NCBI RefSeq assembly: GCF_001570605.1
Contig: NZ_BBXG01000011.1
Coordinates: 124,001-188,000, forward strand
Length of the DNA: 64,000 nt
Origin: Herbidospora cretacea
GTDB lineage: Bacteria; Actinomycetota; Actinomycetes; Streptosporangiales; Streptosporangiaceae
Direction of reading: 5' to 3'
How positions within the stretch are numbered: position 1 is the stretch's first letter; every line of letters starts with the position of its first letter. The notes beneath the pieces were generated by a model. That model worked only from the letters and a program-made list of their open reading frames with translations, was not told where the DNA came from and ran no database searches. Both the position numbers and the translations under genes were made by a program. Positions 1 to 64,000 of this stretch are shown here, in pieces.

Positions 1-2
1 CG

Positions 3-614
3 GGCGCCTCGCCCGAGGAGGTGCCGGCCGCCATCATGCCCGCGCCCGCTCCCCCGGCCATGCCCGACGTCCACCTGGCCGACGGGGCGCTCGTGGACCT
101 CCCCGGGCGCAGGCTGCGCACCGTGTGGACCCCCGGGCACTCCCCCGGGCACATCTGCCTCCACCTCGAAGACGGTGATCGGGTCTTCACCGGCGACCAC
201 GTGTTGCCCGGCATCACCCCCCATATCGGGATGTATCCCTACGACCGAACCGACGTCGACCCCCTCGGCGAGTTCCTGGCCTCGCTCGGCAAGATCGCCA
301 CGTTCGGCCCGCTGGAGGCCCTGCCCGCCCACGAGTGGACGTTCACCGACGTCGCCGCCCGCGCCGGGGAGATCGTGGAGCACCACGAGGAGAAGCTGAC
401 GAAGCTGGTCGCCTCGATGACCGAGGCCGACCGGCCGCTGACCATCTGGACCATCGCGTCGCTGATGACGTGGAACCGGCGGTGGGAGGACCTGCCGCCG
501 ATGCTGCGCGGGATGGCCGCCGGGGAGGCCGCCGCCCACCTGCGGACACTCGAGGTGCGCGGATTGGTGAGGCGCACGGGAGGTGATCCGGTCACGTTCG
601 TCGTACACTCCTAG
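3..614 (+). CDS. MBL-fold metallo-hydrolase, C-terminal part (5' end outside window)
   Basis: The frame is open from the first bases of the window, so the start codon and the HxHxDH metal motif probably lie upstream. Visible are the later metal-binding elements of a metallo-beta-lactamase fold hydrolase: the PGHSPGH segment, TGDHVL and PAHEW, followed by a helical C-terminal region that looks winged-helix-like. The closest relative in the window is the MBL protein at 35789-36820, which shares WTPGHSPGH, GDHVL and LPAHE in the same order. The substrate is unknown; proteins of this kind are often annotated as hydroxyacylglutathione-hydrolase-like. The stop codon touches the operator in front of the following FadR-type gene, so the two genes are probably regulated separately. 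Confidence 0.85.
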   Translation, partial: GASPEEVPAAIMPAPAPPAMPDVHLADGALVDLPGRRLRTVWTPGHSPGHICLHLEDGDRVFTGDHVLPGITPHIGMYPYDRTDVDPLGEFLASLGKIATFGPLEALPAHEWTFTDVAARAGEIVEHHEEKLTKLVASMTEADRPLTIWTIASLMTWNRRWEDLPPMLRGMAAGEAAAHLRTLEVRGLVRRTGGDPVTFVVHS

Positions 615-627
615 ACATCGGATGTCT
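613..627. promoter_or_regulatory. Palindromic operator in front of FadR-type regulator
   Basis: AGACATC-G-GATGTCT is a perfect 7+1+7 inverted repeat, 9 to 18 bases before the possible starts of the regulator. The same ACATCsGATG core occurs twice in front of the L-fucose operon (7503-7517 and 7561-7575). Palindromes of this size are typical of GntR/FadR repressors, so autoregulation is inferred. Confidence 0.75.
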
Positions 628-635
628 GAGGGTGG

Positions 636-1316
636 GTGCGAGGCGTGGCGGTAACCGATACGGCGATAGACCGGATCAAGGACATGATCCTCAAGGGAGA
701 GCTGGCGCCGGGGGCGCGGCTGCCCAAGGAGGCCGACCTCGCCGAACGGCTCGGGCTGTCCCGCAACTCGCTGCGTGAGGCGGTGCGGGCGCTGGCGTTG
801 ATCAACGTCCTCGACGTCCGCCAGGGCGACGGCACCTATGTCACCAGTCTCGAACCGCGCCTGCTGCTCGACGCCCTCTCGTTCGTGGTCGACTTCCACC
901 GCGACGACACGGTGCTCCAGTTCTTCGAGGTCCGCCGCATCCTCGAACCGGCCGCCACCGCCAAGGCCGCCGTCCACATGACCGACTCGGGCATCGAGGA
1001 GCTCCGCAAGATCCTCGACTCGCTCCCCGAGAACCCCACGGTCGAGCAGCTCGTCGCCAACGACCTCGAGTTCCACCAGCGCATCGCCGAGGGCTCCGGC
1101 AACGCCGTCCTCTGCTCCCTCATCGAGAGCCTGTCGGGCCCGACGACCAGGGCCCGCATCTGGCGCGGCCTGACCCAGTCGAACGCCCCCAGCAAGACCC
1201 TCGACCAGCACTACGCCATCTACGGCGCGATCGCGGCCCGCCAGCCCGAGGTGGCCCAGGCGTGGGCGACCGTCCACATCGCCGACGTGGAGTCGTGGCT
1301 GCGGCAGGCGCTGTAG
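636..1316 (+). CDS. FadR-subfamily GntR transcriptional regulator, probable L-fucose operon repressor
   Basis: A 226-residue protein with an N-terminal winged helix (residues about 10-70, containing LPKEADLAERLGLSRNSLREA and the wing QGDGTYV) and an all-helical FCD effector domain (about 85-220). The length and layout fit the FadR/FCD subfamily. FCD domains usually bind a metal and a small carboxylate such as a sugar acid. A GTG at 645 is an alternative start. The operator at 613-627 recurs at the promoter of the leftward fucose operon that starts at 7492, which makes this gene the best candidate for its regulator although about 1.2 kb and an unrelated gene lie between the regulator and the operon's last gene. 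The ligand is probably fuconate or a keto-acid intermediate (inference). Confidence 0.85.
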   Translation: MRGVAVTDTAIDRIKDMILKGELAPGARLPKEADLAERLGLSRNSLREAVRALALINVLDVRQGDGTYVTSLEPRLLLDALSFVVDFHRDDTVLQFFEVRRILEPAATAKAAVHMTDSGIEELRKILDSLPENPTVEQLVANDLEFHQRIAEGSGNAVLCSLIESLSGPTTRARIWRGLTQSNAPSKTLDQHYAIYGAIAARQPEVAQAWATVHIADVESWLRQAL

Positions 1317-1317
1317 C

Positions 1318-2385
1318 TCACGCCTTCGACGCGGGCGGCTGGGGCCGGACCGCGCCCTGGAAGCGCTTGGTCCAGAACGGCGCCGTGAGCACCTCCACGC
1401 GTTTGACGACGTCGCCGGTGCGCGGGGCGTGGATCATGTCGCCGTCGCCGGCGTAGATGCCGACGTGGGACGGGTCGGTTCTGGTCGCGCCGAAGAACAG
1501 CAGGTCACCCGGCATCAGGTCCCTGGTCTGCACGGGTTTGCCCTGCTTGATCTGGGTGCCGGTGTAGTGGCCGAGGGTGACCCCGGCCTTGGCCCAGGCG
1601 GCGAGGGTCAGGCCCGAGCAGTCGAAGCCGACCCGGTTGGCGCCCTTGCCGATCCCCCGGCTGGGGCCGCTCGCATTGCCGCCGCCCCACACGTAGGGGA
1701 TGCCGAGCCACTTGGTCGCCGCCCGCAGCGCGATCGCGCCGGGGCTGGAATCACGGTCGCCCTCCTCGCGCGGTCCGGGCTTGGTCCGGGGTTTGACCTC
1801 GACGCCGGGCGGCCCCTCGGACTTGGCCGGGGGTCGGCGGTCGTCGGTCTTCTTGGGTCTGGGCCTCGGCTCGGCGTCGACCTCCGGCCGGACAGAGGCC
1901 TCTTCCGGAGGCGCGGCGTCGACCTGAGCGATGCCGTTCTGGGCGGTCCCGTTGTGGCCGGTCCCGTTGTGGCCGGTCCCGTTCTGGGCGGTCCCGTTCT
2001 GGGCGGTCCCGTTGTGGCCGGTGCCGTTCTGGGCGGTCCCGTTCTGGGCGGTCCCGTGCTGTGCTGGAAACGGGCGGATGTCGCGATCAGCGGGGCCGAA
2101 GATCAAGCCCGGCGGGTCGTCGAGGTCGTCCCACGCCTCGGCCCACGGCCCTTCGGGCCCCCACGGGTCGAAGCCCTCCCACTCCGGGGGCGGCCACACG
2201 TGGCCCCACTCCTCCGCGAGTTCGGCGAGGTCGATCAGCTCGTCGAGTTCGTCGCCCGGGTCGTCGGACGGTCCGGCGGGGGCGCGGAACACGTACCGGA
2301 AAGAGGCGGGCACGGGACACGGCCCGACGTCGGGGCCGGGGATCCCCGGGGTGCAGAGGACGGCCGTGAGGAGGGTGGTGAGCAT
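1318..2385 (-). CDS. NlpC/P60 (C40) peptidoglycan hydrolase with pentapeptide-repeat linker
   Basis: A 355-residue protein. The C-terminal ~125 residues form an NlpC/P60 cysteine peptidase domain: YVWGGG, FDCSGL (catalytic Cys), PGDLLFF, SHVGIY (catalytic His) and MIHAPRTG. Such enzymes cut stem peptides of peptidoglycan outside the membrane. The N-terminus is short and hydrophobic and could be a signal peptide, although the prediction is marginal. Between an acidic, Asp/Trp-rich region and the catalytic domain lies a Pro/Lys/Arg-rich linker preceded by nine tandem pentapeptides of the form NGTAQ or NGTGH, encoded by a 15-bp DNA repeat (about 1926-2061). It ends two bases from the regulator gene and is convergent with it. 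Confidence 0.88.
   Translation of the reverse strand: MLTTLLTAVLCTPGIPGPDVGPCPVPASFRYVFRAPAGPSDDPGDELDELIDLAELAEEWGHVWPPPEWEGFDPWGPEGPWAEAWDDLDDPPGLIFGPADRDIRPFPAQHGTAQNGTAQNGTGHNGTAQNGTAQNGTGHNGTGHNGTAQNGIAQVDAAPPEEASVRPEVDAEPRPRPKKTDDRRPPAKSEGPPGVEVKPRTKPGPREEGDRDSSPGAIALRAATKWLGIPYVWGGGNASGPSRGIGKGANRVGFDCSGLTLAAWAKAGVTLGHYTGTQIKQGKPVQTRDLMPGDLLFFGATRTDPSHVGIYAGDGDMIHAPRTGDVVKRVEVLTAPFWTKRFQGAVRPQPPASKA
1926..2061. repeat. 15-bp tandem repeat (nine units) within the NlpC/P60 gene
   Basis: Units alternate between GTTCTGGGCGGTCCC and GTTGTGGCCGGTCCC on the + strand, about nine in a row, encoding the NGTAQ and NGTGH pentapeptides. The units differ at fixed positions, so the array has both unit types interleaved. 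Copy number is likely to vary between strains. Confidence 0.85.
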
Positions 2386-2479
2386 CCGGAACTCCTGGGT
2401 CGTGAAGACAAGGGCGACCCAAGAGTCCGGGGGGTTACGCTGAGTGCGCGGCCTAGAACTGCGTTCTGTGGAAAAGCGG

Positions 2480-3316
2480 TTATGAGGTCAGGCGGTAGAC
2501 CTTCCGTGCCGTCGACTCGTAGATGCACGACTGTTCGTCTTCACTCAGCCCGCTGGTGAAGTCCTTAGTTGTCTCCACTACCTCGCCGTAGGTCGCCGCG
2601 AGGAGGCAGACGGGCCAGTCTGAGCCGAACATGACCCTTTCCGCGCCGAAATATTCAAGGACGTGCTCCACGTAGGGCTGGAGCTGACCAGGAGTCCAGT
2701 CGGTCCAGTTCGCCTCGGTGACGAGGCCGGAGATCTTGCACGCCACGTTGCCCAGCTCGGACATCGCCTCGATCTCGGTCGCCCACGGCTCCAGCAGCCC
2801 GCTGGAGACGGGCGGCTTGGCGGCGTGGTCGAGCACGAACCGCGCCTCGGGCAGGTCGGCGGCGACCTTGCGGGCCACGCCGAGCTGGTGGACGAGCACC
2901 AGCAGGTCGTAGGCCAGCCCGGCGGAGGCGACGGCCCGCAGGCCGCGCACGACGTCGGGGCGGGCCAGCCACTCGTCGTCGGGTTCGTCCTGGACCTGGT
3001 GGCGGATGCCGACCAGCAGGTGGCCGCCCGGACCCTCCCGCAGCTCGGCGAGGACGTCGGCCACGTCGGGAGCGGTCAGGTCGACCCACCCCACGACGCC
3101 CTTGATCAGCCCGCCGGACTCCAGCGCGGTCCGCAGGAACTCGCGGGTCTCCTCGACCGACGAGACGGTCTGCACGAGCACCGTGCCGTCGGCGTCGGTG
3201 GCGGCCCGCAGTTCGGGCAGCCCGAACGGGCGCCTGATCGGCGCGAGCGCCGCGCCGGACATCCACGGGTAGTCGCGTCGGGACGGGTCCCAGAGGTGAT
3301 GATGCGCGTCGATCAT
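2480..3316 (-). CDS. L-fuconolactonase, amidohydrolase-2 family
   Basis: A 278-residue TIM-barrel amidohydrolase beginning MIDAHHHLWD. The HxH metal motif is at residues 5-7; later come LDHAAKPP (metal His) and FGSDWPV (metal Asp) near the C-terminus. These are the marks of the amidohydrolase-2/COG3618 sugar lactonases, which open L-fucono- or L-rhamnono-lactones to the acid. It is the last gene of the leftward operon, and its ATG overlaps the TGA of the preceding gene (TGATG), so translation is probably coupled. The ATG at 3316 is chosen because it directly precedes the conserved HxH motif and because of this overlap; the open frame continues upstream but without family similarity. Its role as fuconolactonase follows from the neighbours. 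Confidence 0.9.
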   Translation of the reverse strand: MIDAHHHLWDPSRRDYPWMSGAALAPIRRPFGLPELRAATDADGTVLVQTVSSVEETREFLRTALESGGLIKGVVGWVDLTAPDVADVLAELREGPGGHLLVGIRHQVQDEPDDEWLARPDVVRGLRAVASAGLAYDLLVLVHQLGVARKVAADLPEARFVLDHAAKPPVSSGLLEPWATEIEAMSELGNVACKISGLVTEANWTDWTPGQLQPYVEHVLEYFGAERVMFGSDWPVCLLAATYGEVVETTKDFTSGLSEDEQSCIYESTARKVYRLTS

Positions 3317-4572
3317 CAGAACCCCAGCTCCTCCCACAGAGCCTCGGGAACGGGCCGGGCGGCCAGCTCCATGTTCCCCCGGACCTCCTGCACGGACCTC
3401 ATCCCCAGCACGACCGTCGACACCGCCGGGTGACGCAGCGGGAACGCCATCGCGGCCTGCGGCAGCGTCACGCCGTGGCGCTCGCAGACGGCGGCGATCT
3501 CGCGGGCGCGGGCGACGACCTCGTCGGGCGCGGGGGCGTAGTTGAACGTGCCCCCGGTGACGTCGTGGCGGGCCAGCAGGCCGCTGTTGAACACCCCTCC
3601 GGCGACCACCGAGACGCCGCGCCGCCGGCACAGCGGCAGCAGCTCGGCCTCGGCCGACTGGTCGAGCAGCGTGTAGCGGCCGGCCAGCAGGATCGTGTCG
3701 ACGTCGGTCTCGCGCACGAAGTCGGCCAGCATCGGCCACTGGTTCATGCCGACCCCGACGGCCTTCACCACGCCCTGGTCGCGCAGTTCCGCGAGCGCGG
3801 GGAACGCCTCGCCGACGGCCTGCGCCCAATGGGTGTCGGGGTCGTGGATCAGGGCGACGTCGATCGAGTCGAGGCCCAGGCGATCGAGCGACTCCTCCAG
3901 CGAGCGCAGCACGCCGTCGCGGGAGAAGTCCCAGGCCCGCACATGGGTCTTCGGCACGTCGAAGCCCTGGTCGTCCTTGCCGATCCCGTCAGCCGGCACG
4001 AGCAGCCGCCCCACCTTGGTGGACAGCACGAACTCGCCCCGCGGCTTCTTGGCGAGCGCCTCGCCGAGGCGGCGCTCGGACAGGCCCAGCCCGTAGTGAG
4101 GGGCCGTGTCGAAGTAGCGGATCCCGGCGTCCCACGCGGCCTCAACCGCGGCGGACGCCTCGTCGTCGGTGAGGGCCGTGAACAGGTTCCCCAGCGGCGC
4201 GGCCCCGAAGCCATAGGTCGTCGTCACGCCGAAAACCGTAGAGAACGGAGCCCTCGGACGTACAGCCCCCGACATCTCCCAGACCTTGCCGAGCGGCCCG
4301 GCGGACGGGTCGAAGTCGCCCTCCAGGTGGCGGTTCATCTGTTTCTGCCAGGCTTGGTTGACCGGGTGGGCGGTGATGCGCGCCTGGAACACCGCGTAGT
4401 CGACGACCTCCACGTAGTGGAACAGGTCGAGGCCGTCACGCCAGATCCGCCACACCCGGGCGCCGGCGTCGCGCATCGCGCGTTCCAGGCCCGGCAGGAG
4501 CCGGGCGTGCTCGGCGTCGTAGGCGGCCTCGCTGCCGGGCTTGAGCCGGGTGCGCAGGGCGATGCGCTGCAC
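3316..4572 (-). CDS. Fusion protein: L-fucose/L-rhamnose mutarotase (RhaM-type) + aldo/keto reductase L-fucose dehydrogenase
   Basis: A 418-residue two-domain protein. Residues 1 to about 103 match the RhaM-type mutarotase fold (DUF718): Tyr18 and His22 fall in the YxxxH arrangement of E. coli RhaM, followed by HPVNQAWQK and LEGDF. Residues about 112-418 are an aldo/keto reductase of the D-threo-aldose 1-dehydrogenase (L-fucose dehydrogenase) group, with FDTAPHYG (catalytic Asp and Tyr), STKVGR (Lys) and LIHDPD (His). The first domain would interconvert fucopyranose anomers and the second oxidise the sugar to fuconolactone, the substrate of the next gene's product. There is no frame interruption at the junction. 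The preceding gene's stop lies three bases upstream. Confidence 0.9.
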   Translation of the reverse strand: MQRIALRTRLKPGSEAAYDAEHARLLPGLERAMRDAGARVWRIWRDGLDLFHYVEVVDYAVFQARITAHPVNQAWQKQMNRHLEGDFDPSAGPLGKVWEMSGAVRPRAPFSTVFGVTTTYGFGAAPLGNLFTALTDDEASAAVEAAWDAGIRYFDTAPHYGLGLSERRLGEALAKKPRGEFVLSTKVGRLLVPADGIGKDDQGFDVPKTHVRAWDFSRDGVLRSLEESLDRLGLDSIDVALIHDPDTHWAQAVGEAFPALAELRDQGVVKAVGVGMNQWPMLADFVRETDVDTILLAGRYTLLDQSAEAELLPLCRRRGVSVVAGGVFNSGLLARHDVTGGTFNYAPAPDEVVARAREIAAVCERHGVTLPQAAMAFPLRHPAVSTVVLGMRSVQEVRGNMELAARPVPEALWEELGF

Positions 4573-4575
4573 GCC

Positions 4576-5322
4576 TCAGCTCCTCGGCCGAAGGCGCAGG
4601 CCCTGCATGCCGCCGTCGACCGCCAGCGAGGTGCCGGTGGTGGCCGAGGCGAGCGGGCTGGCCAGGTAGGCCACCGCGTGGGCGACCTCCTCGGCGCTGA
4701 CCAGGCGGCCCATCGGCTGGCGGGCGTTCAGGGCGGCGCGCTCGGCGGCCGGGTCGTCGGCGGCGTCGAGCAGCCGGCCGACCCACGGGGTGTCGGCGGT
4801 GCCCGGGTTGACGCAGTTGACCCGGATCCCGTCGCGGACGTGGTCGGCCGCCATCGCCAGCGTCAGCGAGTAGACGGCGCCCTTCGTCGCGCTGTAGACC
4901 GCCCGCTGGGGCAGCCCGGCCGTGGCCGCGATCGAGCAGGTGTTGACGATGGCCGCGTGGCTCGACTCGCGCAGGTAGGGCAGCGCGGCCCGGGTCACCC
5001 GGACCATGCCGACGACGTTGACGTCGTACACCCGGAGCCATTCGGCGTCGTCGTTGTCGGCGACCGTGCCGGCCGCGCCGATCCCGGCGTTGTTGACGAC
5101 GATGTCGAGGCCGCCGAGCTCCTCGGCGGCGGACGTGACCGCCGCGCGCACCGAGGCGTCGTCGGTCACGTCGGCCTTGACGCCGACGAAGGGCTCGCCG
5201 GGCGGGTTGAGGTCGAGGCAGGCGACCCGCGCGCCGCGCTCGGTCAGCAGGGTGGCGATGGCCAGGCCGATGCCCTGGCCCCCGCCGGTGACCAGGGCCT
5301 TCAAGCCCTCGAACTCGGTCAT
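4576..5322 (-). CDS. SDR oxidoreductase, probable 2-keto-3-deoxy-L-fuconate dehydrogenase
   Basis: A 248-residue classical short-chain dehydrogenase: TGGGQGIG cofactor loop at residues 12-19, NNAG, the catalytic Ser in TCSIAA, and the YSATK catalytic Tyr/Lys pair. The aspartate after the second beta strand (CLDLN) favours NAD over NADP. In the oxidative L-fucose pathway an SDR converts 2-keto-3-deoxy-L-fuconate to the 2,4-diketo acid. Its position between the dehydratase and the fucose dehydrogenase genes fits that step. The ATG overlaps the end of the dehydratase gene by four bases. Confidence 0.88.
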
Positions 5323-6632
5323 GACTCTCTCCAGACCGGCCCATCGGGGAAGACGTGGGCCGCGATCGACTCGGGCCGCATCTCGGCGCTGAACCCGGGC
5401 GTGACCGGCGCGCGGTAGGCGCCGTTGGCGATGACGACCGGGTCGACGAAATGCTCGTGAAGATGATCAACGTACTCGATGACGCGATTGTCCATCGTGC
5501 CCGTCACCGACACATAATCGAACATCGACAGGTGCTGCACCAGTTCGCACAGCCCGACACCGCCGGCGTGCGGGCAGACCGGCACTCCGAACTTGGCCGC
5601 GAGCAGCAGGATCGCGATGTTCTCGTTCACGCCCGCGACGCGCGCGGCGTCGAGCTGGAGATACGACAGGGCCCGCGTCTGGAGGAGCTGCTTGAAGATG
5701 ACCCGGTTCTGCACGTGCTCGCCGGTGGCCACCGGGATGGGGGCGATGGCCCGCGCGATGGTGGCGTGGCCGAGCACGTCGTCGGGGCTGGTCGGCTCCT
5801 CGACCCAGTGGGGCGAGTAGGGGCTGAGCGCCTCGATCCAGCGGATCGCCGCGCCGACGTCCCAGCGCTGGTTGGCGTCGATGGCGATCGGGAAGCCCTC
5901 GCCGCAGACCTCCCGGGCGATGCGCATGCGGCGCACGTCGTCCTCCAGGTCGGCGCCGACCTTCAGCTTGATCTGCCGGAAACCCTCGTCGAGCGCCTCC
6001 TTGCAGAGGCGGCGCAGCTTCTCGTCGTCGTAGCCGAGCCAGCCGGGCGAGGTCGTGTACGCCGGGTAGCCCGTCTCCAGCAGCTTCTCGATGCGCTCGG
6101 CGCGGCCCGGCTCGGCGCGGCGCAGGATCTCCAGCGCCTCGTCGGGGGTGAGCTCGTCGCCGATGTAGCGGAAGTCGACCAGGTCGACGAGCTCCTCGGG
6201 CGACATCTCGGCCAGCAGCCGCCACAGGGGCTTGCCCTCACGCTTGGCCTTGAGGTCCCACAGCGCGTTGACGACCGCGCTGATCGCCATGTGCATGACG
6301 CCCTTCTCGGGGCCCAGCCACCGGAGCTGGCTGTCGTACACCATCTCCTTGTAGAGGGCGCCGAGGTCGCTGACGTCGCGGCCGAGCACGTAGGGCTCCA
6401 GGGCGCGGATCGCGGCGGTCTGGATGTCGTTGCCGCGGCCGATGGTGAACGCGAAGCCGTGACCCTCGCAGTCGCCGTCGGACAGCACGACGTAGGCGGC
6501 CGAGTAGTCGGGGTCGGGGTTCATCGCGTCGGAGCCGTCGAGCTCCAGGGACGTCGGGAACCGGATGTCGAAGGTCTGGAACGACTGGATCGGCCGGTAG
6601 ATCGAAGGGTGGATCGACGCCGCGGTGGTCAC
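5319..6632 (-). CDS. L-fuconate dehydratase, enolase superfamily
   Basis: A 437-residue mandelate-racemase/enolase superfamily enzyme. The active-site series is complete: IKLKV (Lys222 and Lys224), AIDAN (Asp252, metal), WVEEP (Glu, metal), ATGEH (Glu, metal) and CPHAGG (His acting as base). The length and the long N-terminal capping domain match L-fuconate dehydratase (Xanthomonas FucD, human ENOSF1) rather than shorter racemases. It removes water from L-fuconate to give 2-keto-3-deoxy-L-fuconate. The start is a GTG at 6632, overlapping the TGA of the upstream gene as GTGA; the longer open frame above it overlaps that gene completely and has no family similarity. Confidence 0.93.
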
Positions 6633-7492
6633 GCCTGCCCCACCGTCTGCCGCTGCCGTCCGAGACCGTCGATCTCGAGCTCCATGACGTCGCCTTCCTT
6701 GAGGTAGGGATGGAGGCCGCTGAGGGCCACTCCGGCGGGTGTGCCGGTGTTGATCACGTCCCCGGGTTCGAGGACCATGAACTGACTGAGGTAGCGCACG
6801 ATCTCGGCCACACCGAAGATCATGTTCTTGGTGCTGCCGTTCTGCTTGAGGTCGCCGTTCACCCACAGGCGCAGCCCGAGCGCCTGCGGGTCGGGGACCT
6901 CGTCGGCCGTGACGAGCCAGGGGCCGAGCGGCTGGAAGGTCTCGCAGGACTTGCCCTTGTCCCACTGACCGCCGCGCTCGAGCTGGAACTCGCGCTCCGA
7001 CACGTCGTTCGACACGAGGTAGCCCGCGACCGAGGCGAGCGCCTCCTCATGGGAGCCGAGGTAGCGGCAGGTCGAGCCGATCACCAGGGCGAGTTCGACC
7101 TCCCAGTCGGTCTTCACGCTGCCGCGCGGCACGAGAACCTCGTCGAAAGGTCCGACGACTGTGTTGGAGGCCTTCATGAAGACCACCGGCTCGGCCGGAA
7201 CGGCGGCACCGGACTCCTCCGCGTGGTCGCGGTAGTTGAGCCCGATGCATACGATCTTTCCGGGCCGGGCGACGGCCGGGCCGATGCGCAGGCCGTCCTG
7301 GTCGAGCTCGCGAAGCCCGGGAAGGGGGTCACCGGAGAGCGCCTCGCGGACACGGTCGAGCCCTCCGGAGGCGAAGAAATCGGGGGTGAAATCGCCTCCG
7401 TTGAGGAGTTCGCCCAGGTCGAGCAGCCGATTGTCGTCCGTGAGCGCGGCTGGGCGTTCCGCGCCTTTTTCGCCTACTCGAAGCAGCCTCAC
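6629..7492 (-). CDS. Fumarylacetoacetate-hydrolase family protein, probable 2,4-diketo-3-deoxy-L-fuconate hydrolase
   Basis: A 287-residue FAH-fold protein: [18 protein letters not shown], the metal-binding acidic cluster [18 protein letters not shown], and a C-terminal NTGTPAGV loop. FAH proteins cut C-C bonds in beta-diketo acids with a divalent metal. Here it would split 2,4-diketo-3-deoxy-L-fuconate to pyruvate and lactate, the last step of the pathway. It is the first gene of the leftward five-gene operon, directly downstream of two ACATCsGATG operators. All downstream genes overlap or nearly touch, so one transcript is likely. Confidence 0.9.
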
Positions 7493-7502
7493 GACTCCCC
7501 CT

Positions 7503-7517
7503 ATACATCCGATGTTT
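7503..7517. promoter_or_regulatory. Palindromic operator at fucose operon promoter (site 1)
   Basis: ATACATC-C-GATGTTT is a 7+1+7 inverted repeat with one mismatch, 11 bases upstream of the first gene of the fucose operon. It shares the ACATC-N-GATGT core with 613-627, so repression by the FadR-type regulator is inferred. Confidence 0.7.
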
Positions 7518-7560
7518 GCACGAAGAAGCCTGAGGCCAGCCCTGCCTCCGTGTCAAGCTC

Positions 7561-7575
7561 AGACATCGGATGACC
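7561..7575. promoter_or_regulatory. Palindromic operator, degenerate (site 2)
   Basis: AGACATC-G-GATGACC: the left arm and centre are identical to 613-627, the right arm has two mismatches. It lies 58 bp centre-to-centre from site 1, so looping or cooperative binding is possible. It is also about 80 bp before the divergent P450 gene. Confidence 0.55.
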
Positions 7576-7600
7576 TGTTCGGTGCGGAAACATGCTTGGC

Positions 7601-7614
7601 TGGAACACGTTCCA
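7601..7614. promoter_or_regulatory. KstR-type palindrome upstream of P450
   Basis: TGGAACACGTTCCA fits the TnnAACnnGTTnnA consensus of the TetR repressor KstR exactly, 36 bp before the P450 start. Two more exact matches lie at 10795 and 14545. Confidence 0.65.
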
Positions 7615-7650
7615 CCTTCCCTTTCGGCCCAACGATGATCGGGTGATCAC

Positions 7651-8853
7651 ATGCTCATCGACCTCGTCGACATGGATCGGTACGCGGCCTCCGGCGCCCC
7701 CCACGACCAGTTCAGCTGGCTGCGGGCCAACGCGCCGGTCTACCGCCACCAGGGCGGCCAGATGGAGGGCTGGCCCCCGTTCTGGGCGCTGACCAAACAC
7801 GCCGACGTGGTGCACGTGTCACGGCGCAGCGACCTGTTCTCGTCCCACCGGCGGCTGTCGCTGTTCCCCGAGCCGGGCGAGGCGGAGCTCGAACTCCAGC
7901 GGCTGATGATGCTCAACCAGGACCCGCCGGAGCACACCCGCCGCCGCTCGCTGGTCAACCGGGGCTTCACCCCCCGCGCAATCTCCAACCTGGAAGACCA
8001 CATCCGCGAGATCTGCCACCAGCTCATCGACGAGGCCCACGGGAAGCCGAGCGTCGACTTCGTCCGCGACATCGCCGCGCCCCTGCCCCTGTACGTCATC
8101 TGCGAGCTCCTCGGCGCCCCCGCGGAAGACCGGAACAAGCTGTTCGAGTGGTCCAACCGCATGATCGGCATGGACGACCCCGACTACTCGGCCAGCCCCG
8201 AAGAGGGACTGGAGGCGCCGATGGAGGTCTACGCCTACGCCAACAAGCTCGCCGAGGCCCGCCGCGAAGACCCGCGCGACGACCTGGTGACCAAGCTCCT
8301 CCAGCCGGGCGACGACGGCGAGGAGCTGACCGTCGAGGAGTTCGACCTGTTCGTGCTGCTCCTGGTGGTGGCCGGCAACGAGACGACCCGCAACGCCGCC
8401 TCGGGCGGCATGCTGGCCCTCTTCGAGCACCCCGACGAGTGGGCCAAGCTCGTCGCCGACCCGGCGGTGGCCCGCACCGCCGCGGACGAGATCGTCCGCT
8501 GGGTCGCCCCGGTGAACCTGTTCCGGCGCACCGCGACCCAGGACATGGAGATGCGGGGCCAGCAGATCAAGGAGGGCGACAAGGTCGTCATCTTCTACGC
8601 GGGCGCCAACCGCGACGAGGAGGTCTTCGCCAACCCCGGCGTCTTCGACGTCACCCGCGACCCCAACCCCCAGCTCGGCTTCGGCGGCGGCGGCGCCCAC
8701 TTCTGCCTCGGCAACCACCTGGCCAAGATGGAGCTCCGCGTCCTGTTCGAGGTCCTGTCGGAGCGCGCCCCGAAGATCCAGCAGGCCGGCGAGGCCCGCC
8801 GCCTGCGCTCGTACTTCATCAACGGCATCAAGGACCTGCCGGTGTCGCTTTAG
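7651..8853 (+). CDS. Cytochrome P450
   Basis: A 400-residue soluble bacterial P450. The oxygen-binding I-helix motif AGNETT is at residues 241-246, the K-helix ExxR appears as EIVR, and the heme loop FGGGGAHFCLG has the cysteine ligand at residue 352. NQDPPEHTRRR in the C-helix region is the usual bacterial signature. The general layout recalls the CYP124/125/142 group that oxidises steroid side chains, but the assignment to a family is tentative. A [3Fe-4S] ferredoxin suitable as redox partner is encoded 6 kb away (15020), and both promoters carry the same KstR-type box, which supports joint use. Confidence 0.92.
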   Translation: MLIDLVDMDRYAASGAPHDQFSWLRANAPVYRHQGGQMEGWPPFWALTKHADVVHVSRRSDLFSSHRRLSLFPEPGEAELELQRLMMLNQDPPEHTRRRSLVNRGFTPRAISNLEDHIREICHQLIDEAHGKPSVDFVRDIAAPLPLYVICELLGAPAEDRNKLFEWSNRMIGMDDPDYSASPEEGLEAPMEVYAYANKLAEARREDPRDDLVTKLLQPGDDGEELTVEEFDLFVLLLVVAGNETTRNAASGGMLALFEHPDEWAKLVADPAVARTAADEIVRWVAPVNLFRRTATQDMEMRGQQIKEGDKVVIFYAGANRDEEVFANPGVFDVTRDPNPQLGFGGGGAHFCLGNHLAKMELRVLFEVLSERAPKIQQAGEARRLRSYFINGIKDLPVSL

Positions 8854-8904
8854 GCCTGTCTGACTGCCGCGCCTGTTTGATGGCCGCGCCTGTCTGACTG
8901 CCGC
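8854..8904. repeat. Three 17-bp tandem repeats after P450 gene
   Basis: Three consecutive 17-base units: GCCTGTCTGACTGCCGC, GCCTGTTTGATGGCCGC, GCCTGTCTGACTGCCGC. They begin at the P450 stop codon and run into dispersed repeat copy A. Confidence 0.8.
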
Positions 8905-9026
8905 GCCTCCGGCGCGGCGGCTCGCCCGCCTCAAGCCCGTGCCTTCCCTCGTCGCTCCGGTTCGCTTCGCTCTCCTGCGCTCCTCAGTCCAGGCACGGGC
9001 GCGGGCGAGCAAGTCCCCCATACGAC
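8901..9026 (-). repeat. Dispersed ~125-bp repeat, copy A
   Basis: On the minus strand it reads GTCGTATGGGGGACTTGC, then the core TGGACTGAGGAGCGCAGGAG and GGAGCGACGAGGGAAGG, and ends in the hairpin CCGCGCC-GGA-GGCGCGG. Copies B and C lie at 9611-9728 and 21376-21503. It is in inverted orientation relative to B and both flank the gene at 9058-9513. Open frames inside it are not believable as genes. Confidence 0.85.
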
Positions 9027-9057
9027 TGAGGGAAGGCATCTGGCGTGACGCCGGGGA

Positions 9058-9513
9058 TCAGCCGGGGCAGGCGTTGAGGGCGACGAAGGCGTCGGGGGCG
9101 GCGACGCTGTTGAGGGCGGGGAAGGTGTACCTGGCGTCCTTGACGGCGAAGGCGTAGACGCCGGGGCCCTGGCAGCCGAAGGAGAAGATCTGGTCGACGT
9201 CGAGGTGGCCGTCGAGGCCGCTCACCGCGCTGAAGGGCCCTGACACGACGAGGTCGCCGTTCCTCTGGATCTCGAAACGTCCCCTGACCGAGCAGGGGAC
9301 GGAGATCCAGAAGGGCGCCGCGATCCGGCAGTCGGCCGAGAGTGCCCCGTGCGGCCGGTCGCCGTCCTCCAGGCAGAGCCGCCACACCACGCTGGAGACG
9401 CCCTTACGGGTGTCGAGCTGCGCCCCGCAGCCACCAGCCTGAGCTTGGGCCTGGGCGGGAAGCGCGAAGAGACCCGCCCCCAGCACCGCCAGCGACACAA
9501 TGTATTTGATCAT
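9058..9513 (-). CDS. Small secreted cysteine-containing protein of unknown function
   Basis: A 151-residue protein with a clear Sec signal peptide (MIKYIVSLAVLGAGLFALPAQA, cleavage after about residue 22-26) and an otherwise hydrophilic, beta-rich mature part. Six cysteines in the mature chain could form three disulfides. I do not recognise the family. The mature part is too short for a catalytic domain of known type seen elsewhere here. The gene stands alone between inverted copies A and B of the dispersed repeat, which raises the chance that it is a movable or strain-specific cassette. Confidence 0.75.
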   Translation of the reverse strand: MIKYIVSLAVLGAGLFALPAQAQAQAGGCGAQLDTRKGVSSVVWRLCLEDGDRPHGALSADCRIAAPFWISVPCSVRGRFEIQRNGDLVVSGPFSAVSGLDGHLDVDQIFSFGCQGPGVYAFAVKDARYTFPALNSVAAPDAFVALNACPG

Positions 9514-9610
9514 GTGCAGAAAGTAGCGATCTTGAGGTTAATCCCAGCGCTTTGACAGCCACGACGCGCCAGAGCCGATAGGGGCCGGAGCAAGTCATAC
9601 GGCCAACCAG

Positions 9611-9728
9611 TCGTGGCTTGGCCGCGTCCGGGTCCTGGACTGAGGAGCGCAGGAGAGCGAAGCGAACCGGAGCGACGAGGGAAGGCCCGGACATGAAGGC
9701 GGCCAAGCCCGCCGCGCCGGAGGCGCGG
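9611..9728 (+). repeat. Dispersed ~120-bp repeat, copy B
   Basis: Shares the core TGGACTGAGGAGCGCAGGAG and GGAGCGACGAGGGAAGGC with copies A and C. It ends in the hairpin CCGCGCC-GGA-GGCGCGG (9712-9728), which also sits just after the end of the GDP-mannose dehydratase gene and could act as its terminator. Confidence 0.85.
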
Positions 9729-9733
9729 CCATA

Positions 9734-10729
9734 TCAAGGCCAGCTCGAGTCCTGGGGGTCGCCGCCCTCGCTGAGGAGGCGGAGGTCCGACTCGACCATC
9801 ATGGCGATCAGTTCCTCGAACGGGACCGTGGGCTCCCAGCCGAGTTGCATGCGGGCCTTCTTCGGGTCGGCGCAGAGCAGGTCGACCTCGGCCGGGCGGT
9901 GCAGCGCCTGGTCGGCGATCACGTAGCGCTCCCAGTCGAGGCCCGCCGCCGTGAAGGCCGCCTCGACGAGTTCGCGGACCGACTGGGTGCGGCCCGTCCC
10001 GATGACGAAGTCCTCCGGGTTCGGGGCCTGGAGCATCAGGTGCATGGCCCGTACGTAGTCGCCCGCGTAGCCCCAGTCGCGCCGGGCCTCCAGGTTGCCG
10101 AGCCGCAGCTCGGAGGCCATGCCCAGCTTGATGCGGGCCACCCCGAGCGACACCTTCCTGGTCACGAACTCGGCCCCGCGCCGGGGCGACTCGTGGTTGA
10201 AGAGAATGCCGGAAACGGCGTACATGCCGTACGACTCCCGGTAGTTCTGCGTGAGGAAGTGGCCGTAGGTCTTGGCGACGCCGTAGGGCGAGCGGGGGTG
10301 AAAGGGGGTCACCTCGGTCTGCGGGGTCTCGCGGACCTGGCCGAACATCTCCGACGACGAGGCCTGGTAGAAGCGGATCTCCCCGCCGCGCGAGGAGCAG
10401 ACCCGGATCGCCTCCAGCATGCGCAGCACGCCCATGCCGGTCACCTCGGCCGTCAGTTCGGCCTGCTCCCAGGACATCGGCACGAACGAGATGGCGCCCA
10501 GGTTGTAGACCTCGTCGGGGCGGACCTTCTCCACGGCCGAGATCAGCGAGCCCTGGTCGAGCAGGTCGCCGCGGACCAGGTGGACGTCCTTGGGGAGCTT
10601 GGAGACGCGCGGGTTGGCCTGACCCCGGATCAGGCCCCACACCTCGTAGCCCTCGGAGATCAGATGTTCGGCGAGATAGGAGCCGTCCTGACCGGTGATG
10701 CCCGTGATCAACGCGCGTCTGGCCAACAC
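9734..10729 (-). CDS. gmd: GDP-mannose 4,6-dehydratase
   Basis: A 331-residue extended SDR: TGITGQDGSYLAE nucleotide loop at the N-terminus, the substrate-site SSEMFG, catalytic YGVAK, and NHESPRRG, all diagnostic of GDP-D-mannose 4,6-dehydratase. It makes GDP-4-keto-6-deoxymannose, the precursor of GDP-fucose, GDP-rhamnose and related sugars. The start is taken as GTG at 10729, preceded by GGAGGAGG at ideal spacing and immediately followed by the Rossmann strand; upstream codons in the frame have no family similarity. It is divergent from a glycosyltransferase gene with a shared 150-bp promoter region. No epimerase/reductase for completing a deoxy-sugar is in the window. Confidence 0.95.
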   Translation of the reverse strand: MLARRALITGITGQDGSYLAEHLISEGYEVWGLIRGQANPRVSKLPKDVHLVRGDLLDQGSLISAVEKVRPDEVYNLGAISFVPMSWEQAELTAEVTGMGVLRMLEAIRVCSSRGGEIRFYQASSSEMFGQVRETPQTEVTPFHPRSPYGVAKTYGHFLTQNYRESYGMYAVSGILFNHESPRRGAEFVTRKVSLGVARIKLGMASELRLGNLEARRDWGYAGDYVRAMHLMLQAPNPEDFVIGTGRTQSVRELVEAAFTAAGLDWERYVIADQALHRPAEVDLLCADPKKARMQLGWEPTVPFEELIAMMVESDLRLLSEGGDPQDSSWP

Positions 10730-10794
10730 GTCCTCCTCCGTACGCGAACTTTGTAGGCGAATGTACCCCGAAGGCCCTGACCAGTTCGCATTCG

Positions 10795-10808
10795 TAGAAC
10801 ATGTTCCA
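10795..10808. promoter_or_regulatory. KstR-type palindrome between gmd and glycosyltransferase
   Basis: TAGAACATGTTCCA fits TnnAACnnGTTnnA exactly. It is 65 bp from the gmd start and 74 bp from the divergent glycosyltransferase start. Confidence 0.6.
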
Positions 10809-10882
10809 CCGAACGGCATTCGACCGGCCTAGGCTAAGGTCATCTCAGGTGCCCCCACAGGGGCGGAAAGGGGTGCTTCGGG

Positions 10883-12109
10883 GTGGAGAGGCTGCGCGTC
10901 GCACTGCTGTCCTATCGCAGCAAACCCACCTGCGGCGGTCAGGGGGTGTATCTCCGCCACATCACCCGCGAGCTGGTCGCCCTCGGGCACCACGTCGAGG
11001 TCTTCTCGGGTCAGCCCTATCCGGAGCTCGACGAGGGCGTGATCCTCAACAAGATCCCGAGCCTCGACCTCTACCGCGACGAAGACCCATTCCGGACCCC
11101 CAAGCTGGGCGAATACCGCGACTGGATCGACCTGCTCGAAGTCGGCACGATGTGGACGGCCGGCTTCCCCGAGCCGCTGACCTTCAGCCTGCGGGCCCAC
11201 CGGGAGCTCAAGCGGCGGATCGGCGATTTCGACGTCGTCCAGGACAACCAGACCCTCGGATACGGGGTCCTGGGCATCCAGAAGCACTTCCCGGTGGTCG
11301 GCACGATCCACCACCCCATCAGCGTCGACCGGCGGATCGAGCTGGAGGCCGCCGAGGGCTGGGCCCGGCTCTCCAAGCGCCGCTGGTACGGCTTCGTCCG
11401 CATGCAGGCCTACGTCGCCGCGCGGCTGAAGCCGATCCTGACCGTCAGCGAGTCGTCGGTGGCCGACATCCACCGCGACTTCGACGTGCCCCAGTCGAAC
11501 CTGCGCCTGATCCCGCTCGGCGTGGACACCAGGTTCTTCCACCCGCGCCCCGAGCTGCCCAAACGCAAGGGCTCGATCGTGGCGGTGGCCAGCGCCGACT
11601 CGCCGATGAAGGGCGTCGCAACGCTGCTGCGGGCGGTCGCCAAGCTCTCCACCGAGCGCGACGTCAACCTGACGATCGTCAGCAGGCCGACGCCCGGAGG
11701 CCCCACCGAGCAGCTCGTGGCCGAGCTCTCCCTCCACGACCGGGTCAGCTTCGTCCACGGCATCTCCGACGACGAGCTCGGCACGCTGATCGCCACCTCG
11801 GAGATCTCGGTGGTCCCCTCGCTGTACGAGGGCTTCTCCCTGCCCGCCGTGGAGCACATGGCCTGCGGGACCCCGCTGATCGCGTCCCGGACCGGCGCCC
11901 TGCCCGAAGTGGTGGGCGACGCCGCGGTCCAGGTCGCCCCGGGCGACCCCGAGGAGCTCGCCGCGACGCTGCGCCGCCTGATCGACTCCCCCGAACTGCG
12001 GGAGGAGTACGGCAGGCGCGGCTACGACCGTGTCATGGAGCGTTACGCGTGGCCCGTCGTGGCCAGCAAGACCGTTGAGGCCTACCGCGAGGCCATCGCC
12101 GCGCGCTGA
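10883..12109 (+). CDS. GT4-family (GT-B fold) glycosyltransferase
   Basis: A 408-residue retaining GT-B glycosyltransferase. Residues 4-40 hold the acceptor-side start (GGQGVYLRHIT). The donor site near the C-terminus is YEGFSLPAVEHMACGTPLIA, with the E(x7)E motif of GT4 enzymes. The GTG at 10883 gives the expected short N-terminus. It probably uses a nucleotide-sugar donor to build a glycolipid, polysaccharide or secondary-metabolite glycan; donor and acceptor are unknown. The gene leads a tight three-gene run with a methyltransferase and a helical-barrel protein, the latter coupled by an ATGA overlap. Confidence 0.9.
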   Translation: MERLRVALLSYRSKPTCGGQGVYLRHITRELVALGHHVEVFSGQPYPELDEGVILNKIPSLDLYRDEDPFRTPKLGEYRDWIDLLEVGTMWTAGFPEPLTFSLRAHRELKRRIGDFDVVQDNQTLGYGVLGIQKHFPVVGTIHHPISVDRRIELEAAEGWARLSKRRWYGFVRMQAYVAARLKPILTVSESSVADIHRDFDVPQSNLRLIPLGVDTRFFHPRPELPKRKGSIVAVASADSPMKGVATLLRAVAKLSTERDVNLTIVSRPTPGGPTEQLVAELSLHDRVSFVHGISDDELGTLIATSEISVVPSLYEGFSLPAVEHMACGTPLIASRTGALPEVVGDAAVQVAPGDPEELAATLRRLIDSPELREEYGRRGYDRVMERYAWPVVASKTVEAYREAIAAR

Positions 12110-12129
12110 CCCGAAGGGTTCCCCAGGAG

Positions 12130-12843
12130 ATGCTGACCGTCGATTTCGCCCGCCTGCCCGTCGGACCCGGTGACCGCGTGCTCGACCTGGGCGCCGGTGG
12201 CGGTCGGCACGCCTTCGAGGTGCTCCGCCGCGGCGCCGACGTGGTCGCCTTCGACCTCGACCCGGCCGAGATGGAGTCCGTGGCGAACATGTTCGCCGCC
12301 ATGGACAAGGAGGGCGAGGTCCCCTACGGCGCCTCGGGCGAGACCGTCGTCGGGACGGCCCTGGACATGCCCTTCCCGGACGCCTCGTTCGACCGGGTGA
12401 TCGCCTCGGAGGTCCTGGAGCACATCCCCGAGGACATGGCGGCGATGAAGGAGATCGTCCGGGTGCTGAAGCCCGGCGGGCTGCTGGCCGTGACGGTGCC
12501 GGCGTTCCTGCCGGAGCGGGTCTGCTGGGCGCTGTCGGAGGCCTATCACACGGCCCCCGGCGGGCACATCCGGATCTACACGCTGGCGGAGCTGTCGGCC
12601 AAGCTGAAGTCCTCGGGCCTGGAGATCGGCGACCACCACCACGCCCACGGGCTCCACACGCCCTACTGGTGGATCAAGTGCGCCGTCGGGGTCGACAACG
12701 ACGACCATCCGATCGCCAAGGCCTACCACGAGCTGCTGGTCTGGGACATCATGAAGCGCCCCGCCGTCACCCGGATCGCCGAGCAGCTCCTCAACCCGGT
12801 GATCGGCAAGAGCGTGGTCCTCTACGCCAGGAAGCCCGCATGA
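12130..12843 (+). CDS. Class I SAM-dependent methyltransferase
   Basis: A 237-residue methyltransferase with the motif-I sequence VLDLGAGGGRHAFE, the acidic loop AFDLDP and post-motifs DMPFPDASFDRVIASEVLEHI, as in the methyltransferase 11/25 families. It begins 20 bases after the glycosyltransferase and its TGA overlaps the next ATG (ATGA), so it belongs to the same operon. An AGGAG abuts the ATG, which is closer than usual, but no better start is in frame. The substrate is probably the glycan or lipid product of the cluster (inference). Confidence 0.88.
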   Translation: MLTVDFARLPVGPGDRVLDLGAGGGRHAFEVLRRGADVVAFDLDPAEMESVANMFAAMDKEGEVPYGASGETVVGTALDMPFPDASFDRVIASEVLEHIPEDMAAMKEIVRVLKPGGLLAVTVPAFLPERVCWALSEAYHTAPGGHIRIYTLAELSAKLKSSGLEIGDHHHAHGLHTPYWWIKCAVGVDNDDHPIAKAYHELLVWDIMKRPAVTRIAEQLLNPVIGKSVVLYARKPA

Positions 12844-13889
12844 TCCCGGCGGTGCCCGGGGTCGTCACCAGCGAGGACATCGCCGCCACGGCGGCCAGCA
12901 TCGCCGCCGTCCAGCTTCCCGACGGCGGCATCCCCTGGCCCGAGGGCCACGTCGACGCGTGGAACCACGTCGAGTGCCTCATGGCGATGACGGCGGCCGG
13001 CCTGCGCGAGGCCTCCCTGCGGGGGTACGCGTGGCTGCGCCGCCACCAGCGCGCCGACGGCTCGTGGCCGATGAAGGTCCTCGACGGCCGGCCGCTGGAG
13101 GAGCGGGGCGAGTCGAACCACGCGGCCTACGTCGCCGTGGGCGTCTGGCACGACCTGCTCGTCACCGGCGACGAGGCGTTCGCCCGGGAGATGTGGCCCA
13201 CGATCGTGCGGGCCCTCGACTTCGTCACGGGGCTCCAGACCCGGCGCGGCGAGATCGTCTGGGAGGCCTCCCCCGGCTCCTACGCGCTGCTGACCGGCTG
13301 CTCGTCGGTCTACCAGGGCCTTCGCTGTGGTGTACGGCTGGCGGAGCGTCTCGGCGATCCGCAGCCCGGCTGGGAACTGGCGGCCGACCGGCTGGGCCAC
13401 GTGCTGCGCGAACACCCAGAGGCGTTCGCCGACAAGAGCCGCTTCTCGATGGACTGGTACTACCCGGTCCTCGGCGGCGCCCTGCGGGGGGAGCGGGCGC
13501 TGCGCCGGCTCGACGACGAGTGGGACCGCTTCGCCGTGCCCGGCCTCGGCATCAAGTGCGTCGAGGACCAGCCGTGGGTGACCGGCGCGGAGTCGTGCGA
13601 GCTGGTCCTGACCCTCGACGCGGTCGGCGACCCCCGGGCCCTGAAGATCTTCACCGAGATGCAGCACCTGCGCCACCCCGACGGCTCCTACTGGACGGGC
13701 TGGCAGTTCGTGAACGAACGCCACTTCCCCCACGAGCGGTCGGCGTACACGGCGGCGGCGGTGATCCTGGCGGCCGACGCGCTCTCGCGCACCACCCCGG
13801 CCAGCGGCGTCTTCCGCGACGCGGGCGCCTTCGCCGGGGACCGCGCCACCGAGGACTGCGGCTGCCAGCGGGCCGGATCGCCCGCCTAG
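12840..13889 (+). CDS. Alpha/alpha-barrel protein, prenyltransferase-like annotation but six-hairpin-glycosidase-like
   Basis: A 349-residue, Trp-rich protein with repeated helical-hairpin features (DGSWP, NHAAYVAVGVWHDLLVTGD, DGSYWTGWQ). Such proteins are commonly annotated as prenyltransferase or squalene-cyclase-like because of the alpha/alpha toroid, but no DxDD cyclase motif or prenyltransferase zinc-ligand set is visible. Placement beside a GT4 glycosyltransferase and a gmd gene fits a six-hairpin carbohydrate-active protein better. The last residues contain a CxC pair (EDCGCQ). The start ATG overlaps the previous stop. Its last four bases overlap the end of the convergent methyltransferase gene. 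Confidence 0.8.
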   Translation: MIPAVPGVVTSEDIAATAASIAAVQLPDGGIPWPEGHVDAWNHVECLMAMTAAGLREASLRGYAWLRRHQRADGSWPMKVLDGRPLEERGESNHAAYVAVGVWHDLLVTGDEAFAREMWPTIVRALDFVTGLQTRRGEIVWEASPGSYALLTGCSSVYQGLRCGVRLAERLGDPQPGWELAADRLGHVLREHPEAFADKSRFSMDWYYPVLGGALRGERALRRLDDEWDRFAVPGLGIKCVEDQPWVTGAESCELVLTLDAVGDPRALKIFTEMQHLRHPDGSYWTGWQFVNERHFPHERSAYTAAAVILAADALSRTTPASGVFRDAGAFAGDRATEDCGCQRAGSPA

Positions 13890-14515
13890 ACCTTCTCCAG
13901 GGCCCTGAGCGACCCGGTCACCCGGACCTCCTTGTAGCCCTCGTCGAGAGCCCGCAGATAGATCCGGTAGGGCGCCTGGCCGCCCTCGGCCGGGTCGGGG
14001 TAGATGTCATGGAAGATCAGGACACCGCCGGGCACCACGTGGGGCGCCCAGCCCTCGTAGTCGCGGGTCACCGGCTCGTCGGAGTGTCCGCCGTCGATGA
14101 ACAGCAGGCCGAGCGGGGTGCGCCAGTGCTCCGCCACGGTCGCCGACGCCCCCACGATCCCGATCACCTGGTCTTCGAGGCCGGCGGTGGCGACGGTCGT
14201 GCGGAAGAAGGGCAGGGAGTCCATCCGGCCGAAACGGTGGTCGACCAGCGTGGGGTCGTGGTGGGTCCAGCCGGGCTGGATCTCCTCCGAGCCGCGGTGG
14301 TGGTCGATCGTGAACAGGACCGTGGAGGTCTCACGGGCGGCGGCGCCCAGGTAGACGGCCGACTTGCCGCAGTAGGAGCCGATCTCGGCCATCGGCCCGC
14401 GGGAGCCGTACAGACAGCCGAGTTCGTAGAGGGCCACGCCCTCGGCGGGGGGCATGAAGCCTTTGGCCCGCTCGGCGGTCTGTCGCAGATGAACCGGCAT
14501 CGGAGGGTGTGTCAC
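13886..14515 (-). CDS. Class I SAM-dependent methyltransferase, CmcI/methyltransferase-24 type
   Basis: About 209 residues from the GTG at 14515 (ATG at 14500 is an alternative). The SAM site is AEIGSYCGKSAVYLG, followed by the acidic TIDHH and the LLFIDGGHSDEPV segment typical of methyltransferase-24 (O-methyltransferase-3 or CmcI-like) enzymes, where Asp and His neighbours bind metal or catalyse. It is convergent with the helical-barrel gene (4-bp overlap) and divergent from the PPOX gene. Its 5' end is 30 bp from the KstR-type box at 14545. Functional link to the sugar cluster is inferred from proximity only. Confidence 0.82.
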   Translation of the reverse strand: MTHPPMPVHLRQTAERAKGFMPPAEGVALYELGCLYGSRGPMAEIGSYCGKSAVYLGAAARETSTVLFTIDHHRGSEEIQPGWTHHDPTLVDHRFGRMDSLPFFRTTVATAGLEDQVIGIVGASATVAEHWRTPLGLLFIDGGHSDEPVTRDYEGWAPHVVPGGVLIFHDIYPDPAEGGQAPYRIYLRALDEGYKEVRVTGSLRALEKV

Positions 14516-14544
14516 CCGCCCGACACTACCCTTGTCCGCATAGA

Positions 14545-14558
14545 TGCAACGTGTTCTA
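14545..14558. promoter_or_regulatory. KstR-type palindrome before PPOX-ferredoxin-ADH operon
   Basis: TGCAACGTGTTCTA fits TnnAACnnGTTnnA exactly and lies 10 bp before the GTG of the operon's first gene. A site this close to the start would block a short-leader transcript. Confidence 0.65.
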
Positions 14559-14567
14559 CTTCTGGTC

Positions 14568-15020
14568 GTGAACCAGCGCGCGCGGATCTCGATGACCGGC
14601 GAAGAGGTGGCCACCCTGCTGAAAGAGGGCCGCAAACTCCAGCTCGCCACGATCAATCCCGACGGGACGCCCCACCTGGTGACCATGTTCTACGGCCTGT
14701 CCGACGACGGCCGGGTGATCTTCTGGACGTACGCCAAGGCGCAGAAGTCCCGCAACATCGACCGCGACCCCCGGGTGACCTGCCTGGTCGAGACCGGCGA
14801 GGACTACGGCGACCTGCGCGGCGCGACGATCTACGGCACCGCGCTCCCCTACGACGACGTCATGGACGCCGGCATGCGCGTCGCCGCCAGGATGACCGGC
14901 CAGGACCCCGAGCCGATGCGCCCCTTCGTCGAACTGACCGGACGCAAGCGCGTCGCCTACATCGTCGAGCCGGGCCGCGTAGTCTCCTGGGATCACCGCA
15001 AACTGCACGGGAGTTCCTGA
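14568..15020 (+). CDS. PPOX-family (pyridoxamine-5'-phosphate-oxidase-like) flavin/F420 split-barrel protein
   Basis: About 150 residues with the split-barrel pattern LATINPDGTPHLVTMFYGL and a basic strand KSRNIDRDPRV, as in actinobacterial PPOX/F420-dependent oxidoreductases. It probably binds FMN or F420 and reduces a small molecule. The GTG at 14568 is preferred over an ATG at 14544 because the KstR-type box would otherwise lie inside the coding region. The stop overlaps the ferredoxin start (TGATG), so translation is coupled. Confidence 0.82.
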   Translation: MNQRARISMTGEEVATLLKEGRKLQLATINPDGTPHLVTMFYGLSDDGRVIFWTYAKAQKSRNIDRDPRVTCLVETGEDYGDLRGATIYGTALPYDDVMDAGMRVAARMTGQDPEPMRPFVELTGRKRVAYIVEPGRVVSWDHRKLHGSS

Positions 15021-15217
15021 TGCCGAAGGTCATTGTCGACTACCTCGTCTGTGAGGCCAACGGGGTCTGCGTGGGCCTCGCACCGCAGGTCTTCGACCTC
15101 GACGACGACGACAACCTGCACGTCCTCCTGGAAGAACCCCCCGCCGAGATGCTCGACCGGGTCCGGCACGCCGTCCGGTCCTGCCCGAAGGCGGCACTTT
15201 CGCTCGAAGAAGAGTAA
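15020..15217 (+). CDS. [3Fe-4S] ferredoxin, P450 redox partner type
   Basis: A 65-residue acidic ferredoxin with the cysteine pattern CEANGVC (C-x5-C) and a distal SCPKAA cysteine: three ligands, as in the single-cluster [3Fe-4S] ferredoxins that feed actinobacterial cytochromes P450. No P450 is in this operon; the nearest is at 7651 and has the same type of operator. It is overlapped by the PPOX stop and followed 18 bases later by the alcohol dehydrogenase gene. Confidence 0.92.
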   Translation: MPKVIVDYLVCEANGVCVGLAPQVFDLDDDDNLHVLLEEPPAEMLDRVRHAVRSCPKAALSLEEE

Positions 15218-15235
15218 AAACCACCGGAGGTTCCC

Positions 15236-16318
15236 ATGCGTGGCGCTCTGCTGCACACCATCGGCGCGGACAAGCTCGACATCCGCGACGACCTGACCCT
15301 CATCCCGGTCGGCCCGACGGACGTCCGGGTCCGGATCAGGGCCACCGGCGTCTGCCACTCGGACCTGTCGGCCATCTCGGGCGTGCTCCCCCAGCCCGCC
15401 CCCCTGGTCCCCGGCCACGAGGGCGCGGGCGAGGTCGTCGAGGTGGGTGACCACGTGCGGGGCGTCGCCCCCGGCGACCATGTGATCATCAACTGGACCC
15501 CGGCGTGCGGGGCGTGCCCGAGCTGCACCCACGGGCAGCCCCACCTCTGCCTGACCTCGGTGGTGCGCGGCTTCACCGAGCCGGGTTTCACCTTCGACGG
15601 CGGCAAGCCCGCCTTCGGCATGGCCGGCTGCGGGACGTGGGCCGAGGAGATCGTGGTCCCCGAAGGCGGCGCGATCAAGGTCGACACCGACGTCCCGTTC
15701 GAGATGGCCGCCCTGATCGGCTGCGGGATCACCACCGGCGTCGGCGCGGTCCTGAACACCGCCAAGGTCCGCCCCGGCACCACGGTGGCCGTGGTGGGCT
15801 GCGGCGGCGTGGGCCTGTCGGTCATCCAGGGCGCCCGCATCTCCGGCGCGACCACGATCCTCGCGATCGACCCCCTGGAGTCCAAGCACGAACTGGCCAA
15901 GAAGGTCGGCGCCACCCACGCCTGCACCCCCGACCAGCTCATGGACGCCATCGGCACCCTCACCGGCGGCCAGGGCTTCGACTACGGCTTCGAGGTCGTC
16001 GGCAAGTCGCAGGCCATCATGACCGCCTGGCAGGCGACCCGGCGCGGCGGCGACGTGATCGTGGTCGGGGCGGGGGCGATGGACGACATGGTCCCCCTCA
16101 ACGCCTTCAGCCTCCTGTTCGACGGCAAGAACCTGCTCAGCTCCCTGTACGGGGGCTCCGACGTCCGCCGTGACTTCCCGTTCTTCGCGGGGCTGTACAA
16201 GGCCGGCAAGCTGGACCTGGAGAGCATGATCAGCTCCCGCATCCAGCTCACCGACCTCAACGACGCGGTGGCCGCCCTGCGGGGCGGCGAGGTGCTGCGT
16301 CAGATCGTGCTGATGTAG
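15236..16318 (+). CDS. Zinc-dependent alcohol dehydrogenase (MDR superfamily)
   Basis: A 360-residue medium-chain dehydrogenase. The catalytic zinc site is GVCHSD ... GHEGAGEV, the structural zinc site is the four-cysteine run CGACPSCTHGQPHLC, and the NAD site is VVGCGGVGLS followed by an acidic AIDPLE. This arrangement is close to the class III/aryl-alcohol and NDMA-dependent types. A strong GGAGG lies 7 bases before the ATG. With the ferredoxin and PPOX genes it forms a three-gene operon that could oxidise alcohols produced by a P450 (inference). Confidence 0.93.
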   Translation: MRGALLHTIGADKLDIRDDLTLIPVGPTDVRVRIRATGVCHSDLSAISGVLPQPAPLVPGHEGAGEVVEVGDHVRGVAPGDHVIINWTPACGACPSCTHGQPHLCLTSVVRGFTEPGFTFDGGKPAFGMAGCGTWAEEIVVPEGGAIKVDTDVPFEMAALIGCGITTGVGAVLNTAKVRPGTTVAVVGCGGVGLSVIQGARISGATTILAIDPLESKHELAKKVGATHACTPDQLMDAIGTLTGGQGFDYGFEVVGKSQAIMTAWQATRRGGDVIVVGAGAMDDMVPLNAFSLLFDGKNLLSSLYGGSDVRRDFPFFAGLYKAGKLDLESMISSRIQLTDLNDAVAALRGGEVLRQIVLM

Positions 16319-16325
16319 AACGCGG

Positions 16326-16360
16326 ACTGACCTGGTCGGCCGAAAGGCCGATCAGGTCAG
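16326..16360. terminator. Bidirectional hairpin terminator
   Basis: CTGACCTGGTCGGCC and its complement GGCCGATCAGGTCAG enclose a GAAA tetraloop (one G-T pair). It separates the convergent alcohol dehydrogenase and GDSL genes and overlaps the stop codon of the latter. Confidence 0.85.
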
Positions 16361-18708
16361 CCCACGCCGGTGTTGATCCCCGACGCGATGACCCCGCGGT
16401 CGATCCAGTGGTCGCCCGTGATGTCGGCGCGGACGTTGATCCAGCCCCGGACCGAGCCGTTGCTCCGGTCGATGGCCAGGTAGTCGGCCCGGGCGTCGCC
16501 GTTGAGGTCGCCGAAGCGGGCGACGCGGCCGGTGAGGGCGACACCGGTGCCGATGCCGGAGGCGATCACGCCCCGGTCCTCCCACTGGTCGCCGCCGCTC
16601 TCGGCGCCGACGTTGCGCCAGGCGCGGGTGTTCCCGGTGGCCGGGTCGATCGCCAGGTAGTCGTCGCGCCCGTCGCCGTCGATGTCGGCGAACTGGACGT
16701 AGCGGCCGGTCAGCGAGACGCCCGTGTTGATGCCGGAGGCGATGACGCCCTTGTCCACCCAGTGGTCGCCGCTGCGGTCGGCGCCCCGGTTGAGCCAGGC
16801 CCGGGTGTTGCCGTTCGCGGGGTCGAGCGCCAGGTAGTCGTCGCGGCCGTCGCCGTCGATGTCGGCGAACTGGGTGACCCGTCCCGGCAGGCCGACGCCG
16901 GTGCCGATGCCGGAGGCGATCACGCCCCGGTCCTCCCAGCGGTCGCCGCCGTTCTCGGCGGCGATGTTGCGCCAGCCGCGCGTGTTGCCGGTGGCCGGGT
17001 CGAGGGCCAGGTAGTCGTCGCGGTGGTCGCCGTCGAGGTCGGCGAAGATCACCACCCGGCCGGTGCCGTGGCCGACGCCCGTGTTGGTGCCGGACGCGGT
17101 GATGCCGCAGGGCACCCAGTGGTCGCCCGAGTAGTCGGCGCCGTTGTTGAGCCAGGTCCGCACCGAACCGTTGGCGGCGTCGAGGGCCAGGTAGTCGTCG
17201 CGGCCGTCACCGTTGAAGTCGGCGAACCAGGCCTCCCGGCCGCTGCCGCCGTGCGCGTCGGGACCGGGCGCGCACAGCGCCGGTTCGGGACCGCCGGTCG
17301 GGGTGATCCACCCTTCCATGGCCGCCCGCATGACCCCGAGGTGGAAGATCTGGCCCATCTTCCGGTAGCCGTTGTCGTTGGGGTGGACGTCGTCGGCGAT
17401 GTCGTTCGGGGTCACCGCGGCCATGTCGACCAGGATGATGTGCCGGCCGGCCTCCTGGCGGGCCCTGATCAGCTCCGGCAGCCGCTGGTTGAACTGCCTG
17501 ATGCGGGCGTCGATGGCCGGCGTACGGGACGGGACCAGCGTGGAGACGACCACGGCCACCGTCGGCCGGAACACGAAGATCCGGTCGATCAGGCCCATGA
17601 GGCGGTCGGCGGCGGTGCTCGCCTGGTAGTTCTGGATCATGTCGTTGGTGCCCAGGTGCAGGGTGACCACGTCGGGCCGATAGGTGTTGAGCCAGCCCTC
17701 GACCTGGCCCTGGATCTGGTCGATCCGCCAGCCCGAATGGCCCTCGTGGTCGCGGTCGGGGCCGCTGCCGTGAGCGAGGGAGCCCATGAGGTCGTACTGG
17801 AATCCCATGTTCGTGAGGGAGCGCTGGAGCACCGTGCGGTAGCTGGAGTTCGTCGGGCTGCCGACGCCCTCGGTGATGGAGTCGCCCAGCGGCATGAGCC
17901 GCATCGCGCCCGGGACGCGCACCCGGGAGACGGCCTCCGGGATGCGGCTGGCGAGCTCACCGAGGAAGTTGGCGGCGACGCCGCAGGCGTCCCGGAACGC
18001 GGCCCAGTTCCCGGCGAGCTGTTCGCCCAGCCTCCGCAGCCCCGCGCCGAGCCTCTCGATGTGGCCCGGCAGGACCTCCTTGGCCCAGGTGTTGATCCCG
18101 GCCTCCCAGGCGGCGCCCCCGGCCGCCATCGCGATCGCCCCGATGAACGTCGTGGCCCAGGCTTTGCCGTCCCTGAGCGTCCCGTCGAAGGCCTGCAGGA
18201 TCATGCCTCTGACCAGGCCTGCGAAGAAACCGCCGATGCTGACGCAGAGGACGGCGGCCGCGGGCATGTAGCCGACGCACAGTGTCCTGAGCACCAGCCC
18301 CGTCAGCATGCCCGCCACCGCGGCGAGGACCTCGGCCCACCAGCTCGCGTTGGTGAGCGGCGCGCCGTCGGTGATGGTGAGCTTGATGCCGTTGGACGTC
18401 AGCCCGAGTTGCCCGGTGAAGGGGGTCCAGTCGTCGAACCCGCCGCCGGGCAGGCCGTTGGGGTTGTTCTCGAGGTCCTGCTTGATCGTGTCGCTGATCC
18501 TGGCGTTGCGGGCCTGCGTCTCCGTGAGGATCTGCTGCATCTGCGCCGAGGAGTAGCCGGACGCCTCCAGGCTGACGACGACGTCGCCGTCGGCCATGGC
18601 GACGGAGAGCGCGCCCATCGACTGCGCGGCGAGGGCCGGTGGAACCGGGGTCAGGGTGGCCAAGAGCGAGATCACCAGGGTCAGGATGATCGCCAGACGG
18701 GTCTTCAC
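16357..18708 (-). CDS. Secreted SGNH/GDSL hydrolase with five FG-GAP/VCBS repeats
   Basis: A 783-residue exported protein. Signal peptide at residues 1-27 (ending ALA). Residues about 30-260 are an unfamiliar region that includes a Gly/Ala/Val-rich hydrophobic stretch (about 125-200) that could enter a membrane. The SGNH hydrolase follows: MPLGDSITEG (block I Ser), LHLGTNDM (block III Asn) and DDVHPNDNGY (block V Asp/His). The C-terminus has five ~58-residue repeats each opening with FADxDGDGRDDYLAxD and ending in a GTGVG-like turn; these are calcium-binding FG-GAP/VCBS blades. Such enzymes deacylate carbohydrates or lipids outside the cell. The last blade ends at the very C-terminus. Confidence 0.9.
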   Translation of the reverse strand: MKTRLAIILTLVISLLATLTPVPPALAAQSMGALSVAMADGDVVVSLEASGYSSAQMQQILTETQARNARISDTIKQDLENNPNGLPGGGFDDWTPFTGQLGLTSNGIKLTITDGAPLTNASWWAEVLAAVAGMLTGLVLRTLCVGYMPAAAVLCVSIGGFFAGLVRGMILQAFDGTLRDGKAWATTFIGAIAMAAGGAAWEAGINTWAKEVLPGHIERLGAGLRRLGEQLAGNWAAFRDACGVAANFLGELASRIPEAVSRVRVPGAMRLMPLGDSITEGVGSPTNSSYRTVLQRSLTNMGFQYDLMGSLAHGSGPDRDHEGHSGWRIDQIQGQVEGWLNTYRPDVVTLHLGTNDMIQNYQASTAADRLMGLIDRIFVFRPTVAVVVSTLVPSRTPAIDARIRQFNQRLPELIRARQEAGRHIILVDMAAVTPNDIADDVHPNDNGYRKMGQIFHLGVMRAAMEGWITPTGGPEPALCAPGPDAHGGSGREAWFADFNGDGRDDYLALDAANGSVRTWLNNGADYSGDHWVPCGITASGTNTGVGHGTGRVVIFADLDGDHRDDYLALDPATGNTRGWRNIAAENGGDRWEDRGVIASGIGTGVGLPGRVTQFADIDGDGRDDYLALDPANGNTRAWLNRGADRSGDHWVDKGVIASGINTGVSLTGRYVQFADIDGDGRDDYLAIDPATGNTRAWRNVGAESGGDQWEDRGVIASGIGTGVALTGRVARFGDLNGDARADYLAIDRSNGSVRGWINVRADITGDHWIDRGVIASGINTGVG

Positions 18709-18796
18709 ACACGCCTCCGGACTGAGGGGCCTTGATCGTCTCCGGGCGACCCGGCCTCTGCACCAAACAGGGCGTGAACAGTCAGGGACTTTACCG

Positions 18797-18831
18797 ATCG
18801 CCAGATCGGGCTATCATCGCTGTATGGCGAT
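18797..18831. promoter_or_regulatory. Possible metal-sensor operator and promoter
   Basis: ATCGCCA (18797-18803) and TGGCGAT (18825-18831) form an inverted repeat around a TATCAT -10-like hexamer (18812-18817) just in front of and over the ATG of the ArsR-type gene. Autorepression is inferred. Confidence 0.5.
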
Positions 18832-19165
18832 TGAAGGTCGTTGTGTCAGCACGGACATCGCCGCCGGCGTCTCCCCCGCGGCGGCCCTCTTCCACTCCCT
18901 CGCCGACGAGACCCGGCTGCGGATCGTCCAGCGCCTCGCCCAGGGTGAGGCCCGCGTGGTCGACCTCACCGGCGAGCTGGGCCTGGCCCAGTCCACCGTC
19001 TCCAAGCACCTCGCCTGCCTGCGCGGATGCGGGCTCGTCGACTTCCGGACCGAAGGCCGGCAGTCCTTCTACTCCCTCACCCGGCCCGAGCTGATGGATC
19101 TGCTCACCTCGGCCGAGCATCTGCTCCGGGCCACCGGGCACCAGATCGTCCTGCGGCCCGCATGA
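18824..19165 (+). CDS. ArsR/SmtB-family metal sensor, CmtR-like
   Basis: A 113-residue winged-helix repressor. The recognition helix region STVSKHLACLRGCGLV contains the cysteine pair CLRGC in the same place as the Cd/Pb-binding Cys57/Cys61 of M. tuberculosis CmtR. The C-terminal third cysteine of CmtR is absent (the tail has a His instead), but Cys7 near the N-terminus might substitute. It overlaps the CDF transporter gene by ATGA, so sensor and efflux pump are co-translated. Cd(II), Pb(II) or Zn(II) response is inferred. Confidence 0.87.
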   Translation: MAIEGRCVSTDIAAGVSPAAALFHSLADETRLRIVQRLAQGEARVVDLTGELGLAQSTVSKHLACLRGCGLVDFRTEGRQSFYSLTRPELMDLLTSAEHLLRATGHQIVLRPA

Positions 19166-19761
19166 CCCGGCGCGCGACGCTCCAGAGGCGGATCCGCCTG
19201 CTGGTGACCGCGACGATCGCCTACAACGTCGTGGAGGCGGTCGTGGCCATCGGCGCCGGGACCGTCGCGTCGTCGGCGGCGCTCATCGGGTTCGGCCTCG
19301 ACTCCGTGGTCGAGGTCGCCTCGGCCACCGCGGTGGCGTGGCAGTTCTCGGTCGCCGACCACGAGCGCCGGGAACGGCGGGCCCTGCGGGTCATCGCGGT
19401 GTCGTTCTTCGCGCTGGCCGCCTACGTCGCCTTCGACGCCGTCCGGGCGCTGCTCGGCGAGGGCGAGGCGGCCCACTCGACGGTCGGGCTGATCCTGGCG
19501 GGCGTGTCGCTGGTGGTGATGCCGGCGCTGTCGTACACGCAGCGGAGGGCCGCCCGGGAGATCGGCTCGGCGAGCGCCCTCGCCGACTCCAAACAGACCC
19601 TTCTCTGTACGTACCTCTCCGCCGTCCTGCTGGCCGGCCTGGCCCTCAACAGCCTCTTCGGCTGGACGTGGGCCGACCCGATCGCCGCCTTGGTCATCGC
19701 CGCCGTGGCGGTCAGGGAGGGCCGCGAGGCCTGGCGCGGCGACACCTGCTGCGCCTGCTAG
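19162..19761 (+). CDS. Short cation diffusion facilitator-like transporter with Cys-rich tail
   Basis: A 199-residue membrane protein with about six hydrophobic segments and CDF hallmarks: GFGLDSVVE in the second helix and WADPIAALVI in the fifth. The usual HxxxD of the second helix is replaced by GFGLD, so the metal site differs from zinc-specific CDF proteins. The whole cytoplasmic C-terminal domain (about 90 residues) is missing; instead the chain ends DTCCAC, three cysteines in four residues, which could bind a thiophilic metal. It is co-translated with the CmtR-like sensor. Confidence 0.85.
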   Translation: MTRRATLQRRIRLLVTATIAYNVVEAVVAIGAGTVASSAALIGFGLDSVVEVASATAVAWQFSVADHERRERRALRVIAVSFFALAAYVAFDAVRALLGEGEAAHSTVGLILAGVSLVVMPALSYTQRRAAREIGSASALADSKQTLLCTYLSAVLLAGLALNSLFGWTWADPIAALVIAAVAVREGREAWRGDTCCAC

Positions 19762-20058
19762 ACCGTGAAGTTGATCCAGACGTCGGGCGGCAGGTCCGGC
19801 CGGTCCGGCACGGGCCTGCGCTCCTCGGCCCAGGTCCCGGACGAACACGAAGCCGAGCGGGCCCTCGTCACGTTCGATCAGGTAGGGCGCCCAGCCGGGG
19901 TCGGTGAAGGCGGCGTGGACCCGCTCGCTGCGGTATGTCCCGTCGGGGTTGGGGTAATTGCCGATGAACTCCGACATGTCGTGCCGGAACATCAGCCAGA
20001 GCCGCTCCACCGTCGGCCGGTCGGCGGCGGTGGCGAGACGGAGGCGGAAGTCGGTCAT
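19758..20058 (-). pseudogene. GNAT acetyltransferase pseudogene with internal deletion
   Basis: The minus strand first encodes a normal GNAT N-terminus (MTDFRLRLATAADRPTVERL ... APYLIERDEGPLGFVFVRDL). It then runs directly, one frame over, into what looks like the family's C-terminus (TWAEERRPVPDRPDLPPD ... INFTV, stop). The acetyl-CoA loop and most of the central fold, about 60-80 codons, are missing, and the join shifts the frame (301 bp between start and this stop). Read without a shift, the frame continues into the antisense of the CDF gene. A deletion is the simplest explanation. Confidence 0.8.
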
Positions 20059-20152
20059 GACTCTGGACTACCTCACCTCGGCGACAGTTGTACGCCGGGA
20101 TTTGCTCCGTATCGTCCACCTCAGTGCTGTTGATCACCCCAGGAGGATCGGT

Positions 20153-20542
20153 ATGTCCGACGATGTGGCGCGGCGCGTCTTCGACGTGGTCGACTCGTTC
20201 GATCCCGACGCGTTCGCCAAGCTGTTCGCCGACGACGGCACCCTGCGGTTCGGGAACGCCGCGCCCAGCCAGGGCCCGGAGGCCATCGCCGCCGCGATCC
20301 GCGGCTTCTTCTCCACGCTCGCCGGTCTGAGCCATCGGATCGTCCGGAGCTGGGAGGTGGGCGCCGAGGTCGTCGCCGAGACCGAGGTGACCTACGACCG
20401 GCTCGACGGCACGCAGGTCGGCGTCGTCGCCGTGTCGATCTGGACGACCGGCGACGACGGCCTGATCACCGACTACCGCATCTTCGTCGACCTCGCGCCC
20501 CTCTACGAGACCCAGGGCTCGGTGGTGACGACCGAGGTCTAG
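20153..20542 (+). CDS. NTF2-like/SnoaL-like protein
   Basis: A 129-residue cone-shaped-fold protein: an N-terminal helix followed by FDPDAFAKLFADDGTLRFGN, a SnoaL/NTF2-like hallmark, and later strands EVTYDRLDG and ITDYRIFVDLAPLY. The ATG at 20153 has AGGAGGATCGGT before it. Members include isomerases, dehydratases and binding proteins; nothing here fixes the substrate. Its last four bases overlap the convergent aldo/keto reductase gene. Confidence 0.8.
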   Translation: MSDDVARRVFDVVDSFDPDAFAKLFADDGTLRFGNAAPSQGPEAIAAAIRGFFSTLAGLSHRIVRSWEVGAEVVAETEVTYDRLDGTQVGVVAVSIWTTGDDGLITDYRIFVDLAPLYETQGSVVTTEV

Positions 20543-21366
20543 AACTCCTCCCAGGTCTCCGGGTCGAGCCTGACCGGCTCGCCGGTGTCGAGGGCGGTGA
20601 TCGCGGCGAGGTCGGGCGCGTCGAGGTGGAAGCCGAAGACGTCGATGTTCTCCCGCTGCCGCTCCGGGTTCCCCGACTTCGGCACCACGGTGATCCCCCG
20701 GTCGAGCAGCCAGCGCAGCACCACCTGCGACGGCGTCGCGCCGACCCGCCGGGCGATGTCCACGATCACCGGGTGTTCCAGGATGCCGGTGTTCCGCTCC
20801 AGCGGGCTCCAGGCCTGCAGAACGGTCGGGTCGCCCTCCGTGGCCTCCACGAGGGCGACCTGGGCGTGAGTGGGCGAGACCTGCCGCTGGTTGACCGCCG
20901 GGTGGACGCCGGTCTCCTTGACCACGGCGCCGAGATGCTCCGGCGTGAAGTTGGACACCCCCACCGACCGGATGAGCCCCTCACGGGCGAGGTCGAGCAG
21001 CGCGGCGTAGGTCTCGACGTACTTCCCGACCCGGGGCAGCGGCCAGTGGATCAGATAGAGGTCGACGTAGTCGAGCCCCAGCCGTTCGAGGGAGGCCTCC
21101 AGAGCCGGCCGCGCTTTGTCGGCCCCGTGATCGTCCCCACGCAGCTTCGTGGTGACGAACAGATCCTTCCGCGGCAGCCCCGACTCCCGCACCCCCGCCC
21201 CCACGGCCGCCTCGTTGCCGTAGGCCGCGGCCGTGTCGAGCAACCGATATCCGGATTCGATCGCGGACAGAACGGCATCAGTGGCAGAGCGCCCCTTGAG
21301 GGGATAGGTCCCCAGCCCCACGGCGGGCATCGAGTATCCGGTGTTGAGAGTCACGTTGGCATTCAT
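20539..21366 (-). CDS. Aldo/keto reductase (2,5-diketo-D-gluconate reductase type)
   Basis: A 275-residue NADPH-dependent AKR: LDTAAAYGNE (catalytic Asp and Tyr), TTKLRG (Lys), LIHWPLP (His) and VVPKSGNPERQREN (NADP 2'-phosphate pocket). It belongs to the AKR5-like prostaglandin F/diketogluconate reductase group, which reduces small aldehydes and ketones. The ATG at 21366 gives the standard start. Frames extending upstream only read into dispersed repeat copy C and are spurious. Confidence 0.92.
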   Translation of the reverse strand: MNANVTLNTGYSMPAVGLGTYPLKGRSATDAVLSAIESGYRLLDTAAAYGNEAAVGAGVRESGLPRKDLFVTTKLRGDDHGADKARPALEASLERLGLDYVDLYLIHWPLPRVGKYVETYAALLDLAREGLIRSVGVSNFTPEHLGAVVKETGVHPAVNQRQVSPTHAQVALVEATEGDPTVLQAWSPLERNTGILEHPVIVDIARRVGATPSQVVLRWLLDRGITVVPKSGNPERQRENIDVFGFHLDAPDLAAITALDTGEPVRLDPETWEEF

Positions 21367-21375
21367 GACTCCATC

Positions 21376-21503
21376 GTCGTATGGGGGACTTGCGAGGCCG
21401 CGCCCGGGCCTGGACTGAGGAGCGCAGGAGAGCGCAGCGAACCGGAGCGACGAGGGAAGGCCCGGGCATGAAGGCGGCCGAGCCGCCGAGCCGGAGGCTC
21501 GGC
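21376..21503 (+). repeat. Dispersed ~125-bp repeat, copy C
   Basis: Begins GTCGTATGGGGGACTTGC, identical for 18 bases to copy A, shares the central core, and ends in the hairpin GCCGAGCC-GGA-GGCTCGGC. Compared with A and B the two arms changed together (GCGCC/GGCGC to GAGCC/GGCTC), so the stem is conserved by compensatory change. Confidence 0.87.
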
Positions 21504-21504
21504 A

Positions 21505-21559
21505 AATAGACACGGCCTGCGCTCCTGACCTAGGGAAGCGCAGGCCGTGCCCTGTCTAT
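21505..21559. terminator. Strong hairpin terminator after sugar operon
   Basis: CACGGCCTGCGCT (21511-21523) pairs with AGCGCAGGCCGTG (21537-21549), extended by ATAGACA/TGTCTAT outside. It lies just past the stop of the sugar isomerase gene and abuts repeat copy C. Confidence 0.85.
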
Positions 21560-21566
21560 GTGGACG

Positions 21567-22571
21567 TCACTCCGAGCTGAAGGCGGCGTCGAACGCCGCC
21601 GCCGGCGGGGTGATCGCGTTGAGCTTCGAGATGTACGCCAGGGCCTCGGGCGCGCCCATGAGGCGGTCCATGCCGGCGTCCTCCCACTCGATGGAGATGG
21701 GGCCGTCGTAGCCGATGTGGTTCAGGGCGCGGAAGCAGTCCTCCCACGGCACGTCGCCGCGGCCGGTGGAGACGAAGTCCCAGCCGCGCTTGGGGTCGGC
21801 CCACGCCAGGTGCGAGGACAGGATGCCGCGGCGGCCGTCGCCGATGCGGACCTTGGCGTCCTTGCAGTCGACGTGGTAGATCCGGTCGGCGAAGTCGAGG
21901 ATGAAGCCGGCCGGGTCGAGCTGCTGCCACACCATGTGCGACGGGTCCCAGTTGAGGCCGAACGACGCCCGGTGGCCGATGGCCTCCAGGGTCTTGACCG
22001 TCGTGTGGTAGTCGTAGGCGATCTCGCTGGGGTGGACCTCGTGGGCGAAGCGCACACCCTCCTGCTCGAACACGTCGAGGATGGGGTTGAAGCGCTCGGC
22101 GAAGTCCTCGTAGCCACGGTCGATCATGGCCTGGCTGGCCGGCGGGAACATGGCCACGGTGTGCCAGATCGAGGAGCCGGTGAAGCCGACCACGGTGCTG
22201 GCGCCCAGGAGGGCGGCGACGCGGGCGGTGTCCTTGGTCTCCTGCGCGGCGTTCTGCCGGACCTGCTCGGCGTCGTCCGACCACAGGCGCGAGGGCAGGA
22301 TGCCCTTGTGCCGCTCGTCGATCGGGTGGTCGCAGATGGCCTGGCTGATCAGGTGGTTGGAGATCGTCCAGACCTTGAGGTTGTACTTCTCCAGGGTCTC
22401 CAGCTTGCGCTTGACGTACCCAGGGTCGCTCAGGGCCTTGTCGATCTCCAGGTGGTCGCCCCACGTGGCGATCTCGAGGCCTTCGTAGCCCCATTCCGAG
22501 GCGAGGCGGCAGACCTCCTCGAAGGGGAGGTCGGCCCACTGGCCGGTGAAGAGGGTGATCGGTCGCGTCAT
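21567..22571 (-). CDS. Sugar phosphate isomerase/epimerase-like TIM barrel (AP-endonuclease-2 superfamily)
   Basis: A 334-residue xylose-isomerase-like TIM barrel: LASEWGYEGLEIATWG, FAHEVHPSEIAYD, NWDPSHMVWQ, HVDCKD and SIEWEDA supply the Glu/Asp/His set for a divalent metal. In sugar-catabolic operons these proteins act as inosose, keto-sugar or sugar-acid isomerases. It is the last gene of the leftward transport operon, separated from the Gfo/Idh gene by a 180-bp structured spacer. The partnership with a Gfo/Idh oxidoreductase suggests oxidation to a keto-sugar followed by isomerisation (inference). Confidence 0.9.
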   Translation of the reverse strand: MTRPITLFTGQWADLPFEEVCRLASEWGYEGLEIATWGDHLEIDKALSDPGYVKRKLETLEKYNLKVWTISNHLISQAICDHPIDERHKGILPSRLWSDDAEQVRQNAAQETKDTARVAALLGASTVVGFTGSSIWHTVAMFPPASQAMIDRGYEDFAERFNPILDVFEQEGVRFAHEVHPSEIAYDYHTTVKTLEAIGHRASFGLNWDPSHMVWQQLDPAGFILDFADRIYHVDCKDAKVRIGDGRRGILSSHLAWADPKRGWDFVSTGRGDVPWEDCFRALNHIGYDGPISIEWEDAGMDRLMGAPEALAYISKLNAITPPAAAFDAAFSSE

Positions 22572-22617
22572 CGTCGTCAGTCTCCGTCAGTCTCCTGGGA
22601 CGAGGTGTATGCCCCTT

Positions 22618-22712
22618 CCGCCCGGAACGCGAAACGGCTCGGGTGGCACTCACGTGTACGTCGCCTCGGCGCGACGGCGTACCCGCGACCGTGCCGGTCG
22701 CGTTCCGGGCGG
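22618..22712. other. Long structured intergenic element (15-bp inverted repeat with nested stems)
   Basis: CCGCCCGGAACGCGA (22618-22632) and TCGCGTTCCGGGCGG (22698-22712) are exact inverted repeats 65 bases apart. Inside are nested complementary pairs GGCAC/GTGCC and CGTCGC/GCGACG. The element sits between the Gfo/Idh and isomerase genes, so in the mRNA it would form a long hairpin that could limit read-through or protect the upstream message. Confidence 0.7.
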
Positions 22713-22751
22713 ACGGGAACCCCGGGTCCCCCCGAAAAAGGTGTGCGTGGT

Positions 22752-23915
22752 CTAGACAGTCGTCCAGCGGCTGTCGTCGCCGGCGCTGCGCTCGACCGCG
22801 TCGAGCACCTTCTGCACTTGGAGTCCGTCGTCGAACGAGGGGGTGGGGTCCGCCTCGGTCGCGATGGCCTCCAGGAAGTCCTTCACCTCGTGGGTGAACG
22901 TGTTCTCGTACCCGAGGCCGTGGCCCGGAGGCCACCACGCGCCCGCGTAGGGGTGGCCCGCCTCGGTGACGAGCACCCGGCGGAACCCGCCTTCCTCCGC
23001 GGCCAGCGTGTGGTCGTGGAACCACAGCTCGTTCAGCGACTCGAAGTCGAACGAGATGCTCCCGAGGGAGCCGTTGACCTCGATGCGCAGCGCGTTCTTG
23101 CGGCCGGTGGCGAAGCGGGTCGCCTCGAAGGAGGCGATCGCGCCGCCGCCGAAGCGGCCGGTGAAGATCGCGGCGTCGTCGACCGTGACCCGGCCCATCT
23201 CGGCGCCGCCCTGGGCGGAGAGCCCGGCGGAGGCGTCGGCGAGCGGGCGCTCCTTGACGAAGGTCTCGGTGATGGCCGAGACGCCCGTCAGGTGGTCGCC
23301 CAGGATGAACTGCGCGGTGTCGATGATGTGCGCGCCGATGTCGCCGAGCGCGCCCGAGCCGGCCTTGTCCTTCTGGAGCCGCCACACGAGGGGGAACTCG
23401 GGGTCGACGATCCAGTCCTGGAGGTACACGGCGCGTACGTGCCGGATGGTCCCCAGACGTCCCTCGGCGACGAGCTGGCGGGCCAGCGCGACGGCGGGGA
23501 CGCGGCGGTAGTTGAAGGCGACCATGCTGCGCACGCCCCGGGCCGCCGCCACGCGGGCGGCGGCGGCCATGGCCTCCGCCTCCTCGACGGTGTTGGCCAG
23601 GGGCTTCTCGCACAGCACGTGCTTGCCCGCCTCAAGAGCGGCGATGGCGATCTCGGCGTGAGAGTCGCCGGGCGTGCAGATGTCGACCAAATGCACGTCG
23701 TCGCGCTTGACGAGTTCCTTCCAGTCCGTCTCGACGGACGCCCAGCCCATCTGTTCGGCTGCCGCCTGGGTGTTGGCCAGCGACCGGCCGGACAGGACCG
23801 CCATCGACGGCTTGACCGGCAGGTCGAAGAACGCGCCCACGCTGCGCCAGGCCTGGGAGTGCACGCGTCCCATGAACGCGTACCCCACCATGCCGACCCC
23901 GATGACCGGCTTCAC
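22752..23915 (-). CDS. Gfo/Idh/MocA-family NAD(P)-dependent oxidoreductase
   Basis: A 387-residue protein. The Rossmann fold begins GVGMVGYAFMGRVHSQAW; CEKPLANT is the family signature with the conserved EKP lysine; the substrate-side His/Asp motif is GALGDIGAHIIDTAQ. Such enzymes oxidise a hydroxyl of sugars or inositols. The start overlaps the binding-protein gene by four bases (ATGA), which ties it to the ABC operon. Together with the isomerase downstream it likely processes the imported sugar in the cytoplasm. Confidence 0.93.
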   Translation of the reverse strand: MKPVIGVGMVGYAFMGRVHSQAWRSVGAFFDLPVKPSMAVLSGRSLANTQAAAEQMGWASVETDWKELVKRDDVHLVDICTPGDSHAEIAIAALEAGKHVLCEKPLANTVEEAEAMAAAARVAAARGVRSMVAFNYRRVPAVALARQLVAEGRLGTIRHVRAVYLQDWIVDPEFPLVWRLQKDKAGSGALGDIGAHIIDTAQFILGDHLTGVSAITETFVKERPLADASAGLSAQGGAEMGRVTVDDAAIFTGRFGGGAIASFEATRFATGRKNALRIEVNGSLGSISFDFESLNELWFHDHTLAAEEGGFRRVLVTEAGHPYAGAWWPPGHGLGYENTFTHEVKDFLEAIATEADPTPSFDDGLQVQKVLDAVERSAGDDSRWTTV

Positions 23916-24979
23916 GACTCGAAGCCCAGCGGCAGGTACTCGGCGGCGTTCTCCTTCGTGATGGTCTCGGAGGCCAGGGTGATGGACTGCGGGACCTGGT
24001 GCTCCAGGAGGTCGCTCATGCCCTTGCCCTGCGCGATGAGGCGGGCGAGCTTGATCGCCGAGGCGGCCATGGTGGGCGAGTAGGTGACCGTCGCCTTGAG
24101 GACGCCCGAGTCGGCCTGGATGTCACGCATGGCGTTGGCCGAGCCGGCGCCGCCGACCATGAAGAACTCGGAGCGGTTGGCCTCCTTGATGGCGGCCAGC
24201 ACGCCGATGCCCTGGTCGTCGTCGTGGTTCCAGATGGCGTCGATCTTGGGGTGCGCCTGGAGCAGGTTGGCGGCGACCTCGGTGCCCGACTCGACGGTGA
24301 ACTGCGCGTCCTGCTTGGCGGTCACCTTGAAGCCGTAGCTCTTAAGGGCGTCTTCGAAGCCCTTGCTGCGGTCCTGGGTCAGGGGCAGGGTGGCGATGCC
24401 CTGGATCTCCAGGATGACCGGGTCGGCGGTGCCCGCGTCCTTCAGCTTCTTGCCGATGAAGTGGCCGGCGGCCACGCCCATGCCGTAGTTGTCGCCGCCG
24501 ATGTAGGTCCGGTACGACAGCTTGTCCGGGAAGATGCGGTCGAGGTTGACGACCGGGATGCCGGCGTCGGTGGCGCTGCGGGCGATCTGGTTCAGCTGGG
24601 CGCCGTCGTTCGGCAGCATGACGATGACGTTGACCTTGGCGGCGATCAGCGACTCGACAGCGGAGATCTGCTGGTTGATGTCGTTGGTCGGCTCGACGGC
24701 CTTGAACTCGACGTCCGAGTACTTGGCGGCGGCGTCGGCGGCGTTCTTCGCGATGGCCGCGATCCAGCCGTGGTCGGCGGCGGGGGCCGAGAAGCCGATG
24801 ACGACCTTCGTGCCCGGCTCGTCGTTGCCACCGGCGGCGGGCGCCGGGGCGGCGGCGGCAGCCGAGGTGGCGGCCGGAGCCGCGGCGGGCTCGTTGCTGG
24901 TGCAGGCCGAAACGAGGGCACCGGCGCCGATGACGGCACCGCCGAGGAGGAATCCGCGGCGACCCGGGGTCTGGGTCAT
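23912..24979 (-). CDS. Sugar ABC transporter substrate-binding lipoprotein (RbsB family)
   Basis: A 355-residue periplasmic-binding-protein-like lipoprotein. The N-terminus has a twin-arginine-like RRGFLLGG and a lipobox LVSAC (Cys at about residue 26), then an Ala/Pro linker. The mature part has the RbsB-type pattern (GFSAPAADHGWIAAI, VNVIVMLPNDG, GIPVVNLDR, IWNHDDDQGIGVLAA). It captures a monosaccharide or polyol and feeds the permease and ATPase encoded upstream. The specific sugar cannot be read from the sequence. Confidence 0.93.
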   Translation of the reverse strand: MTQTPGRRGFLLGGAVIGAGALVSACTSNEPAAAPAATSAAAAAPAPAAGGNDEPGTKVVIGFSAPAADHGWIAAIAKNAADAAAKYSDVEFKAVEPTNDINQQISAVESLIAAKVNVIVMLPNDGAQLNQIARSATDAGIPVVNLDRIFPDKLSYRTYIGGDNYGMGVAAGHFIGKKLKDAGTADPVILEIQGIATLPLTQDRSKGFEDALKSYGFKVTAKQDAQFTVESGTEVAANLLQAHPKIDAIWNHDDDQGIGVLAAIKEANRSEFFMVGGAGSANAMRDIQADSGVLKATVTYSPTMAASAIKLARLIAQGKGMSDLLEHQVPQSITLASETITKENAAEYLPLGFES

Positions 24980-25072
24980 GATGTGTGTCTCCTTGGAGAG
25001 TAATTTCCGGCAGTGAGGTACCAGGACCGCGGCGGAACAGGTGCCACGGCCCAGCGGGGGGTGAGAACTGAG

Positions 25073-26125
25073 CTATGTACTTGCGTTGAGGCTGCGCCGC
25101 TGCAGAAGAACGGCGGCCACGATGATCAGGCCCTTGGCGATGAGCTGGTCACTGGTGTTCAACCCGTTGAGGATGAACAGGTTGGTGATCACGGTGAAGA
25201 TCAGCAGACCGAGGATGGCTCCCACGATCGTGCCGCGCCCACCGGTGAGAAGCGTGCCGCCGATGATGACCGCGGCGATCGCGTCGAGTTCGTACAGGTC
25301 GCCGTGGGTGGACGACCCGGTCGTGGTGCGCGCCATGATGATGATCGCGGCGATGCCGCAGCAGAACCCGGACAGGGCGTAGAGCAGCATCGTGTGGCGT
25401 CGCACGTTGATGCCGGCCAGCCGGGCCGCCTCGGGGTTGCCGCCGACGGCGTAGGTGCGGCGGCCGAAGGTGGTGCGGTTGAGGATCAGCCAGCCGATGA
25501 TGACGACCACGGCGAAGATGTAGACGAGCAGCGGCAGGCCGAACACGCGGGTCGTCGAGATGTCGACGATCAGCTGGTTGTCGGGCCCGACGAGCTGGGT
25601 CTTCCGGTCGGACATGCGCTGGGCCAGACCGCGGGCGGCCACGAGCATCGCCAGCGTGGCGATGAAGGGCACCATTCGCCCGTACGAGATCAGGAAGCCG
25701 TTGAGCAGTCCGGCGCCGGTTCCGACGAGGACGGCGCAGATCATCATGACCCACGGCCCGTAGGCCTGGGTCGCCAGCGTGGTGGCCCACACGGAGGCCA
25801 GTGCCATCACCGCGCCGACCGAAAGGTCGATGCCGCCGCCGATGATGACGAACGTCGCGCCGACGGTGATGACGCCGATGGTCGCGGCCAGGGCCAGGAT
25901 CGACACCATGTTGGAACTGGTGGCGAACGCGTCCGGCACGGTGACGATACCGACGACGGCCAGGATGACCAGGGCCACCACCAGGCCGATGTGCGGGATC
26001 TCGCCGATCCTGCCTAGTCGGAGACCGCCTCCGCCTGAGGGCTGGGCGGTGGCCGCGTGGGCCTTCGCCGGGGCGGTTTCGTCCGCCTTGGGTGCGGACA
26101 CCTGTTGCGGATTCACCTCTGTCAT
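25073..26125 (-). CDS. Sugar ABC transporter permease (RbsC family)
   Basis: A 350-residue membrane protein with about nine or ten hydrophobic segments after an Ala/Lys-rich cytosolic tail of ~45 residues. GGGIDLSVGAVMALASVW and YAVGGNPEAARLAGI are the signature elements of RbsC/AraH-type permeases. It is translated between the ATPase and binding-protein genes, with a 93-bp spacer to the latter in which I see no convincing terminator. Confidence 0.93.
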   Translation of the reverse strand: MTEVNPQQVSAPKADETAPAKAHAATAQPSGGGGLRLGRIGEIPHIGLVVALVILAVVGIVTVPDAFATSSNMVSILALAATIGVITVGATFVIIGGGIDLSVGAVMALASVWATTLATQAYGPWVMMICAVLVGTGAGLLNGFLISYGRMVPFIATLAMLVAARGLAQRMSDRKTQLVGPDNQLIVDISTTRVFGLPLLVYIFAVVVIIGWLILNRTTFGRRTYAVGGNPEAARLAGINVRRHTMLLYALSGFCCGIAAIIIMARTTTGSSTHGDLYELDAIAAVIIGGTLLTGGRGTIVGAILGLLIFTVITNLFILNGLNTSDQLIAKGLIIVAAVLLQRRSLNAST

Positions 26126-26144
26126 GGAACGGGCTCCTGCTCGA

Positions 26145-27689
26145 TCAGTCGTGGGAGGGGGCGGACACCGGGTGGGCGTCCATGACGAGGTCCAGCACGG
26201 TGTGCTCGTCGAGCTCTCCGGCGCCGGCCTCTCGGACGATGCGGCCTTCGCGGATCACCAGCACGCGGTCGGAGAGGCCGAGGACCTCGGGAACCTCGCT
26301 GGAGACCAGCAGCACGCCGACGCCTTCGTCGGCCAGCTTGCGGACCAGGGCGTAGATCTCGGCGCGGGCGCCGACGTCCACACCGCGGGTCGGCTCGTCG
26401 AGCAGCAGCAGCTTGCGGCCGTCTCCGACCAGCCAGCGGCCGATGACCGCCTTCTGCTGGTTGCCGCCGGAGAGGGTCTTGATGACCCGGTTGGGGTCGG
26501 GCGGGCGGATGTCGAGCGCCTTCACCAGGTGCGCGGCCTCCGCGGCCTCCTTCTTGCGGTTGATCCACCCCAGGGTGGAGTAGCGCTCAAGGCTGGCGAG
26601 GGTGATGTTGCGGGCGATGCTCTGTCCGAGCAGCAGGCCCTGCGCCTTGCGCTCCTCGGGGGCCAGGCCCATGCCGAGGCGGACGCTGCGGGTGGTGTTG
26701 GCCCGGATGAGCTGCGCGTTCAGCGTGATCTTGCCAGTGCAGCGGCGGGCGCCGTACACGGCCTCGATGATCTCGGAACGGCCGGAGCCGACCAGCCCGG
26801 CGAGGCCGACGATCTCACCGGCCCGCACCGAGAACGACACGTCGCGCACCATCCCGGCTACGGACACGTTGTCCAGCTTGAGAAGTTCGTCCCCGAAACC
26901 GCCCTCGTGGCGGGGCGGGAAGACGTATTCGACATTGCGGCCGGTCATCAGCGACACGACCTGGTTGGTCGGGGTGGTCTTGGCGGGCAGTCCGACCGCG
27001 ACGGTGCGGCCGTCCTTCAGCACGGTGACACGGTCGCCGATCTCACGGATCTCCTCCAGGCGGTGGGAGATGTAGATGACGGCGACGCCCTGTGCGGTGA
27101 CCTCCCGGATGATCCGGAAGAGGTTGTTGACCTCGTCGTGCGCCAGTGCGGCCGAGGGTTCGTCCATGACGATGATCCGCGCGTCGTGCGACAGGGCCCG
27201 CGCCATGGAGACGACCTGCTTGCCGGCCGGCGAGAGCCGGCCCACTTCGGTCGTCGGGCGGATCTCGCCGTGCCCGAGTCTTTCGAGGATCTTCCTGGTC
27301 GCGGCGTTGGTCGCACCGCGACGGGTGAATCCCATCGTGGCGTGCTCGTGCCCGAGGAACACGTTCTCGGCGACGGACAGACCGTCGACGAGGTCGAGTT
27401 CCTGATAGATCGTCGCGACGCCCAGCTTCATAGCGGCCGTCGGGGTTGCCAGCTTCACCGGCTCGCCGTTCATCAGCACCTCGCCGGAGTCCGGCTGGTG
27501 GGCGCCCGCGAGCACCTTGATGAGGGTCGACTTACCGGCCCCGTTCTGTCCCAATAGACAGTGGACCTCTCCGGCGCGGACGTCGAGGTCCACGCCGTCG
27601 AGCGCACGCACGCCGGGGAACTGTTTGACGATGTCCCGCATCGCAAGCAACGGTGCGGTTTCCGACTGCTCCCGGCTTATGTCCTCCAT
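26145..27689 (-). CDS. Sugar ABC transporter ATPase with two nucleotide-binding domains (RbsA/MglA family)
   Basis: A 514-residue double ABC ATPase. Domain 1: Walker A GQNGAGKST, Walker B IIVMDEPSAALA, and a degenerate signature LSPAGKQ. Domain 2: degenerate P-loop GLVGSGRSE, signature LSGGNQQK, Walker B LLLLDEPTRG. This asymmetry is usual in the RbsA family. The ATG at 27689 is chosen as it is followed directly by the first domain; it is the first gene of the leftward operon, and its promoter is shared with the divergent ROK regulator. Confidence 0.93.
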   Translation of the reverse strand: MEDISREQSETAPLLAMRDIVKQFPGVRALDGVDLDVRAGEVHCLLGQNGAGKSTLIKVLAGAHQPDSGEVLMNGEPVKLATPTAAMKLGVATIYQELDLVDGLSVAENVFLGHEHATMGFTRRGATNAATRKILERLGHGEIRPTTEVGRLSPAGKQVVSMARALSHDARIIVMDEPSAALAHDEVNNLFRIIREVTAQGVAVIYISHRLEEIREIGDRVTVLKDGRTVAVGLPAKTTPTNQVVSLMTGRNVEYVFPPRHEGGFGDELLKLDNVSVAGMVRDVSFSVRAGEIVGLAGLVGSGRSEIIEAVYGARRCTGKITLNAQLIRANTTRSVRLGMGLAPEERKAQGLLLGQSIARNITLASLERYSTLGWINRKKEAAEAAHLVKALDIRPPDPNRVIKTLSGGNQQKAVIGRWLVGDGRKLLLLDEPTRGVDVGARAEIYALVRKLADEGVGVLLVSSEVPEVLGLSDRVLVIREGRIVREAGAGELDEHTVLDLVMDAHPVSAPSHD

Positions 27690-27697
27690 GTTTCCGG

Positions 27698-27727
27698 ATG
27701 CTAAGGACGACTTATGCTGACGGTCAA
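27698..27727 (-). promoter_or_regulatory. Probable promoter of the sugar ABC operon
   Basis: On the minus strand TTGACC (27722-27727) is followed after 18 bases by TAGCAT (27698-27703), close to the SigA consensus, 9 bases before the ATPase ATG. The short leader agrees with a small 5' UTR. Confidence 0.55.
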
Positions 27728-27773
27728 GCAAAAGTGGGTGTCCTGATGTCATAATGAGATCTGGAATCATCGG

Positions 27774-28976
27774 ATGCGGAGAAGGGAGGCGAGGTTGACT
27801 CATGGGATGCTGAGCGAGTCCAACGGCTCGGTCACGGGCGCGGGAGCACTGCTCTCGATCCTTCGTGACGGCCAGGCCCGGACGCGGGCCGAACTCGTCC
27901 AGCTCACGGGTCTCGCCAGGTCCACGGTTTCGCAGCGGCTCGACGCACTGCTCTCCCATCAATGGATCGTGCCCGCCGACGACGCGATCTCCTCAGGAGG
28001 GCGGCCCGCGACCGCCTTCACCTTCAACCGGGGCGCCCGGGTCGTCGCGGCGGCCGATCTCGGGGCGACCCACGCACGAGTGGCGGTGACCGACCTCGCC
28101 TCGACCGTCCTGGCCGAACGCAGGGTCGACCTGCCCATCGACCGAGGCCCGGAAGAGGTCCTCGGCTGGCTGGTGGTAACGCTAAAAGAGCTGCTGGTCG
28201 AGACCGGCGGCTCGCTCTGCGGCGTGGGTGTCGGCCTCCCCGGGCCGGTCTCCCACTCCAGCGGCCGTCCGGTCAACCCGCCGATAATGCCCGGATGGGA
28301 TGGGTTCCCAGTGCCTGACTGGCTGGGATCTCGTCTAGGGGCACCGGTTCTGGTCGACAACGACGTCAACATCATGGCGCTGGGCGAACACTGGGCGGCC
28401 AGGCGTGACGTCGAGCATCTGGTGTTCGTCAAGATCGGCACCGGCATCGGGTGCGGCATCATCTCCGAGCGGCGGCTCCACCGCGGCGCTCAGGGTGCGG
28501 CCGGCGACATCGGGCACATCAGGGTCACCGCCAACGACGAGGTTGTGTGCCGGTGTGGCAACAGCGGATGTCTCGAAGCGGTGGCCAGCGGCGCCGCCAT
28601 CGCCCATCAGTTGAGCGCGGCCGGGGTCGACGCCCACGGCAGTCGTGACGTGGTCAACCTGGTGCGGCAGGGCAACACGATGGCCGTGCAGTTCGCGCGG
28701 CAGGCCGGGCGTGAGATCGGCGACGTCCTGGCGTCCATCGTCAATTTCTTCAATCCGTCGGTGATAGTGATCGGCGGAGACATGGCCGAGGCCGGGGAGC
28801 ACATCCTGGCCGGGGTGCGGGAGGTCATATACAGCCGCTCGCTCCCGCTGGCGACGCAGCACCTGAGCATAAGAGCCACCGAGCTCGGCGATCGGGCGGG
28901 CATCATCGGCGCGGCCGTCATGGTCATAGAGCACGTCCTGTCCCCCGAAGCGGTGGATCTGGTCGTCTCGTCCTGA
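27774..28976 (+). CDS. ROK-family transcriptional regulator (NagC/XylR type)
   Basis: About 400 residues. The N-terminal winged helix (about 25-90) has SRTRAELVQLTGLARSTVSQRL-like order; the ROK kinase-like domain follows with AADLGATHARVAV and the zinc motif CRCGNSGCLE. No full kinase activity is needed for regulator function. Divergent transcription from the ABC operon implies it senses the transported sugar and represses that operon. Alternative starts are TTG at 27795, which has the better ribosome site (GGGAGGCGAGG), and ATG at 27807; the longest frame is given. Confidence 0.9.
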   Translation: MRRREARLTHGMLSESNGSVTGAGALLSILRDGQARTRAELVQLTGLARSTVSQRLDALLSHQWIVPADDAISSGGRPATAFTFNRGARVVAAADLGATHARVAVTDLASTVLAERRVDLPIDRGPEEVLGWLVVTLKELLVETGGSLCGVGVGLPGPVSHSSGRPVNPPIMPGWDGFPVPDWLGSRLGAPVLVDNDVNIMALGEHWAARRDVEHLVFVKIGTGIGCGIISERRLHRGAQGAAGDIGHIRVTANDEVVCRCGNSGCLEAVASGAAIAHQLSAAGVDAHGSRDVVNLVRQGNTMAVQFARQAGREIGDVLASIVNFFNPSVIVIGGDMAEAGEHILAGVREVIYSRSLPLATQHLSIRATELGDRAGIIGAAVMVIEHVLSPEAVDLVVSS

Positions 28977-28987
28977 GAGCGCTCTCT
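28974..28987. promoter_or_regulatory. LacI-type operator 1 before ThuA/sugar-dehydrogenase gene
   Basis: TGAGAGCGCTCTCT contains the perfect 12-bp palindrome GAGAGCGCTCTC and overlaps the start of a TTGACC -35 (28987-28992; AACAAT 18 bases later). The central GAGCGCTC is shared with the CebR box at 36974. Confidence 0.7.
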
Positions 28988-29065
28988 TGACCAACCAGCA
29001 ACAAACTAGCAACAATACGGGCAGGTTCGCTCGATCTGGTCAGCGGTGGCACGCTGACCTCCCGG

Positions 29066-29079
29066 TGAGAGCGCTCCCT
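29066..29079. promoter_or_regulatory. LacI-type operator 2 before ThuA/sugar-dehydrogenase gene
   Basis: TGAGAGCGCTCCCT, a near-palindrome with the same GAGCGCTC centre, 58 bp before the start codon and 92 bp from operator 1. Two sites flanking the presumed start of transcription suggest strong repression by a LacI-family protein. Confidence 0.68.
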
Positions 29080-29136
29080 TCCCTTTGACGCGTTCGGCGC
29101 ACGCGTTCCGGCACCCCCCTCCGAAAGGAACGCTTC

Positions 29137-32100
29137 GTGCGCCCCTTCATCCGTGTCGTCTTAAGCGCCTTATTGGTGCTGGCCGGTGTGATCGCCGTCC
29201 CGGCACCGGCCCAGGCAGCCGATTTCAGCGTCCTGGTCTTCTCCAAGACCGCCGGCTTCCGGCACGGCTCCATCGGCCCCGGCATCACCGCCATCCAGCA
29301 GCTCGGCGCCGCCAACAACTTCACGGTCGAGGCGACCGAGGACGCGGCCCAGTTCACCGACGCCAACCTGGCCCGCTTCAACGCGGTCATCTGGCTCTCC
29401 ACCACGGGCGACGTGCTCAACGCCACCCAGCAGGCCGCCTTCGAGCGGTACATCGCCGCAGGCGGCGGCTACGCGGGCGTGCACGCCGCGGCCGACACCG
29501 AGTACGACTGGGCCTGGTACGGCAACCTCGTCGGCGCCTACTTCCAGCAGCACCCCGCCGAGCAGACCGCGACCGTGCGGGTCTCCGACCGGGTGCACCC
29601 CTCCACCGCGCACCTGCCGCACCGCTGGAGCCGGTACGACGAGTGGTACAGCTACCGCGCCAACCCGCGCGGCAAGGTCCACGTGCTGGCCACCCTCGAC
29701 GAGACCACCTACTCGGGTGGCGGCATGGGCATCGACCACCCGATCTCGTGGTGCCAGAACTACGCGGGCGGCCGGTCCTGGTACACGGGCATGGGGCACA
29801 CCGACGCCTCCTACAGCGACGCCAGCTTCCGCAACCACCTGCTCGGCGGCATCCGGACCGCGGCCGGGTTCGCGGCGGCCGACTGCGGCGCGACCGTGAC
29901 GGGCAACTTCCAGCAGATCGAGCTGGCCAAGGGCGTCGCCGAGGTCGGCGAGCCGATGAGCCTGTCGGTCACCCCCGACGGCGGCGTCTTCCACACCGCC
30001 CGCACCGGCGCGGTCCGCTACACCGACGCGGCCGGCAACACCAAGATCGCCGCCACCATCCCCGTCTACACCCACGACGAGGAGGGCCTCCAGGGCGTCG
30101 CGGTCGACCCCGGCTACGCGACCAACCGGTGGGTCTACCTGTTCTACGCGCCGCCGCTGTCGACCCCCGGTGGCGACGCCCCGGCCAGCGGGACCGCCGC
30201 CGAACTCGCCCCCTTCAACGGGGTGAACCGCCTGTCCCGGTTCACTGTGAACGCCGACAACACGCTCAACCTCGCCTCCGAGCGGACCGTCCTGGACGTC
30301 CCGACCAGCCGTGGCATGTGCTGCCACGTGGGCGGCGACATGGACTTCGACGCGGCCGGCAACCTCTACCTGTCGACCGGTGACGACACCAACCCGTTCG
30401 ACTCGGCCGGGTTCGCCCCGATCGACGAGCGGGCCGGCCGCAACCCGGCGTTCGACGCCCAGCGCACCAGCGCCAACAGCAACGACCTGCGCGGCAAGGT
30501 GCTGCGGATCAAGCCGACCGCCTCGGGCAGCCCGGCGTACACGATCCCGTCGGGCAACATGTTCGCCCCGGGCACCGCGAACACCAAGCCCGAGATCTAC
30601 GCCATGGGCTTCCGCAACCCGTTCCGGATGAGCGTCGACAAGGCCACCGGCGTCGTCTACCTGGGCGACTACGGTCCCGACGCCGGCACCGCCGACCCGA
30701 ACCGGGGCCCGGCGGGCCAGGTCTCCTTCGACCGGATCACCGCGCCCGGCTTCTACGGCTGGCCCTACTGCTCGTCGTTCAACGACGCCTACAACGAGTA
30801 CACCTTCCCGGCCGGCCCGTCGGGCGCGAAGTACAACTGCGCCGGCGGCCCGACGAACAACTCGCCGAACAACACCGGCATCCAGACGCTGCCGCCGTCG
30901 CAGCGCGGCTGGATCCCCTACACCGGCTCGACCCCGGCGGAGTTCACCGGCGGCGGCCTGTCGCCCATGGGCGGCCCGGTCTACCGCTACGACGCCGCCT
31001 CGACCTCGCCGGTCAAGTTCCCGCGCTACTACGACGGGACCTTCTTCGCCGGTGAGTTCGGCCGTCGCTGGATCAAGAACATCGTGCCCGACTCGACCGG
31101 GCAGTGGCTGACGATCAACCCGTTCCCGTGGTCGGGTACCCAGATCATGGACATGGAGTTCGGCAAGAACGGCGCGCTCTACGTCCTCGACTACGGCACC
31201 GGCTGGTTCAACGGCGACGGCAACTCGGCCCTCTACCGGATCGAGTACGCCGCCGACGGCCACGCGCCCAAGGCCGTGATCACGCCCAGCCGGACCTCCG
31301 GGCCGGCGCCGCTCACCGTGGCGTTCTCCTCGGCCGGCACCGTGGACCCCGACGGCGACCCGATAACGCTGGCCTGGGACTTCGACGGCAACGGCACCAC
31401 CGACTCGACGGCGGCCAACCCTTCGTACACGTACACGGCCAACGGCACCTACAACCCCACCTTGACCGTGCGCGACAGCACGAACAAGGCCTCCTCCGCG
31501 AGCACGGTGATCACCGTGGGCAACACCGCGCCCACGGTGGTGGTGAACACACCGGTCAACGGCGGGCTGTTCTCCTTCGGCGACGCGATCCCGTTCACGG
31601 TGACCGTCACCGACCCCGAGGACGGCACGATCGCCTGCTCGCGGGTCAAGGTCAGCTTCATCCTCGGCCACGACTCCCACGGCCACCCGATGACCAGCGC
31701 GAACGGCTGCTCGGGCACCCTGCAGACGACCACCGACGGTGAGCACGACTCCGCCGCGAACATCTACGGCGTCATCGACGCCGAGTACACCGACAACGGC
31801 GGGCTGACCACGCACACCCAGGCCCAGTTGCAGCCGAGGCTGCGCCAGGCCGAGCACTACTCGTCGCAGAACGGCGTGCAGGCGGTCGCCGGCGCGGCCC
31901 CCCACGGCGGCGCGGCGGTCGGCTACATCGACAACAACGACTGGATCGCGTTCACCCCGTACAACCTGACCGGGGCCACCTCGTTCACGGCCAGGGTCGG
32001 CGCGGTGGCCGGCGGCAACACGCTGGAGGTGCGGACCGGCTCGCCGACGGGCACGCTCGTGGCCACGGTCACCGTCCCGGCCACCGGCGGGTACGCCACC

Positions 32101-33036
32101 TTCCAGGACGTCACCGTCCCGATCACCAGCCCGCCCACCAGCACCGGCCCGCTCTATCTGGTGTTCAAGGGCGCGACCGGCGGCGGCCTGTTCGACCTCG
32201 ACGACTTCACCTTCGGCACCGGCAGCGGGCCCCAGCAGCCCACGGGCAACCTGGCGCTGAACAAGCCGGTCGTGGTGACCAGCACCGAGGCGGCGACCTA
32301 CCCGGGTTCGGCCGCGGTCGACGGCAGTGGCACCACCCGGTGGGCCAGCGCCTTCTCCGACCCGCAGTCGATCACGGTCGACCTGGGGGCCTCCTACAAC
32401 ATCAACCGGGTCAGGCTGAGCTGGGAGGCGGCCTACGGGTCGGCGTACACGATCGCGACCTCCCCGAACAACTCCACGTGGACCACGGTCAAGACCGTGA
32501 CCGGTGAGAACGGCGGCGTCGACGACCACACGGGCCTGAGCACCACCGGTCGTTACGTCCGCATCACCGGCACGACCAGGGCCACCGCGTGGGGCTACTC
32601 GCTCTGGGAGTTCGAGGTGTACGGCTCCAGCGGCCCGACCAACCCGACGCCGACCAACGTCGCGCAGGGCAAGACGGCGACCGCCTCCAGCCAGGAGGCC
32701 GCCTACACCCCGGCGATGGCCGTCGACGGCTCCGGCACCACCCGCTGGTCGAGTGCGTTCTCCGACCCGCAGTGGATCCAGGTCGACCTCGGCCAGACCT
32801 ACGCCATCAGCAGGGTGCGCCTGAGCTGGGAAGCGGCCTACGGCAGCGGCTACCAGATCCAGACCTCGCCCAACGGCTCGACGTGGACCACGATCAAGAC
32901 GGTGACCGGTGAGAACGGCGGCGTCGACGACCACACGGGCCTGAGCAACAGCGCCCGCTACGTCCGCATCAACGGCACGGCACGCGGAACGGCCTGGGGC
33001 TACTCGCTCTGGGAGTTCGAGGTGTACGGCAGCTAG
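29137..33036 (+). CDS. Secreted multidomain protein: ThuA-like + PQQ-type sugar dehydrogenase propeller + PKD + CBM6 + two F5/8C (CBM32) domains
   Basis: A 1299-residue exported protein. Signal peptide 1-27 (APAQA). Residues about 30-245: ThuA-like glutamine-amidotransferase-related domain (FSKTAGFRHGSI, GVHAAADTEYDW). About 260-700: glucose/sorbosone dehydrogenase-like beta propeller (DEEGLQGVAVDPGY, CCHVGGDMDFDAAGNLYLSTGDD). About 710-795: PKD domain. About 905-1030: CBM6 with a beta-sandwich ligand face. The end has two tandem discoidin/CBM32 repeats (about 1045-1165 and 1175-1299) almost identical in places (VTGENGGVDDHTGLS in both). It probably binds polysaccharide and oxidises or trims sugars outside the cell. 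It lies next to the ABC/Gfo-Idh operon. Confidence 0.93.
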   Translation: MRPFIRVVLSALLVLAGVIAVPAPAQAADFSVLVFSKTAGFRHGSIGPGITAIQQLGAANNFTVEATEDAAQFTDANLARFNAVIWLSTTGDVLNATQQAAFERYIAAGGGYAGVHAAADTEYDWAWYGNLVGAYFQQHPAEQTATVRVSDRVHPSTAHLPHRWSRYDEWYSYRANPRGKVHVLATLDETTYSGGGMGIDHPISWCQNYAGGRSWYTGMGHTDASYSDASFRNHLLGGIRTAAGFAAADCGATVTGNFQQIELAKGVAEVGEPMSLSVTPDGGVFHTARTGAVRYTDAAGNTKIAATIPVYTHDEEGLQGVAVDPGYATNRWVYLFYAPPLSTPGGDAPASGTAAELAPFNGVNRLSRFTVNADNTLNLASERTVLDVPTSRGMCCHVGGDMDFDAAGNLYLSTGDDTNPFDSAGFAPIDERAGRNPAFDAQRTSANSNDLRGKVLRIKPTASGSPAYTIPSGNMFAPGTANTKPEIYAMGFRNPFRMSVDKATGVVYLGDYGPDAGTADPNRGPAGQVSFDRITAPGFYGWPYCSSFNDAYNEYTFPAGPSGAKYNCAGGPTNNSPNNTGIQTLPPSQRGWIPYTGSTPAEFTGGGLSPMGGPVYRYDAASTSPVKFPRYYDGTFFAGEFGRRWIKNIVPDSTGQWLTINPFPWSGTQIMDMEFGKNGALYVLDYGTGWFNGDGNSALYRIEYAADGHAPKAVITPSRTSGPAPLTVAFSSAGTVDPDGDPITLAWDFDGNGTTDSTAANPSYTYTANGTYNPTLTVRDSTNKASSASTVITVGNTAPTVVVNTPVNGGLFSFGDAIPFTVTVTDPEDGTIACSRVKVSFILGHDSHGHPMTSANGCSGTLQTTTDGEHDSAANIYGVIDAEYTDNGGLTTHTQAQLQPRLRQAEHYSSQNGVQAVAGAAPHGGAAVGYIDNNDWIAFTPYNLTGATSFTARVGAVAGGNTLEVRTGSPTGTLVATVTVPATGGYATFQDVTVPITSPPTSTGPLYLVFKGATGGGLFDLDDFTFGTGSGPQQPTGNLALNKPVVVTSTEAATYPGSAAVDGSGTTRWASAFSDPQSITVDLGASYNINRVRLSWEAAYGSAYTIATSPNNSTWTTVKTVTGENGGVDDHTGLSTTGRYVRITGTTRATAWGYSLWEFEVYGSSGPTNPTPTNVAQGKTATASSQEAAYTPAMAVDGSGTTRWSSAFSDPQWIQVDLGQTYAISRVRLSWEAAYGSGYQIQTSPNGSTWTTIKTVTGENGGVDDHTGLSNSARYVRINGTARGTAWGYSLWEFEVYGS

Positions 33037-33058
33037 AACCACCCCTCAGAAACACCGC

Positions 33059-33092
33059 AGGGCCCGGCGTGTTCCCCCCCACGCCGGGCCCT
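33059..33092. terminator. Bidirectional hairpin terminator
   Basis: AGGGCCCGGCGTG and CACGCCGGGCCCT pair perfectly around an eight-base loop, between the convergent ThuA-type gene and the SDR gene. Confidence 0.88.
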
Positions 33093-33102
33093 CGCGGGTT
33101 TC

Positions 33103-34011
33103 TCAGGGCTTCAGCATCGCCTGGAGCGACGCGGTCGCCTGCTTGCCGATCTCGGTCGGCTGCAGGTAGGGCTGCTCGGCCACGATCTGGTCCCAGTTGG
33201 CCGCGATCCCCTCGATCGACAGGTCGTCGCTCGACCAGCCGGGGCCCTCGGCGACGAACACGCGGGCGACCCGGCCCGCGCCGACCGAGAACACCTCGCC
33301 GCTGGTCGCGCAGCTCTCGTGGACCAGGTAGGCGACCAGGGGGCTGATCGTCTCGGGCCCGAACTTCGCCTCGAACTCCGGCGGGAGCAGCGACTCGGTC
33401 ATCCGCGTCCAGGCGATCGGCGCGATGGCGTTGGCCAGGATGCCCGAGCGGGCGCCCTCGATCGCGGTCGACTTCGTCAGCCCGACCAGCCCCATCTTGG
33501 CCGTGGAGTAGTTCGCCTGCCCGAAGTTGCCGAACAGCCCGGCGGGCGAGGAGGTGTTCACGATCCGCCCGTAGCCGCGCTCCTTCATGTACGGGTAGGC
33601 GGCCCGCGTCACGAGGAACGACCCGCGCACGTGCACCGCGAGCACCGCGTCGAAGTCCTCGACCGAGATCTTCCCGAGGGAGCGGTCGCGCAGGATCCCG
33701 GCGTTGTTGACGACGATGTCGAGCTGCCCGAAGGTGTCGACGGCCTGCCTGACGATCGCCTCGGCCCCTTCGGGGGTGGCCACGTTGTCGCCGTTGGCGA
33801 CGGCCTCGCCGCCGTTCTTGACGATCAGCTCCGCCACCTCGGCGGCCGGTCCGGCGGAGGCCCCGGTGCCGTCGAGCGCCCCGCCGAGGTCGTTGACGAC
33901 GACCTTGGCCCCGCGCTCGGCGAGCAGCAGCGCGTGCGACCGCCCGAGCCCGTGTCCCGCGCCGGTGACAACCGCGACCCGGCCGTCGTACCTGAGGAGA
34001 TCATCCGGCAT
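33103..34011 (-). CDS. SDR dehydrogenase, HSD17B4/FabG-like 3-hydroxyacyl-CoA dehydrogenase type
   Basis: A 302-residue SDR: VTGAGHGLGRSHALLLAERG cofactor loop, VVNDLGG (the hallmark of the peroxisomal-multifunctional-enzyme-2-like subgroup), NNAG, SSPAG and YSTAK. The C-terminal extension of ~50 residues is also seen in 3-hydroxyacyl-CoA dehydrogenases that work on steroid side chains or long-chain fatty acids. The ATG at 34011 directly precedes the fold. It is divergent from the dihydrodipicolinate-reductase-like gene and carries the 17-bp element also found before the MBL gene at 36820. Confidence 0.9.
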   Translation of the reverse strand: MPDDLLRYDGRVAVVTGAGHGLGRSHALLLAERGAKVVVNDLGGALDGTGASAGPAAEVAELIVKNGGEAVANGDNVATPEGAEAIVRQAVDTFGQLDIVVNNAGILRDRSLGKISVEDFDAVLAVHVRGSFLVTRAAYPYMKERGYGRIVNTSSPAGLFGNFGQANYSTAKMGLVGLTKSTAIEGARSGILANAIAPIAWTRMTESLLPPEFEAKFGPETISPLVAYLVHESCATSGEVFSVGAGRVARVFVAEGPGWSSDDLSIEGIAANWDQIVAEQPYLQPTEIGKQATASLQAMLKP

Positions 34012-34034
34012 TCTCGTCCACACCCTTCCAAGGA

Positions 34035-34051
34035 GAACAAAATTCTGGTCT
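34035..34051 (-). promoter_or_regulatory. Shared 17-bp promoter element, copy 1
   Basis: GAACAAAATTCTGGTCT on the + strand (AGACCAGAATTTTGTTC in gene orientation), ending 24 bp before the SDR start. It matches the element at 36845-36861 in 15 of 17 positions. It may combine a -10-like AGAAT with a regulator site. Confidence 0.55.
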
Positions 34052-34150
34052 AGCGCACGATACCAAACGGGACGTAGCGGACAGTGATCGGACGAGTGAG
34101 TTTCTGATATGGTTTCGCCGCCGTCGCACCCCTGGCTGGAGGCCGTGTCT

Positions 34151-35200
34151 ATGCGCACTCTCCGCGTGGTTCAGTGGGCCACCGGCGCCGTGGGGGGATA
34201 TGCGCTTCGCGGTGTTGTCGAGCGTCCCGAGTTCGAGCTCGCCGGAGTCCTGGTCTACGACCCCGAAAAGATCGGCATCGACGCCGGTCCGCTCGTCGGT
34301 CTCCCGGAAACGGGAGTCACCTGCACCGACGACGTCGACGCCATCATGGCTCTCGACGCCGACTGTGTTCTCCACATGCCGCTGCCGGCGACCTTCTTCG
34401 GCGGTGACCACGACCATGACGTCGACATCATCTGCAAGCTGCTGGCCTCGGGCAAGAACGTCATCACCACGACGGGCTTCGTCTACCCGATGGCCTACGG
34501 CGCGGGCGTCGTCGACCGCATCGAGAAGGCCTGCCAGGAGGGCGGCACCACCCTCCACGGCACCGGCATCAACCCCGGTTTCGTGAGCGACGTGCTGCCG
34601 CTGACCCTGACGGGGCTGTCGTCGCGGCTCGACCACATCTACGTGCGCGAGACCTCCGACTACCGGGGCCACCCGTCGCGCCACATCGTGACCGACCTGA
34701 TCGGCTTCGCCCGCACCGCCAAGGACTACGTGACGGCCGTGCGCCCGTTCCGGGCCTTCCAGCGGGCGCTGTTCACCGAGAGCGTGCAGCTCGTGTCGGC
34801 GGCGCTGGGCGTGGAGCTCGACGAGATCGAGGAGACCGACGAGTTCGAGCTCGCCACCGAGGACTTCGAGATCGCCTCCGGCCTGGTCCGCCAGGGCACG
34901 GTCAGCGCCTCGCGCTGGGTCTTCTCGGGCCTGGTGCGGGGGCGGCCGTTCATGACGGTCGAGTGCGTCTACAAGGCCGACGCCGACAAGGTGCTGCGCT
35001 GGTACGAACCGGGGTTCTCGATCCACATCGAGGGCCGCCCGACGATCGTGGTGAACCTCAAGGAGGTCAACCACGGCCTGGCGGGGGCGGCGGCCCACGC
35101 GGTCAACGCGATCCGCGCGGTCGTCCTGGCCGACCCCGGCATCCGCACCATCCTCGACCTGCCGATGGTGACCGGCCGGGGCACCGCCCGGCTGGCCTAA
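34151..35200 (+). CDS. Dihydrodipicolinate-reductase-like NAD(P)H-dependent oxidoreductase
   Basis: A 349-residue protein with an N-terminal Rossmann fold (VVQWATGAVGGYALRGVV, VLVYDPEKIG) and a C-terminal substrate domain. The sequence resembles the 2,4-diaminopentanoate-dehydrogenase/DHDPR-like family often found in actinobacterial lipid and steroid loci, not true DapB, which is shorter (~250 residues). The ATG at 34151 is chosen as it starts the first strand; an upstream ATG (34109) adds residues with no match. It overlaps the convergent FMN reductase gene by four bases. Confidence 0.85.
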   Translation: MRTLRVVQWATGAVGGYALRGVVERPEFELAGVLVYDPEKIGIDAGPLVGLPETGVTCTDDVDAIMALDADCVLHMPLPATFFGGDHDHDVDIICKLLASGKNVITTTGFVYPMAYGAGVVDRIEKACQEGGTTLHGTGINPGFVSDVLPLTLTGLSSRLDHIYVRETSDYRGHPSRHIVTDLIGFARTAKDYVTAVRPFRAFQRALFTESVQLVSAALGVELDEIEETDEFELATEDFEIASGLVRQGTVSASRWVFSGLVRGRPFMTVECVYKADADKVLRWYEPGFSIHIEGRPTIVVNLKEVNHGLAGAAAHAVNAIRAVVLADPGIRTILDLPMVTGRGTARLA

Positions 35201-35688
35201 CCCCGCGCCGGGAGCTGGGCCGAGACCTGCTCGGCCCACGGCTTCAACACCGCGTCGAGCTCCGCGATTTGGCTCTCCAGCACCGCCAGGCCCGGCGTCG
35301 GCACGATCGCGCCCAGCTCGACCAGGAGCGGCCGGAAGTGGGTCTCCACCGCCAGGGCGTGCTGGGCGCCGCCCATCACCAGCAGCGGGATCGCGCGCTT
35401 CCCGGCCAGCGCCCGGTGGCCCAGCCGGTCGAGGAAGACCTTGAGGAGCCCGGTGTAGGTCGCCTTGTAGGTCGGGCTCGCCAGCACCAGCACGTCGGCG
35501 TTCTTGACCAGGCCGAGCGCGGCCTCGACGGCGGCGACGGGCTCGGCCGCCAGGAGGTGGGGCGCGAGCTCGGCGAGGTCGATCACGTCACCGGCGGAGC
35601 CGAGGGCGGCCTCGGCGGCCCGGACGGCCACGGTGAGGGTCCGCGACCCGCTGCGCGGGTTGCCGACCACGGTGACGATGGCGCTCAT
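35197..35688 (-). CDS. NADPH-dependent FMN reductase
   Basis: A 163-residue flavodoxin-like flavin reductase: VVGNPRSGSRT phosphate loop at the N-terminus, ASPTYKATYTGLLKVFLDRL flavin-binding segment and LVMGGAQHALAVE. It reduces FMN with NADPH for two-component monooxygenases or desulfonation systems. Its ATG overlaps the stop of an upstream 26-residue ORF as ATGA, so it is probably translated by coupling. No monooxygenase partner is adjacent. Confidence 0.9.
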   Translation of the reverse strand: MSAIVTVVGNPRSGSRTLTVAVRAAEAALGSAGDVIDLAELAPHLLAAEPVAAVEAALGLVKNADVLVLASPTYKATYTGLLKVFLDRLGHRALAGKRAIPLLVMGGAQHALAVETHFRPLLVELGAIVPTPGLAVLESQIAELDAVLKPWAEQVSAQLPARG

Positions 35689-35765
35689 TCAACGTCCTCG
35701 TACTCTTCGGCCTCGTCATCGGGCAGGTCGTACCAGAAGACGTCGCCGGGATATTCCAGGCTCAT
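35685..35765 (-). CDS. 26-residue acidic small protein coupled to FMN reductase
   Basis: The minus strand from ATG 35765 reads MSLEYPGDVFWYDLPDDEAE and then EYEDVE and a stop. Eleven of 26 residues are acidic. The stop overlaps the FMN reductase ATG (GAATGAG), and a CCCTC on the + strand gives GAGGG upstream as a plausible ribosome site. It could be a real small regulator or flavin-partner peptide, or simply a leader that sets translation of the reductase. I know no named family. Confidence 0.6.
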   Translation of the reverse strand: MSLEYPGDVFWYDLPDDEAEEYEDVE

Positions 35766-35788
35766 AGAGGGAATGTAGCACTAAATCC

Positions 35789-36820
35789 CTATCTGTAATA
35801 TAGGTTTTCTGACGTGCGCAGCCGGTCGTGCGACACCAGGTGGACCAGGTGGGCCAGAGTCTCGTTGTTGGCGGCCCGGAGCTGGAAGCCCTGGATCGAC
35901 TCCCAGGGCCGCGACCAGGTCAGCCGCTGCGCGATCTCCCAGCAGGTCAGGCCGGGTTCCCCGGCCACCACCCGCTCGATCTCGGCGAGACGCTCGACGT
36001 GGTGGCCGATCACGTGGTCGACGCGGCCGAGCAGGTCGGGGAAGCGGTATTCGTGGGCGGGCAGCACCTCCTCGACGTCGAGGCGGCCCACCTTGCGCAG
36101 GGCGTCGAGGTAGTCGCCCAGCGGGTCGGGCGGCGACTGCGTGTGGAAGGCCACCATCGGGGTGATCTTCGCCAGCACGTGGTCGCCGGAGAAGAGCAGC
36201 TTCTCGCTGACGAAGCAGAGGTGGCCGGGCGAGTGGCCGGGGGTCCAGACGGCGGTCAGGTCCCAGCCGGGCAGGTCGAGGCGGTCGCCGTCCTCGATGA
36301 GCCGGTCGGGGGCGCCCGCCGAGACGAACCCGCGGATCCCCAGGGAGGCGCCGGCCAGTTCGCGGGCCCTGCCCTCGGGGACGCCGCAGCGCAGCAGCAG
36401 CCGGCGTTCCCGGTCGGCCAGGTCGGCGGGCATCTCGTAGCGGTCGCGCAGCAGCCGGGCGTCGGCCGGGTGCAGGCCGATCCAGGCGCCGGAGTCCTCC
36501 CTGACCCGGCCGGCCAGGCCGTAGTGGTCGGGGTGCATGTGGGTGACCAGGACCGCCTGGACGTCGGTGATCGCGTAGCCCGCCGTCTTCAGGCCGGTCG
36601 TCAGGGCCGTGTACGCCTCCTCGGTGTCCCAGCCCGCGTCGATCAGCGCCACGCCGCCGGGCAGTTCGAGGGCGTAGACCAGCACGTACCGGAGAGGGGT
36701 GTTCGGCAGCGGCACCGGGATCGACCAGAGGCCGGGGCGGACGCGCTCGACCTCGGGGATGCGGCCGGCCTGCCAGGCGGCGTGCTGGACCGGGCTGGCC
36801 GGTTCGGTGGGTCTTCTCAC
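35789..36820 (-). CDS. MBL-fold metallo-hydrolase
   Basis: About 343 residues. The full metal set is visible: THMHPDHYG (HxHxDH), PGHSPGHL (His), SGDHVL (Asp) and LPAHEYRF (His), giving a two-metal glyoxalase-II/lactonase-like site. A C-terminal helical domain follows, as in the truncated homologue at the start of the window. The GTG at 36820 is chosen because it places the shared promoter element 25 bp upstream, the same distance as at the SDR gene; in-frame ATGs further up would fall inside that element. Substrate unknown. Confidence 0.88.
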   Translation of the reverse strand: MRRPTEPASPVQHAAWQAGRIPEVERVRPGLWSIPVPLPNTPLRYVLVYALELPGGVALIDAGWDTEEAYTALTTGLKTAGYAITDVQAVLVTHMHPDHYGLAGRVREDSGAWIGLHPADARLLRDRYEMPADLADRERRLLLRCGVPEGRARELAGASLGIRGFVSAGAPDRLIEDGDRLDLPGWDLTAVWTPGHSPGHLCFVSEKLLFSGDHVLAKITPMVAFHTQSPPDPLGDYLDALRKVGRLDVEEVLPAHEYRFPDLLGRVDHVIGHHVERLAEIERVVAGEPGLTCWEIAQRLTWSRPWESIQGFQLRAANNETLAHLVHLVSHDRLRTSENLYYR

Positions 36821-36844
36821 GGGGTCGATTGTGTCCGACCCACC

Positions 36845-36861
36845 GAACATAATTCTAGTCT
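36845..36861 (-). promoter_or_regulatory. Shared 17-bp promoter element, copy 2
   Basis: GAACATAATTCTAGTCT on the + strand; in gene orientation it reads AGACTAGAATTATGTTC with a TAGAAT -10-like hexamer, 25 bp before the MBL gene start. Confidence 0.55.
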
Positions 36862-36973
36862 GTGTAAGTTTCATCGGACATACCGGACGCGCACCAGGTC
36901 GGCCCAGCACCCCCGACCTGCGGTTCTTGACCCTCGGCGAAACCCGTTGGAAACATCAGGTGCACCTGAGCCA

Positions 36974-36987
36974 TGGGAGCGCTCCCA
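36974..36987. promoter_or_regulatory. Perfect CebR box before GH9 cellulase
   Basis: TGGGAGCGCTCCCA is the exact 14-bp operator consensus known for the LacI-family cellobiose/cellotriose sensor CebR of streptomycetes. It is 19 bp before the start codon, downstream of a TTGACC (36927) promoter, a position where binding blocks transcription. Confidence 0.9.
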
Positions 36988-37006
36988 TACCTGACCGAGG
37001 TGCATC

Positions 37007-39538
37007 TTGACGCGACGTCTCACCGCCGTACTCACGGCGGCGGCGCTGGTCCTGTTACCAGTGACCACCGCCTATGCCGACGAAGGCCCGGAACAGATCC
37101 CCAACGGGACGTTCGAGACCTCCACCGCGCCGTGGTGGAACACGGGCAACGTCACCGTCGAGCTGGAGGACGGCCGCCTGTGCGCCGACATCCCCGGCTC
37201 GACCACCAACCCCTGGGACGCCATCATCGGCCTCGACGGCATCCCGCTGGTCGCCGGTGAGACCTACGCCTACCGCTTCTTCGCCTCGGCGACGCCCTCG
37301 CGGGTGGGCCGGGCGCTCATCCAGCTCCCGGTCGACCCGTGGACGACGTTCTTCGCGGCCAACCCCGAGATGAGCGTGTCGGGCAACTCCTACGAGTTCA
37401 CCTTCACCCCGGCCACCAGCCTGCCCAACGCCCAGATCGCCTTCCAGCTCGGCGGCAGCGCGACCCCGTGGCGCTTCTGCCTCGACGACGTGTCGCTGCG
37501 CGGCGGCGCCGAACCCGAGGTCTACGAGCCCGACACCGGCCCCCGCGTGCGGGTGAACCAGGTGGCCTACCTCCCCAAGGGCCCGAAGAACGCGACCGTC
37601 GTGACCGACGCCACCGACGCGGTGGGCTGGCAGCTCAAGAACGCGGGCGGCTCGGTCGTCGCGAGCGGCGACACCACCCCGAAGGGCGTCGACGCCAGCT
37701 CCGGCCAGAACGTGCACAGCATCGACTTCGGCTCCTACGTCACCCCCGGCGAGGGCTACACCCTGACCGCCGACGGCGAGACCAGCCGGCCCTTCGACAT
37801 CGCGTCGAGCGCCTACGCCCAGCTCAAGCTGGACGCGCTGAAGTTCTACTACACCCAGCGCAGCGGCATCGCGATCGACGACGCGCTGCGTCCCGGCTAC
37901 GGCCGCCCCGCCGGCCACATCGGCGTCGCCCCCAACCAGGGCGACACCAGCGTCCCCTGCCAGCCGGGCGTCTGCGACTACTCCCTCGACGTCTCGGGCG
38001 GCTGGTACGACGCCGGCGACCACGGCAAGTACGTCGTCAACGGCGGCATCTCCGTCTGGCAGCTCATGAGCGAGTTCGAGCGGACCAAGAACGCCGCGAC
38101 CGCCAAGCCCATCGGCTCGCTGGCCATCCCGGAGAGCGGCGACCCCGTCCCGGACATCCTCGACGAGGCCCGCTGGGAGCAGGAGTTCCTGCTCAAGATG
38201 CAGCGTCCCGACGGCATGGCGCACCACAAGATCCACGACCAGAACTGGACCGGCCTGCCGCTGCTCCCCCACCTCGACCCGCAGCCGCGTGAGCTCCACC
38301 CGGTCTCGACCGCGGCGACCCTGAACCTGGCCGCCACCGCCGCCCAGGCCGCCCGCCTGTTCGCGCCCTACGACGCGGCCTTCGCGGCCAAGAACCTGGC
38401 CGCCGCCCGCAAGGCCTGGACGGCCGCCAAGGCCAACCCGGCGATCTACGCCTCCGCCAACGACGGCGTGGGCGGCGGCGCCTACAACGACGACAACGTG
38501 GCCGACGAGTTCTACTGGGCCGCCGCCGAGCTCTACATCACCACCGGCGAGGCGGTCTTCCGCGACGCCGTGGTGAACTCGCCGCTGCACACCTCGGACG
38601 TGTGGCGCGAGCGCGGCTTCGACTGGGCCTCGACCGCCCAGCTCGGCCGCCTCGACCTGGCCACGGTGCCCAACAACCTGCCCGGCCGGGCCGAGGTCCG
38701 CGCGTCGGTCCTGGCGGGCGCGGACAAGTACCTCGCCACGGTCGACGCCCACCCGTACGGCCTGGCCTACAACCCGCCCGACTTCGACTGGGGTTCCAAC
38801 AACCTGGTGCTCAACAACATGGTCGTGATGGCGGCGGCGTACGACATCTCCGGCCAGAAGAAGTACCTGGACGGCGTCCTGGAGGGCATCGACTACATCC
38901 TCGGCCGCAACGCCCTGAACATCTCCTACGTGACGGGCTACGGCGAGGTCAGCTCCGAGAACCAGCACTCCCGCTGGTACGCCAACCAGCTCAACCCCGA
39001 CCTGCCCAACCCGCCCAGGGGCACCCTGGCGGGCGGCCCGAACTCGGCCATCCAGGACCCGATCGCGCAGACCAACCTCCAGGGTTGCAAGCCGCAGTTC
39101 TGCTACATCGACCACATCGAGTCGTGGTCGACCAACGAGCTGACGATCAACTGGAACTCCCCGCTCTCGTGGATCTCGGCCTTCATCGCCGACCAGGGCG
39201 ACGGCTCGGTGACCGCGCCCGGCGCGTGTGACGTGACCTACCAGATCCACGGCACGTGGCCGACCGGCTTCTCCACCCAGGTGACGATCAAGAACACCGG
39301 GACCACGGCCATCGACGGCTGGGACCTGAAGTGGTCGTTCCTGGGCGGGCAGAAGCTCGACCACGGCTGGAACGCCGACTACTCGCAGTCGGGCGCGACC
39401 CTGACCGCGAAGAACCTGTCCCACAACAAGAAGATCCACCCCGGCTCGTCGATCACCTTCGGCTTCAACGGGATCGGCGCCCCCGGCGCCAACCCGGTGC
39501 CGGACCTGTTCCTGCTGAACGGGAAGGCCTGCGCTTAA
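37007..39538 (+). CDS. Secreted GH9 endoglucanase/cellulase with CBM4/9-like and CBM2 domains
   Basis: An 843-residue exported cellulase. Signal peptide 1-24 (TTAYA). About 28-165: CBM4/9-like sandwich ([22 protein letters not shown]). About 180-265: Ig-like CelD_N module. About 275-735: GH9 (alpha/alpha)6 barrel with [12 protein letters not shown] (catalytic base Asp), HSRWYANQ and [12 protein letters not shown] (acid Glu). C-terminal ~100 residues: CBM2 ([19 protein letters not shown]). The start is a TTG at 37007 with GAGG seven bases upstream. It acts outside the cell on cellulose; the CebR box in front implies induction by cello-oligosaccharides. Confidence 0.95.
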
Positions 39539-39550
39539 AGGCAGGTCAGG

Positions 39551-39590
39551 TATGGGCCCGCGCCTCCTCGGGGGGAGTCGCGGGCCCATA
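39551..39590 (+). terminator. Hairpin terminator after GH9 gene
   Basis: TATGGGCCCGCG and CGCGGGCCCATA are perfect complements around a 16-base loop, followed by ATCTTTCC, 12 bases after the cellulase stop. Confidence 0.85.
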
Positions 39591-39599
39591 ATCTTTCCC

Positions 39600-40241
39600 G
39601 TGCTCAACGACATCCACATCGACGACGCGGTCCGCGCGCTCCGGCCCGACTTCGCCGCCCTCCTCATCGAGGCCACCGGCTTCGTCAACGGCCCCTCCGA
39701 CGACCGGTCGAGGAAGTGGCTGGCCAAGGCGGCCGAGCGGGCCGCGCCGCTCGACGACAAGAAGATCGAGTCCTGGCGCGACGCCTACCGCGCGTTCGGC
39801 GCCAAGCCCTCCCGCACCCGCCCGTCGGTCGACGCCCTGATCCGCCGGATGCCGCTGCCCGAGATCAACCTGGTCGTCGACGCCTACAACTCCGTGTCGG
39901 TGCGCCACACGCTCCCCATCGGCGGCGAGGACCTGCGCCGCTACGAGGGCCCGGCCCGGCTGGTCCGCGCCGCCGGCGACGAGAAGTCCGACGAGGCGCT
40001 GGGCGAGCCCGAGGAGGGCGAGGTGATCTGGCGCGACGACGCGGGGGTGACCTGCCGGCGGTGGAACTGGCGTCAGGGCGTCCGCACCCGCATCACCGAG
40101 GAAACGGTCGACGCGATTTTCATCCTCGAACGACTGGCCCCCATGACCATGGCGGAACTGGCCACAGCAGGCGAGGAACTGGTCACGTTGCTGCACTTGA
40201 TCAGCCCTGATGTCCGAACTTCAAGTCGCACAATCAGCTAG
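39600..40241 (+). CDS. B3/4-domain protein (PheT editing-domain-like)
   Basis: About 213 residues from the GTG at 39600. The segment WRDAYRAFGAKPSRTRPSVD, then LPEINLVVDAYNSVSVRH and TLPIGGEDL, is the hallmark of the B3/4 domain of phenylalanyl-tRNA synthetase beta chains that also occurs as free proteins. The free form may hydrolyse mischarged tRNA or D-amino-acid derivatives; its role is not settled. An upstream ATG (39552) lies in the terminator hairpin and is unlikely. Stands alone between the cellulase and kgd. Confidence 0.82.
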   Translation: MLNDIHIDDAVRALRPDFAALLIEATGFVNGPSDDRSRKWLAKAAERAAPLDDKKIESWRDAYRAFGAKPSRTRPSVDALIRRMPLPEINLVVDAYNSVSVRHTLPIGGEDLRRYEGPARLVRAAGDEKSDEALGEPEEGEVIWRDDAGVTCRRWNWRQGVRTRITEETVDAIFILERLAPMTMAELATAGEELVTLLHLISPDVRTSSRTIS

Positions 40242-40460
40242 AATTACGACCAATATGACGAAAAGGGGACCTCGCCCTGACCAGCCGGCGAGGGTGCCTC
40301 TACCATCCTGGGGGGCTACCCGTGCGTGACCAGTTCGGACAGTCCTGGGAGCATAAGCGGGAACCACGCGCCGGACGGCACTCGTCACCTGGCTGGACGA
40401 GTAGCCTTGGACAGGTTCCTTTACATCACCGCCGATCTGCGGAAGAGGGCGATTTCCGCC

Positions 40461-43400
40461 GTGTCGTCTGAGTCGTCGCGGACAAACCCGCTGGCAAGCT
40501 TTGGACAGAACGAATGGCTTGTCGACGAGCTGTACCAAAAGTACCTTCAGGACCCCGAGTCGGTTGACAAGGCCTGGTGGCACTTCTTCGCGGATTACAA
40601 CGGGCAGGGCAAGGTAGCCCCGCCGGGTGACGCGACGCAGGCCGCCCCACCCGCTTCCGCACCCGCAGCCCCCCCGCAGCCGAAGGCCGAGCCCGTCAAG
40701 GCCCCGGCCCCGGCCAAGGCGCCGGAGAAGCCGGCCGCGAAGCCCGCCGCCAAGGCCGAGGCGCCCAAGGCGCCCGCCGGCGCGGTCGAGGAGAAGCTGC
40801 GCGGCGCCGCCGCCCGCACCGCCCTCAACATGGAGGCGTCGCTGGCGGTCCCGACCGCGACCAGCGTGCGGGCCGTCCCGGCCAAGCTGCTGATCGACAA
40901 CCGGATCGTGATCAACAACCACCTGTCCCGTGGGCGCGGTGGCAAGATCTCCTTCACCCACCTGATCGGCTACGCCATCGTGCGGGCCCTTGAGGCCATG
41001 CCCGAGATGAACCACGCCTACGGCGAGGTCGACGGCAAGCCGACCCTCATCCGGCCCGAACACGTCGGGCTGGGCCTGGCGATCGACGTCCAGAAGAGCG
41101 ACGGAACGCGCCAACTGCTGGTGCCGTCGATCAAGGCCGCCGAGTCGATGGACTTCCAGCGGTTCTGGACGGCCTACGAGGAGATCGTCCGCAAGGCGCG
41201 CTCCGGCAAGCTCGGCGTCGAGGACTTCCAGGGCACCTCGATCTCGCTGACCAACCCCGGCACCATCGGCACGGTCCACTCGGTGCCGCGCCTGATGCCC
41301 GGTCAGGGCACGATCATCGGCGTCGGCGCGATGGAATACCCGGCCGAATACCAGGGCGCCTCCGCGGAGACCCTGTCCCGGCTGGCCATCAGCAAGGTCA
41401 TGACGATCACCAGCACCTACGACCACCGCATCATCCAGGGTGCGCAGTCGGGTGACTTCCTGCGGCGCATCCACCAGCTCCTGCTGGGCGCCGACAACTT
41501 CTACGACGACATCTTCGAGTCGCTGCGGATCCCCTACGAGCCGGTCCGCTGGACCGTCGACGTGTCGGCCTCCCACGACAACGACGTCGCCAAGTCGGCC
41601 CGGGTCATCGAGCTGATCCACGCCTACCGCGTGCGCGGCCACCTGATGGCCGACACCGACCCGCTGGAATACCGCCAGCGCAAGCACCCCGACCTCGACA
41701 TCACCAAGCACGGCCTCACCCTGTGGGACCTGGAGCGCGAGTTCCCGACCGGTGGTTTCGGCGGCCGGGCGCTGATGACGCTGCGCGAGGTCCTCGGTGT
41801 GCTGCGCGACTCCTACTGCCGCACCGTCGGCATCGAGTACATGCACATCCAGAACCCCGAGGAGCGGGCCTGGATCCAGGCGCGGGTCGAGAAGCCCCAC
41901 GCCAAGCCCGACCGCGACGAGCAGCTCCACGTCCTGTCGCGGCTCAACACCGCCGAGGCGTTCGAGACCTTCCTGCAGACGAAGTACGTCGGCCAGAAGC
42001 GCTTCTCGCTGGAGGGCGGCGAGTCGCTGATCCCGCTGCTCGACTCGGTGATCGCGTCGGCCGCCGACGAGTCGCTCGACGAGGTCGTCATCGGCATGGC
42101 CCACCGCGGCCGTCTCAACGTGCTGGCCAACATCGTCGGCAAGTCCTACGCCCAGGTGTTCGGCGAGTTCGAGGGCAACCTCGACCCGCGCAGCGCCCAC
42201 GGCTCGGGCGACGTGAAATACCACCTGGGCGCCAACGGCGACTTCGTGTCGGCGGCGGGCAACCGGATCAAGGCGTCCGTGGTCGCCAACCCCTCCCACC
42301 TGGAGGCGGTCGACCCCGTCCTCGAAGGCGTCGTGCGCGCCAAGCAGGACCTGCTGGAGATGGGCCCCGAGGGCTTCACCGTCCTGCCGGTGCTGATCCA
42401 CGGCGACGCGGCCTTCGCGGGCCAGGGCGTGGTGGCCGAGACGCTGCACCTGTCGCAGCTGCGCGGCTACCGCACCGGCGGCACCGTCCACATCGTGGTC
42501 AACAACCAGGTCGGCTTCACCACCAGCCCGGAGGCCTCGCGTTCGTCGGTCTACGCCACCGACGTCGCCCGGATGATCCAGGCGCCGATCTTCCACGTGA
42601 ACGGCGACGACCCCGAGGCCGTCGTCCGGGTCGGCCGGCTGGCCTACGAATACCGCCAGGCGTTCCGCAAGGACGTCGTGATCGACATGATCTGCTACCG
42701 GCGCCGCGGCCACAACGAGGCCGACAACCCGAGCTTCACCCAGCCGCTCATGTACGACCTGATCGACGCCAAGCGCTCCACCCGCAAGCTCTACACCGAG
42801 GCCCTGATCGGCCGCGGCGACATCACGGTCGAAGAGGCCGAGCAGGCGCTGCGCGACTACCAGGAGCAGCTGGAGCGGGCCTTCACCGAGACCCGCGAGG
42901 CCGCCAAGAAGCCGCTTGAGGAGGGCGCGGTCGTCAAGCCGCCCACCGACGAGCTGGTCGAGTGGAGCCACGACGACACCAAGACGGCCATCTCCGAGGA
43001 GACCGTCAAGCGGGTCATCGACACGCAGCTCACGCTGCCCGAGGGCTTCACCGTCCACCCGAGGCTCAACCCGGTGCTCCAGCGGCGCGGCGCGATGGTC
43101 GAGGAGGACGCGATCGACTGGGCGACCGGCGAGACGCTGGCGTTCGGTTCGCTCCTGCTCGACGGCCACCCCGTCCGCCTGGCGGGCCAGGACTCGCGGC
43201 GCGGCACGTTCGGTCAGCGCCACGCCGTGCTGGTCGACCGGGTCACCGGCGAAGACCACACCCCGCTGAAGACGTTCAACGAGGGCGTCACGAAGTTCTA
43301 CGTCTACGACTCGCTGCTGAGCGAGTTCGCGGCGCTGGGCTTCGAATACGGCTACAGCGTGGTCCGGCCCGAGGCGCTGGTCCTCTGGGAGGCCCAGTTC

Positions 43401-44141
43401 GGCGACTTCGTCAACGGCGCCCAGTCGATCATCGACGAGTTCATCTCGTCCGGTGAGCAGAAGTGGGGTCAGCGTTCGTCGGTCGTGCTGCTGCTGCCGC
43501 ACGGCTACGAGGGCCAGGGTCCCGACCACTCCTCGGCCCGCATCGAGCGGTTCCTGCAGGTGTGCGCGGTCGACAACATGACCGTGGCCCAGCCGACGAC
43601 CCCGGCGAACTACTTCCACCTGCTGCGCTGGCAGGCGCTGTCCGACCGGCGCAAGCCGCTGGTGGTCTTCACGCCCAAGTCGCTGCTGCGCCACAAGGCG
43701 GCGGCGTCGGCGACGGCCGAGTTCACCTCGGGCACCTTCCAGCCGGTCATCGGTGACACCACCGTCGACCCGGCGGGCGTCCGGAAGGTCGTCCTGTGCT
43801 CCGGCAAGATCTACTACGATCTGGCCGCCGCGCGCGACAAGGGCGGCCACACCGACACGGCGATCGTCCGGATGGAGCGGCTCTTCCCGTTCCCCGAGCA
43901 GCCGCTGAAGGCCGAGCTGGCCCGCTACGGCGACGGCGTCGACCTCATCTGGGCTCAGGACGAACCCGTCAACATGGGTCCGTGGCCGTTCCTGGCGCTG
44001 AAGCTGACCGAACGCCCCGAGGTGCTCAACGGCCGGCGGCTGCGCCGGGTCTCGCGTCCGGCGAACTCCTCGCCGGCGGCGGGCTCCCACAGCACCCACG
44101 ACAACGAGCTCCACACCATCGTCACCGAGATCTTCGGCTAG
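40461..44141 (+). CDS. kgd: Multifunctional 2-oxoglutarate decarboxylase / dehydrogenase E1-E2 (Kgd)
   Basis: About 1226 residues, the length of actinobacterial Kgd/SucA. After [20 protein letters not shown] comes a Pro/Ala/Lys linker, then an E2-type succinyltransferase domain (about 120-365, with [15 protein letters not shown] catalytic His), then the E1 part: [31 protein letters not shown] and NNQVGFTT bind thiamine diphosphate and Mg. It decarboxylates 2-oxoglutarate in the TCA cycle and works with lipoyl E2 and E3 proteins not in the window. The GTG at 40461 matches the mycobacterial start; the longer frame to 40326 has no similarity. The 5' leader holds a small hairpin (CCTCGCC/GGCGAGG, 40270-40293). 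Confidence 0.95.
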
Positions 44142-44155
44142 ACACCGTCACACCC

Positions 44156-44190
44156 AGCGGGAGGCCCTCCGGTGCGGGGGGCCTCCCGTC
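44156..44190 (+). terminator. Hairpin terminator after kgd
   Basis: CGGGAGGCC ... GGCCTCCCG stem about 15 bases after the kgd stop, followed by TCGTTTCC. Confidence 0.75.
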
Positions 44191-44207
44191 GTTTCCGGGA
44201 GCAGATC

Positions 44208-44384
44208 ATGTACTTCACCGACAGAGGCATCGAGGAGCTCGTCGAGCGCAGGGGCGAGGAGGAGGTCCAGATCGTCTGGCTGGCCGAGCGCCTGCGCGAG
44301 TTCGTCGACCTCAACCCCGACTTCGAGACCCCGGTCGAGCGGCTGGCCACGTGGCTGGCCCGGCTCGACGACGATGACGACTGA
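44208..44384 (+). CDS. Small acidic DUF6104-like protein
   Basis: A 58-residue protein (MYFTDRGIEELVERRGEEEV ... ETPVERLATWLARLDDDDD) from the ATG at 44208, with GGGAG eight bases before. Very similar short proteins follow kgd/sucA in many streptomycetes and relatives and carry a DUF6104-type name as far as I recall; no function is established. The position after a terminator suggests its own expression or partial read-through from kgd. Confidence 0.8.
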   Translation: MYFTDRGIEELVERRGEEEVQIVWLAERLREFVDLNPDFETPVERLATWLARLDDDDD

Positions 44385-44406
44385 CGGGGCGCAAACGCGA
44401 TACATC

Positions 44407-44434
44407 TTGACTTTCCGCCAACGCGACATATCGT
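44407..44434 (+). promoter_or_regulatory. Promoter and PadR-type operator region
   Basis: TTGACT (44407-44412) is followed after 16 bases by TATCGT (44429-44434). The -10 overlaps ACGCGACATATCGTGTC, and a related ACGCGATACATC lies just upstream (44395-44406); the repeated ACGCGAyA elements may bind the PadR protein of the operon. Confidence 0.5.
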
Positions 44435-44466
44435 GTCTTTAGGCACCTCGCGGAAAGGGCGGCGTC

Positions 44467-45264
44467 ATGCCGAAATGGACCATCGACAAACCCGGCCAGC
44501 TCACCTTCGACCCGGTCGACCGCCTGAGCGTGCGCATCGTCGCGGGACACCTGGCCGTGCTGGCCAGTGACGGGCCGCCCAGCCTGGAGGTCAGCGAGAT
44601 CGGCAGCGTGCCGCTGACCGTCGACCACGAGGGCGGCCGGCTGACGGTGACCTACGGCGACCTGACGTGGGAGGGCGTGCTCGGCTGGCTGCGTCCGGGG
44701 GGTGAGCGGCGCTGCGTCGTGACCCTGACCGTGCCGAAGACGTGCCGGGTGGAGGCCGGGGTGATCTCCGCGGGGGCGGTCGTCGCCGGGTTCGAGTCCC
44801 ACACCCGGGTCCGCAGCGTGTCGGGCGGCATCGTGCTCGACGGGGTGAGCGGCGACGTCCACGCCGAGACCGTCTCGGGGTCGGTGGAGAGCCGCGCGCT
44901 CTCCGGCGACCTGGCGTTCACCAGCGTCTCGGGCGAGCTGACCGTCGCGGGCGGTGCGCCCCGGCGGCTGCGCGGCAGCACCGTCAGCGGCTCCATCACC
45001 GCCGACCTGGCCCTCGGCCCGACCGGCCACGTGACCCTCAACACGGTCTCGGGCCCGATCTGGGTGCGGCTCCCGAGCACCACCGACAGCGACGTGACCT
45101 TCCGCTCGATGTCGGGCAACCTGGAGTCCGCCTTCCCCGGCCTCACCTACAACGGCCACCCCGGCAGCCGGACCCTCAGCGGCCGCCTCGGCGGTGGCAT
45201 GGCCTCGCTCAGCGCGACCACGGTCTCGGGCGGCGTGACCCTGCTCAGTAAGGAAACAGAATGA
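44467..45264 (+). CDS. DUF4097-family beta-helix/adhesin-like protein
   Basis: A 265-residue protein without signal peptide or membrane segment. The second half repeats a short motif of the form V-SG-I ... VSG-V (RSVSGGIVLDGVSGDVHAETVS and following), the pattern of DUF4097/DUF4098 beta-solenoid proteins. These often pair with PadR regulators and are thought to act at the envelope or as scaffold; function is unknown. It overlaps the PadR gene as ATGA, so both form an operon from the promoter at 44407. Confidence 0.87.
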   Translation: MPKWTIDKPGQLTFDPVDRLSVRIVAGHLAVLASDGPPSLEVSEIGSVPLTVDHEGGRLTVTYGDLTWEGVLGWLRPGGERRCVVTLTVPKTCRVEAGVISAGAVVAGFESHTRVRSVSGGIVLDGVSGDVHAETVSGSVESRALSGDLAFTSVSGELTVAGGAPRRLRGSTVSGSITADLALGPTGHVTLNTVSGPIWVRLPSTTDSDVTFRSMSGNLESAFPGLTYNGHPGSRTLSGRLGGGMASLSATTVSGGVTLLSKETE

Positions 45265-46016
45265 GTCCCGTCTTCGGCCACGGCAGGCTCCGGCTCTACC
45301 TGCTCAAGCTGCTGGAGGAGAGCCCCCGCCACGGCTACGAGGTCATCCGCCTGCTCCAGGACCGCTTCCTCGGCGTCTACTCCCCCTCCCCCGGCACGAT
45401 CTACCCGCGCCTGGCGCGGCTGGAGGAGGAGGGCCTGGTCACCCACGAGGTCGTCGACGGCAAGAAAGTCTTCACCCTCACCGACAAGGGCCGCGCCGAG
45501 CTCGGCGACCGCCTCGACGAACTCGCCGACCTGGAGCGCGAGATCACCGCCTCGGTCCAGGACATCGCCCGCGAGGTCAAGGAGGACGTCCGCCAGACGG
45601 TCCGGTCACTGCGCCACGAGCTGACCACGATGGCCCGCAACATCAACCACGAGACCACCGGCTCCGCCCGCGACACGCGCGAGGAGTGGAAGCGCCAGCG
45701 CGACCGCCAGAAAGAGGAGTGGTCCCGCCAGAAGCAGCAGTGGAAGATCGAGTCGGAGCGCTGGAAGGGCGAGTGGCAGCGCATCTGGACCGACACCTGG
45801 GCCATGACCGGCTTCCAGACCCCGCCCGACGGCCTGGTCGACGACGCCAAGGCGACCGCCAACGACGCCGACCTGGGGCAGCACCTGGCCGAGTTCGTCG
45901 CCGACATCCGCGCCGAGGCCGCCGAGACCCGGCTGAGCGACGCCGACCTGGCGGCCTGCAAATCGGTCCTCGACGAGACCGCGGCCCGTCTCAAGTCGAT
46001 CCTCGGCGACGACTGA
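45261..46016 (+). CDS. PadR-family transcriptional regulator with long coiled-coil tail
   Basis: A 251-residue regulator. The N-terminal winged helix (residues 8-85) has the PadR pattern LLEESPRHGYEVIRLLQDR, SPGTIYPRLARLEEEGLV, KKVFTLTDKGR. The tail is highly charged and helical (EEWKRQRDRQKEEWSRQK), much longer than in most PadR proteins (~110-180 residues total), so it probably dimerises or docks through a coiled coil. It is translated together with the DUF4097 protein and probably represses its own operon. Confidence 0.9.
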   Translation: MSPVFGHGRLRLYLLKLLEESPRHGYEVIRLLQDRFLGVYSPSPGTIYPRLARLEEEGLVTHEVVDGKKVFTLTDKGRAELGDRLDELADLEREITASVQDIAREVKEDVRQTVRSLRHELTTMARNINHETTGSARDTREEWKRQRDRQKEEWSRQKQQWKIESERWKGEWQRIWTDTWAMTGFQTPPDGLVDDAKATANDADLGQHLAEFVADIRAEAAETRLSDADLAACKSVLDETAARLKSILGDD

Positions 46017-46357
46017 GTCCGATGGGGACACCGTGTGTCGTGTGCGGCCTGTCGCGCCGCTCGTGGTCGATTCTCTGCTTCCGTTACGGCTCCGCCTGGC
46101 CGGCCCCGACCGCCGCCTCCGGACCGCCCCGAGACCGGCGCCGACCGGCCGCGCCCGCTCCACCCCGTCACGGCAGCCGTGACACCACATCGACCCGCTC
46201 CTCCGGCGGCGACCCGGCCCCCTAGCCGGGAGGCGTCACACCAGCCGAGCGCCCCGGCCACAGTCATGGCGGCCGGGGCGCTCTTCGCCGCTCAGCCAGG
46301 GATCCGCGCACCCGAAATTTCGTGACATCGCCCTGGCCGGACCGTGTTCGCGTCGCC
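46017..46357. other. Intergenic stretch with convergent terminator
   Basis: A 341-bp gap. A possible 67-residue frame from ATG 46022 (MGTPCVVCGLSRRSW...) becomes low-complexity Pro/Arg-rich and is not convincing. The clear feature is a hairpin, GAGCGCCCCGGCC (46247-46259) with GGCCGGGGCGCTC (46271-46283), a terminator between PadR and the convergent oxidoreductase. Nothing else supported. Confidence 0.7.
46247..46283. terminator. Hairpin terminator
   Basis: Thirteen-base perfect stem GAGCGCCCCGGCC/GGCCGGGGCGCTC with an 11-base loop, then CTTCG. Confidence 0.8.
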
Positions 46358-47320
46358 CTAGAGGGTGAAGACGATCTTGCCGAAGACGTCGCCCTCGGCC
46401 ATGGCGGCGACGCCCTCGCGGGCCTCCGTCAGGGGCAGGACGCGGTCGACCAGCGGCCGGACGCCCGTCTGGTCCAGGAAGACGGCGAGGCGGCCGAGCT
46501 GGTCGCGGGTGCCCATCGTCGAGCCGATGACCTGCTTCTGCAGGAAGAAGACCTGGGCCAGGTTGGTGGGGGCCACCATTCCGCTGGTCGCGCCGCAGAT
46601 CACGACCCGGCCGCCCGGCCGCAGCGACGCGATCGAGTGCTCCCACGTCGCCTCGCCGACGCTCTCCATGACCGCGTCGACCCGCTCGGGCAGCCGCTCC
46701 CCGGTCGCGAAGGCACGGTCGGCGCCCAGCTCCAGGGCCTTGTCGCGCTTGCCCTCCGAACGGCTGGTCACCCAGACGCGATATCCGGCCGCCCGGCCGA
46801 GCGTGATCAGCGCGGTCGAGACGCCGCCGCCCGCGCCCTGCACCAGAACGGTCGAGCCCGGCTGCAGGCCCGCCTTCTCGAAGAGCATCCGGTAGGCGGT
46901 CAGCCACGCCGTCGGCAGGCAGGCGGCGTGCTCGAACGTCAGCCCGGCGGGTTTGGGCACCAGGTTCCGCCGGGGCACCACGACCTTCTCGGCGAAGGTC
47001 CCCTGGTGCAGTTCGGAGAGCAGGGTCCGCCGGGGGTCGAGGGTCTCGTCGCCGTCGACCGGCTCGCCGATCACCGCGTGGACGATGACCTCGTTGCCGG
47101 CCTCGTCCACCCCGGCCGCGTCGCAGCCGAGCGTCATCGGCAGCCGGTCGGGGCTGATGCCGATCCCACGAAGGGTGAACAGGTCGTGGTGGTTGAGCGC
47201 GGTGGCCCGGACCGTCACCGTGGTCCAGCCGTCGGGGACGGCGGGCTCGGGCCGCTCGCCCACGGTCAGACCCTTCAGCGGGTCGTTCGGATCGGCCTGC
47301 GATGCCGTGACTGCGATCAT
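46358..47320 (-). CDS. Zinc-independent MDR oxidoreductase (quinone-oxidoreductase-like)
   Basis: A 320-residue medium-chain reductase. NHHDLFTLRG and GCDAAGVV-like segments correspond to the catalytic domain, VLVQGAGGGVSTALI is the NADP loop, and TSRSEGK follows the second strand (basic residues favour NADPH). No structural zinc cysteines are present. It would reduce quinones, enones or aldehydes in the cytoplasm. It is convergent with the PadR operon and divergent from the protease array. Confidence 0.9.
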   Translation of the reverse strand: MIAVTASQADPNDPLKGLTVGERPEPAVPDGWTTVTVRATALNHHDLFTLRGIGISPDRLPMTLGCDAAGVDEAGNEVIVHAVIGEPVDGDETLDPRRTLLSELHQGTFAEKVVVPRRNLVPKPAGLTFEHAACLPTAWLTAYRMLFEKAGLQPGSTVLVQGAGGGVSTALITLGRAAGYRVWVTSRSEGKRDKALELGADRAFATGERLPERVDAVMESVGEATWEHSIASLRPGGRVVICGATSGMVAPTNLAQVFFLQKQVIGSTMGTRDQLGRLAVFLDQTGVRPLVDRVLPLTEAREGVAAMAEGDVFGKIVFTL

Positions 47321-47584
47321 GTCCAGAACATTACTCTATCCCTGTTACGAGAGTGACTAAAGGGATCGAAACCCGCCGCGAATAAGTCGTAAACCGAATT
47401 GGCAAACCAGGGATCACCTGCGGAGATGCCATTCATAACGCCAGCGCATGAATAACGGTAAGGCCAATTGACCCAGCGCTCTCGTTATATCTGCGGCGTT
47501 ACCCGTGATCGCGTCATTAACGTCTGGAGCTGTTTCCACGTATTTGGGACGCACCCTCAATTCGTCCCAAGGGAAAGGACTTCC

Positions 47585-48694
47585 ATGATCTCCCGAGCAC
47601 GGCGCCTCTCCATCCCCCTCGCCGGCGCGATGGTCGCGTTCGGCGTGGTGGGCGCATCCTCCGCCGCCACGGCCACGGCTCCCAGCGACGTGACCCAGAA
47701 GGCGGCCCCGACGACGGCCGCCGCGGCGGCGAACTTCTGGACCCCCGACCGGCTCCGCGCCGCCAAGGACCGGACCGAAGAACTGGGCAACGCGGTGAAG
47801 GGCTCGGGCAGCCCGAGCAACGCCGAGCCCGACGGCAAGGCCGGCGTGGTCCCGCCGATCGGCGGCGAGAAGAAGGCCACCCCGGCCACCAAGCAGGTCA
47901 ACCTGCCCAACACCGTCGGCCGGGTGTTCTTCACCCTGCCCGGCAAGAACCCGCTGGACCCGAAGAGCTGGAAGTACTGCTCCGGCACCTCGATCCAGGG
48001 CAAGTTCCGCAACGTCGTGGCCACCGCCGGGCACTGTGTGTACGACCCGGCCAGCAACCGCTTCTACGACAACTGGGTGTTCATCCCCTCCTACTGGGAC
48101 GGCACCCAGGCGTGGAACGGCAAGGCCCCCTACGGCATCTACCCGGCCACCTGGTACCAGGCGCACGACGACTTCGTGGTCAAGGAGGACTACGACTACG
48201 ACTACGCGTTCGTCAACGTCGCCTCCGGCTACAAGGCGAGCTGGGAGAAGGTCGACGGCAAGTACAAGCTCGTGAAGACCGCCGTCGGCCGCCTCGGTGA
48301 CAACGTCGGCGGCCAGGGCTTCACCTGGAACCGCAGCACCAAGACCAGCGTCTTCTCCTTCGGCTACCCGGCCGGCCCTCACCCGGACGGCGACCGTCCG
48401 TTCAGCGGCAAGACGATGAAGTGGTGCTACGGCCAGACCGCCTCCATGCCGGCCGCGCCGAAGTTCAACGTGCAGGAGCACGTCGGCATCAAGTGCGGCA
48501 TGACCGCCGGCGCCAGCGGCGGCCCGCTGCTGTGGAACTACAAGAGCAAGACCCGCACCGGTTACCTCTACGGCGTCAACAGCATCGCCTGGGACACCGA
48601 CGGCAACGACCGGTACGACCGGCTCTCCTCGCCCTACTTCAACAGCGAGACCTACGACGTCTACAAGGTCGCGGCGAACCGCTGGACCTCGTAA
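47585..48694 (+). CDS. Secreted trypsin-like serine peptidase, array member 1 (triad intact)
   Basis: A 369-residue exported protein with a Sec signal (cleavage about residue 31, SSAATA). Trypsin-fold elements: TAGHC with His150, DYAFVNV with Asp206, and TAGASGGP with Ser311, a complete triad with a normal oxyanion GxSGG. Two cysteine pairs are present (YCSG/GHC and WCYG/KCGM). GRLGDNVGGQGF and a DTDGNDRYD loop are shared with the other members. The N-terminal FWTPDRL stretch before the fold may be a propeptide. It probably cleaves proteins outside the cell. The spacer upstream contains only a partial GTGATCGCGTCA box. Ends with a 13-bp stem terminator. Confidence 0.92.
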   Translation: MISRARRLSIPLAGAMVAFGVVGASSAATATAPSDVTQKAAPTTAAAAANFWTPDRLRAAKDRTEELGNAVKGSGSPSNAEPDGKAGVVPPIGGEKKATPATKQVNLPNTVGRVFFTLPGKNPLDPKSWKYCSGTSIQGKFRNVVATAGHCVYDPASNRFYDNWVFIPSYWDGTQAWNGKAPYGIYPATWYQAHDDFVVKEDYDYDYAFVNVASGYKASWEKVDGKYKLVKTAVGRLGDNVGGQGFTWNRSTKTSVFSFGYPAGPHPDGDRPFSGKTMKWCYGQTASMPAAPKFNVQEHVGIKCGMTAGASGGPLLWNYKSKTRTGYLYGVNSIAWDTDGNDRYDRLSSPYFNSETYDVYKVAANRWTS

Positions 48695-48710
48695 CAGGCC
48701 ATGAGCACGG

Positions 48711-48741
48711 TGCCCGGGAGACGGTCGACGTCTCCCGGGCA
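48711..48741 (+). terminator. Hairpin terminator after array member 1
   Basis: TGCCCGGGAGACG/CGTCTCCCGGGCA, a perfect 13-bp stem, followed by TCTGCTTTT. Confidence 0.9.
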
Positions 48742-48917
48742 TCTGCTTTTCACACGGGCCTTAGGCGGAAGGCGATCTACTCGGACGCCACAGGGACCGG
48801 TTCGGTTCCCTCGAATTGATAACGAGACAGCCAAGAACCTGTGCCTGATCACTGGTGATCTGGAAAAATCACGCCTTACGATCGATACCTCCGTCCTCAG
48901 ACCCCCGAGAGGCCCTC

Positions 48918-50030
48918 ATGACCAGGCGGATCACCCTTGCCGCGGGCGGCGTCGCCGTCGCGCTGGGTGCCGCCGGGCTGCTCTCGGCGTGGAGCCCCGC
49001 GACCGCGCCGGCCACCGCCGCGCCGCGCACGGCCCCGCTGATGGAGGTCTCCGCCAAGGAGGCGGCCCCGCCCCCGGAGAAGCACTTCGGCAAGGGCGTG
49101 ATGGGCTACCCGCTCGCGGCGGTCGGCTCCGACATGCAGAAGGTCGCCGCCTACTGGACTCCCGCGCGGCTGAAGGAGGCCAGCACCTACGTCCCGGCCT
49201 CCAAGGCGTCGGCCGGAGCCCGGCAGGCCCCCTCGATGGCGGAGTTGTCCGGCGAGAAGGCCCTGCTCGGCGCTCCCGCCCAGGCCGCGGCGTCGCCGAC
49301 GCCGATGGTCGGCAAGGTGTTCTTCAAGCTGGGCGACAAGGAATACTGGTGTTCCGGCTCGGTCGTCCACTCGAAATACCGCAACCTGGTCGCCACGGCC
49401 GGCCACTGCGGCTGGTCGCTGGGCCAGAACAGGCCCGTCGAGAACTGGATCTTCATCCCGTCCTACGCGAACGGCTCCACCGACGCCGGCATCTACGTCG
49501 GCCACACCCTCTATCTCCACGAGGACTTCTCCGGCGCCGGCGACTACGACCGTGACTACGCCTTCGTCACCGTCTACCGGGGCTTCACCTGGAAGGGCGC
49601 CCAGCGGGTGCAGGGCGGCAAGATCGAGGACAAGGTCGGCGCGTTCCAGTTCGCCTCGACGAAGGGCCGCTCACGCCCGGTGTCGGTGTTCGGCTACCCG
49701 GCCGGCGCCCACCCCGACGGCACCCGCCCCTTCGACGGCCAGACCGTCAAGCCCTGTTCCGGCACGACCAGGGCCACCGCCGCCAGCGCCCCCACCTATC
49801 TCCTGGAGAACGGGGTGCTGCTCAACCCGTGCCCGTTCACGGCGGGCGCGAGCGGCGGCCCGTGGGTGCTCGGCTGGGATCCGGTGAAGAAGACCGGGTT
49901 CCTCAACGGCGTGACCAGCCTGACGTGGAACATCGACGCCGACGGCAAGCTCGACGCGGCCTCCTCGCCCTATTTCAACGCGATCACCGCGCGGGTCTAC
50001 CAGCAGGCGGCCAAGCAGGCGACGAACTAG
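48918..50030 (+). CDS. Secreted trypsin-like serine peptidase, array member 2 (triad intact, divergent)
   Basis: A 370-residue exported peptidase, the most divergent of the array. The signal peptide ends about residue 35 (Ala/Pro-rich). His163 is in TAGHC, Asp213 in DYAFVTV, Ser312 in TAGASGGP, so it should be active. The extracellular N-terminal region before the fold is longer (~120 residues). It lacks the GRLGDNVGGQG motif and the SGSIA C-terminus of the others, and its DxDG loop is shortened (DADGKLD). ATG 48918 has GAGAGG eight bases upstream. No Crp-type palindrome or terminator is obvious around it. Confidence 0.9.
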   Translation: MTRRITLAAGGVAVALGAAGLLSAWSPATAPATAAPRTAPLMEVSAKEAAPPPEKHFGKGVMGYPLAAVGSDMQKVAAYWTPARLKEASTYVPASKASAGARQAPSMAELSGEKALLGAPAQAAASPTPMVGKVFFKLGDKEYWCSGSVVHSKYRNLVATAGHCGWSLGQNRPVENWIFIPSYANGSTDAGIYVGHTLYLHEDFSGAGDYDRDYAFVTVYRGFTWKGAQRVQGGKIEDKVGAFQFASTKGRSRPVSVFGYPAGAHPDGTRPFDGQTVKPCSGTTRATAASAPTYLLENGVLLNPCPFTAGASGGPWVLGWDPVKKTGFLNGVTSLTWNIDADGKLDAASSPYFNAITARVYQQAAKQATN

Positions 50031-50121
50031 TCAGTGGTCTGTAAGTGCGGATAAAGCGAATGTAAAGCGCAGAAATCTACCTTCATCACAGCACACCTCA
50101 TTGATGAAGGAGCACCACTTC

Positions 50122-51315
50122 ATGCGATCCCGAGCGAAGCACCTCGCCCTCCTCGGCGCCACCGCCGGACTCCTCGGCGCCGGTCTGGCCGTCCCGACCG
50201 CCGCCAGCGCCGCCCCTGACGAGGCGTCCGACCCGCTGGCCGGCAGCGGCATCGCCGCCTGGAACGTCGTCGCCTTCTGGTACGGCCAGGCCAAGGCCAA
50301 CCTGAACGCCGCCACCCCCTACGACGTCGAGACCAAGGTCGTCGCCAAGCACCTGTCCAAGGGCGGCCCGTCGGCCGACGGCAAGCCCGGCCTGGTCCCG
50401 CCGATCGGCGGCGCGGGCGCCACCACGTCCAAGAACGTCAACCTGCCCCGCACCACCGGCAAGGTCTTCTTCCTGGACGACGACAAGAAGCCCCGCTGGT
50501 GCACCGCCACCTCGCTCCAGGCCAAGTACAAGAACCTGGTCGCCACCGCCGGGCACTGCGTCTACGACACCGAGTCCAACGCCGCCACGCTGAAGTACTG
50601 GGTGTTCGTCCCGGCCTACTACCAGGGCAAGACGCCCTACGGCATCTACGTCGGCAAGCAGGCCTTCACCCACTACGACTTCGACGTCTACGAGGACTTC
50701 GACCGCGACTACGCCTTCGTCACCGTCTACAACGGCCTGAAGGCCCCGCACGACGGCGGCCCGCTCGACGGCGACTGGAAGCAGGTCTCCAAGAGCGAGT
50801 GGGACAAGTACCGCTCGTACGGCACCTACCCGTGGATCGTCAGCAAGTACACGAAGAAGATCGGCTCCAAGTACTACATCTGGAAGTTCGTCGACGCGGG
50901 CCGTCTGGGTGACAACGTGGGCGGCCAGGGCTTCGCGTACAACCAGAAGAAGAACGTGAAGGACTACGTCTTCGGCTACCCGAGCGGGTCACACCCCGAC
51001 GGCAACCACGCCTACACGGGCCAGACCCAGAAGTGGTGCTACGGGACCACGTTCCCCGCCTCGGCGTCGGCCATCAAGGCCGAGGAGCTGATCGGCGTGA
51101 AGTGCAGCTTCACCGGTGAGGGCTCCTCGGGCTCGGCGTGGATGTACAAGTACAGCAACACCAGCCGCAAGGGCTACCTGAACGGCGTCACCGCCGCGGT
51201 CTCCGACACCGACGGCAACGACCGCATCGACGTCAGCCTCTCGCCCTACTTCGACGGCGAGACCTACGGCATCTACAAGCACGCGGCGAACCTGTGGTCG
51301 GGTTCGATCGCCTGA
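50122..51315 (+). CDS. Secreted trypsin-fold protein, array member 3 (oxyanion motif altered)
   Basis: A 397-residue exported protein; AAGGAG stands nine bases before ATG 50122. Signal peptide ends at ASAAPDEA. His145 (TAGHC) and Asp196 (DRDYAFV) are present, and a serine (Ser335) aligns with the nucleophile, but GxSGGP has become EGSSGSA, so oxyanion-hole geometry is doubtful. Both disulfide pairs are kept (WCTAT/GHC and WCYG/KCSF). From here on the members end LWSGSIA. It looks like an evolutionary step between the active members 1/2 and the degenerate members 4-9. The ~60-residue loop between the Asp strand and GRLGDNVGG is unique to it. Confidence 0.9.
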   Translation: MRSRAKHLALLGATAGLLGAGLAVPTAASAAPDEASDPLAGSGIAAWNVVAFWYGQAKANLNAATPYDVETKVVAKHLSKGGPSADGKPGLVPPIGGAGATTSKNVNLPRTTGKVFFLDDDKKPRWCTATSLQAKYKNLVATAGHCVYDTESNAATLKYWVFVPAYYQGKTPYGIYVGKQAFTHYDFDVYEDFDRDYAFVTVYNGLKAPHDGGPLDGDWKQVSKSEWDKYRSYGTYPWIVSKYTKKIGSKYYIWKFVDAGRLGDNVGGQGFAYNQKKNVKDYVFGYPSGSHPDGNHAYTGQTQKWCYGTTFPASASAIKAEELIGVKCSFTGEGSSGSAWMYKYSNTSRKGYLNGVTAAVSDTDGNDRIDVSLSPYFDGETYGIYKHAANLWSGSIA

Positions 51316-51331
51316 CCCCTCTGAAGTGCCC

Positions 51332-51359
51332 CGGGCCTGGCCGTTCACGGCCGGGCCCG
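51332..51359 (+). terminator. Hairpin terminator after array member 3
   Basis: CGGGCCTGGCCG-TTCA-CGGCCGGGCCCG (one T-G pair), then TTTTCATT. Confidence 0.88.
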
Positions 51360-51415
51360 TTTTCATTCCAAGAGGAATTAGACGTACATGGCCGGATTTC
51401 GGTGCCATGAATTTT

Positions 51416-51431
51416 TGTGATCTGCGTCACA
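51416..51431. promoter_or_regulatory. Crp/GlxR-type box before array member 4
   Basis: TGTGATCTGCGTCACA: perfect TGTGA-N6-TCACA, 150 bp before the start codon. Confidence 0.8.
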
Positions 51432-51580
51432 TCATGATCACGATTCGACCATCATCAGTCAAGTCCTCACCTGCGACAACGTGTGCACAAGAGCCCCAAA
51501 GGCCCGGTGAAGTCGCTTTGGACGTGCGCGACATCCCACGTACTGTCCTGACGGTCCCTTTACCAACGCATGGAGCACCC

Positions 51581-52780
51581 TTGAAGCGCACTCTCGCCAT
51601 CTCCGGTGTGGCCGCCGGCCTCCTGGCTTCCGCCCTCGTCACCCAGCCCGCCAACGCGGCCGGCGACGTGGCGAGCGACCCGCTGGCCAAGACCTCGCTC
51701 GCGGCCAGGAACGTCGTCGCCTACTGGTTCGCGAACAAGTACGCCAACCTCGTGGGCTCGACGCCCTACAACGCCGAAACGACCTTCAAGGTCAGCAAGC
51801 ACGTCTCCACCGGCGGCCCCGCCGCCGACGGGAAGGCTGGAACGGTCCCCGCCATCGGCGACGAGGCCAAGCCCGCCGGTTCGTCCAAGAACGTCAACCT
51901 CCCCCGCACCACCGGCAAGGTGTTCTTCCGCGGCGGCGACGGCAGGCCCCACTGGTGCACCGCCACCTCGCTGCAGTCGAAGTACAAGAACCTGGTCGCC
52001 ACCGCCGGCAGCTGCGTCTACGACACGGTGACCAACAAGGCCACGCTCGACTACTGGGCCTTCGTCCCCGGCTACTACCAGGGCAAGACCCCCTGGGGCA
52101 TCTACGTCGGCAAGACCGCCTACACCCACTACGACTTCGACGTCTACGAGGACGGCGACCGCAACTACGCGTTCGTCACCGTCTACAACGGCCTCAAGGC
52201 CCCGTCGTCGGGCCTGCCCGCCAAGGGCAGCGAGTTCGCCCGGTGGATGCGGACCGAGAACACCAAGGAAGTCACCAAGGCCGAGTGGGAGACCTACAGC
52301 AAGGCCATCCGCTCGCCCGGCCCGATCAAGGGCAAGTACTACGTCATCCGCTTCACCGACGCCGGCCGCCTCGGCGACAACGTCGGCGGCCAGGGCCTGG
52401 CCTACAACCAGAAGATCGGGACGAACGTCTACGTCTTCGGCTACCCGAGCGGCTCTCACCCGGACGGCAACCACGCCTTCACCGGCCACACGCTCAAGTG
52501 GAGCTACGGCAAGACGTTCAAGGCCAAGGCGTCGGCCGTGAAGGCCGAGGAGCTCATCGGCGTCAAGTCGTCGTTCACCGGCCAGGGCGCGCTGGGCTCG
52601 GCGTGGCTGAGCCAGTACAAGAGCACCCGCCGCCTGGGCTACCTCAACGGCGTGACGAGCGGCGTCTCCGACACCGACGGTAACAAGCGCATCGACACCT
52701 CGGTCTCCGCCTACTTCGACGGCGAGACCTACGGCGTCTACAAGTCGGCCGCGAACCTGTGGAGCGGCTCGATCGCGTAA
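51581..52780 (+). CDS. Secreted trypsin-fold pseudoprotease, array member 4 (S/N/A triad)
   Basis: A 399-residue exported protein starting at TTG 51581 with GGAG a few bases before; the in-phase TTG is required because the nearby ATG is in another frame. Signal peptide ends NAAG. All three catalytic residues are replaced: Ser144 for His (TAGSC), Asn195 for Asp (DRNYAFV), Ala337 for Ser (GQGALGS). The second cysteine pair is gone (WSYG, KSSF). The fold-defining sequence around these positions is otherwise kept, so the protein is likely stable but not a protease. A unique loop (about residues 205-260) precedes AGRLGDNVGGQG. Ca-loop-like DTDGNKRID is intact. Confidence 0.92.
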   Translation: MKRTLAISGVAAGLLASALVTQPANAAGDVASDPLAKTSLAARNVVAYWFANKYANLVGSTPYNAETTFKVSKHVSTGGPAADGKAGTVPAIGDEAKPAGSSKNVNLPRTTGKVFFRGGDGRPHWCTATSLQSKYKNLVATAGSCVYDTVTNKATLDYWAFVPGYYQGKTPWGIYVGKTAYTHYDFDVYEDGDRNYAFVTVYNGLKAPSSGLPAKGSEFARWMRTENTKEVTKAEWETYSKAIRSPGPIKGKYYVIRFTDAGRLGDNVGGQGLAYNQKIGTNVYVFGYPSGSHPDGNHAFTGHTLKWSYGKTFKAKASAVKAEELIGVKSSFTGQGALGSAWLSQYKSTRRLGYLNGVTSGVSDTDGNKRIDTSVSAYFDGETYGVYKSAANLWSGSIA

Positions 52781-52797
52781 GCACTTTCGAAGGTCAG

Positions 52798-52823
52798 GGG
52801 CCCGGTCGTTTTCGACCGGGCCC
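52798..52823 (+). terminator. Hairpin terminator after array member 4
   Basis: GGGCCCGGTCG-TTTT-CGACCGGGCCC, then TTTGCCG. Confidence 0.9.
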
Positions 52824-52855
52824 TTTGCCGTTCGCGCCTGGTTCCATTGATCTTG

Positions 52856-52871
52856 AGTGATTTACGTCACA
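52856..52871. promoter_or_regulatory. Crp/GlxR-type box before array member 5
   Basis: AGTGATTTACGTCACA: TGTGA-N6-TCACA with one mismatch, TA at the centre as in the GlxR consensus. Confidence 0.75.
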
Positions 52872-53101
52872 TTCCCAGACTCTTCACAGGAACCTGTGGT
52901 TTTCTACGCCGCCCAGCCGTCACATGCCGACGGCGGCAGAGCTGCGCTTCTACCCCTTCACTGTCATTGACATCTCTGTCAACAATTCGTCAGTGAAATC
53001 ACGGACCTGTTTCGGTCACTCAGAGCTACGGGCGAGCCTCAAGCAAACCTTCAGCCACAGAGGCCCCCGCTGTAAGGTCCCCTCATCCCTTTCCTGACGC
53101 A

Positions 53102-53122
53102 TGGGACGCAAGATGCGTCTCA
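53102..53122 (+). promoter_or_regulatory. Conserved 5' leader hairpin, member 5
   Basis: TGGGACGC-AAGAT-GCGTCTCA forms a stem with one G-T pair, 22 bases before the start codon; see the related leaders of members 6-10. Confidence 0.65.
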
Positions 53123-53144
53123 CGACAGACCAAGGAGTTCCCCC

Positions 53145-54413
53145 ATGAAGCGCACTCTCGCCCTCGGTGGCGTGGCGGCGGGCCTGCTGGCCTCCGCCCT
53201 CGTCACCCAGCCGGCATCCGCCGCCGGTGACGTCGCCAGCACCCCGCTGGCTTCGACCGGCATCGCGGCGCAGAACATCGTCGCCTACTGGGCCGCCAAC
53301 AAGGCTGCCAACCTCGTGGGCGCGACCCCCTACGACGTGGAGACCCAGGTCGTCGGGAAGCACGTCTCGACCGGTGGCCCGACCGCCGACACCAAGCCCG
53401 GGATCGTTCCCGCCATTGGTGACGAGAAGAAGGTCGCCAGCACCTCGAAGAACGTCAACCTGCCCAAGACCACGGGCAAGGTGTTCTTCACCGGCTCCGA
53501 CGGCGCGCCGCACTGGTGCACCGCCACCTCCGTCCAGGCCGCGTACAAGAACCTTGTCGCGACCGCCGGCCACTGCGTCTACGACGTCGTGTCCAACGCC
53601 GCCACGCTGAAGAACTGGGTGTTCGTCCCCGGTTACTACCAGGCGAAGACCCCGTGGGGCATCTACGTGGGTAAGCAGGCCTTCACCCACTACGACTTCG
53701 ACGTGTACGAGGACGGCGACCGCAACTACGCGTTCGTCACCGTGTACAACGGTCTGAAGGCTCCGCACGACGGCCCCGCCTTCGGCGGTCCGACCCCGAA
53801 GACGCCGAAGTGGTACGACACTTCCGGCGGCACCGGCTGGAACGACCTCGGTGGCTGGGCTGAGGTCACCAAGGAGGTGTACGACCAGTACTTCGGCTTC
53901 GACACCTTCATCGGTGACACGTACAAGTTCTTCGTGAACAAGCCCGGCACGAAGTGGCACGGATGGCACTACTTCGTCTGGAAGTTCGTGGACGCTGGCC
54001 GTCTCGGCGACAACGTCGGTGGCCAGGGCCTCGCGTACAACCAGAAGATCGGCCAGTCGGTCTACGTCTTCGGCTACCCGAGCGGCAAGCACCCGGACGG
54101 CAACCACGCCTACTCGGGCCACACGCTCAAGTGGAGCTACGGCAAGACCTTCGCGGCGAAGGCTTCGGACATCAAGGCCGAGGAGATCATCGGCATCAAG
54201 TCCTCCTTCACCGGTGAGGGCTCGCTGGGCTCCGCGTGGATCTCGCAGTACAAGAGCGCTCGTCGCCTTGGCTACCTGAACGGTGTGACGATCGGCGTCT
54301 CCGACACCGACAAGAACAACCGTATCGACACCTCGGTTTCCCCGTACTTCGACGGTGAGACCTTCGGCGTCTACAAGGCTGCTGCGAACCTGTGGAGCGG
54401 CTCGATCGCCTAA
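53145..54413 (+). CDS. Secreted trypsin-fold pseudoprotease, array member 5 (H/N/S)
   Basis: A 422-residue exported protein, the longest of the family. Signal peptide MKRTLALGGVAAGLLASALV with cleavage after SAAG-like residues. His143 is kept (TAGHC), Asp is Asn194 (DRNYAFV), and Ser360 aligns with the nucleophile but in GEGSLGS instead of GxSGG. The second cysteine pair is absent. An extended loop of ~80 residues rich in Trp, Tyr and Gly lies between VTVYNG and AGRLGDNVGG. Codons favour GGT/GCT/CGT more than the surrounding genes, which suggests high expression. Closest relative: member 7 in the N-terminal half. Confidence 0.92.
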   Translation: MKRTLALGGVAAGLLASALVTQPASAAGDVASTPLASTGIAAQNIVAYWAANKAANLVGATPYDVETQVVGKHVSTGGPTADTKPGIVPAIGDEKKVASTSKNVNLPKTTGKVFFTGSDGAPHWCTATSVQAAYKNLVATAGHCVYDVVSNAATLKNWVFVPGYYQAKTPWGIYVGKQAFTHYDFDVYEDGDRNYAFVTVYNGLKAPHDGPAFGGPTPKTPKWYDTSGGTGWNDLGGWAEVTKEVYDQYFGFDTFIGDTYKFFVNKPGTKWHGWHYFVWKFVDAGRLGDNVGGQGLAYNQKIGQSVYVFGYPSGKHPDGNHAYSGHTLKWSYGKTFAAKASDIKAEEIIGIKSSFTGEGSLGSAWISQYKSARRLGYLNGVTIGVSDTDKNNRIDTSVSPYFDGETFGVYKAAANLWSGSIA

Positions 54414-54433
54414 GCGGTCACCAGCTCGAACGG

Positions 54434-54461
54434 AAGGCCCGGTCGTTCACGACCGGGCCTT
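54434..54461 (+). terminator. Hairpin terminator after array member 5
   Basis: AAGGCCCGGTCG-TTCA-CGACCGGGCCTT, then TCGCCGTTT. Confidence 0.9.
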
Positions 54462-54514
54462 TCGCCGTTTCCGGGGAGTTGGGGACGACCGCCGAGCCGG
54501 TTCCCCTCATCGCA

Positions 54515-54530
54515 TGTGATTTACATCACA
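54515..54530. promoter_or_regulatory. Crp/GlxR-type box before array member 6
   Basis: TGTGATTTACATCACA, exact TGTGA-NNTANN-TCACA. Confidence 0.82.
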
Positions 54531-54762
54531 TTCCCAGGCTCTTCCCAGATTCTCGGGCTCCGCCACGCCCGCCTCCCGAAGATCACGGTCAGGTCTCCGA
54601 TCTGGGGCTCCACCCTGAAGGCCGAGCTGACACGGGGGTCGACACCCAGTCAGTTTGATCACGGATACATCTCGTGACTTTCATGGTCAACATTGGCCCC
54701 AGAGATCGCATGAGAACCGCCCAAGATCGGCTGTAAGGTCCGCTTATCCCTTTCCTGACGCA

Positions 54763-54783
54763 TGGGACGCAAGACGCGGCCCA
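54763..54783 (+). promoter_or_regulatory. Conserved 5' leader hairpin, member 6
   Basis: TGGGACGC-AAGAC-GCGGCCCA, one internal mismatch, 23 bases before the ATG. Confidence 0.65.
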
Positions 54784-54806
54784 CGTACAGACCAAGGAGT
54801 TCCCCC

Positions 54807-56036
54807 ATGAAGCGCACCCTCGCCCTCGGCGGTGTGGCGGCCGGCCTGCTGGCCTCCGCTCTCGTCACCCAGCCGGCCTCCGCGGCCGGCGACGTCGCCA
54901 GCGACCCGCTGGCCTCGACGGGCATCCAGGCCAAGAACATCGCGGCCTTCTGGCTGGCGGAGAACGCCGCCAACCTCGTCGCCGCGACGCCTTACGACGT
55001 GGAGACCACGGTCACCTCGAAGCACGTCTCGACCGGCGGCCCGACGGCCGACACCAAGCCTGGTGTCGTCCCCGCCATCGGTGACGAGAAGAAGACCACC
55101 AGCACGTCCAAGAACGTGAACCTGCCCAAGACCACGGGCAAGGTGTTCTTCTCCGACGGCTTCGAGAACAAGGGCACCTTCTGGCGTCCGAAGTGGGTCG
55201 CGAAGAACCCGCACTGGTGCACCGCCACCTCGGTTCAGTCGAACTACCGCAACCTGGTCGCCACCGCCGGTAGCTGTGTCTACAACACGGAGACCAACTC
55301 GGCGACCATGAACTACTGGGTGTTCGTCCCGGGTTACTACCAGGGCAAGACCCCGTGGGGCGTGTACGTCGGCAAGCAGGCCTTCACCCACTACGACTAC
55401 GACGTGTACGAGGACGGCGACCGCAACTACGCGTTCGTCACCGTGTACAACGGTCTCACCCTGAACGGCCCCGACCAGTCCGCTCCCGTGAGCAAGGTCG
55501 AGGTCACCGAGGCTGAGTACAAGACGTACTGGGAGAACAGCAACCGCCTGCTGCTGGCCGGCGCCGAGAAGGACGCCGCTGGCAAGTGGCACTTCTACAT
55601 CTGGAAGTTCAAGGACGCTGGCCGTCTCGGCGACAACGTCGGCGGCCAGGGCTTCGCGTACAACCAGAAGGTCGGCCAGAGCGTCTACGTCTTCGGCTAC
55701 CCGAGCGGCTCGCACCCGGACGGCAACCACGCCTACTCCGGCGCCACCCTCAAGTGGACCTACGGGAAGACCTTCGCCGCCTCGGCGTCGGCCATCAAGG
55801 CCGAAGAGCTGATCGGCGTCAAGTCCTCCTTCACCGGTGAGGGCGCCCTCGGTTCCGCGTGGATCTCGCAGTACAAGAGCGCTCGTCGTCTGGGCTACCT
55901 GAACGGCGTGACAATCGGCGTCTCCGACACCGACAAGAACAAGCGCTACGACACCTCGGTTTCCCCGTACTTCGACGGTGAGACCTTCGGCGTCTACAAG
56001 GCCGCCACGAACCTGTGGACCGGCTCGATCGCCTAA
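54807..56036 (+). CDS. Secreted trypsin-fold pseudoprotease, array member 6 (S/N/A)
   Basis: A 409-residue exported protein (signal MKRTLALGGVAAGLLASALV). Triad positions are Ser156, Asn207 and Ala347, so none is catalytic. The second cysteine pair is lost. It has an insertion before the first cysteine (SDGFENKGTFWRPKWVAKNP) shared with member 8, which adds about 14 residues. The variable loop (LTLNGPDQSAPVSKVEVTEA...) differs from all others. AGRLGDNVGGQGFAYNQKVG and the DTDKNKRYD loop are kept. With member 5 it may be the template of a duplicated two-gene unit (5-6 to 7-8). Confidence 0.92.
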   Translation: MKRTLALGGVAAGLLASALVTQPASAAGDVASDPLASTGIQAKNIAAFWLAENAANLVAATPYDVETTVTSKHVSTGGPTADTKPGVVPAIGDEKKTTSTSKNVNLPKTTGKVFFSDGFENKGTFWRPKWVAKNPHWCTATSVQSNYRNLVATAGSCVYNTETNSATMNYWVFVPGYYQGKTPWGVYVGKQAFTHYDYDVYEDGDRNYAFVTVYNGLTLNGPDQSAPVSKVEVTEAEYKTYWENSNRLLLAGAEKDAAGKWHFYIWKFKDAGRLGDNVGGQGFAYNQKVGQSVYVFGYPSGSHPDGNHAYSGATLKWTYGKTFAASASAIKAEELIGVKSSFTGEGALGSAWISQYKSARRLGYLNGVTIGVSDTDKNKRYDTSVSPYFDGETFGVYKAATNLWTGSIA

Positions 56037-56054
56037 GCGGTCACCAGCTGAACC

Positions 56055-56086
56055 AGAAGGCCCGGTCGTTCTCGACCGGGCCTTCT
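56055..56086 (+). terminator. Hairpin terminator after array member 6
   Basis: AGAAGGCCCGGTCG-TTCT-CGACCGGGCCTTCT. Confidence 0.9.
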
Positions 56087-56135
56087 GTCGTTCCCAAAGG
56101 TTGGGTTAACCGCCGAAACGGTTCCATCGATCTCA

Positions 56136-56151
56136 CGTGATTCACATCACA
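56136..56151. promoter_or_regulatory. Crp/GlxR-type box before array member 7
   Basis: CGTGATTCACATCACA, TGTGA-N6-TCACA with one mismatch. Confidence 0.72.
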
Positions 56152-56380
56152 TTCTCAGGCTATTCCAAGATTCAACGGCCTTCCCCGGATCGCACGGCAG
56201 CGGCAGCCTCCCCGTCTGAGCTGCCCCTTCACTGGAACTTTGGGTTGACAGCTCGGTGAACTCCGAGTCAGTTCGATCACGAAAACATCTCGCCGCCTCA
56301 GGGGCGCCGGTGGACCCCAGAGATCGCTCCAGACCCATCCAAGATCGGCTGTAAGGTCCACTTATCCCTTTCCTGACGCA

Positions 56381-56401
56381 TGGGACGCGAGGCGCGGCCC
56401 A
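56381..56401 (+). promoter_or_regulatory. Conserved 5' leader hairpin, member 7
   Basis: TGGGACGC-GAGGC-GCGGCCCA, one internal mismatch. Confidence 0.62.
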
Positions 56402-56424
56402 CGTACAGACCAAGGAGTTCCCCC

Positions 56425-57600
56425 ATGAAGCGCACCCTCGCCCTCGGTGGCGTGGCGGCCGGCCTCCTCGCCTCCGCCCTCGTCACCCAGCCGGCTTCCG
56501 CGGCCGGCGACGTCGCCAGCTCCCCGCTGGCCAACAACGCCATCGCGGCGAAGAACATCGCCTCCTTCTGGTGGGCCGAGAACATGGCCGCCCTGAAGGG
56601 TGCGACCCCCTACGACGTGGAGACCCAGGTCGTCGGCAAGCACGTCTCGACCGGCGGCCCCACCGCCGACACCAAGCCGGGCATCGTGCCCGCGATCGGT
56701 GACGAGAAGAAGGTCGCCAGCACCTCGAAGAACGTCAACCTGCCCAAGACCACGGGCAAGGTGTTCTTCCGCGGCGCTGACGGCAAGTCCCACTGGTGCA
56801 CCGCCACCTCCGTCCAGGCCGCGTACAAGAACCTTGTCGCGACCGCCGGCCACTGCGTCTACGACGTCGAAGGCAACAAGGCGACCCTGGACCGCTGGGT
56901 CTTCATCCCGGGTTACTACCAGGGCAAGACCCCGTGGGGCATCTACGTCGGCAAGCAGGCCTTCACCCACTACGACTTCGACGTGTACGAGGACGGCGAC
57001 CGCAACTACGCGTTCGTCACCGTGTACAACGGCCTCAAGCTGCCCCACGGCGGCCTGAAGGACGTCACGCCGGAGAACATCGGCAGCTGGGTCGAGGTCT
57101 CGCCCGAGCTCGCCAAGCAGTACGAGCACTGGCTGAAGAAGTTCAAGGGCGGCAAGTGGTACGTCTGGAAGTTCGTGGACGCCGGTCGCCTGGGCGACAA
57201 CGTCGGCGGCCAGGGCCTCGCGTACAACCAGAAGGTCGGCCAGAACGTCTACGTCTTCGGCTACCCGAGCGGCTCGCACCCGGACGGCAACCACGCCTAC
57301 TCCGGCCACACCCTGAAGTGGACCTACGGCAAGACGTTCGCCGCCAAGGCCGCGGACATCAAGGCCGAAGAGATCATCGGCATCAAGTCCTCCTTCACCG
57401 GTGAGGGCGCCCTCGGTTCGGCGTGGCTCTCGCAGTACAAGAGCGCGCGTCGCCTCGGCTACCTGAACGGTGTGACGATCGGCGTCTCCGACACCGACAA
57501 GAACAACCGTTACGACACCTCGGTTTCCCCGTACTTCGACGGTGAGACCTTCGGCGTCTACAAGGCTGCTGCGAACCTGTGGAGCGGCTCGATCGCCTAA
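56425..57600 (+). CDS. Secreted trypsin-fold pseudoprotease, array member 7 (H/N/A)
   Basis: A 391-residue exported protein. His143 is kept, Asp is Asn194 and Ser is Ala329 (GEGALGS), so it cannot form an acyl-enzyme. Second cysteine pair absent. The N-terminal half (VETQVVGKHVSTGGPTADTK, VQAAYKNLVATAGHCVYDV) is almost that of member 5, while the C-terminal third is closest to members 5 and 6. The variable loop is shorter (about 45 residues; LPHGGLKDVTPENIGSW...). Ends LWSGSIA. Confidence 0.92.
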   Translation: MKRTLALGGVAAGLLASALVTQPASAAGDVASSPLANNAIAAKNIASFWWAENMAALKGATPYDVETQVVGKHVSTGGPTADTKPGIVPAIGDEKKVASTSKNVNLPKTTGKVFFRGADGKSHWCTATSVQAAYKNLVATAGHCVYDVEGNKATLDRWVFIPGYYQGKTPWGIYVGKQAFTHYDFDVYEDGDRNYAFVTVYNGLKLPHGGLKDVTPENIGSWVEVSPELAKQYEHWLKKFKGGKWYVWKFVDAGRLGDNVGGQGLAYNQKVGQNVYVFGYPSGSHPDGNHAYSGHTLKWTYGKTFAAKAADIKAEEIIGIKSSFTGEGALGSAWLSQYKSARRLGYLNGVTIGVSDTDKNNRYDTSVSPYFDGETFGVYKAAANLWSGSIA

Positions 57601-57617
57601 GCGGTCACCAGCTCGAA

Positions 57618-57651
57618 CGGAAGGCCCGGTCGTTCTCGACCGGGCCTTCCG
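57618..57651 (+). terminator. Hairpin terminator after array member 7
   Basis: CGGAAGGCCCGGTCG-TTCT-CGACCGGGCCTTCCG. Confidence 0.9.
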
Positions 57652-57680
57652 CCGTTCCGGATTCGGTTCCATTGATCGCG

Positions 57681-57696
57681 TGTGATTTACATCACA
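57681..57696. promoter_or_regulatory. Crp/GlxR-type box before array member 8
   Basis: TGTGATTTACATCACA, identical to the boxes of members 6 and 9. Confidence 0.82.
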
Positions 57697-57919
57697 TTTG
57701 TCAATTAATGTCCGCCTTCTTCACCAGCAGTTAACTCTTGCAGTCAATGTCGACACCCCGGCAGGCGTGGGCTTCAGCGGTCTCCGAGTGCCCTGACTTG
57801 CCGATCAACTGTGAGTCATCCGAATAACAGCAGCATCACGGGCCTCTGAGGTGCGCGAACACCACTTCAGACGTAAAAGATCACAGGGGTAACCTCCGGA
57901 ACATCCCTTTCCTGACGCA

Positions 57920-57939
57920 TGGGACGCAAGAGCGGCCCA
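57920..57939 (+). promoter_or_regulatory. Conserved 5' leader hairpin, member 8
   Basis: TGGGACGC-AAGA-GCGGCCCA with a one-base shorter loop; this indel shifts the frame relative to members 6 and 7. Confidence 0.62.
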
Positions 57940-57962
57940 CGTACAGACCAAGGAGTTCCCTC

Positions 57963-59180
57963 ATGAAGCGCACCCTCGCCCTCGGCGGTGTGGCGGCCGG
58001 CCTGCTGGCCTCCGCCCTCGTCACCCAGCCGGCCAACGCGGCCGGCGACGTCGCCAGCGACCCGCTGGCCACGACCGGCATCGCGGCCAAGAACGTCGCG
58101 GCGCTGTGGCTGACCGAGAACGCCGCCAACCTGATCGCGGCCACGCCCTACGACGTGGAGACCACGGTCACCTCCAAGCACGTCTCGACCGGCGGCCCGA
58201 CGGCCGACACCAAGCCGGGTGTCGTCCCCGCCATCGGTGACGAGAAGGCCACCACGAGCACGTCGAAGAACGTCAACCTGCCCAAGACCACGGGCAAGGT
58301 GTTCTTCTCCGACGGGTTCGAGAACAAGGGCACCAAGTACTGGCCGAAGTGGGTCGCGAAGAACCCGCACTGGTGCACCGCCACCTCGGTTCAGTCGAAC
58401 TACCGCAACCTCGTCGCCACCGCCGGCAGCTGCGTCTACAACACCGAGACCAACAGCGCCACGATGCAGAACTGGGTGTTCGTCCCGGGTTACTACCAGG
58501 GCAAGACCCCGTGGGGCATCTACGTCGGCAAGCAGGCCTTCACCCACTACGACTACGACGTGTACGAGGACGGCGACCGCAACTACGCGTTCGTCACCGT
58601 GTACAACGGCCTCCAGCTCGGCACGGCCGCGCCCGTCGAGATCACCCAGGCCGAGTACGACACGTACCAGAAGAACGGTGGCGGCTTCACCACTCGCCGG
58701 AAGTACGAGAAGGTCGACGGCAAGTGGGTCACCAAGTACTACGCGTGGAAGTTCAAGGACGCCGGTCGCCTCGGTGACAACGTCGGCGGCCAGGGCTTCG
58801 CGTACAACCAGAAGGTCGGCCAGAGCGTCTTCGTGTTCGGCTACCCGAGCGGCTCGCACCCGGACGGCAACGCCGCCTACTCCGGCAAGACCCTCAAGTG
58901 GAGCTACGGCAAGACCTTCGGCGCCAAGGCCTCGGCCATCAAGGCCGAGGAGCTCGTCGGCGTGAAGTCCTCGTTCACCGGTGAGGGCTCGCTCGGCTCC
59001 GCGTGGATCGCGCAGTACAAGAACGCCCGTCGTCTGGGCTACCTGAACGGCGTGACCATCGGCGTCTCCGACACCGACGGCAACAAGCGCTACGACACCT
59101 CGGTCTCCGCCTACTTCGACGGCGAGACCTACGGCGTCTACAAGGCCGCCGCGAACCTGTGGACCGGTTCGATCGCGTAG
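57963..59180 (+). CDS. Secreted trypsin-fold pseudoprotease, array member 8 (S/N/S)
   Basis: A 405-residue exported protein. Ser156 replaces His, Asn207 replaces Asp; Ser343 aligns with the nucleophile but lies in GEGSLGS without the GG needed for the oxyanion hole. Shares with member 6 the 14-residue insert before the first cysteine and TAGSCVYNTETNSATM. The variable loop (APVEITQAEYDTYQKNGGGF...) is close to that of member 9. The Ca-loop-like DTDGNKRYD is complete. Ends LWTGSIA. Confidence 0.92.
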   Translation: MKRTLALGGVAAGLLASALVTQPANAAGDVASDPLATTGIAAKNVAALWLTENAANLIAATPYDVETTVTSKHVSTGGPTADTKPGVVPAIGDEKATTSTSKNVNLPKTTGKVFFSDGFENKGTKYWPKWVAKNPHWCTATSVQSNYRNLVATAGSCVYNTETNSATMQNWVFVPGYYQGKTPWGIYVGKQAFTHYDYDVYEDGDRNYAFVTVYNGLQLGTAAPVEITQAEYDTYQKNGGGFTTRRKYEKVDGKWVTKYYAWKFKDAGRLGDNVGGQGFAYNQKVGQSVFVFGYPSGSHPDGNAAYSGKTLKWSYGKTFGAKASAIKAEELVGVKSSFTGEGSLGSAWIAQYKNARRLGYLNGVTIGVSDTDGNKRYDTSVSAYFDGETYGVYKAAANLWTGSIA

Positions 59181-59195
59181 TCACGCGCCCGACGG

Positions 59196-59219
59196 AAGGC
59201 CCGGCTCCGGCCGGGCCTT
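59196..59219 (+). terminator. Hairpin terminator after array member 8
   Basis: AAGGCCCGGC-TCCG-GCCGGGCCTT, then TTCGTTTG. Confidence 0.9.
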
Positions 59220-59286
59220 TTCGTTTGCCCGTTCCAACGGGGTCATCTTGGACGGATGAGCCTCCGGATCGGTGCCATCAGACCAA

Positions 59287-59302
59287 TGTGATTTACATCA
59301 CA
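59287..59302. promoter_or_regulatory. Crp/GlxR-type box before array member 9
   Basis: TGTGATTTACATCACA, exact consensus. Confidence 0.82.
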
Positions 59303-59459
59303 TCATCACCTGTTGATAACAACCCGACCACGGCTCTGACCTCGGGTCTGACAGGTTACGAAAAGATCACGGCGTTTGAGGGGTTTCGGTCGCCCTCCGA
59401 TGAGCTACCCGGTGTGACGAACAGCCATGTAAGTTCCGGACTGCCCCTTTACTGACGCA

Positions 59460-59480
59460 TGGGACGCAAGAGGCGCCCCA
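59460..59480 (+). promoter_or_regulatory. Conserved 5' leader hairpin, member 9
   Basis: TGGGACGC-AAGAG-GCGCCCCA, one internal mismatch. Confidence 0.65.
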
Positions 59481-59506
59481 CGACAGAGCAAGAGGAGTTC
59501 CCCCTT

Positions 59507-60718
59507 ATGAAGCGCACTCTCGCCCTCGGTGGTGTGGCAGCCGGTCTGCTGGCTTCCGCTCTCGTCACCCAGCCGGCCTCCGCCGCCGGCGACGTCGCCT
59601 CCGACCCCTTGGCGACCACGGGCATCGCGGCCAAGAACATCGCGGCCCTCTGGTTGACGGAAGGCGCGGCGAACCTCATCAACGCGCTGCCGTACAACGT
59701 GGAGACCACGACCCCGGCCAAGCACGTCTCGACCGGCGGCCCCTCCGCCGACACCAAGCCGGGCATCGTCCCCGCCATCGGTGACGAGAAGAAGACCACG
59801 AGCACCTCGAAGAACATCAACCTGCCCAAGACCACGGGCAAGGTGTTCTTCGCCGACGGCGCCAAGAAGGACCCGGTGACCGGCAAGGTCGTCGCGGTCA
59901 ACCCCCGCTGGTGCACCGCGACCTCCATCCAGTCGACCTACCGCAACCTGGTCGCCACCGCCGGTAGCTGTGTCTACGACACGGAGACCAACTCGGCGAC
60001 CATGAACTACTGGGTGTTCGTCCCGGGTTACTACCAGGGCAAGACCCCGTGGGGCGTGTACGTCGGCAAGCAGGCCTTCACGCACTACGACTACGACGTG
60101 TACGAGGACGGCGACCGCAACTACGCGTTCGTCAACGTGTACAACGGCATCGCGCTCGGCCAGGGTGCGCCCGCCGAGATCACCGAGGCCGAGTACAACA
60201 CGTACCAGAAGAACGGCGGCGGCTTCCTCACCCGTAAGAAGACCGAGAAGGTCAACGGCAAGGACGTCACCAAGTACTTCGTGTGGAAGTTCAAGGACGC
60301 CGGTCGCCTGGGCGACAACGTCGGTGGCCAGGGCTTCGCGTACAACCAGAAGGTCGGCCAGAACGTCTACGTGTTCGGTTACCCGAGCGGTTCGCACCCG
60401 GACGGCAACCAGGCTTACACCGGTAAGACCCTCAAGTGGAGCTACGGCAAGACGTTCGCCGCCAAGGCTGCCGCCATCAAGGCTGAGGAGATCATCGGCG
60501 TCAAGTCCTCGTTCACCGGCCAGGGCTCGCTGGGTTCGGCGTGGCTGGCGCAGTACAAGAACACCCGCCGCCTCGGCTACCTGAACGGCGTGACCATCGG
60601 TGTCTCCGACACCGACAAGAACAACCGCATCGACACCTCGCTGTCGGCCTACTTCGACGGCGAGACCTACGGCGTCTACAAGGCCGCCGCGAACCTGTGG
60701 ACCGGCTCGATCGCCTAG
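59507..60718 (+). CDS. Secreted trypsin-fold pseudoprotease, array member 9 (S/N/S)
   Basis: A 403-residue exported protein. Ser154 for His, Asn205 for Asp, Ser341 in GQGSLGS. The second cysteine pair is lost. The insert before the first cysteine (ADGAKKDPVTGKVVAVNP) is different from that of members 6 and 8, but the variable loop (EITEAEYNTYQKNGGGF...) is nearly that of member 8, a mosaic pattern. DTDKNNRID and the LWTGSIA end are kept. ATG 59507 follows AGAGGAGTTCCCCCTT. Confidence 0.92.
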   Translation: MKRTLALGGVAAGLLASALVTQPASAAGDVASDPLATTGIAAKNIAALWLTEGAANLINALPYNVETTTPAKHVSTGGPSADTKPGIVPAIGDEKKTTSTSKNINLPKTTGKVFFADGAKKDPVTGKVVAVNPRWCTATSIQSTYRNLVATAGSCVYDTETNSATMNYWVFVPGYYQGKTPWGVYVGKQAFTHYDYDVYEDGDRNYAFVNVYNGIALGQGAPAEITEAEYNTYQKNGGGFLTRKKTEKVNGKDVTKYFVWKFKDAGRLGDNVGGQGFAYNQKVGQNVYVFGYPSGSHPDGNQAYTGKTLKWSYGKTFAAKAAAIKAEEIIGVKSSFTGQGSLGSAWLAQYKNTRRLGYLNGVTIGVSDTDKNNRIDTSLSAYFDGETYGVYKAAANLWTGSIA

Positions 60719-60741
60719 TCGATCCGCGTGACAGCTTGACG

Positions 60742-60771
60742 AAAAAGCCCGGCAATCCAGCCGGGCTTTTT
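60742..60771 (+). terminator. Hairpin terminator after array member 9
   Basis: AAAAAGCCCGGC-AATCCA-GCCGGGCTTTTT, then CTCGTTTTA: a classical intrinsic terminator. Confidence 0.93.
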
Positions 60772-60841
60772 CTCGTTTTATCAATGCTTTAGAGCACTTG
60801 CCGGAGTGATGTAAGTTTCTGGCTATCCCCTTTCTGGCGAA

Positions 60842-60862
60842 TGAGACGCAAGAGGCGTCTCA
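60842..60862 (+). promoter_or_regulatory. Conserved 5' leader hairpin, member 10 (perfect stem)
   Basis: TGAGACGC-AAGAG-GCGTCTCA is a perfect 8-bp stem. Relative to members 6-9 the third pair changed from G-C to A-T, a compensatory change. A TG-TAAGTT extended -10 lies at 60812-60817. No Crp-type box in this gap. Confidence 0.75.
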
Positions 60863-60888
60863 CGTCAAGTGCAAGGAGCGAACCCCCT

Positions 60889-61974
60889 GTGAAGCGCATC
60901 CTCCTTCCCGTCGGCGTGGCCGGCCTCGTCGCCGCCTCGTTAGCGGTCCCCGCGCACGCCGGCCCCAAGGTGGGCACCTCGGCCAAGCTGTCGACCCCCG
61001 CCGCGGCCGCCGACACCCTGGCGTTCTGGACCGAGGACGGCGGCAAGAACCTGAAGGCCGCCGCCCCCTACGGCCTGGAGCACGCCAGAGTCCCCAAGCA
61101 CGTCTCCACCGGCGGCCCGGCCGCCGACGGCAAGCCCGGCCTGGTGCCCGCCATCGGTGACGAGGCCAAGCCCACGACGACGACCAAGAACGTCAACCTG
61201 CCCAAGAGCACCGGCCGCGTGTTCTTCGTGCTCGGCGACGGCCTCTACTCCTGCTCGGCGTCGTCGATCCAGTCGGCGTACAAGAACCTGGTGGCCACCG
61301 CCGGCCACTGCGCCTACGACATCGAGAGCAACGCCAGCGTCGTCGGCAAGTGGGTCTTCATCCCCGGCTACTACCAGGGCAAGGCTCCCTGGGGCATCTA
61401 CGTCGGCAAGACCGCCTACACCCACTACGACTTCAGCGTGTACGAGGACGTCGACCGCGACTACGCGTTCGTCACCGTCTACAACGGCATCACGCCGGCC
61501 GACGGCAAGTGGAAGGACGTCGGCCGCCTGGGCGACAACGTCGGCGGGCAGGGGTTCGCCTACAACCAGAAGGTCGGCGCCCCGACCTTCGTCTTCGGCT
61601 ACCCGACCGCGGCCCACGGCGACGGCGACTACGCGTACACCGGCGGGACCCTGAAGTGGTGCTACGGCAAGCCGGTCTACCCCGTGGTCGAGAAGACCGT
61701 GAAGGCCGAGGAGCACATGGCCCTCAAGTGCTCGATGACCGGCGGCGCCTCCGGCGGCCCGTGGATCGTCAAGTACAGCAGCAACGCGCGCAAGGGCTAC
61801 ATCAACGGCGTGACCAGCCTCGGCGGCGACACCGACGGCAACCACCGCAGCGACCTGATCACCTCGCCCTACTTCGACGGCGAGACCTACTCGGTCTACA
61901 AGGCCGCGGCCCCGCTGTGGTCGGGCTCGATCGTCAAGAAGGACGGCACCCTCGGCATCAGCGAGGTTAAGTAA
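60889..61974 (+). CDS. Secreted trypsin-like serine peptidase, array member 10 (triad intact)
   Basis: A 361-residue exported peptidase from GTG 60889, with AAGGAG before it. Signal peptide ends PAHAG. His140 (TAGHC), Asp191 (DRDYAFV) and Ser288 (GGASGGP) form a complete triad, and both cysteine pairs are present. The variable loop is nearly absent (NGITPADGKWKDVGRLGD), making this the shortest fold core of the array. The Ca-loop-like DTDGNHRSD is kept and the end is SGSIVKKDGTLG. Likely an active extracellular protease that could be the partner or target-competitor of the inactive relatives. No hairpin terminator follows; the next Crp-type box begins six bases after the stop. Confidence 0.92.
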   Translation: MKRILLPVGVAGLVAASLAVPAHAGPKVGTSAKLSTPAAAADTLAFWTEDGGKNLKAAAPYGLEHARVPKHVSTGGPAADGKPGLVPAIGDEAKPTTTTKNVNLPKSTGRVFFVLGDGLYSCSASSIQSAYKNLVATAGHCAYDIESNASVVGKWVFIPGYYQGKAPWGIYVGKTAYTHYDFSVYEDVDRDYAFVTVYNGITPADGKWKDVGRLGDNVGGQGFAYNQKVGAPTFVFGYPTAAHGDGDYAYTGGTLKWCYGKPVYPVVEKTVKAEEHMALKCSMTGGASGGPWIVKYSSNARKGYINGVTSLGGDTDGNHRSDLITSPYFDGETYSVYKAAAPLWSGSIVKKDGTLGISEVK

Positions 61975-61980
61975 TAGCTG

Positions 61981-61996
61981 TGTGACTTAGGTCACA
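61981..61996. promoter_or_regulatory. Crp/GlxR-type box before array member 11
   Basis: TGTGACTTAGGTCACA, exact TGTGA-NNTANN-TCACA, 84 bp before the GTG start. Confidence 0.82.
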
Positions 61997-62080
61997 TTCT
62001 CTCTCCTCCCGTTTGTTTTCGGTCTCACGGTTAGTCACCTGGAAGATCCAATCCGCAACGGGAGGAAAGGGAGGGTCAAC

Positions 62081-63223
62081 GTGGACACTCGAGCACGCCT
62101 GAGCCTCGTGACCGCCGGCATCGCCGGATCCGCCGTACTGGTGGCATTACCGGCCAGCGCCGCCTCGCCCGCCGACGGACCCACGGTCTCCGTGGCAGAC
62201 GCCGACAACATCGCGGGCTTCTGGTTCCGCAGCAACAACAAGGCGCTGAAGGCGGCCACCCAGTGGGGCCCCGACGCCGAGACGGTCGCCAAGGTGGCCA
62301 AGCTGTCCTCGAAGGGCGGTCCCTCGGCCGACGGCAAGGCCGGCACCGTCTCTCCGACCGGACCGGGCGGTCAGGCCGGCACCTCGAAGAACATCAACAT
62401 CCCCAAGACGCTGGGCAAGGTCTTCTTCCAGAAGAACGGCAAGACCTACTGGTGCTCGGCGACCTCCATCCAGGCGAAGTACAAGAACCTGGTGGCCACC
62501 GCCGGCCACTGCGTCTTCGACACCGACGACAACGACCACATGCTCAACAGGTGGATCTTCGTCCCGGGCTACTACCAGGGCAAGGCCCCCTTCGGCGTGT
62601 ACGTCGCCAAGCAGGGCTTCACCCACTACGACTTCGACGTCTACGAGGACTACGACCGCGACTACGCGTTCGTCACCGTCTACAACGGCGTCAAGTTCGA
62701 GGCGACGAAGTCCGTCTCCGAGAAGACGTACAAGGGTCACGGCGGCGAGCGGTGGCGCGACAAGGGCAAGTGGTGGATCCTCACCGTCAAGGACGCCGGC
62801 CGCCTCGGCGACAACGTCGGCGGCCAGGGCCTGGCCTACAACCAGAAGGTGGGCGCCGGCGCGGTGTACGCCTTCGGCTACCCCGCGGCCCGTCACCCCG
62901 ACGGCAACAAGGCGTTCACCGGGGTCACCCCCAAGTGGTGCTACGGCAAGCCCAACCGTGAGGTCACGGACGCGTCCCTCAAGATCGAGGAGCAGATCGC
63001 GATCACCTGCTCGATGACGCCGGGCGCCGACGGCGGCCCGTGGCTGCTGAAGTACAGCAACGCCCGCCGCCTCGGTTACGTCAACGGCGTGACCAGCGCC
63101 TTCGCCGACTCGAACGGCAACGACCGCATCGACAAGATCACCTCGCCCTACTTCGACGGCGAGACGTACGACGTCTACAAGGCCGCGGCCAACAACTGGT
63201 CCGGCAGCATCGTCAAGAAGTAA
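62081..63223 (+). CDS. Secreted trypsin-fold protein, array member 11 (Ser-to-Asp at nucleophile)
   Basis: A 380-residue exported protein from GTG 62081 (GGGAGGG upstream). His143 (TAGHC) and Asp194 (DRDYAFV) are normal and both cysteine pairs are kept, but the nucleophile position is Asp317 in a perfectly preserved frame GADGGP. This is a single-site inactivation distinct from the broad decay in members 4-9. The variable loop is ~35 residues (FEATKSVSEKTYKGHGG...). Ca-loop-like DSNGNDRID is present. Ends NNWSGSIVKK. A strong terminator follows. Confidence 0.92.
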   Translation: MDTRARLSLVTAGIAGSAVLVALPASAASPADGPTVSVADADNIAGFWFRSNNKALKAATQWGPDAETVAKVAKLSSKGGPSADGKAGTVSPTGPGGQAGTSKNINIPKTLGKVFFQKNGKTYWCSATSIQAKYKNLVATAGHCVFDTDDNDHMLNRWIFVPGYYQGKAPFGVYVAKQGFTHYDFDVYEDYDRDYAFVTVYNGVKFEATKSVSEKTYKGHGGERWRDKGKWWILTVKDAGRLGDNVGGQGLAYNQKVGAGAVYAFGYPAARHPDGNKAFTGVTPKWCYGKPNREVTDASLKIEEQIAITCSMTPGADGGPWLLKYSNARRLGYVNGVTSAFADSNGNDRIDKITSPYFDGETYDVYKAAANNWSGSIVKK

Positions 63224-63240
63224 CACCTGTAGACAGGGCA

Positions 63241-63267
63241 GGGCCCGGCCTCCACGAGGCCGGGCCC
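63241..63267. terminator. Hairpin terminator after array member 11
   Basis: GGGCCCGGCCTC-CAC-GAGGCCGGGCCC, then TTTCGTC. It also ends the convergent malic enzyme transcript. Confidence 0.9.
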
Positions 63268-63272
63268 TTTCG

Positions 63273-64000
63273 TCATCTGCGGGCCACGCCGTCCTTGCGG
63301 GCCTGGTCGGCCACCGCGCGGGTGACGGCGGGGGCGACCCGGGGGTCGAACGGCGACGGGATGATGTAGTCGGCCCGCACCTCGTCGCCCACGACGCCGG
63401 CCAGGGCCTCGGCCGCGGCGATCTTCATGTTCTCGGTGATCGCGGTGGCCCTCACGTCGAGGGCGCCCCGGAAGACGCCGGGGAAGGCCAGCACGTTGTT
63501 GATCTGGTTGGGGAAGTCGGACCGCCCGGTCGCCACCACGGCGGCGTGCTTGGCCGCGACGTCGGGCAGGACCTCCGGCGTCGGATTCGACAGGGCGAAC
63601 ACGATGGCGTCCTGGGCCATCGAGGCGATGGCCCGCTCGGAGATCGTCGCGCCCGACAGCCCGATGAACACGTCGGCCCCGGCCAGCGCCGACTCGCTCG
63701 ACCCGGTCAGCCCGGCCTTGTTGGTCTCCCGGGACAGCGCGTCCTTGTACGGGTTCATGCCGGCCCGGCCCTCGAAGATCAGCCCCTTGCTGTCGGAGAC
63801 CGCGATGTCGCCGATGCCGGCGTTCAGCAGCATGCGGGTGACCGCGACCCCGGAGGCCCCGGCTCCCGCCACCACGGCCCGCAGTTCCCTGAGCGGGCGG
63901 CCGATCACCCGGGCGGCGTTGGTGAGCGCGGCGGTGGCGACGATGGCGGTGCCGTGCTGGTCGTCGTGGAAGACCGGGATCGACAGCCGCCGCCGCAGCT
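63273..64000 (-). CDS. NAD(P)-dependent malic enzyme, C-terminal part (5' end outside window)
   Basis: The minus-strand frame is open to the end of the window. It begins inside [16 protein letters not shown], the malic-enzyme metal/NAD junction motif, then has a Rossmann loop [15 protein letters not shown] and SDSKGLIF (NAD-type acidic residue), [28 protein letters not shown]. The product decarboxylates malate to pyruvate in the cytoplasm. About 243 C-terminal residues are visible; the N-terminal catalytic Tyr/Lys are outside. It is convergent with the protease array. Confidence 0.95.

What the first reader, a model, noticed from the sequence alone, without database searches (positions are those of the whole stretch)
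47585..63223. Eleven tandem secreted trypsin-fold paralogues, most with a lost catalytic triad
Eleven consecutive same-strand genes, with no foreign gene between them, encode exported proteins of 361-422 residues that share one fold. Triad residues (His/Asp/Ser positions), by member: 1 H150/D206/S311; 2 H163/D213/S312; 3 H145/D196/S335; 4 S144/N195/A337; 5 H143/N194/S360; 6 S156/N207/A347; 7 H143/N194/A329; 8 S156/N207/S343; 9 S154/N205/S341; 10 H140/D191/S288; 11 H143/D194/D317. Only 1, 2 and 10 have a normal triad plus GxSGG. Tandem amplification of inactive but well-preserved proteins, each with its own promoter region, argues that the inactive forms are selected for: as decoys, inhibitors, binding proteins or matrix components. 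I know of no described system with this layout.
Basis: partly seen in the sequence, partly recalled or inferred. Interest (0 to 1): 0.93.

Follow-up and report, generated by a model that had tools for sequence, protein, structure and literature searches.

The report
Tandem secreted dead-protease array
Soil actinomycetes of one family carry rows of genes for exported proteins built like digestive proteases, most of which have lost the cutting residue yet are carefully preserved and share a regulatory DNA site that their intact neighbours lack, which suggests the fold has been reused for binding rather than cutting.

Summary
The eleven tandem trypsin-fold genes with Sec-like N-termini are real. 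Member 3 has an intact triad; members 4-9 all carry Leu at the Ser195 position plus D102N; member 11 is Ser195Asp.

They are not decaying. All 7 genomes of the genus (Herbidospora) searched hold the array, and median orthologue omega is 0.02-0.07 for every member, intact or not. Arrays occur in other genera of the family. In 366 distinct members, position 195 is S 157, L 101, D 82, I 17, other 9.

New here: a CRP-type palindrome stands upstream of members 4-9 and 11 and of no intact member. Genome-wide, 7 of 12 strict sites precede nucleophile-less genes of this family. Across genera it precedes 98 of 117 Leu/Ile, 45 of 82 Asp and 22 of 153 Ser members; this follows lineages. The same lineages carry a longer insert.

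Best reading: a repurposed, separately regulated, non-catalytic binding family, working like UmbA of umbrella toxins but not UmbA. Ligand unknown.

The parts
47585..48694 (+). m1, exported trypsin-fold protein, intact H150/D206/S311
   Evidence: Pfam Trypsin 21.6 bits, over its cut-off
48918..50030 (+). m2, intact H163/D213/S312
   Evidence: Pfam Trypsin 21.7 bits, over its cut-off
50122..51315 (+). m3, intact H145/D196/S336 in a GSSGSAW motif; insert of 54 aa
   Evidence: D102N in 4 of 7 genomes of the genus
51581..52780 (+). m4, pseudoprotease S144/N195/L338 (TTG start)
   Evidence: median omega 0.029
53145..54413 (+). m5, pseudoprotease H143/N194/L361; insert of 81 aa
   Evidence: median omega 0.068
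54807..56036 (+). m6, pseudoprotease S156/N207/L348
   Evidence: median omega 0.041
56425..57600 (+). m7, pseudoprotease H143/N194/L330; modelled (mean pLDDT 85.3)
   Evidence: median omega 0.060
57963..59180 (+). m8, pseudoprotease S156/N207/L344
   Evidence: median omega 0.050
59507..60718 (+). m9, pseudoprotease S154/N205/L342
   Evidence: median omega 0.063
60889..61974 (+). m10, intact H140/D191/S288 (GTG start)
   Evidence: median omega 0.042
62081..63223 (+). m11, Ser195Asp member H143/D194/D317 (GTG start); modelled (mean pLDDT 84.8)
   Evidence: median omega 0.019, the lowest of the eleven
51417..51430 (+). CRP-type palindrome upstream of m4
52857..52870 (+). CRP-type palindrome upstream of m5
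54516..54529 (+). CRP-type palindrome upstream of m6
56137..56150 (+). CRP-type palindrome upstream of m7
57682..57695 (+). CRP-type palindrome upstream of m8
59288..59301 (+). CRP-type palindrome upstream of m9
61982..61995 (+). CRP-type palindrome upstream of m11
52801..52821 (+). GC-rich hairpin after m4, probable terminator; like ones start at 54438, 56061, 57625, 59200 and 60748
   Evidence: pattern match only
57034..57183 (+). variable insert of m7 (residues 204-253), between the Asp102 strand and GRLGDN

Best explanation
A family of exported S1-fold (Anisep/AL20-like) proteases in Streptosporangiaceae has been repurposed, probably more than once, into non-catalytic extracellular proteins. 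The nucleophile was replaced by Leu/Ile, which I expect to plug the catalytic site, or by Asp with the His-Asp dyad kept. These lineages carry a longer, variable insert after the Asp102 strand and a CRP/cAMP-type promoter element that nearly all canonical GxSGG paralogues lack, and in Herbidospora the Leu members were amplified in tandem. I think the products work as docking or binding proteins (cleft or insert as the binding surface, in the manner of UmbA of umbrella toxins), made together under cAMP-CRP control outside the cell. SHOWN by sequence: triad loss, conservation, insert lengths, site distribution, tandem copies. INFERRED: lack of proteolysis, secretion, the binding role, the regulator, and that the insert and the site were gained rather than lost in the others. 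UNKNOWN: the ligand.
Against: No expression, secretion or activity data. Site and insert follow lineages: on independent pairs the site-versus-loss association is not significant (5 starred pairs, sign test median p 1). Of 45 GS-type members with Ser195, 21 also have the site, and GS-type inserts are long too (42-157 aa, 37 parsed), so both mark the derived lineages rather than inactivation itself. The m10 clade lies among the derived lineages on the tree but m10 lacks the site and has a short insert. 37 of 82 Asp and 19 of 117 Leu/Ile members lack the site. Repeated change at 195 could also reflect exchange between tandem paralogues. The codon index is rough: intact members score as high (m1, m3, m10 0.83-0.88) and the ribosomal reference genes themselves only 0.64-0.85.
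Confidence: 0.55

Rival explanations
1. The inactive members are decoys or regulators of the active paralogues m1, m2, m3 and m10: they soak up inhibitors or substrates, or bind the active enzymes.
For: Inactive and active members are neighbours in the arrays; the pro-region with its helix (39-59 in m7) is kept in an inactive member. MamO, a degenerate trypsin-like protein, activates MamE proteolysis (abstract).
Against: A bulky Leu/Ile at 195 is an odd choice for a decoy that must bind like the enzyme (inference). The inactive genes carry a regulatory site that canonical active genes nearly always lack. Two nucleophile-less paralogues sit on other contigs (C15, C16).
Confidence: 0.18
2. They are structural proteins of the cell surface, sheath or extracellular matrix, amplified for dosage.
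For: Multiple codon-adapted copies, Sec-like N-termini, and CRP-type sites shared with a CAP-domain-like and a lytic-transglycosylase-like exported protein.
Against: Inserts differ strongly between paralogues yet are kept between species for m3, m4 and m9, which fits distinct roles better than dosage. No wall-anchor or repeat family over cut-off was found in the 10 of 11 members scanned in each library.
Confidence: 0.17
3. The Asp195 class, and perhaps others, has a different catalytic or metal-binding activity using the His57-Asp102-Asp195 cluster.
For: H57 and D102 are kept in 82 of 82 Asp195 members; m11 has the lowest omega.
Against: No catalytic precedent is known to me. The Leu/Ile class lets 57 and 102 vary, so this cannot explain m4-m9. 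Metal binding was not testable here.
Confidence: 0.08
4. Ordinary decay of redundant duplicates.
For: Triad lost in most members; m3 has D102N in 4 of 7 genomes of the genus; fragments of family genes lie outside the arrays in G001, G002 and G003.
Against: Median omega 0.02-0.07, array in 7 of 7 genomes and no internal stop in array members, patterned substitutions.
Confidence: 0.02

Closest known systems
UmbA proteins of Streptomyces umbrella toxin particles (PMC11062931; abstract, passages and section 10 seen)
   Same: Secreted actinobacterial trypsin-like proteins without a complete triad, multicopy, diversified, used for binding rather than cutting.
   Different: UmbA has C-terminal lectin domains and partners UmbB and UmbC (ALF repeats). 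Here no lectin is seen, ALF repeats were not found in the genome, the variable part is an internal insert, and the nearest structures are Anisep/AL20.
Anisep (3wy8) and AL20 (3cp7), serine proteases
   Same: Closest solved structures by sequence and fold.
   Different: They have an intact nucleophile in GxSGGPW and no long insert; m4-m9 and m11 lack the nucleophile.
Scabies mite inactivated serine protease paralogues, SMIPP-S (passages of PMC7815109)
   Same: Multicopy family of excreted inactive serine-protease paralogues.
   Different: Animal proteins that interfere with host complement; relation of sequence or regulation was not tested.
MamO (PMC4794232; abstract and section list seen) and CspC (search listing only)
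   Same: Bacterial pseudoproteases with non-catalytic roles.
   Different: They serve magnetosome formation and spore germination; recalled as not forming such insert-bearing tandem arrays.
Staphylococcal Spl proteases (recalled; their structures appear)
   Same: Tandem secreted trypsin-fold paralogues in a bacterium (recalled).
   Different: Recalled as active proteases.

Membership tests
Active S1-type serine peptidases (Pfam Trypsin_2/Trypsin) | Trypsin/chymotrypsin fold | tested here: met
Active S1-type serine peptidases (Pfam Trypsin_2/Trypsin) | His57-Asp102-Ser195 triad | tested here: not met
   Met by m1, m2, m3, m10; not met by m4-m9 and m11
Active S1-type serine peptidases (Pfam Trypsin_2/Trypsin) | Score over the curated family cut-off | tested here: not met
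   Pfam: 10 of 11 scanned (m9 left out); m1 and m2 pass Trypsin, m3 and m4 have no hit, m5-m8 weak hits below cut-off; in the genome search m1 and m10 pass Trypsin_2. NCBIfam: 10 of 11 scanned (m8 left out), none over cut-off
UmbA of umbrella toxins | Trypsin-like domain lacking a complete triad | tested here: met
   m4-m9 and m11
UmbA of umbrella toxins | C-terminal lectin domain(s) | tested here: not met
   In m7 and m11 the trypsin fold runs to within 8 residues of the C-terminus; no lectin family in the 10 of 11 members scanned
UmbA of umbrella toxins | UmbC with ALF repeats in the genome | tested here: inconclusive
   PF03752: 0 in the window's draft genome (150 of 219 candidates scored); the same search rings in 8 of 148 genomes of the class, all in other families
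UmbA of umbrella toxins | Binding of the UmbB N-terminus in the cleft | not testable with these tools
   Needs proteins; UmbB was not searched for
cAMP-CRP regulon | Palindrome of CRP type upstream | tested here: met
   7 of 7 substituted window members; fits TGTGAN6TCACA and GTGN8CAC as given in passages of PMC4117774 and PMC10033298
cAMP-CRP regulon | CRP binding and cAMP-dependent expression | not tested
   No experiment; a Crp-like protein is encoded at G000:C9:386916

The most novel reading that the evidence does not exclude
Streptosporangiaceae maintain a cAMP-CRP-controlled repertoire of secreted binding proteins built on a dead protease scaffold: a constant plugged barrel presents a variable insert that differs between paralogues and, in some of them, is replaced between species. 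The set may serve to recognise competitors, surfaces or partners, a bacterial counterpart of diversified binding-protein arrays, evolved in parallel with Leu/Ile195 and Asp195 scaffolds.
Probability: 0.3. Interest if true: 0.88.

Novelty: new variant of a known kind. Interest (0 to 1): 0.72.

Why it matters
Bacterial pseudoproteases are known to me as scattered cases. Here is a family with many active and inactive members side by side in many named species, with the nucleophile replaced in more than one way, and a regulatory element that separates the derived from the canonical genes. That makes the question of how and why an enzyme fold is turned into a binding protein directly testable by comparing members, and gives a candidate regulon in which to look for the function. 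It also warns annotators that genes named trypsin-like protease in this family are often not proteases.

Tried and rejected
Decay of the array members: rejected; decayed-looking fragments exist outside the arrays. Membership in UmbA: considered because UmbA is the nearest functional analogue; rejected on the absence of lectin domains; ALF repeats were not found but that test is inconclusive. The first ALF search rang in no control genome, so it was repeated over the class to see whether it can ring. RNA families in 47000-63300: none at gathering threshold. Positive selection in the insert: not shown; pairwise estimates there are unreliable (saturation and numerical overflow); median omega in inserts of m3, m4, m6 and m9 is 0.05-0.08, while inserts of m5, m7 and m8 are partly replaced between species. 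A phylogenetically independent test of site versus nucleophile loss lacked power. A single clade for the Leu/Ile rows was rejected (p-AU 5.6e-4), but exchange between tandem paralogues could produce the same signal, and the groups were named after a first tree had been seen. Known domain in the insert: none over cut-off in seven insert-bearing relatives scanned; short motif repeats were noted. Papers on this family: none found in the held library of open-licence papers; of the papers listed there, more than the listing was seen only for MamO (outline with abstract) and the umbrella-toxin paper (abstract, passages, section 10).

Limits of the counts: the family search drew 150 genomes and scored at most 13 candidates each. 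Of 484 hit ORFs, 366 distinct rows reaching both ends of the triad were kept, the window's own included. 5 of 366 had under 300 bp upstream and were dropped. Insert length was parsed in 99 of 157 S, 90 of 118 L/I and 68 of 82 D rows. The 79-row tree left out A, G and N rows and three distant loci. The named-genome scan kept the best 80 of 233 confirmed stretches. Of the three CRP/FNR-like loci with scores over 65 bits only one was read. Three of the five non-family strict sites were not assigned to a gene.
Full report

THE TRIAD, CORRECTED. With the nucleophile aligned to solved enzymes, m1, m2, m3 and m10 have His, Asp and Ser. m4-m9 all have Leu at 195 and Asn at 102; m4, m6, m8 and m9 also have Ser at 57. 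m11 has Asp at 195 with His and Asp kept. m4-m9 also lack two of the four cysteines found in the other five.

NOT DECAY. Orthologues from 7 genomes of the genus give framework omega medians of 0.033, 0.063, 0.025, 0.029, 0.068, 0.041, 0.060, 0.050, 0.063, 0.042 and 0.019 for m1 to m11; omega = 1 is rejected in all 202 pairs (smallest likelihood-ratio statistic 23.9; pairs share lineages). Inactive members are as constrained as active ones. Orthologues were assigned by best BLAST match. 7 of 7 genomes have the array, with 9 to 11 members parsed per genome; G006 is split over two contigs. Fragments outside the arrays in G001, G002 and G003 look decayed.

BEYOND THE GENUS. At E <= 1e-60, 59 of 150 genomes of the GTDB family and 24 of 68 genera have relatives. 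At 1e-40, 11 of 296 genomes of the class do, all in this family. Named loci include Acrocarpospora, Planotetraspora, Microtetraspora, Microbispora, Sphaerimonospora and Nonomuraea. Where arrays were fetched, active members usually come first, then Leu/Ile members, then an active m10-like gene; Nonomuraea loci have Asp members instead. In 366 distinct members, position 195 is S 157, L 101, D 82, I 17, A 5, G 3, N 1. The Leu/Ile class tolerates change at 57 and 102; the Asp class keeps both in 82 of 82. Leu codons at 195 are CTC/CTG, and Ser codons of the GS type are TCG 32, TCC 12, TCA 2. The best 79-row tree needs at least 7 changes between nucleophile present and absent, and a single clade of all Leu/Ile/Asp rows is rejected; two of the Asp rows lie far from the rest. 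In the window's genome m4-m9 and the C15 paralogue form a group (starred, FastTree), so the tandem copies arose within or near this genus.

A REGULATORY SPLIT. GTGAN6TCAC occurs 7 times in the window (1.16 expected; 0 of 100 shuffles reach 7), each time upstream of a substituted member (m4-m9, m11) and never upstream of m1, m2, m3 or m10. In the alignment of the six m4-m9 upstream regions this block is among the best conserved, with a second block just before the genes. A strict form has 12 distinct places in the genome: five in this array, two before the dispersed Leu/Ile paralogues on C15 and C16, and five elsewhere; the reversed control gives none. Of the five others, one precedes a CAP-domain-like exported protein and one a lytic-transglycosylase-like protein (my reading of the translations); three were not assigned. 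Across genera the 420 bp upstream hold the palindrome in 98 of 117 Leu/Ile, 45 of 82 Asp, 22 of 153 Ser (21 of 45 GS type, 1 of 108 the rest, nearly all GxSGG) and 3 of 9 other members; the background rate is 0.075 per 420 bp. In Herbidospora the exceptions are three m6-like genes without it, one m3-like gene with a poor match, and two distant Asp genes without it. These rows are related by descent, and the independent-pairs test has too few pairs. I therefore claim an association with lineages, not with inactivation itself. The motif fits published CRP motifs (passages), and the genome has a Crp-like protein with the helix SRETVNKALADF (likeness to mycobacterial Crp is recalled).

THE INSERT. 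Between the Asp102 strand and GRLGDN the GxSGG members have 16-30 aa (61 of 61 parsed), GS-type members 42-157 (37 parsed), Leu/Ile members a median of 60 and Asp members of 157. In Herbidospora the inserts differ between paralogues; those of m3, m4 and m9 are kept between species, those of m5, m7 and m8 partly replaced. No Pfam family over cut-off was found in seven insert-bearing relatives.

HOW IT MOST LIKELY WORKS. The barrel is kept, the cutting residue is replaced in a patterned way, a longer insert is present, and the genes have their own promoter element. The economical reading is a change from cutting to binding. UmbA shows that a trypsin-like pseudoprotease in actinomycetes can bind a partner's extended N-terminus in its cleft without cutting it. 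Here no lectin is seen and ALF repeats were not found, so I do not file the family as UmbA, though it may work like it. Expression under cAMP-CRP is inferred from the site. The ligand is unknown.

WHAT WOULD CHANGE MY MIND. Activity of m4-m9, loss of the association in a broad and phylogenetically balanced sample, or absence of the proteins from the secretome.

Noticed in passing
G000:C11:57379 (L190), G000:C15:22311 (L189): Two of the five non-family strict CRP-type sites stand before exported-looking proteins (CAP-domain-like; lytic-transglycosylase-like), hinting at an extracellular CRP regulon.
   Followed up: partly
window 54807-57600 against L053, L054, L056: The order of the m6-like and m7-like genes in the window is the reverse of that in sister species, and G002 has two m7-like genes and no m5 by best match: the inactive block is reshuffled.
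   Followed up: partly
window 50122-51315 and its orthologues: m3 keeps Ser195 but has D102N in 4 of 7 Herbidospora genomes: perhaps inactivation in progress.
   Followed up: no
G001:C3:730051-730862, G002:C22:54761-54880, G003:C11:113260-113646: Short or broken matches to the family outside the arrays, probably decayed dispersed copies.
   Followed up: no
C-terminal part of most members, e.g. m7 residues 356-364: A conserved DTDGNxRxD-like stretch resembles a calcium-binding loop, in active and inactive members alike.
   Followed up: no
inserts of Asp195 members, e.g. Nonomuraea loci L156-L171: Recurring short motif of the type V/I-S/T-x-x-E-Y/W/F, up to 4 per insert (70 in 68 inserts against 1.5 in shuffles), as if the insert grew by repeats.
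   Followed up: partly
L061 (C15) and L062 (C16): Two dispersed nucleophile-less paralogues with inserts of about 169 and 183 aa, also with the palindrome.
   Followed up: partly
window 37007-39538: Family 9 glycoside hydrolase with cellulose-binding domain, upstream of the array.
   Followed up: no
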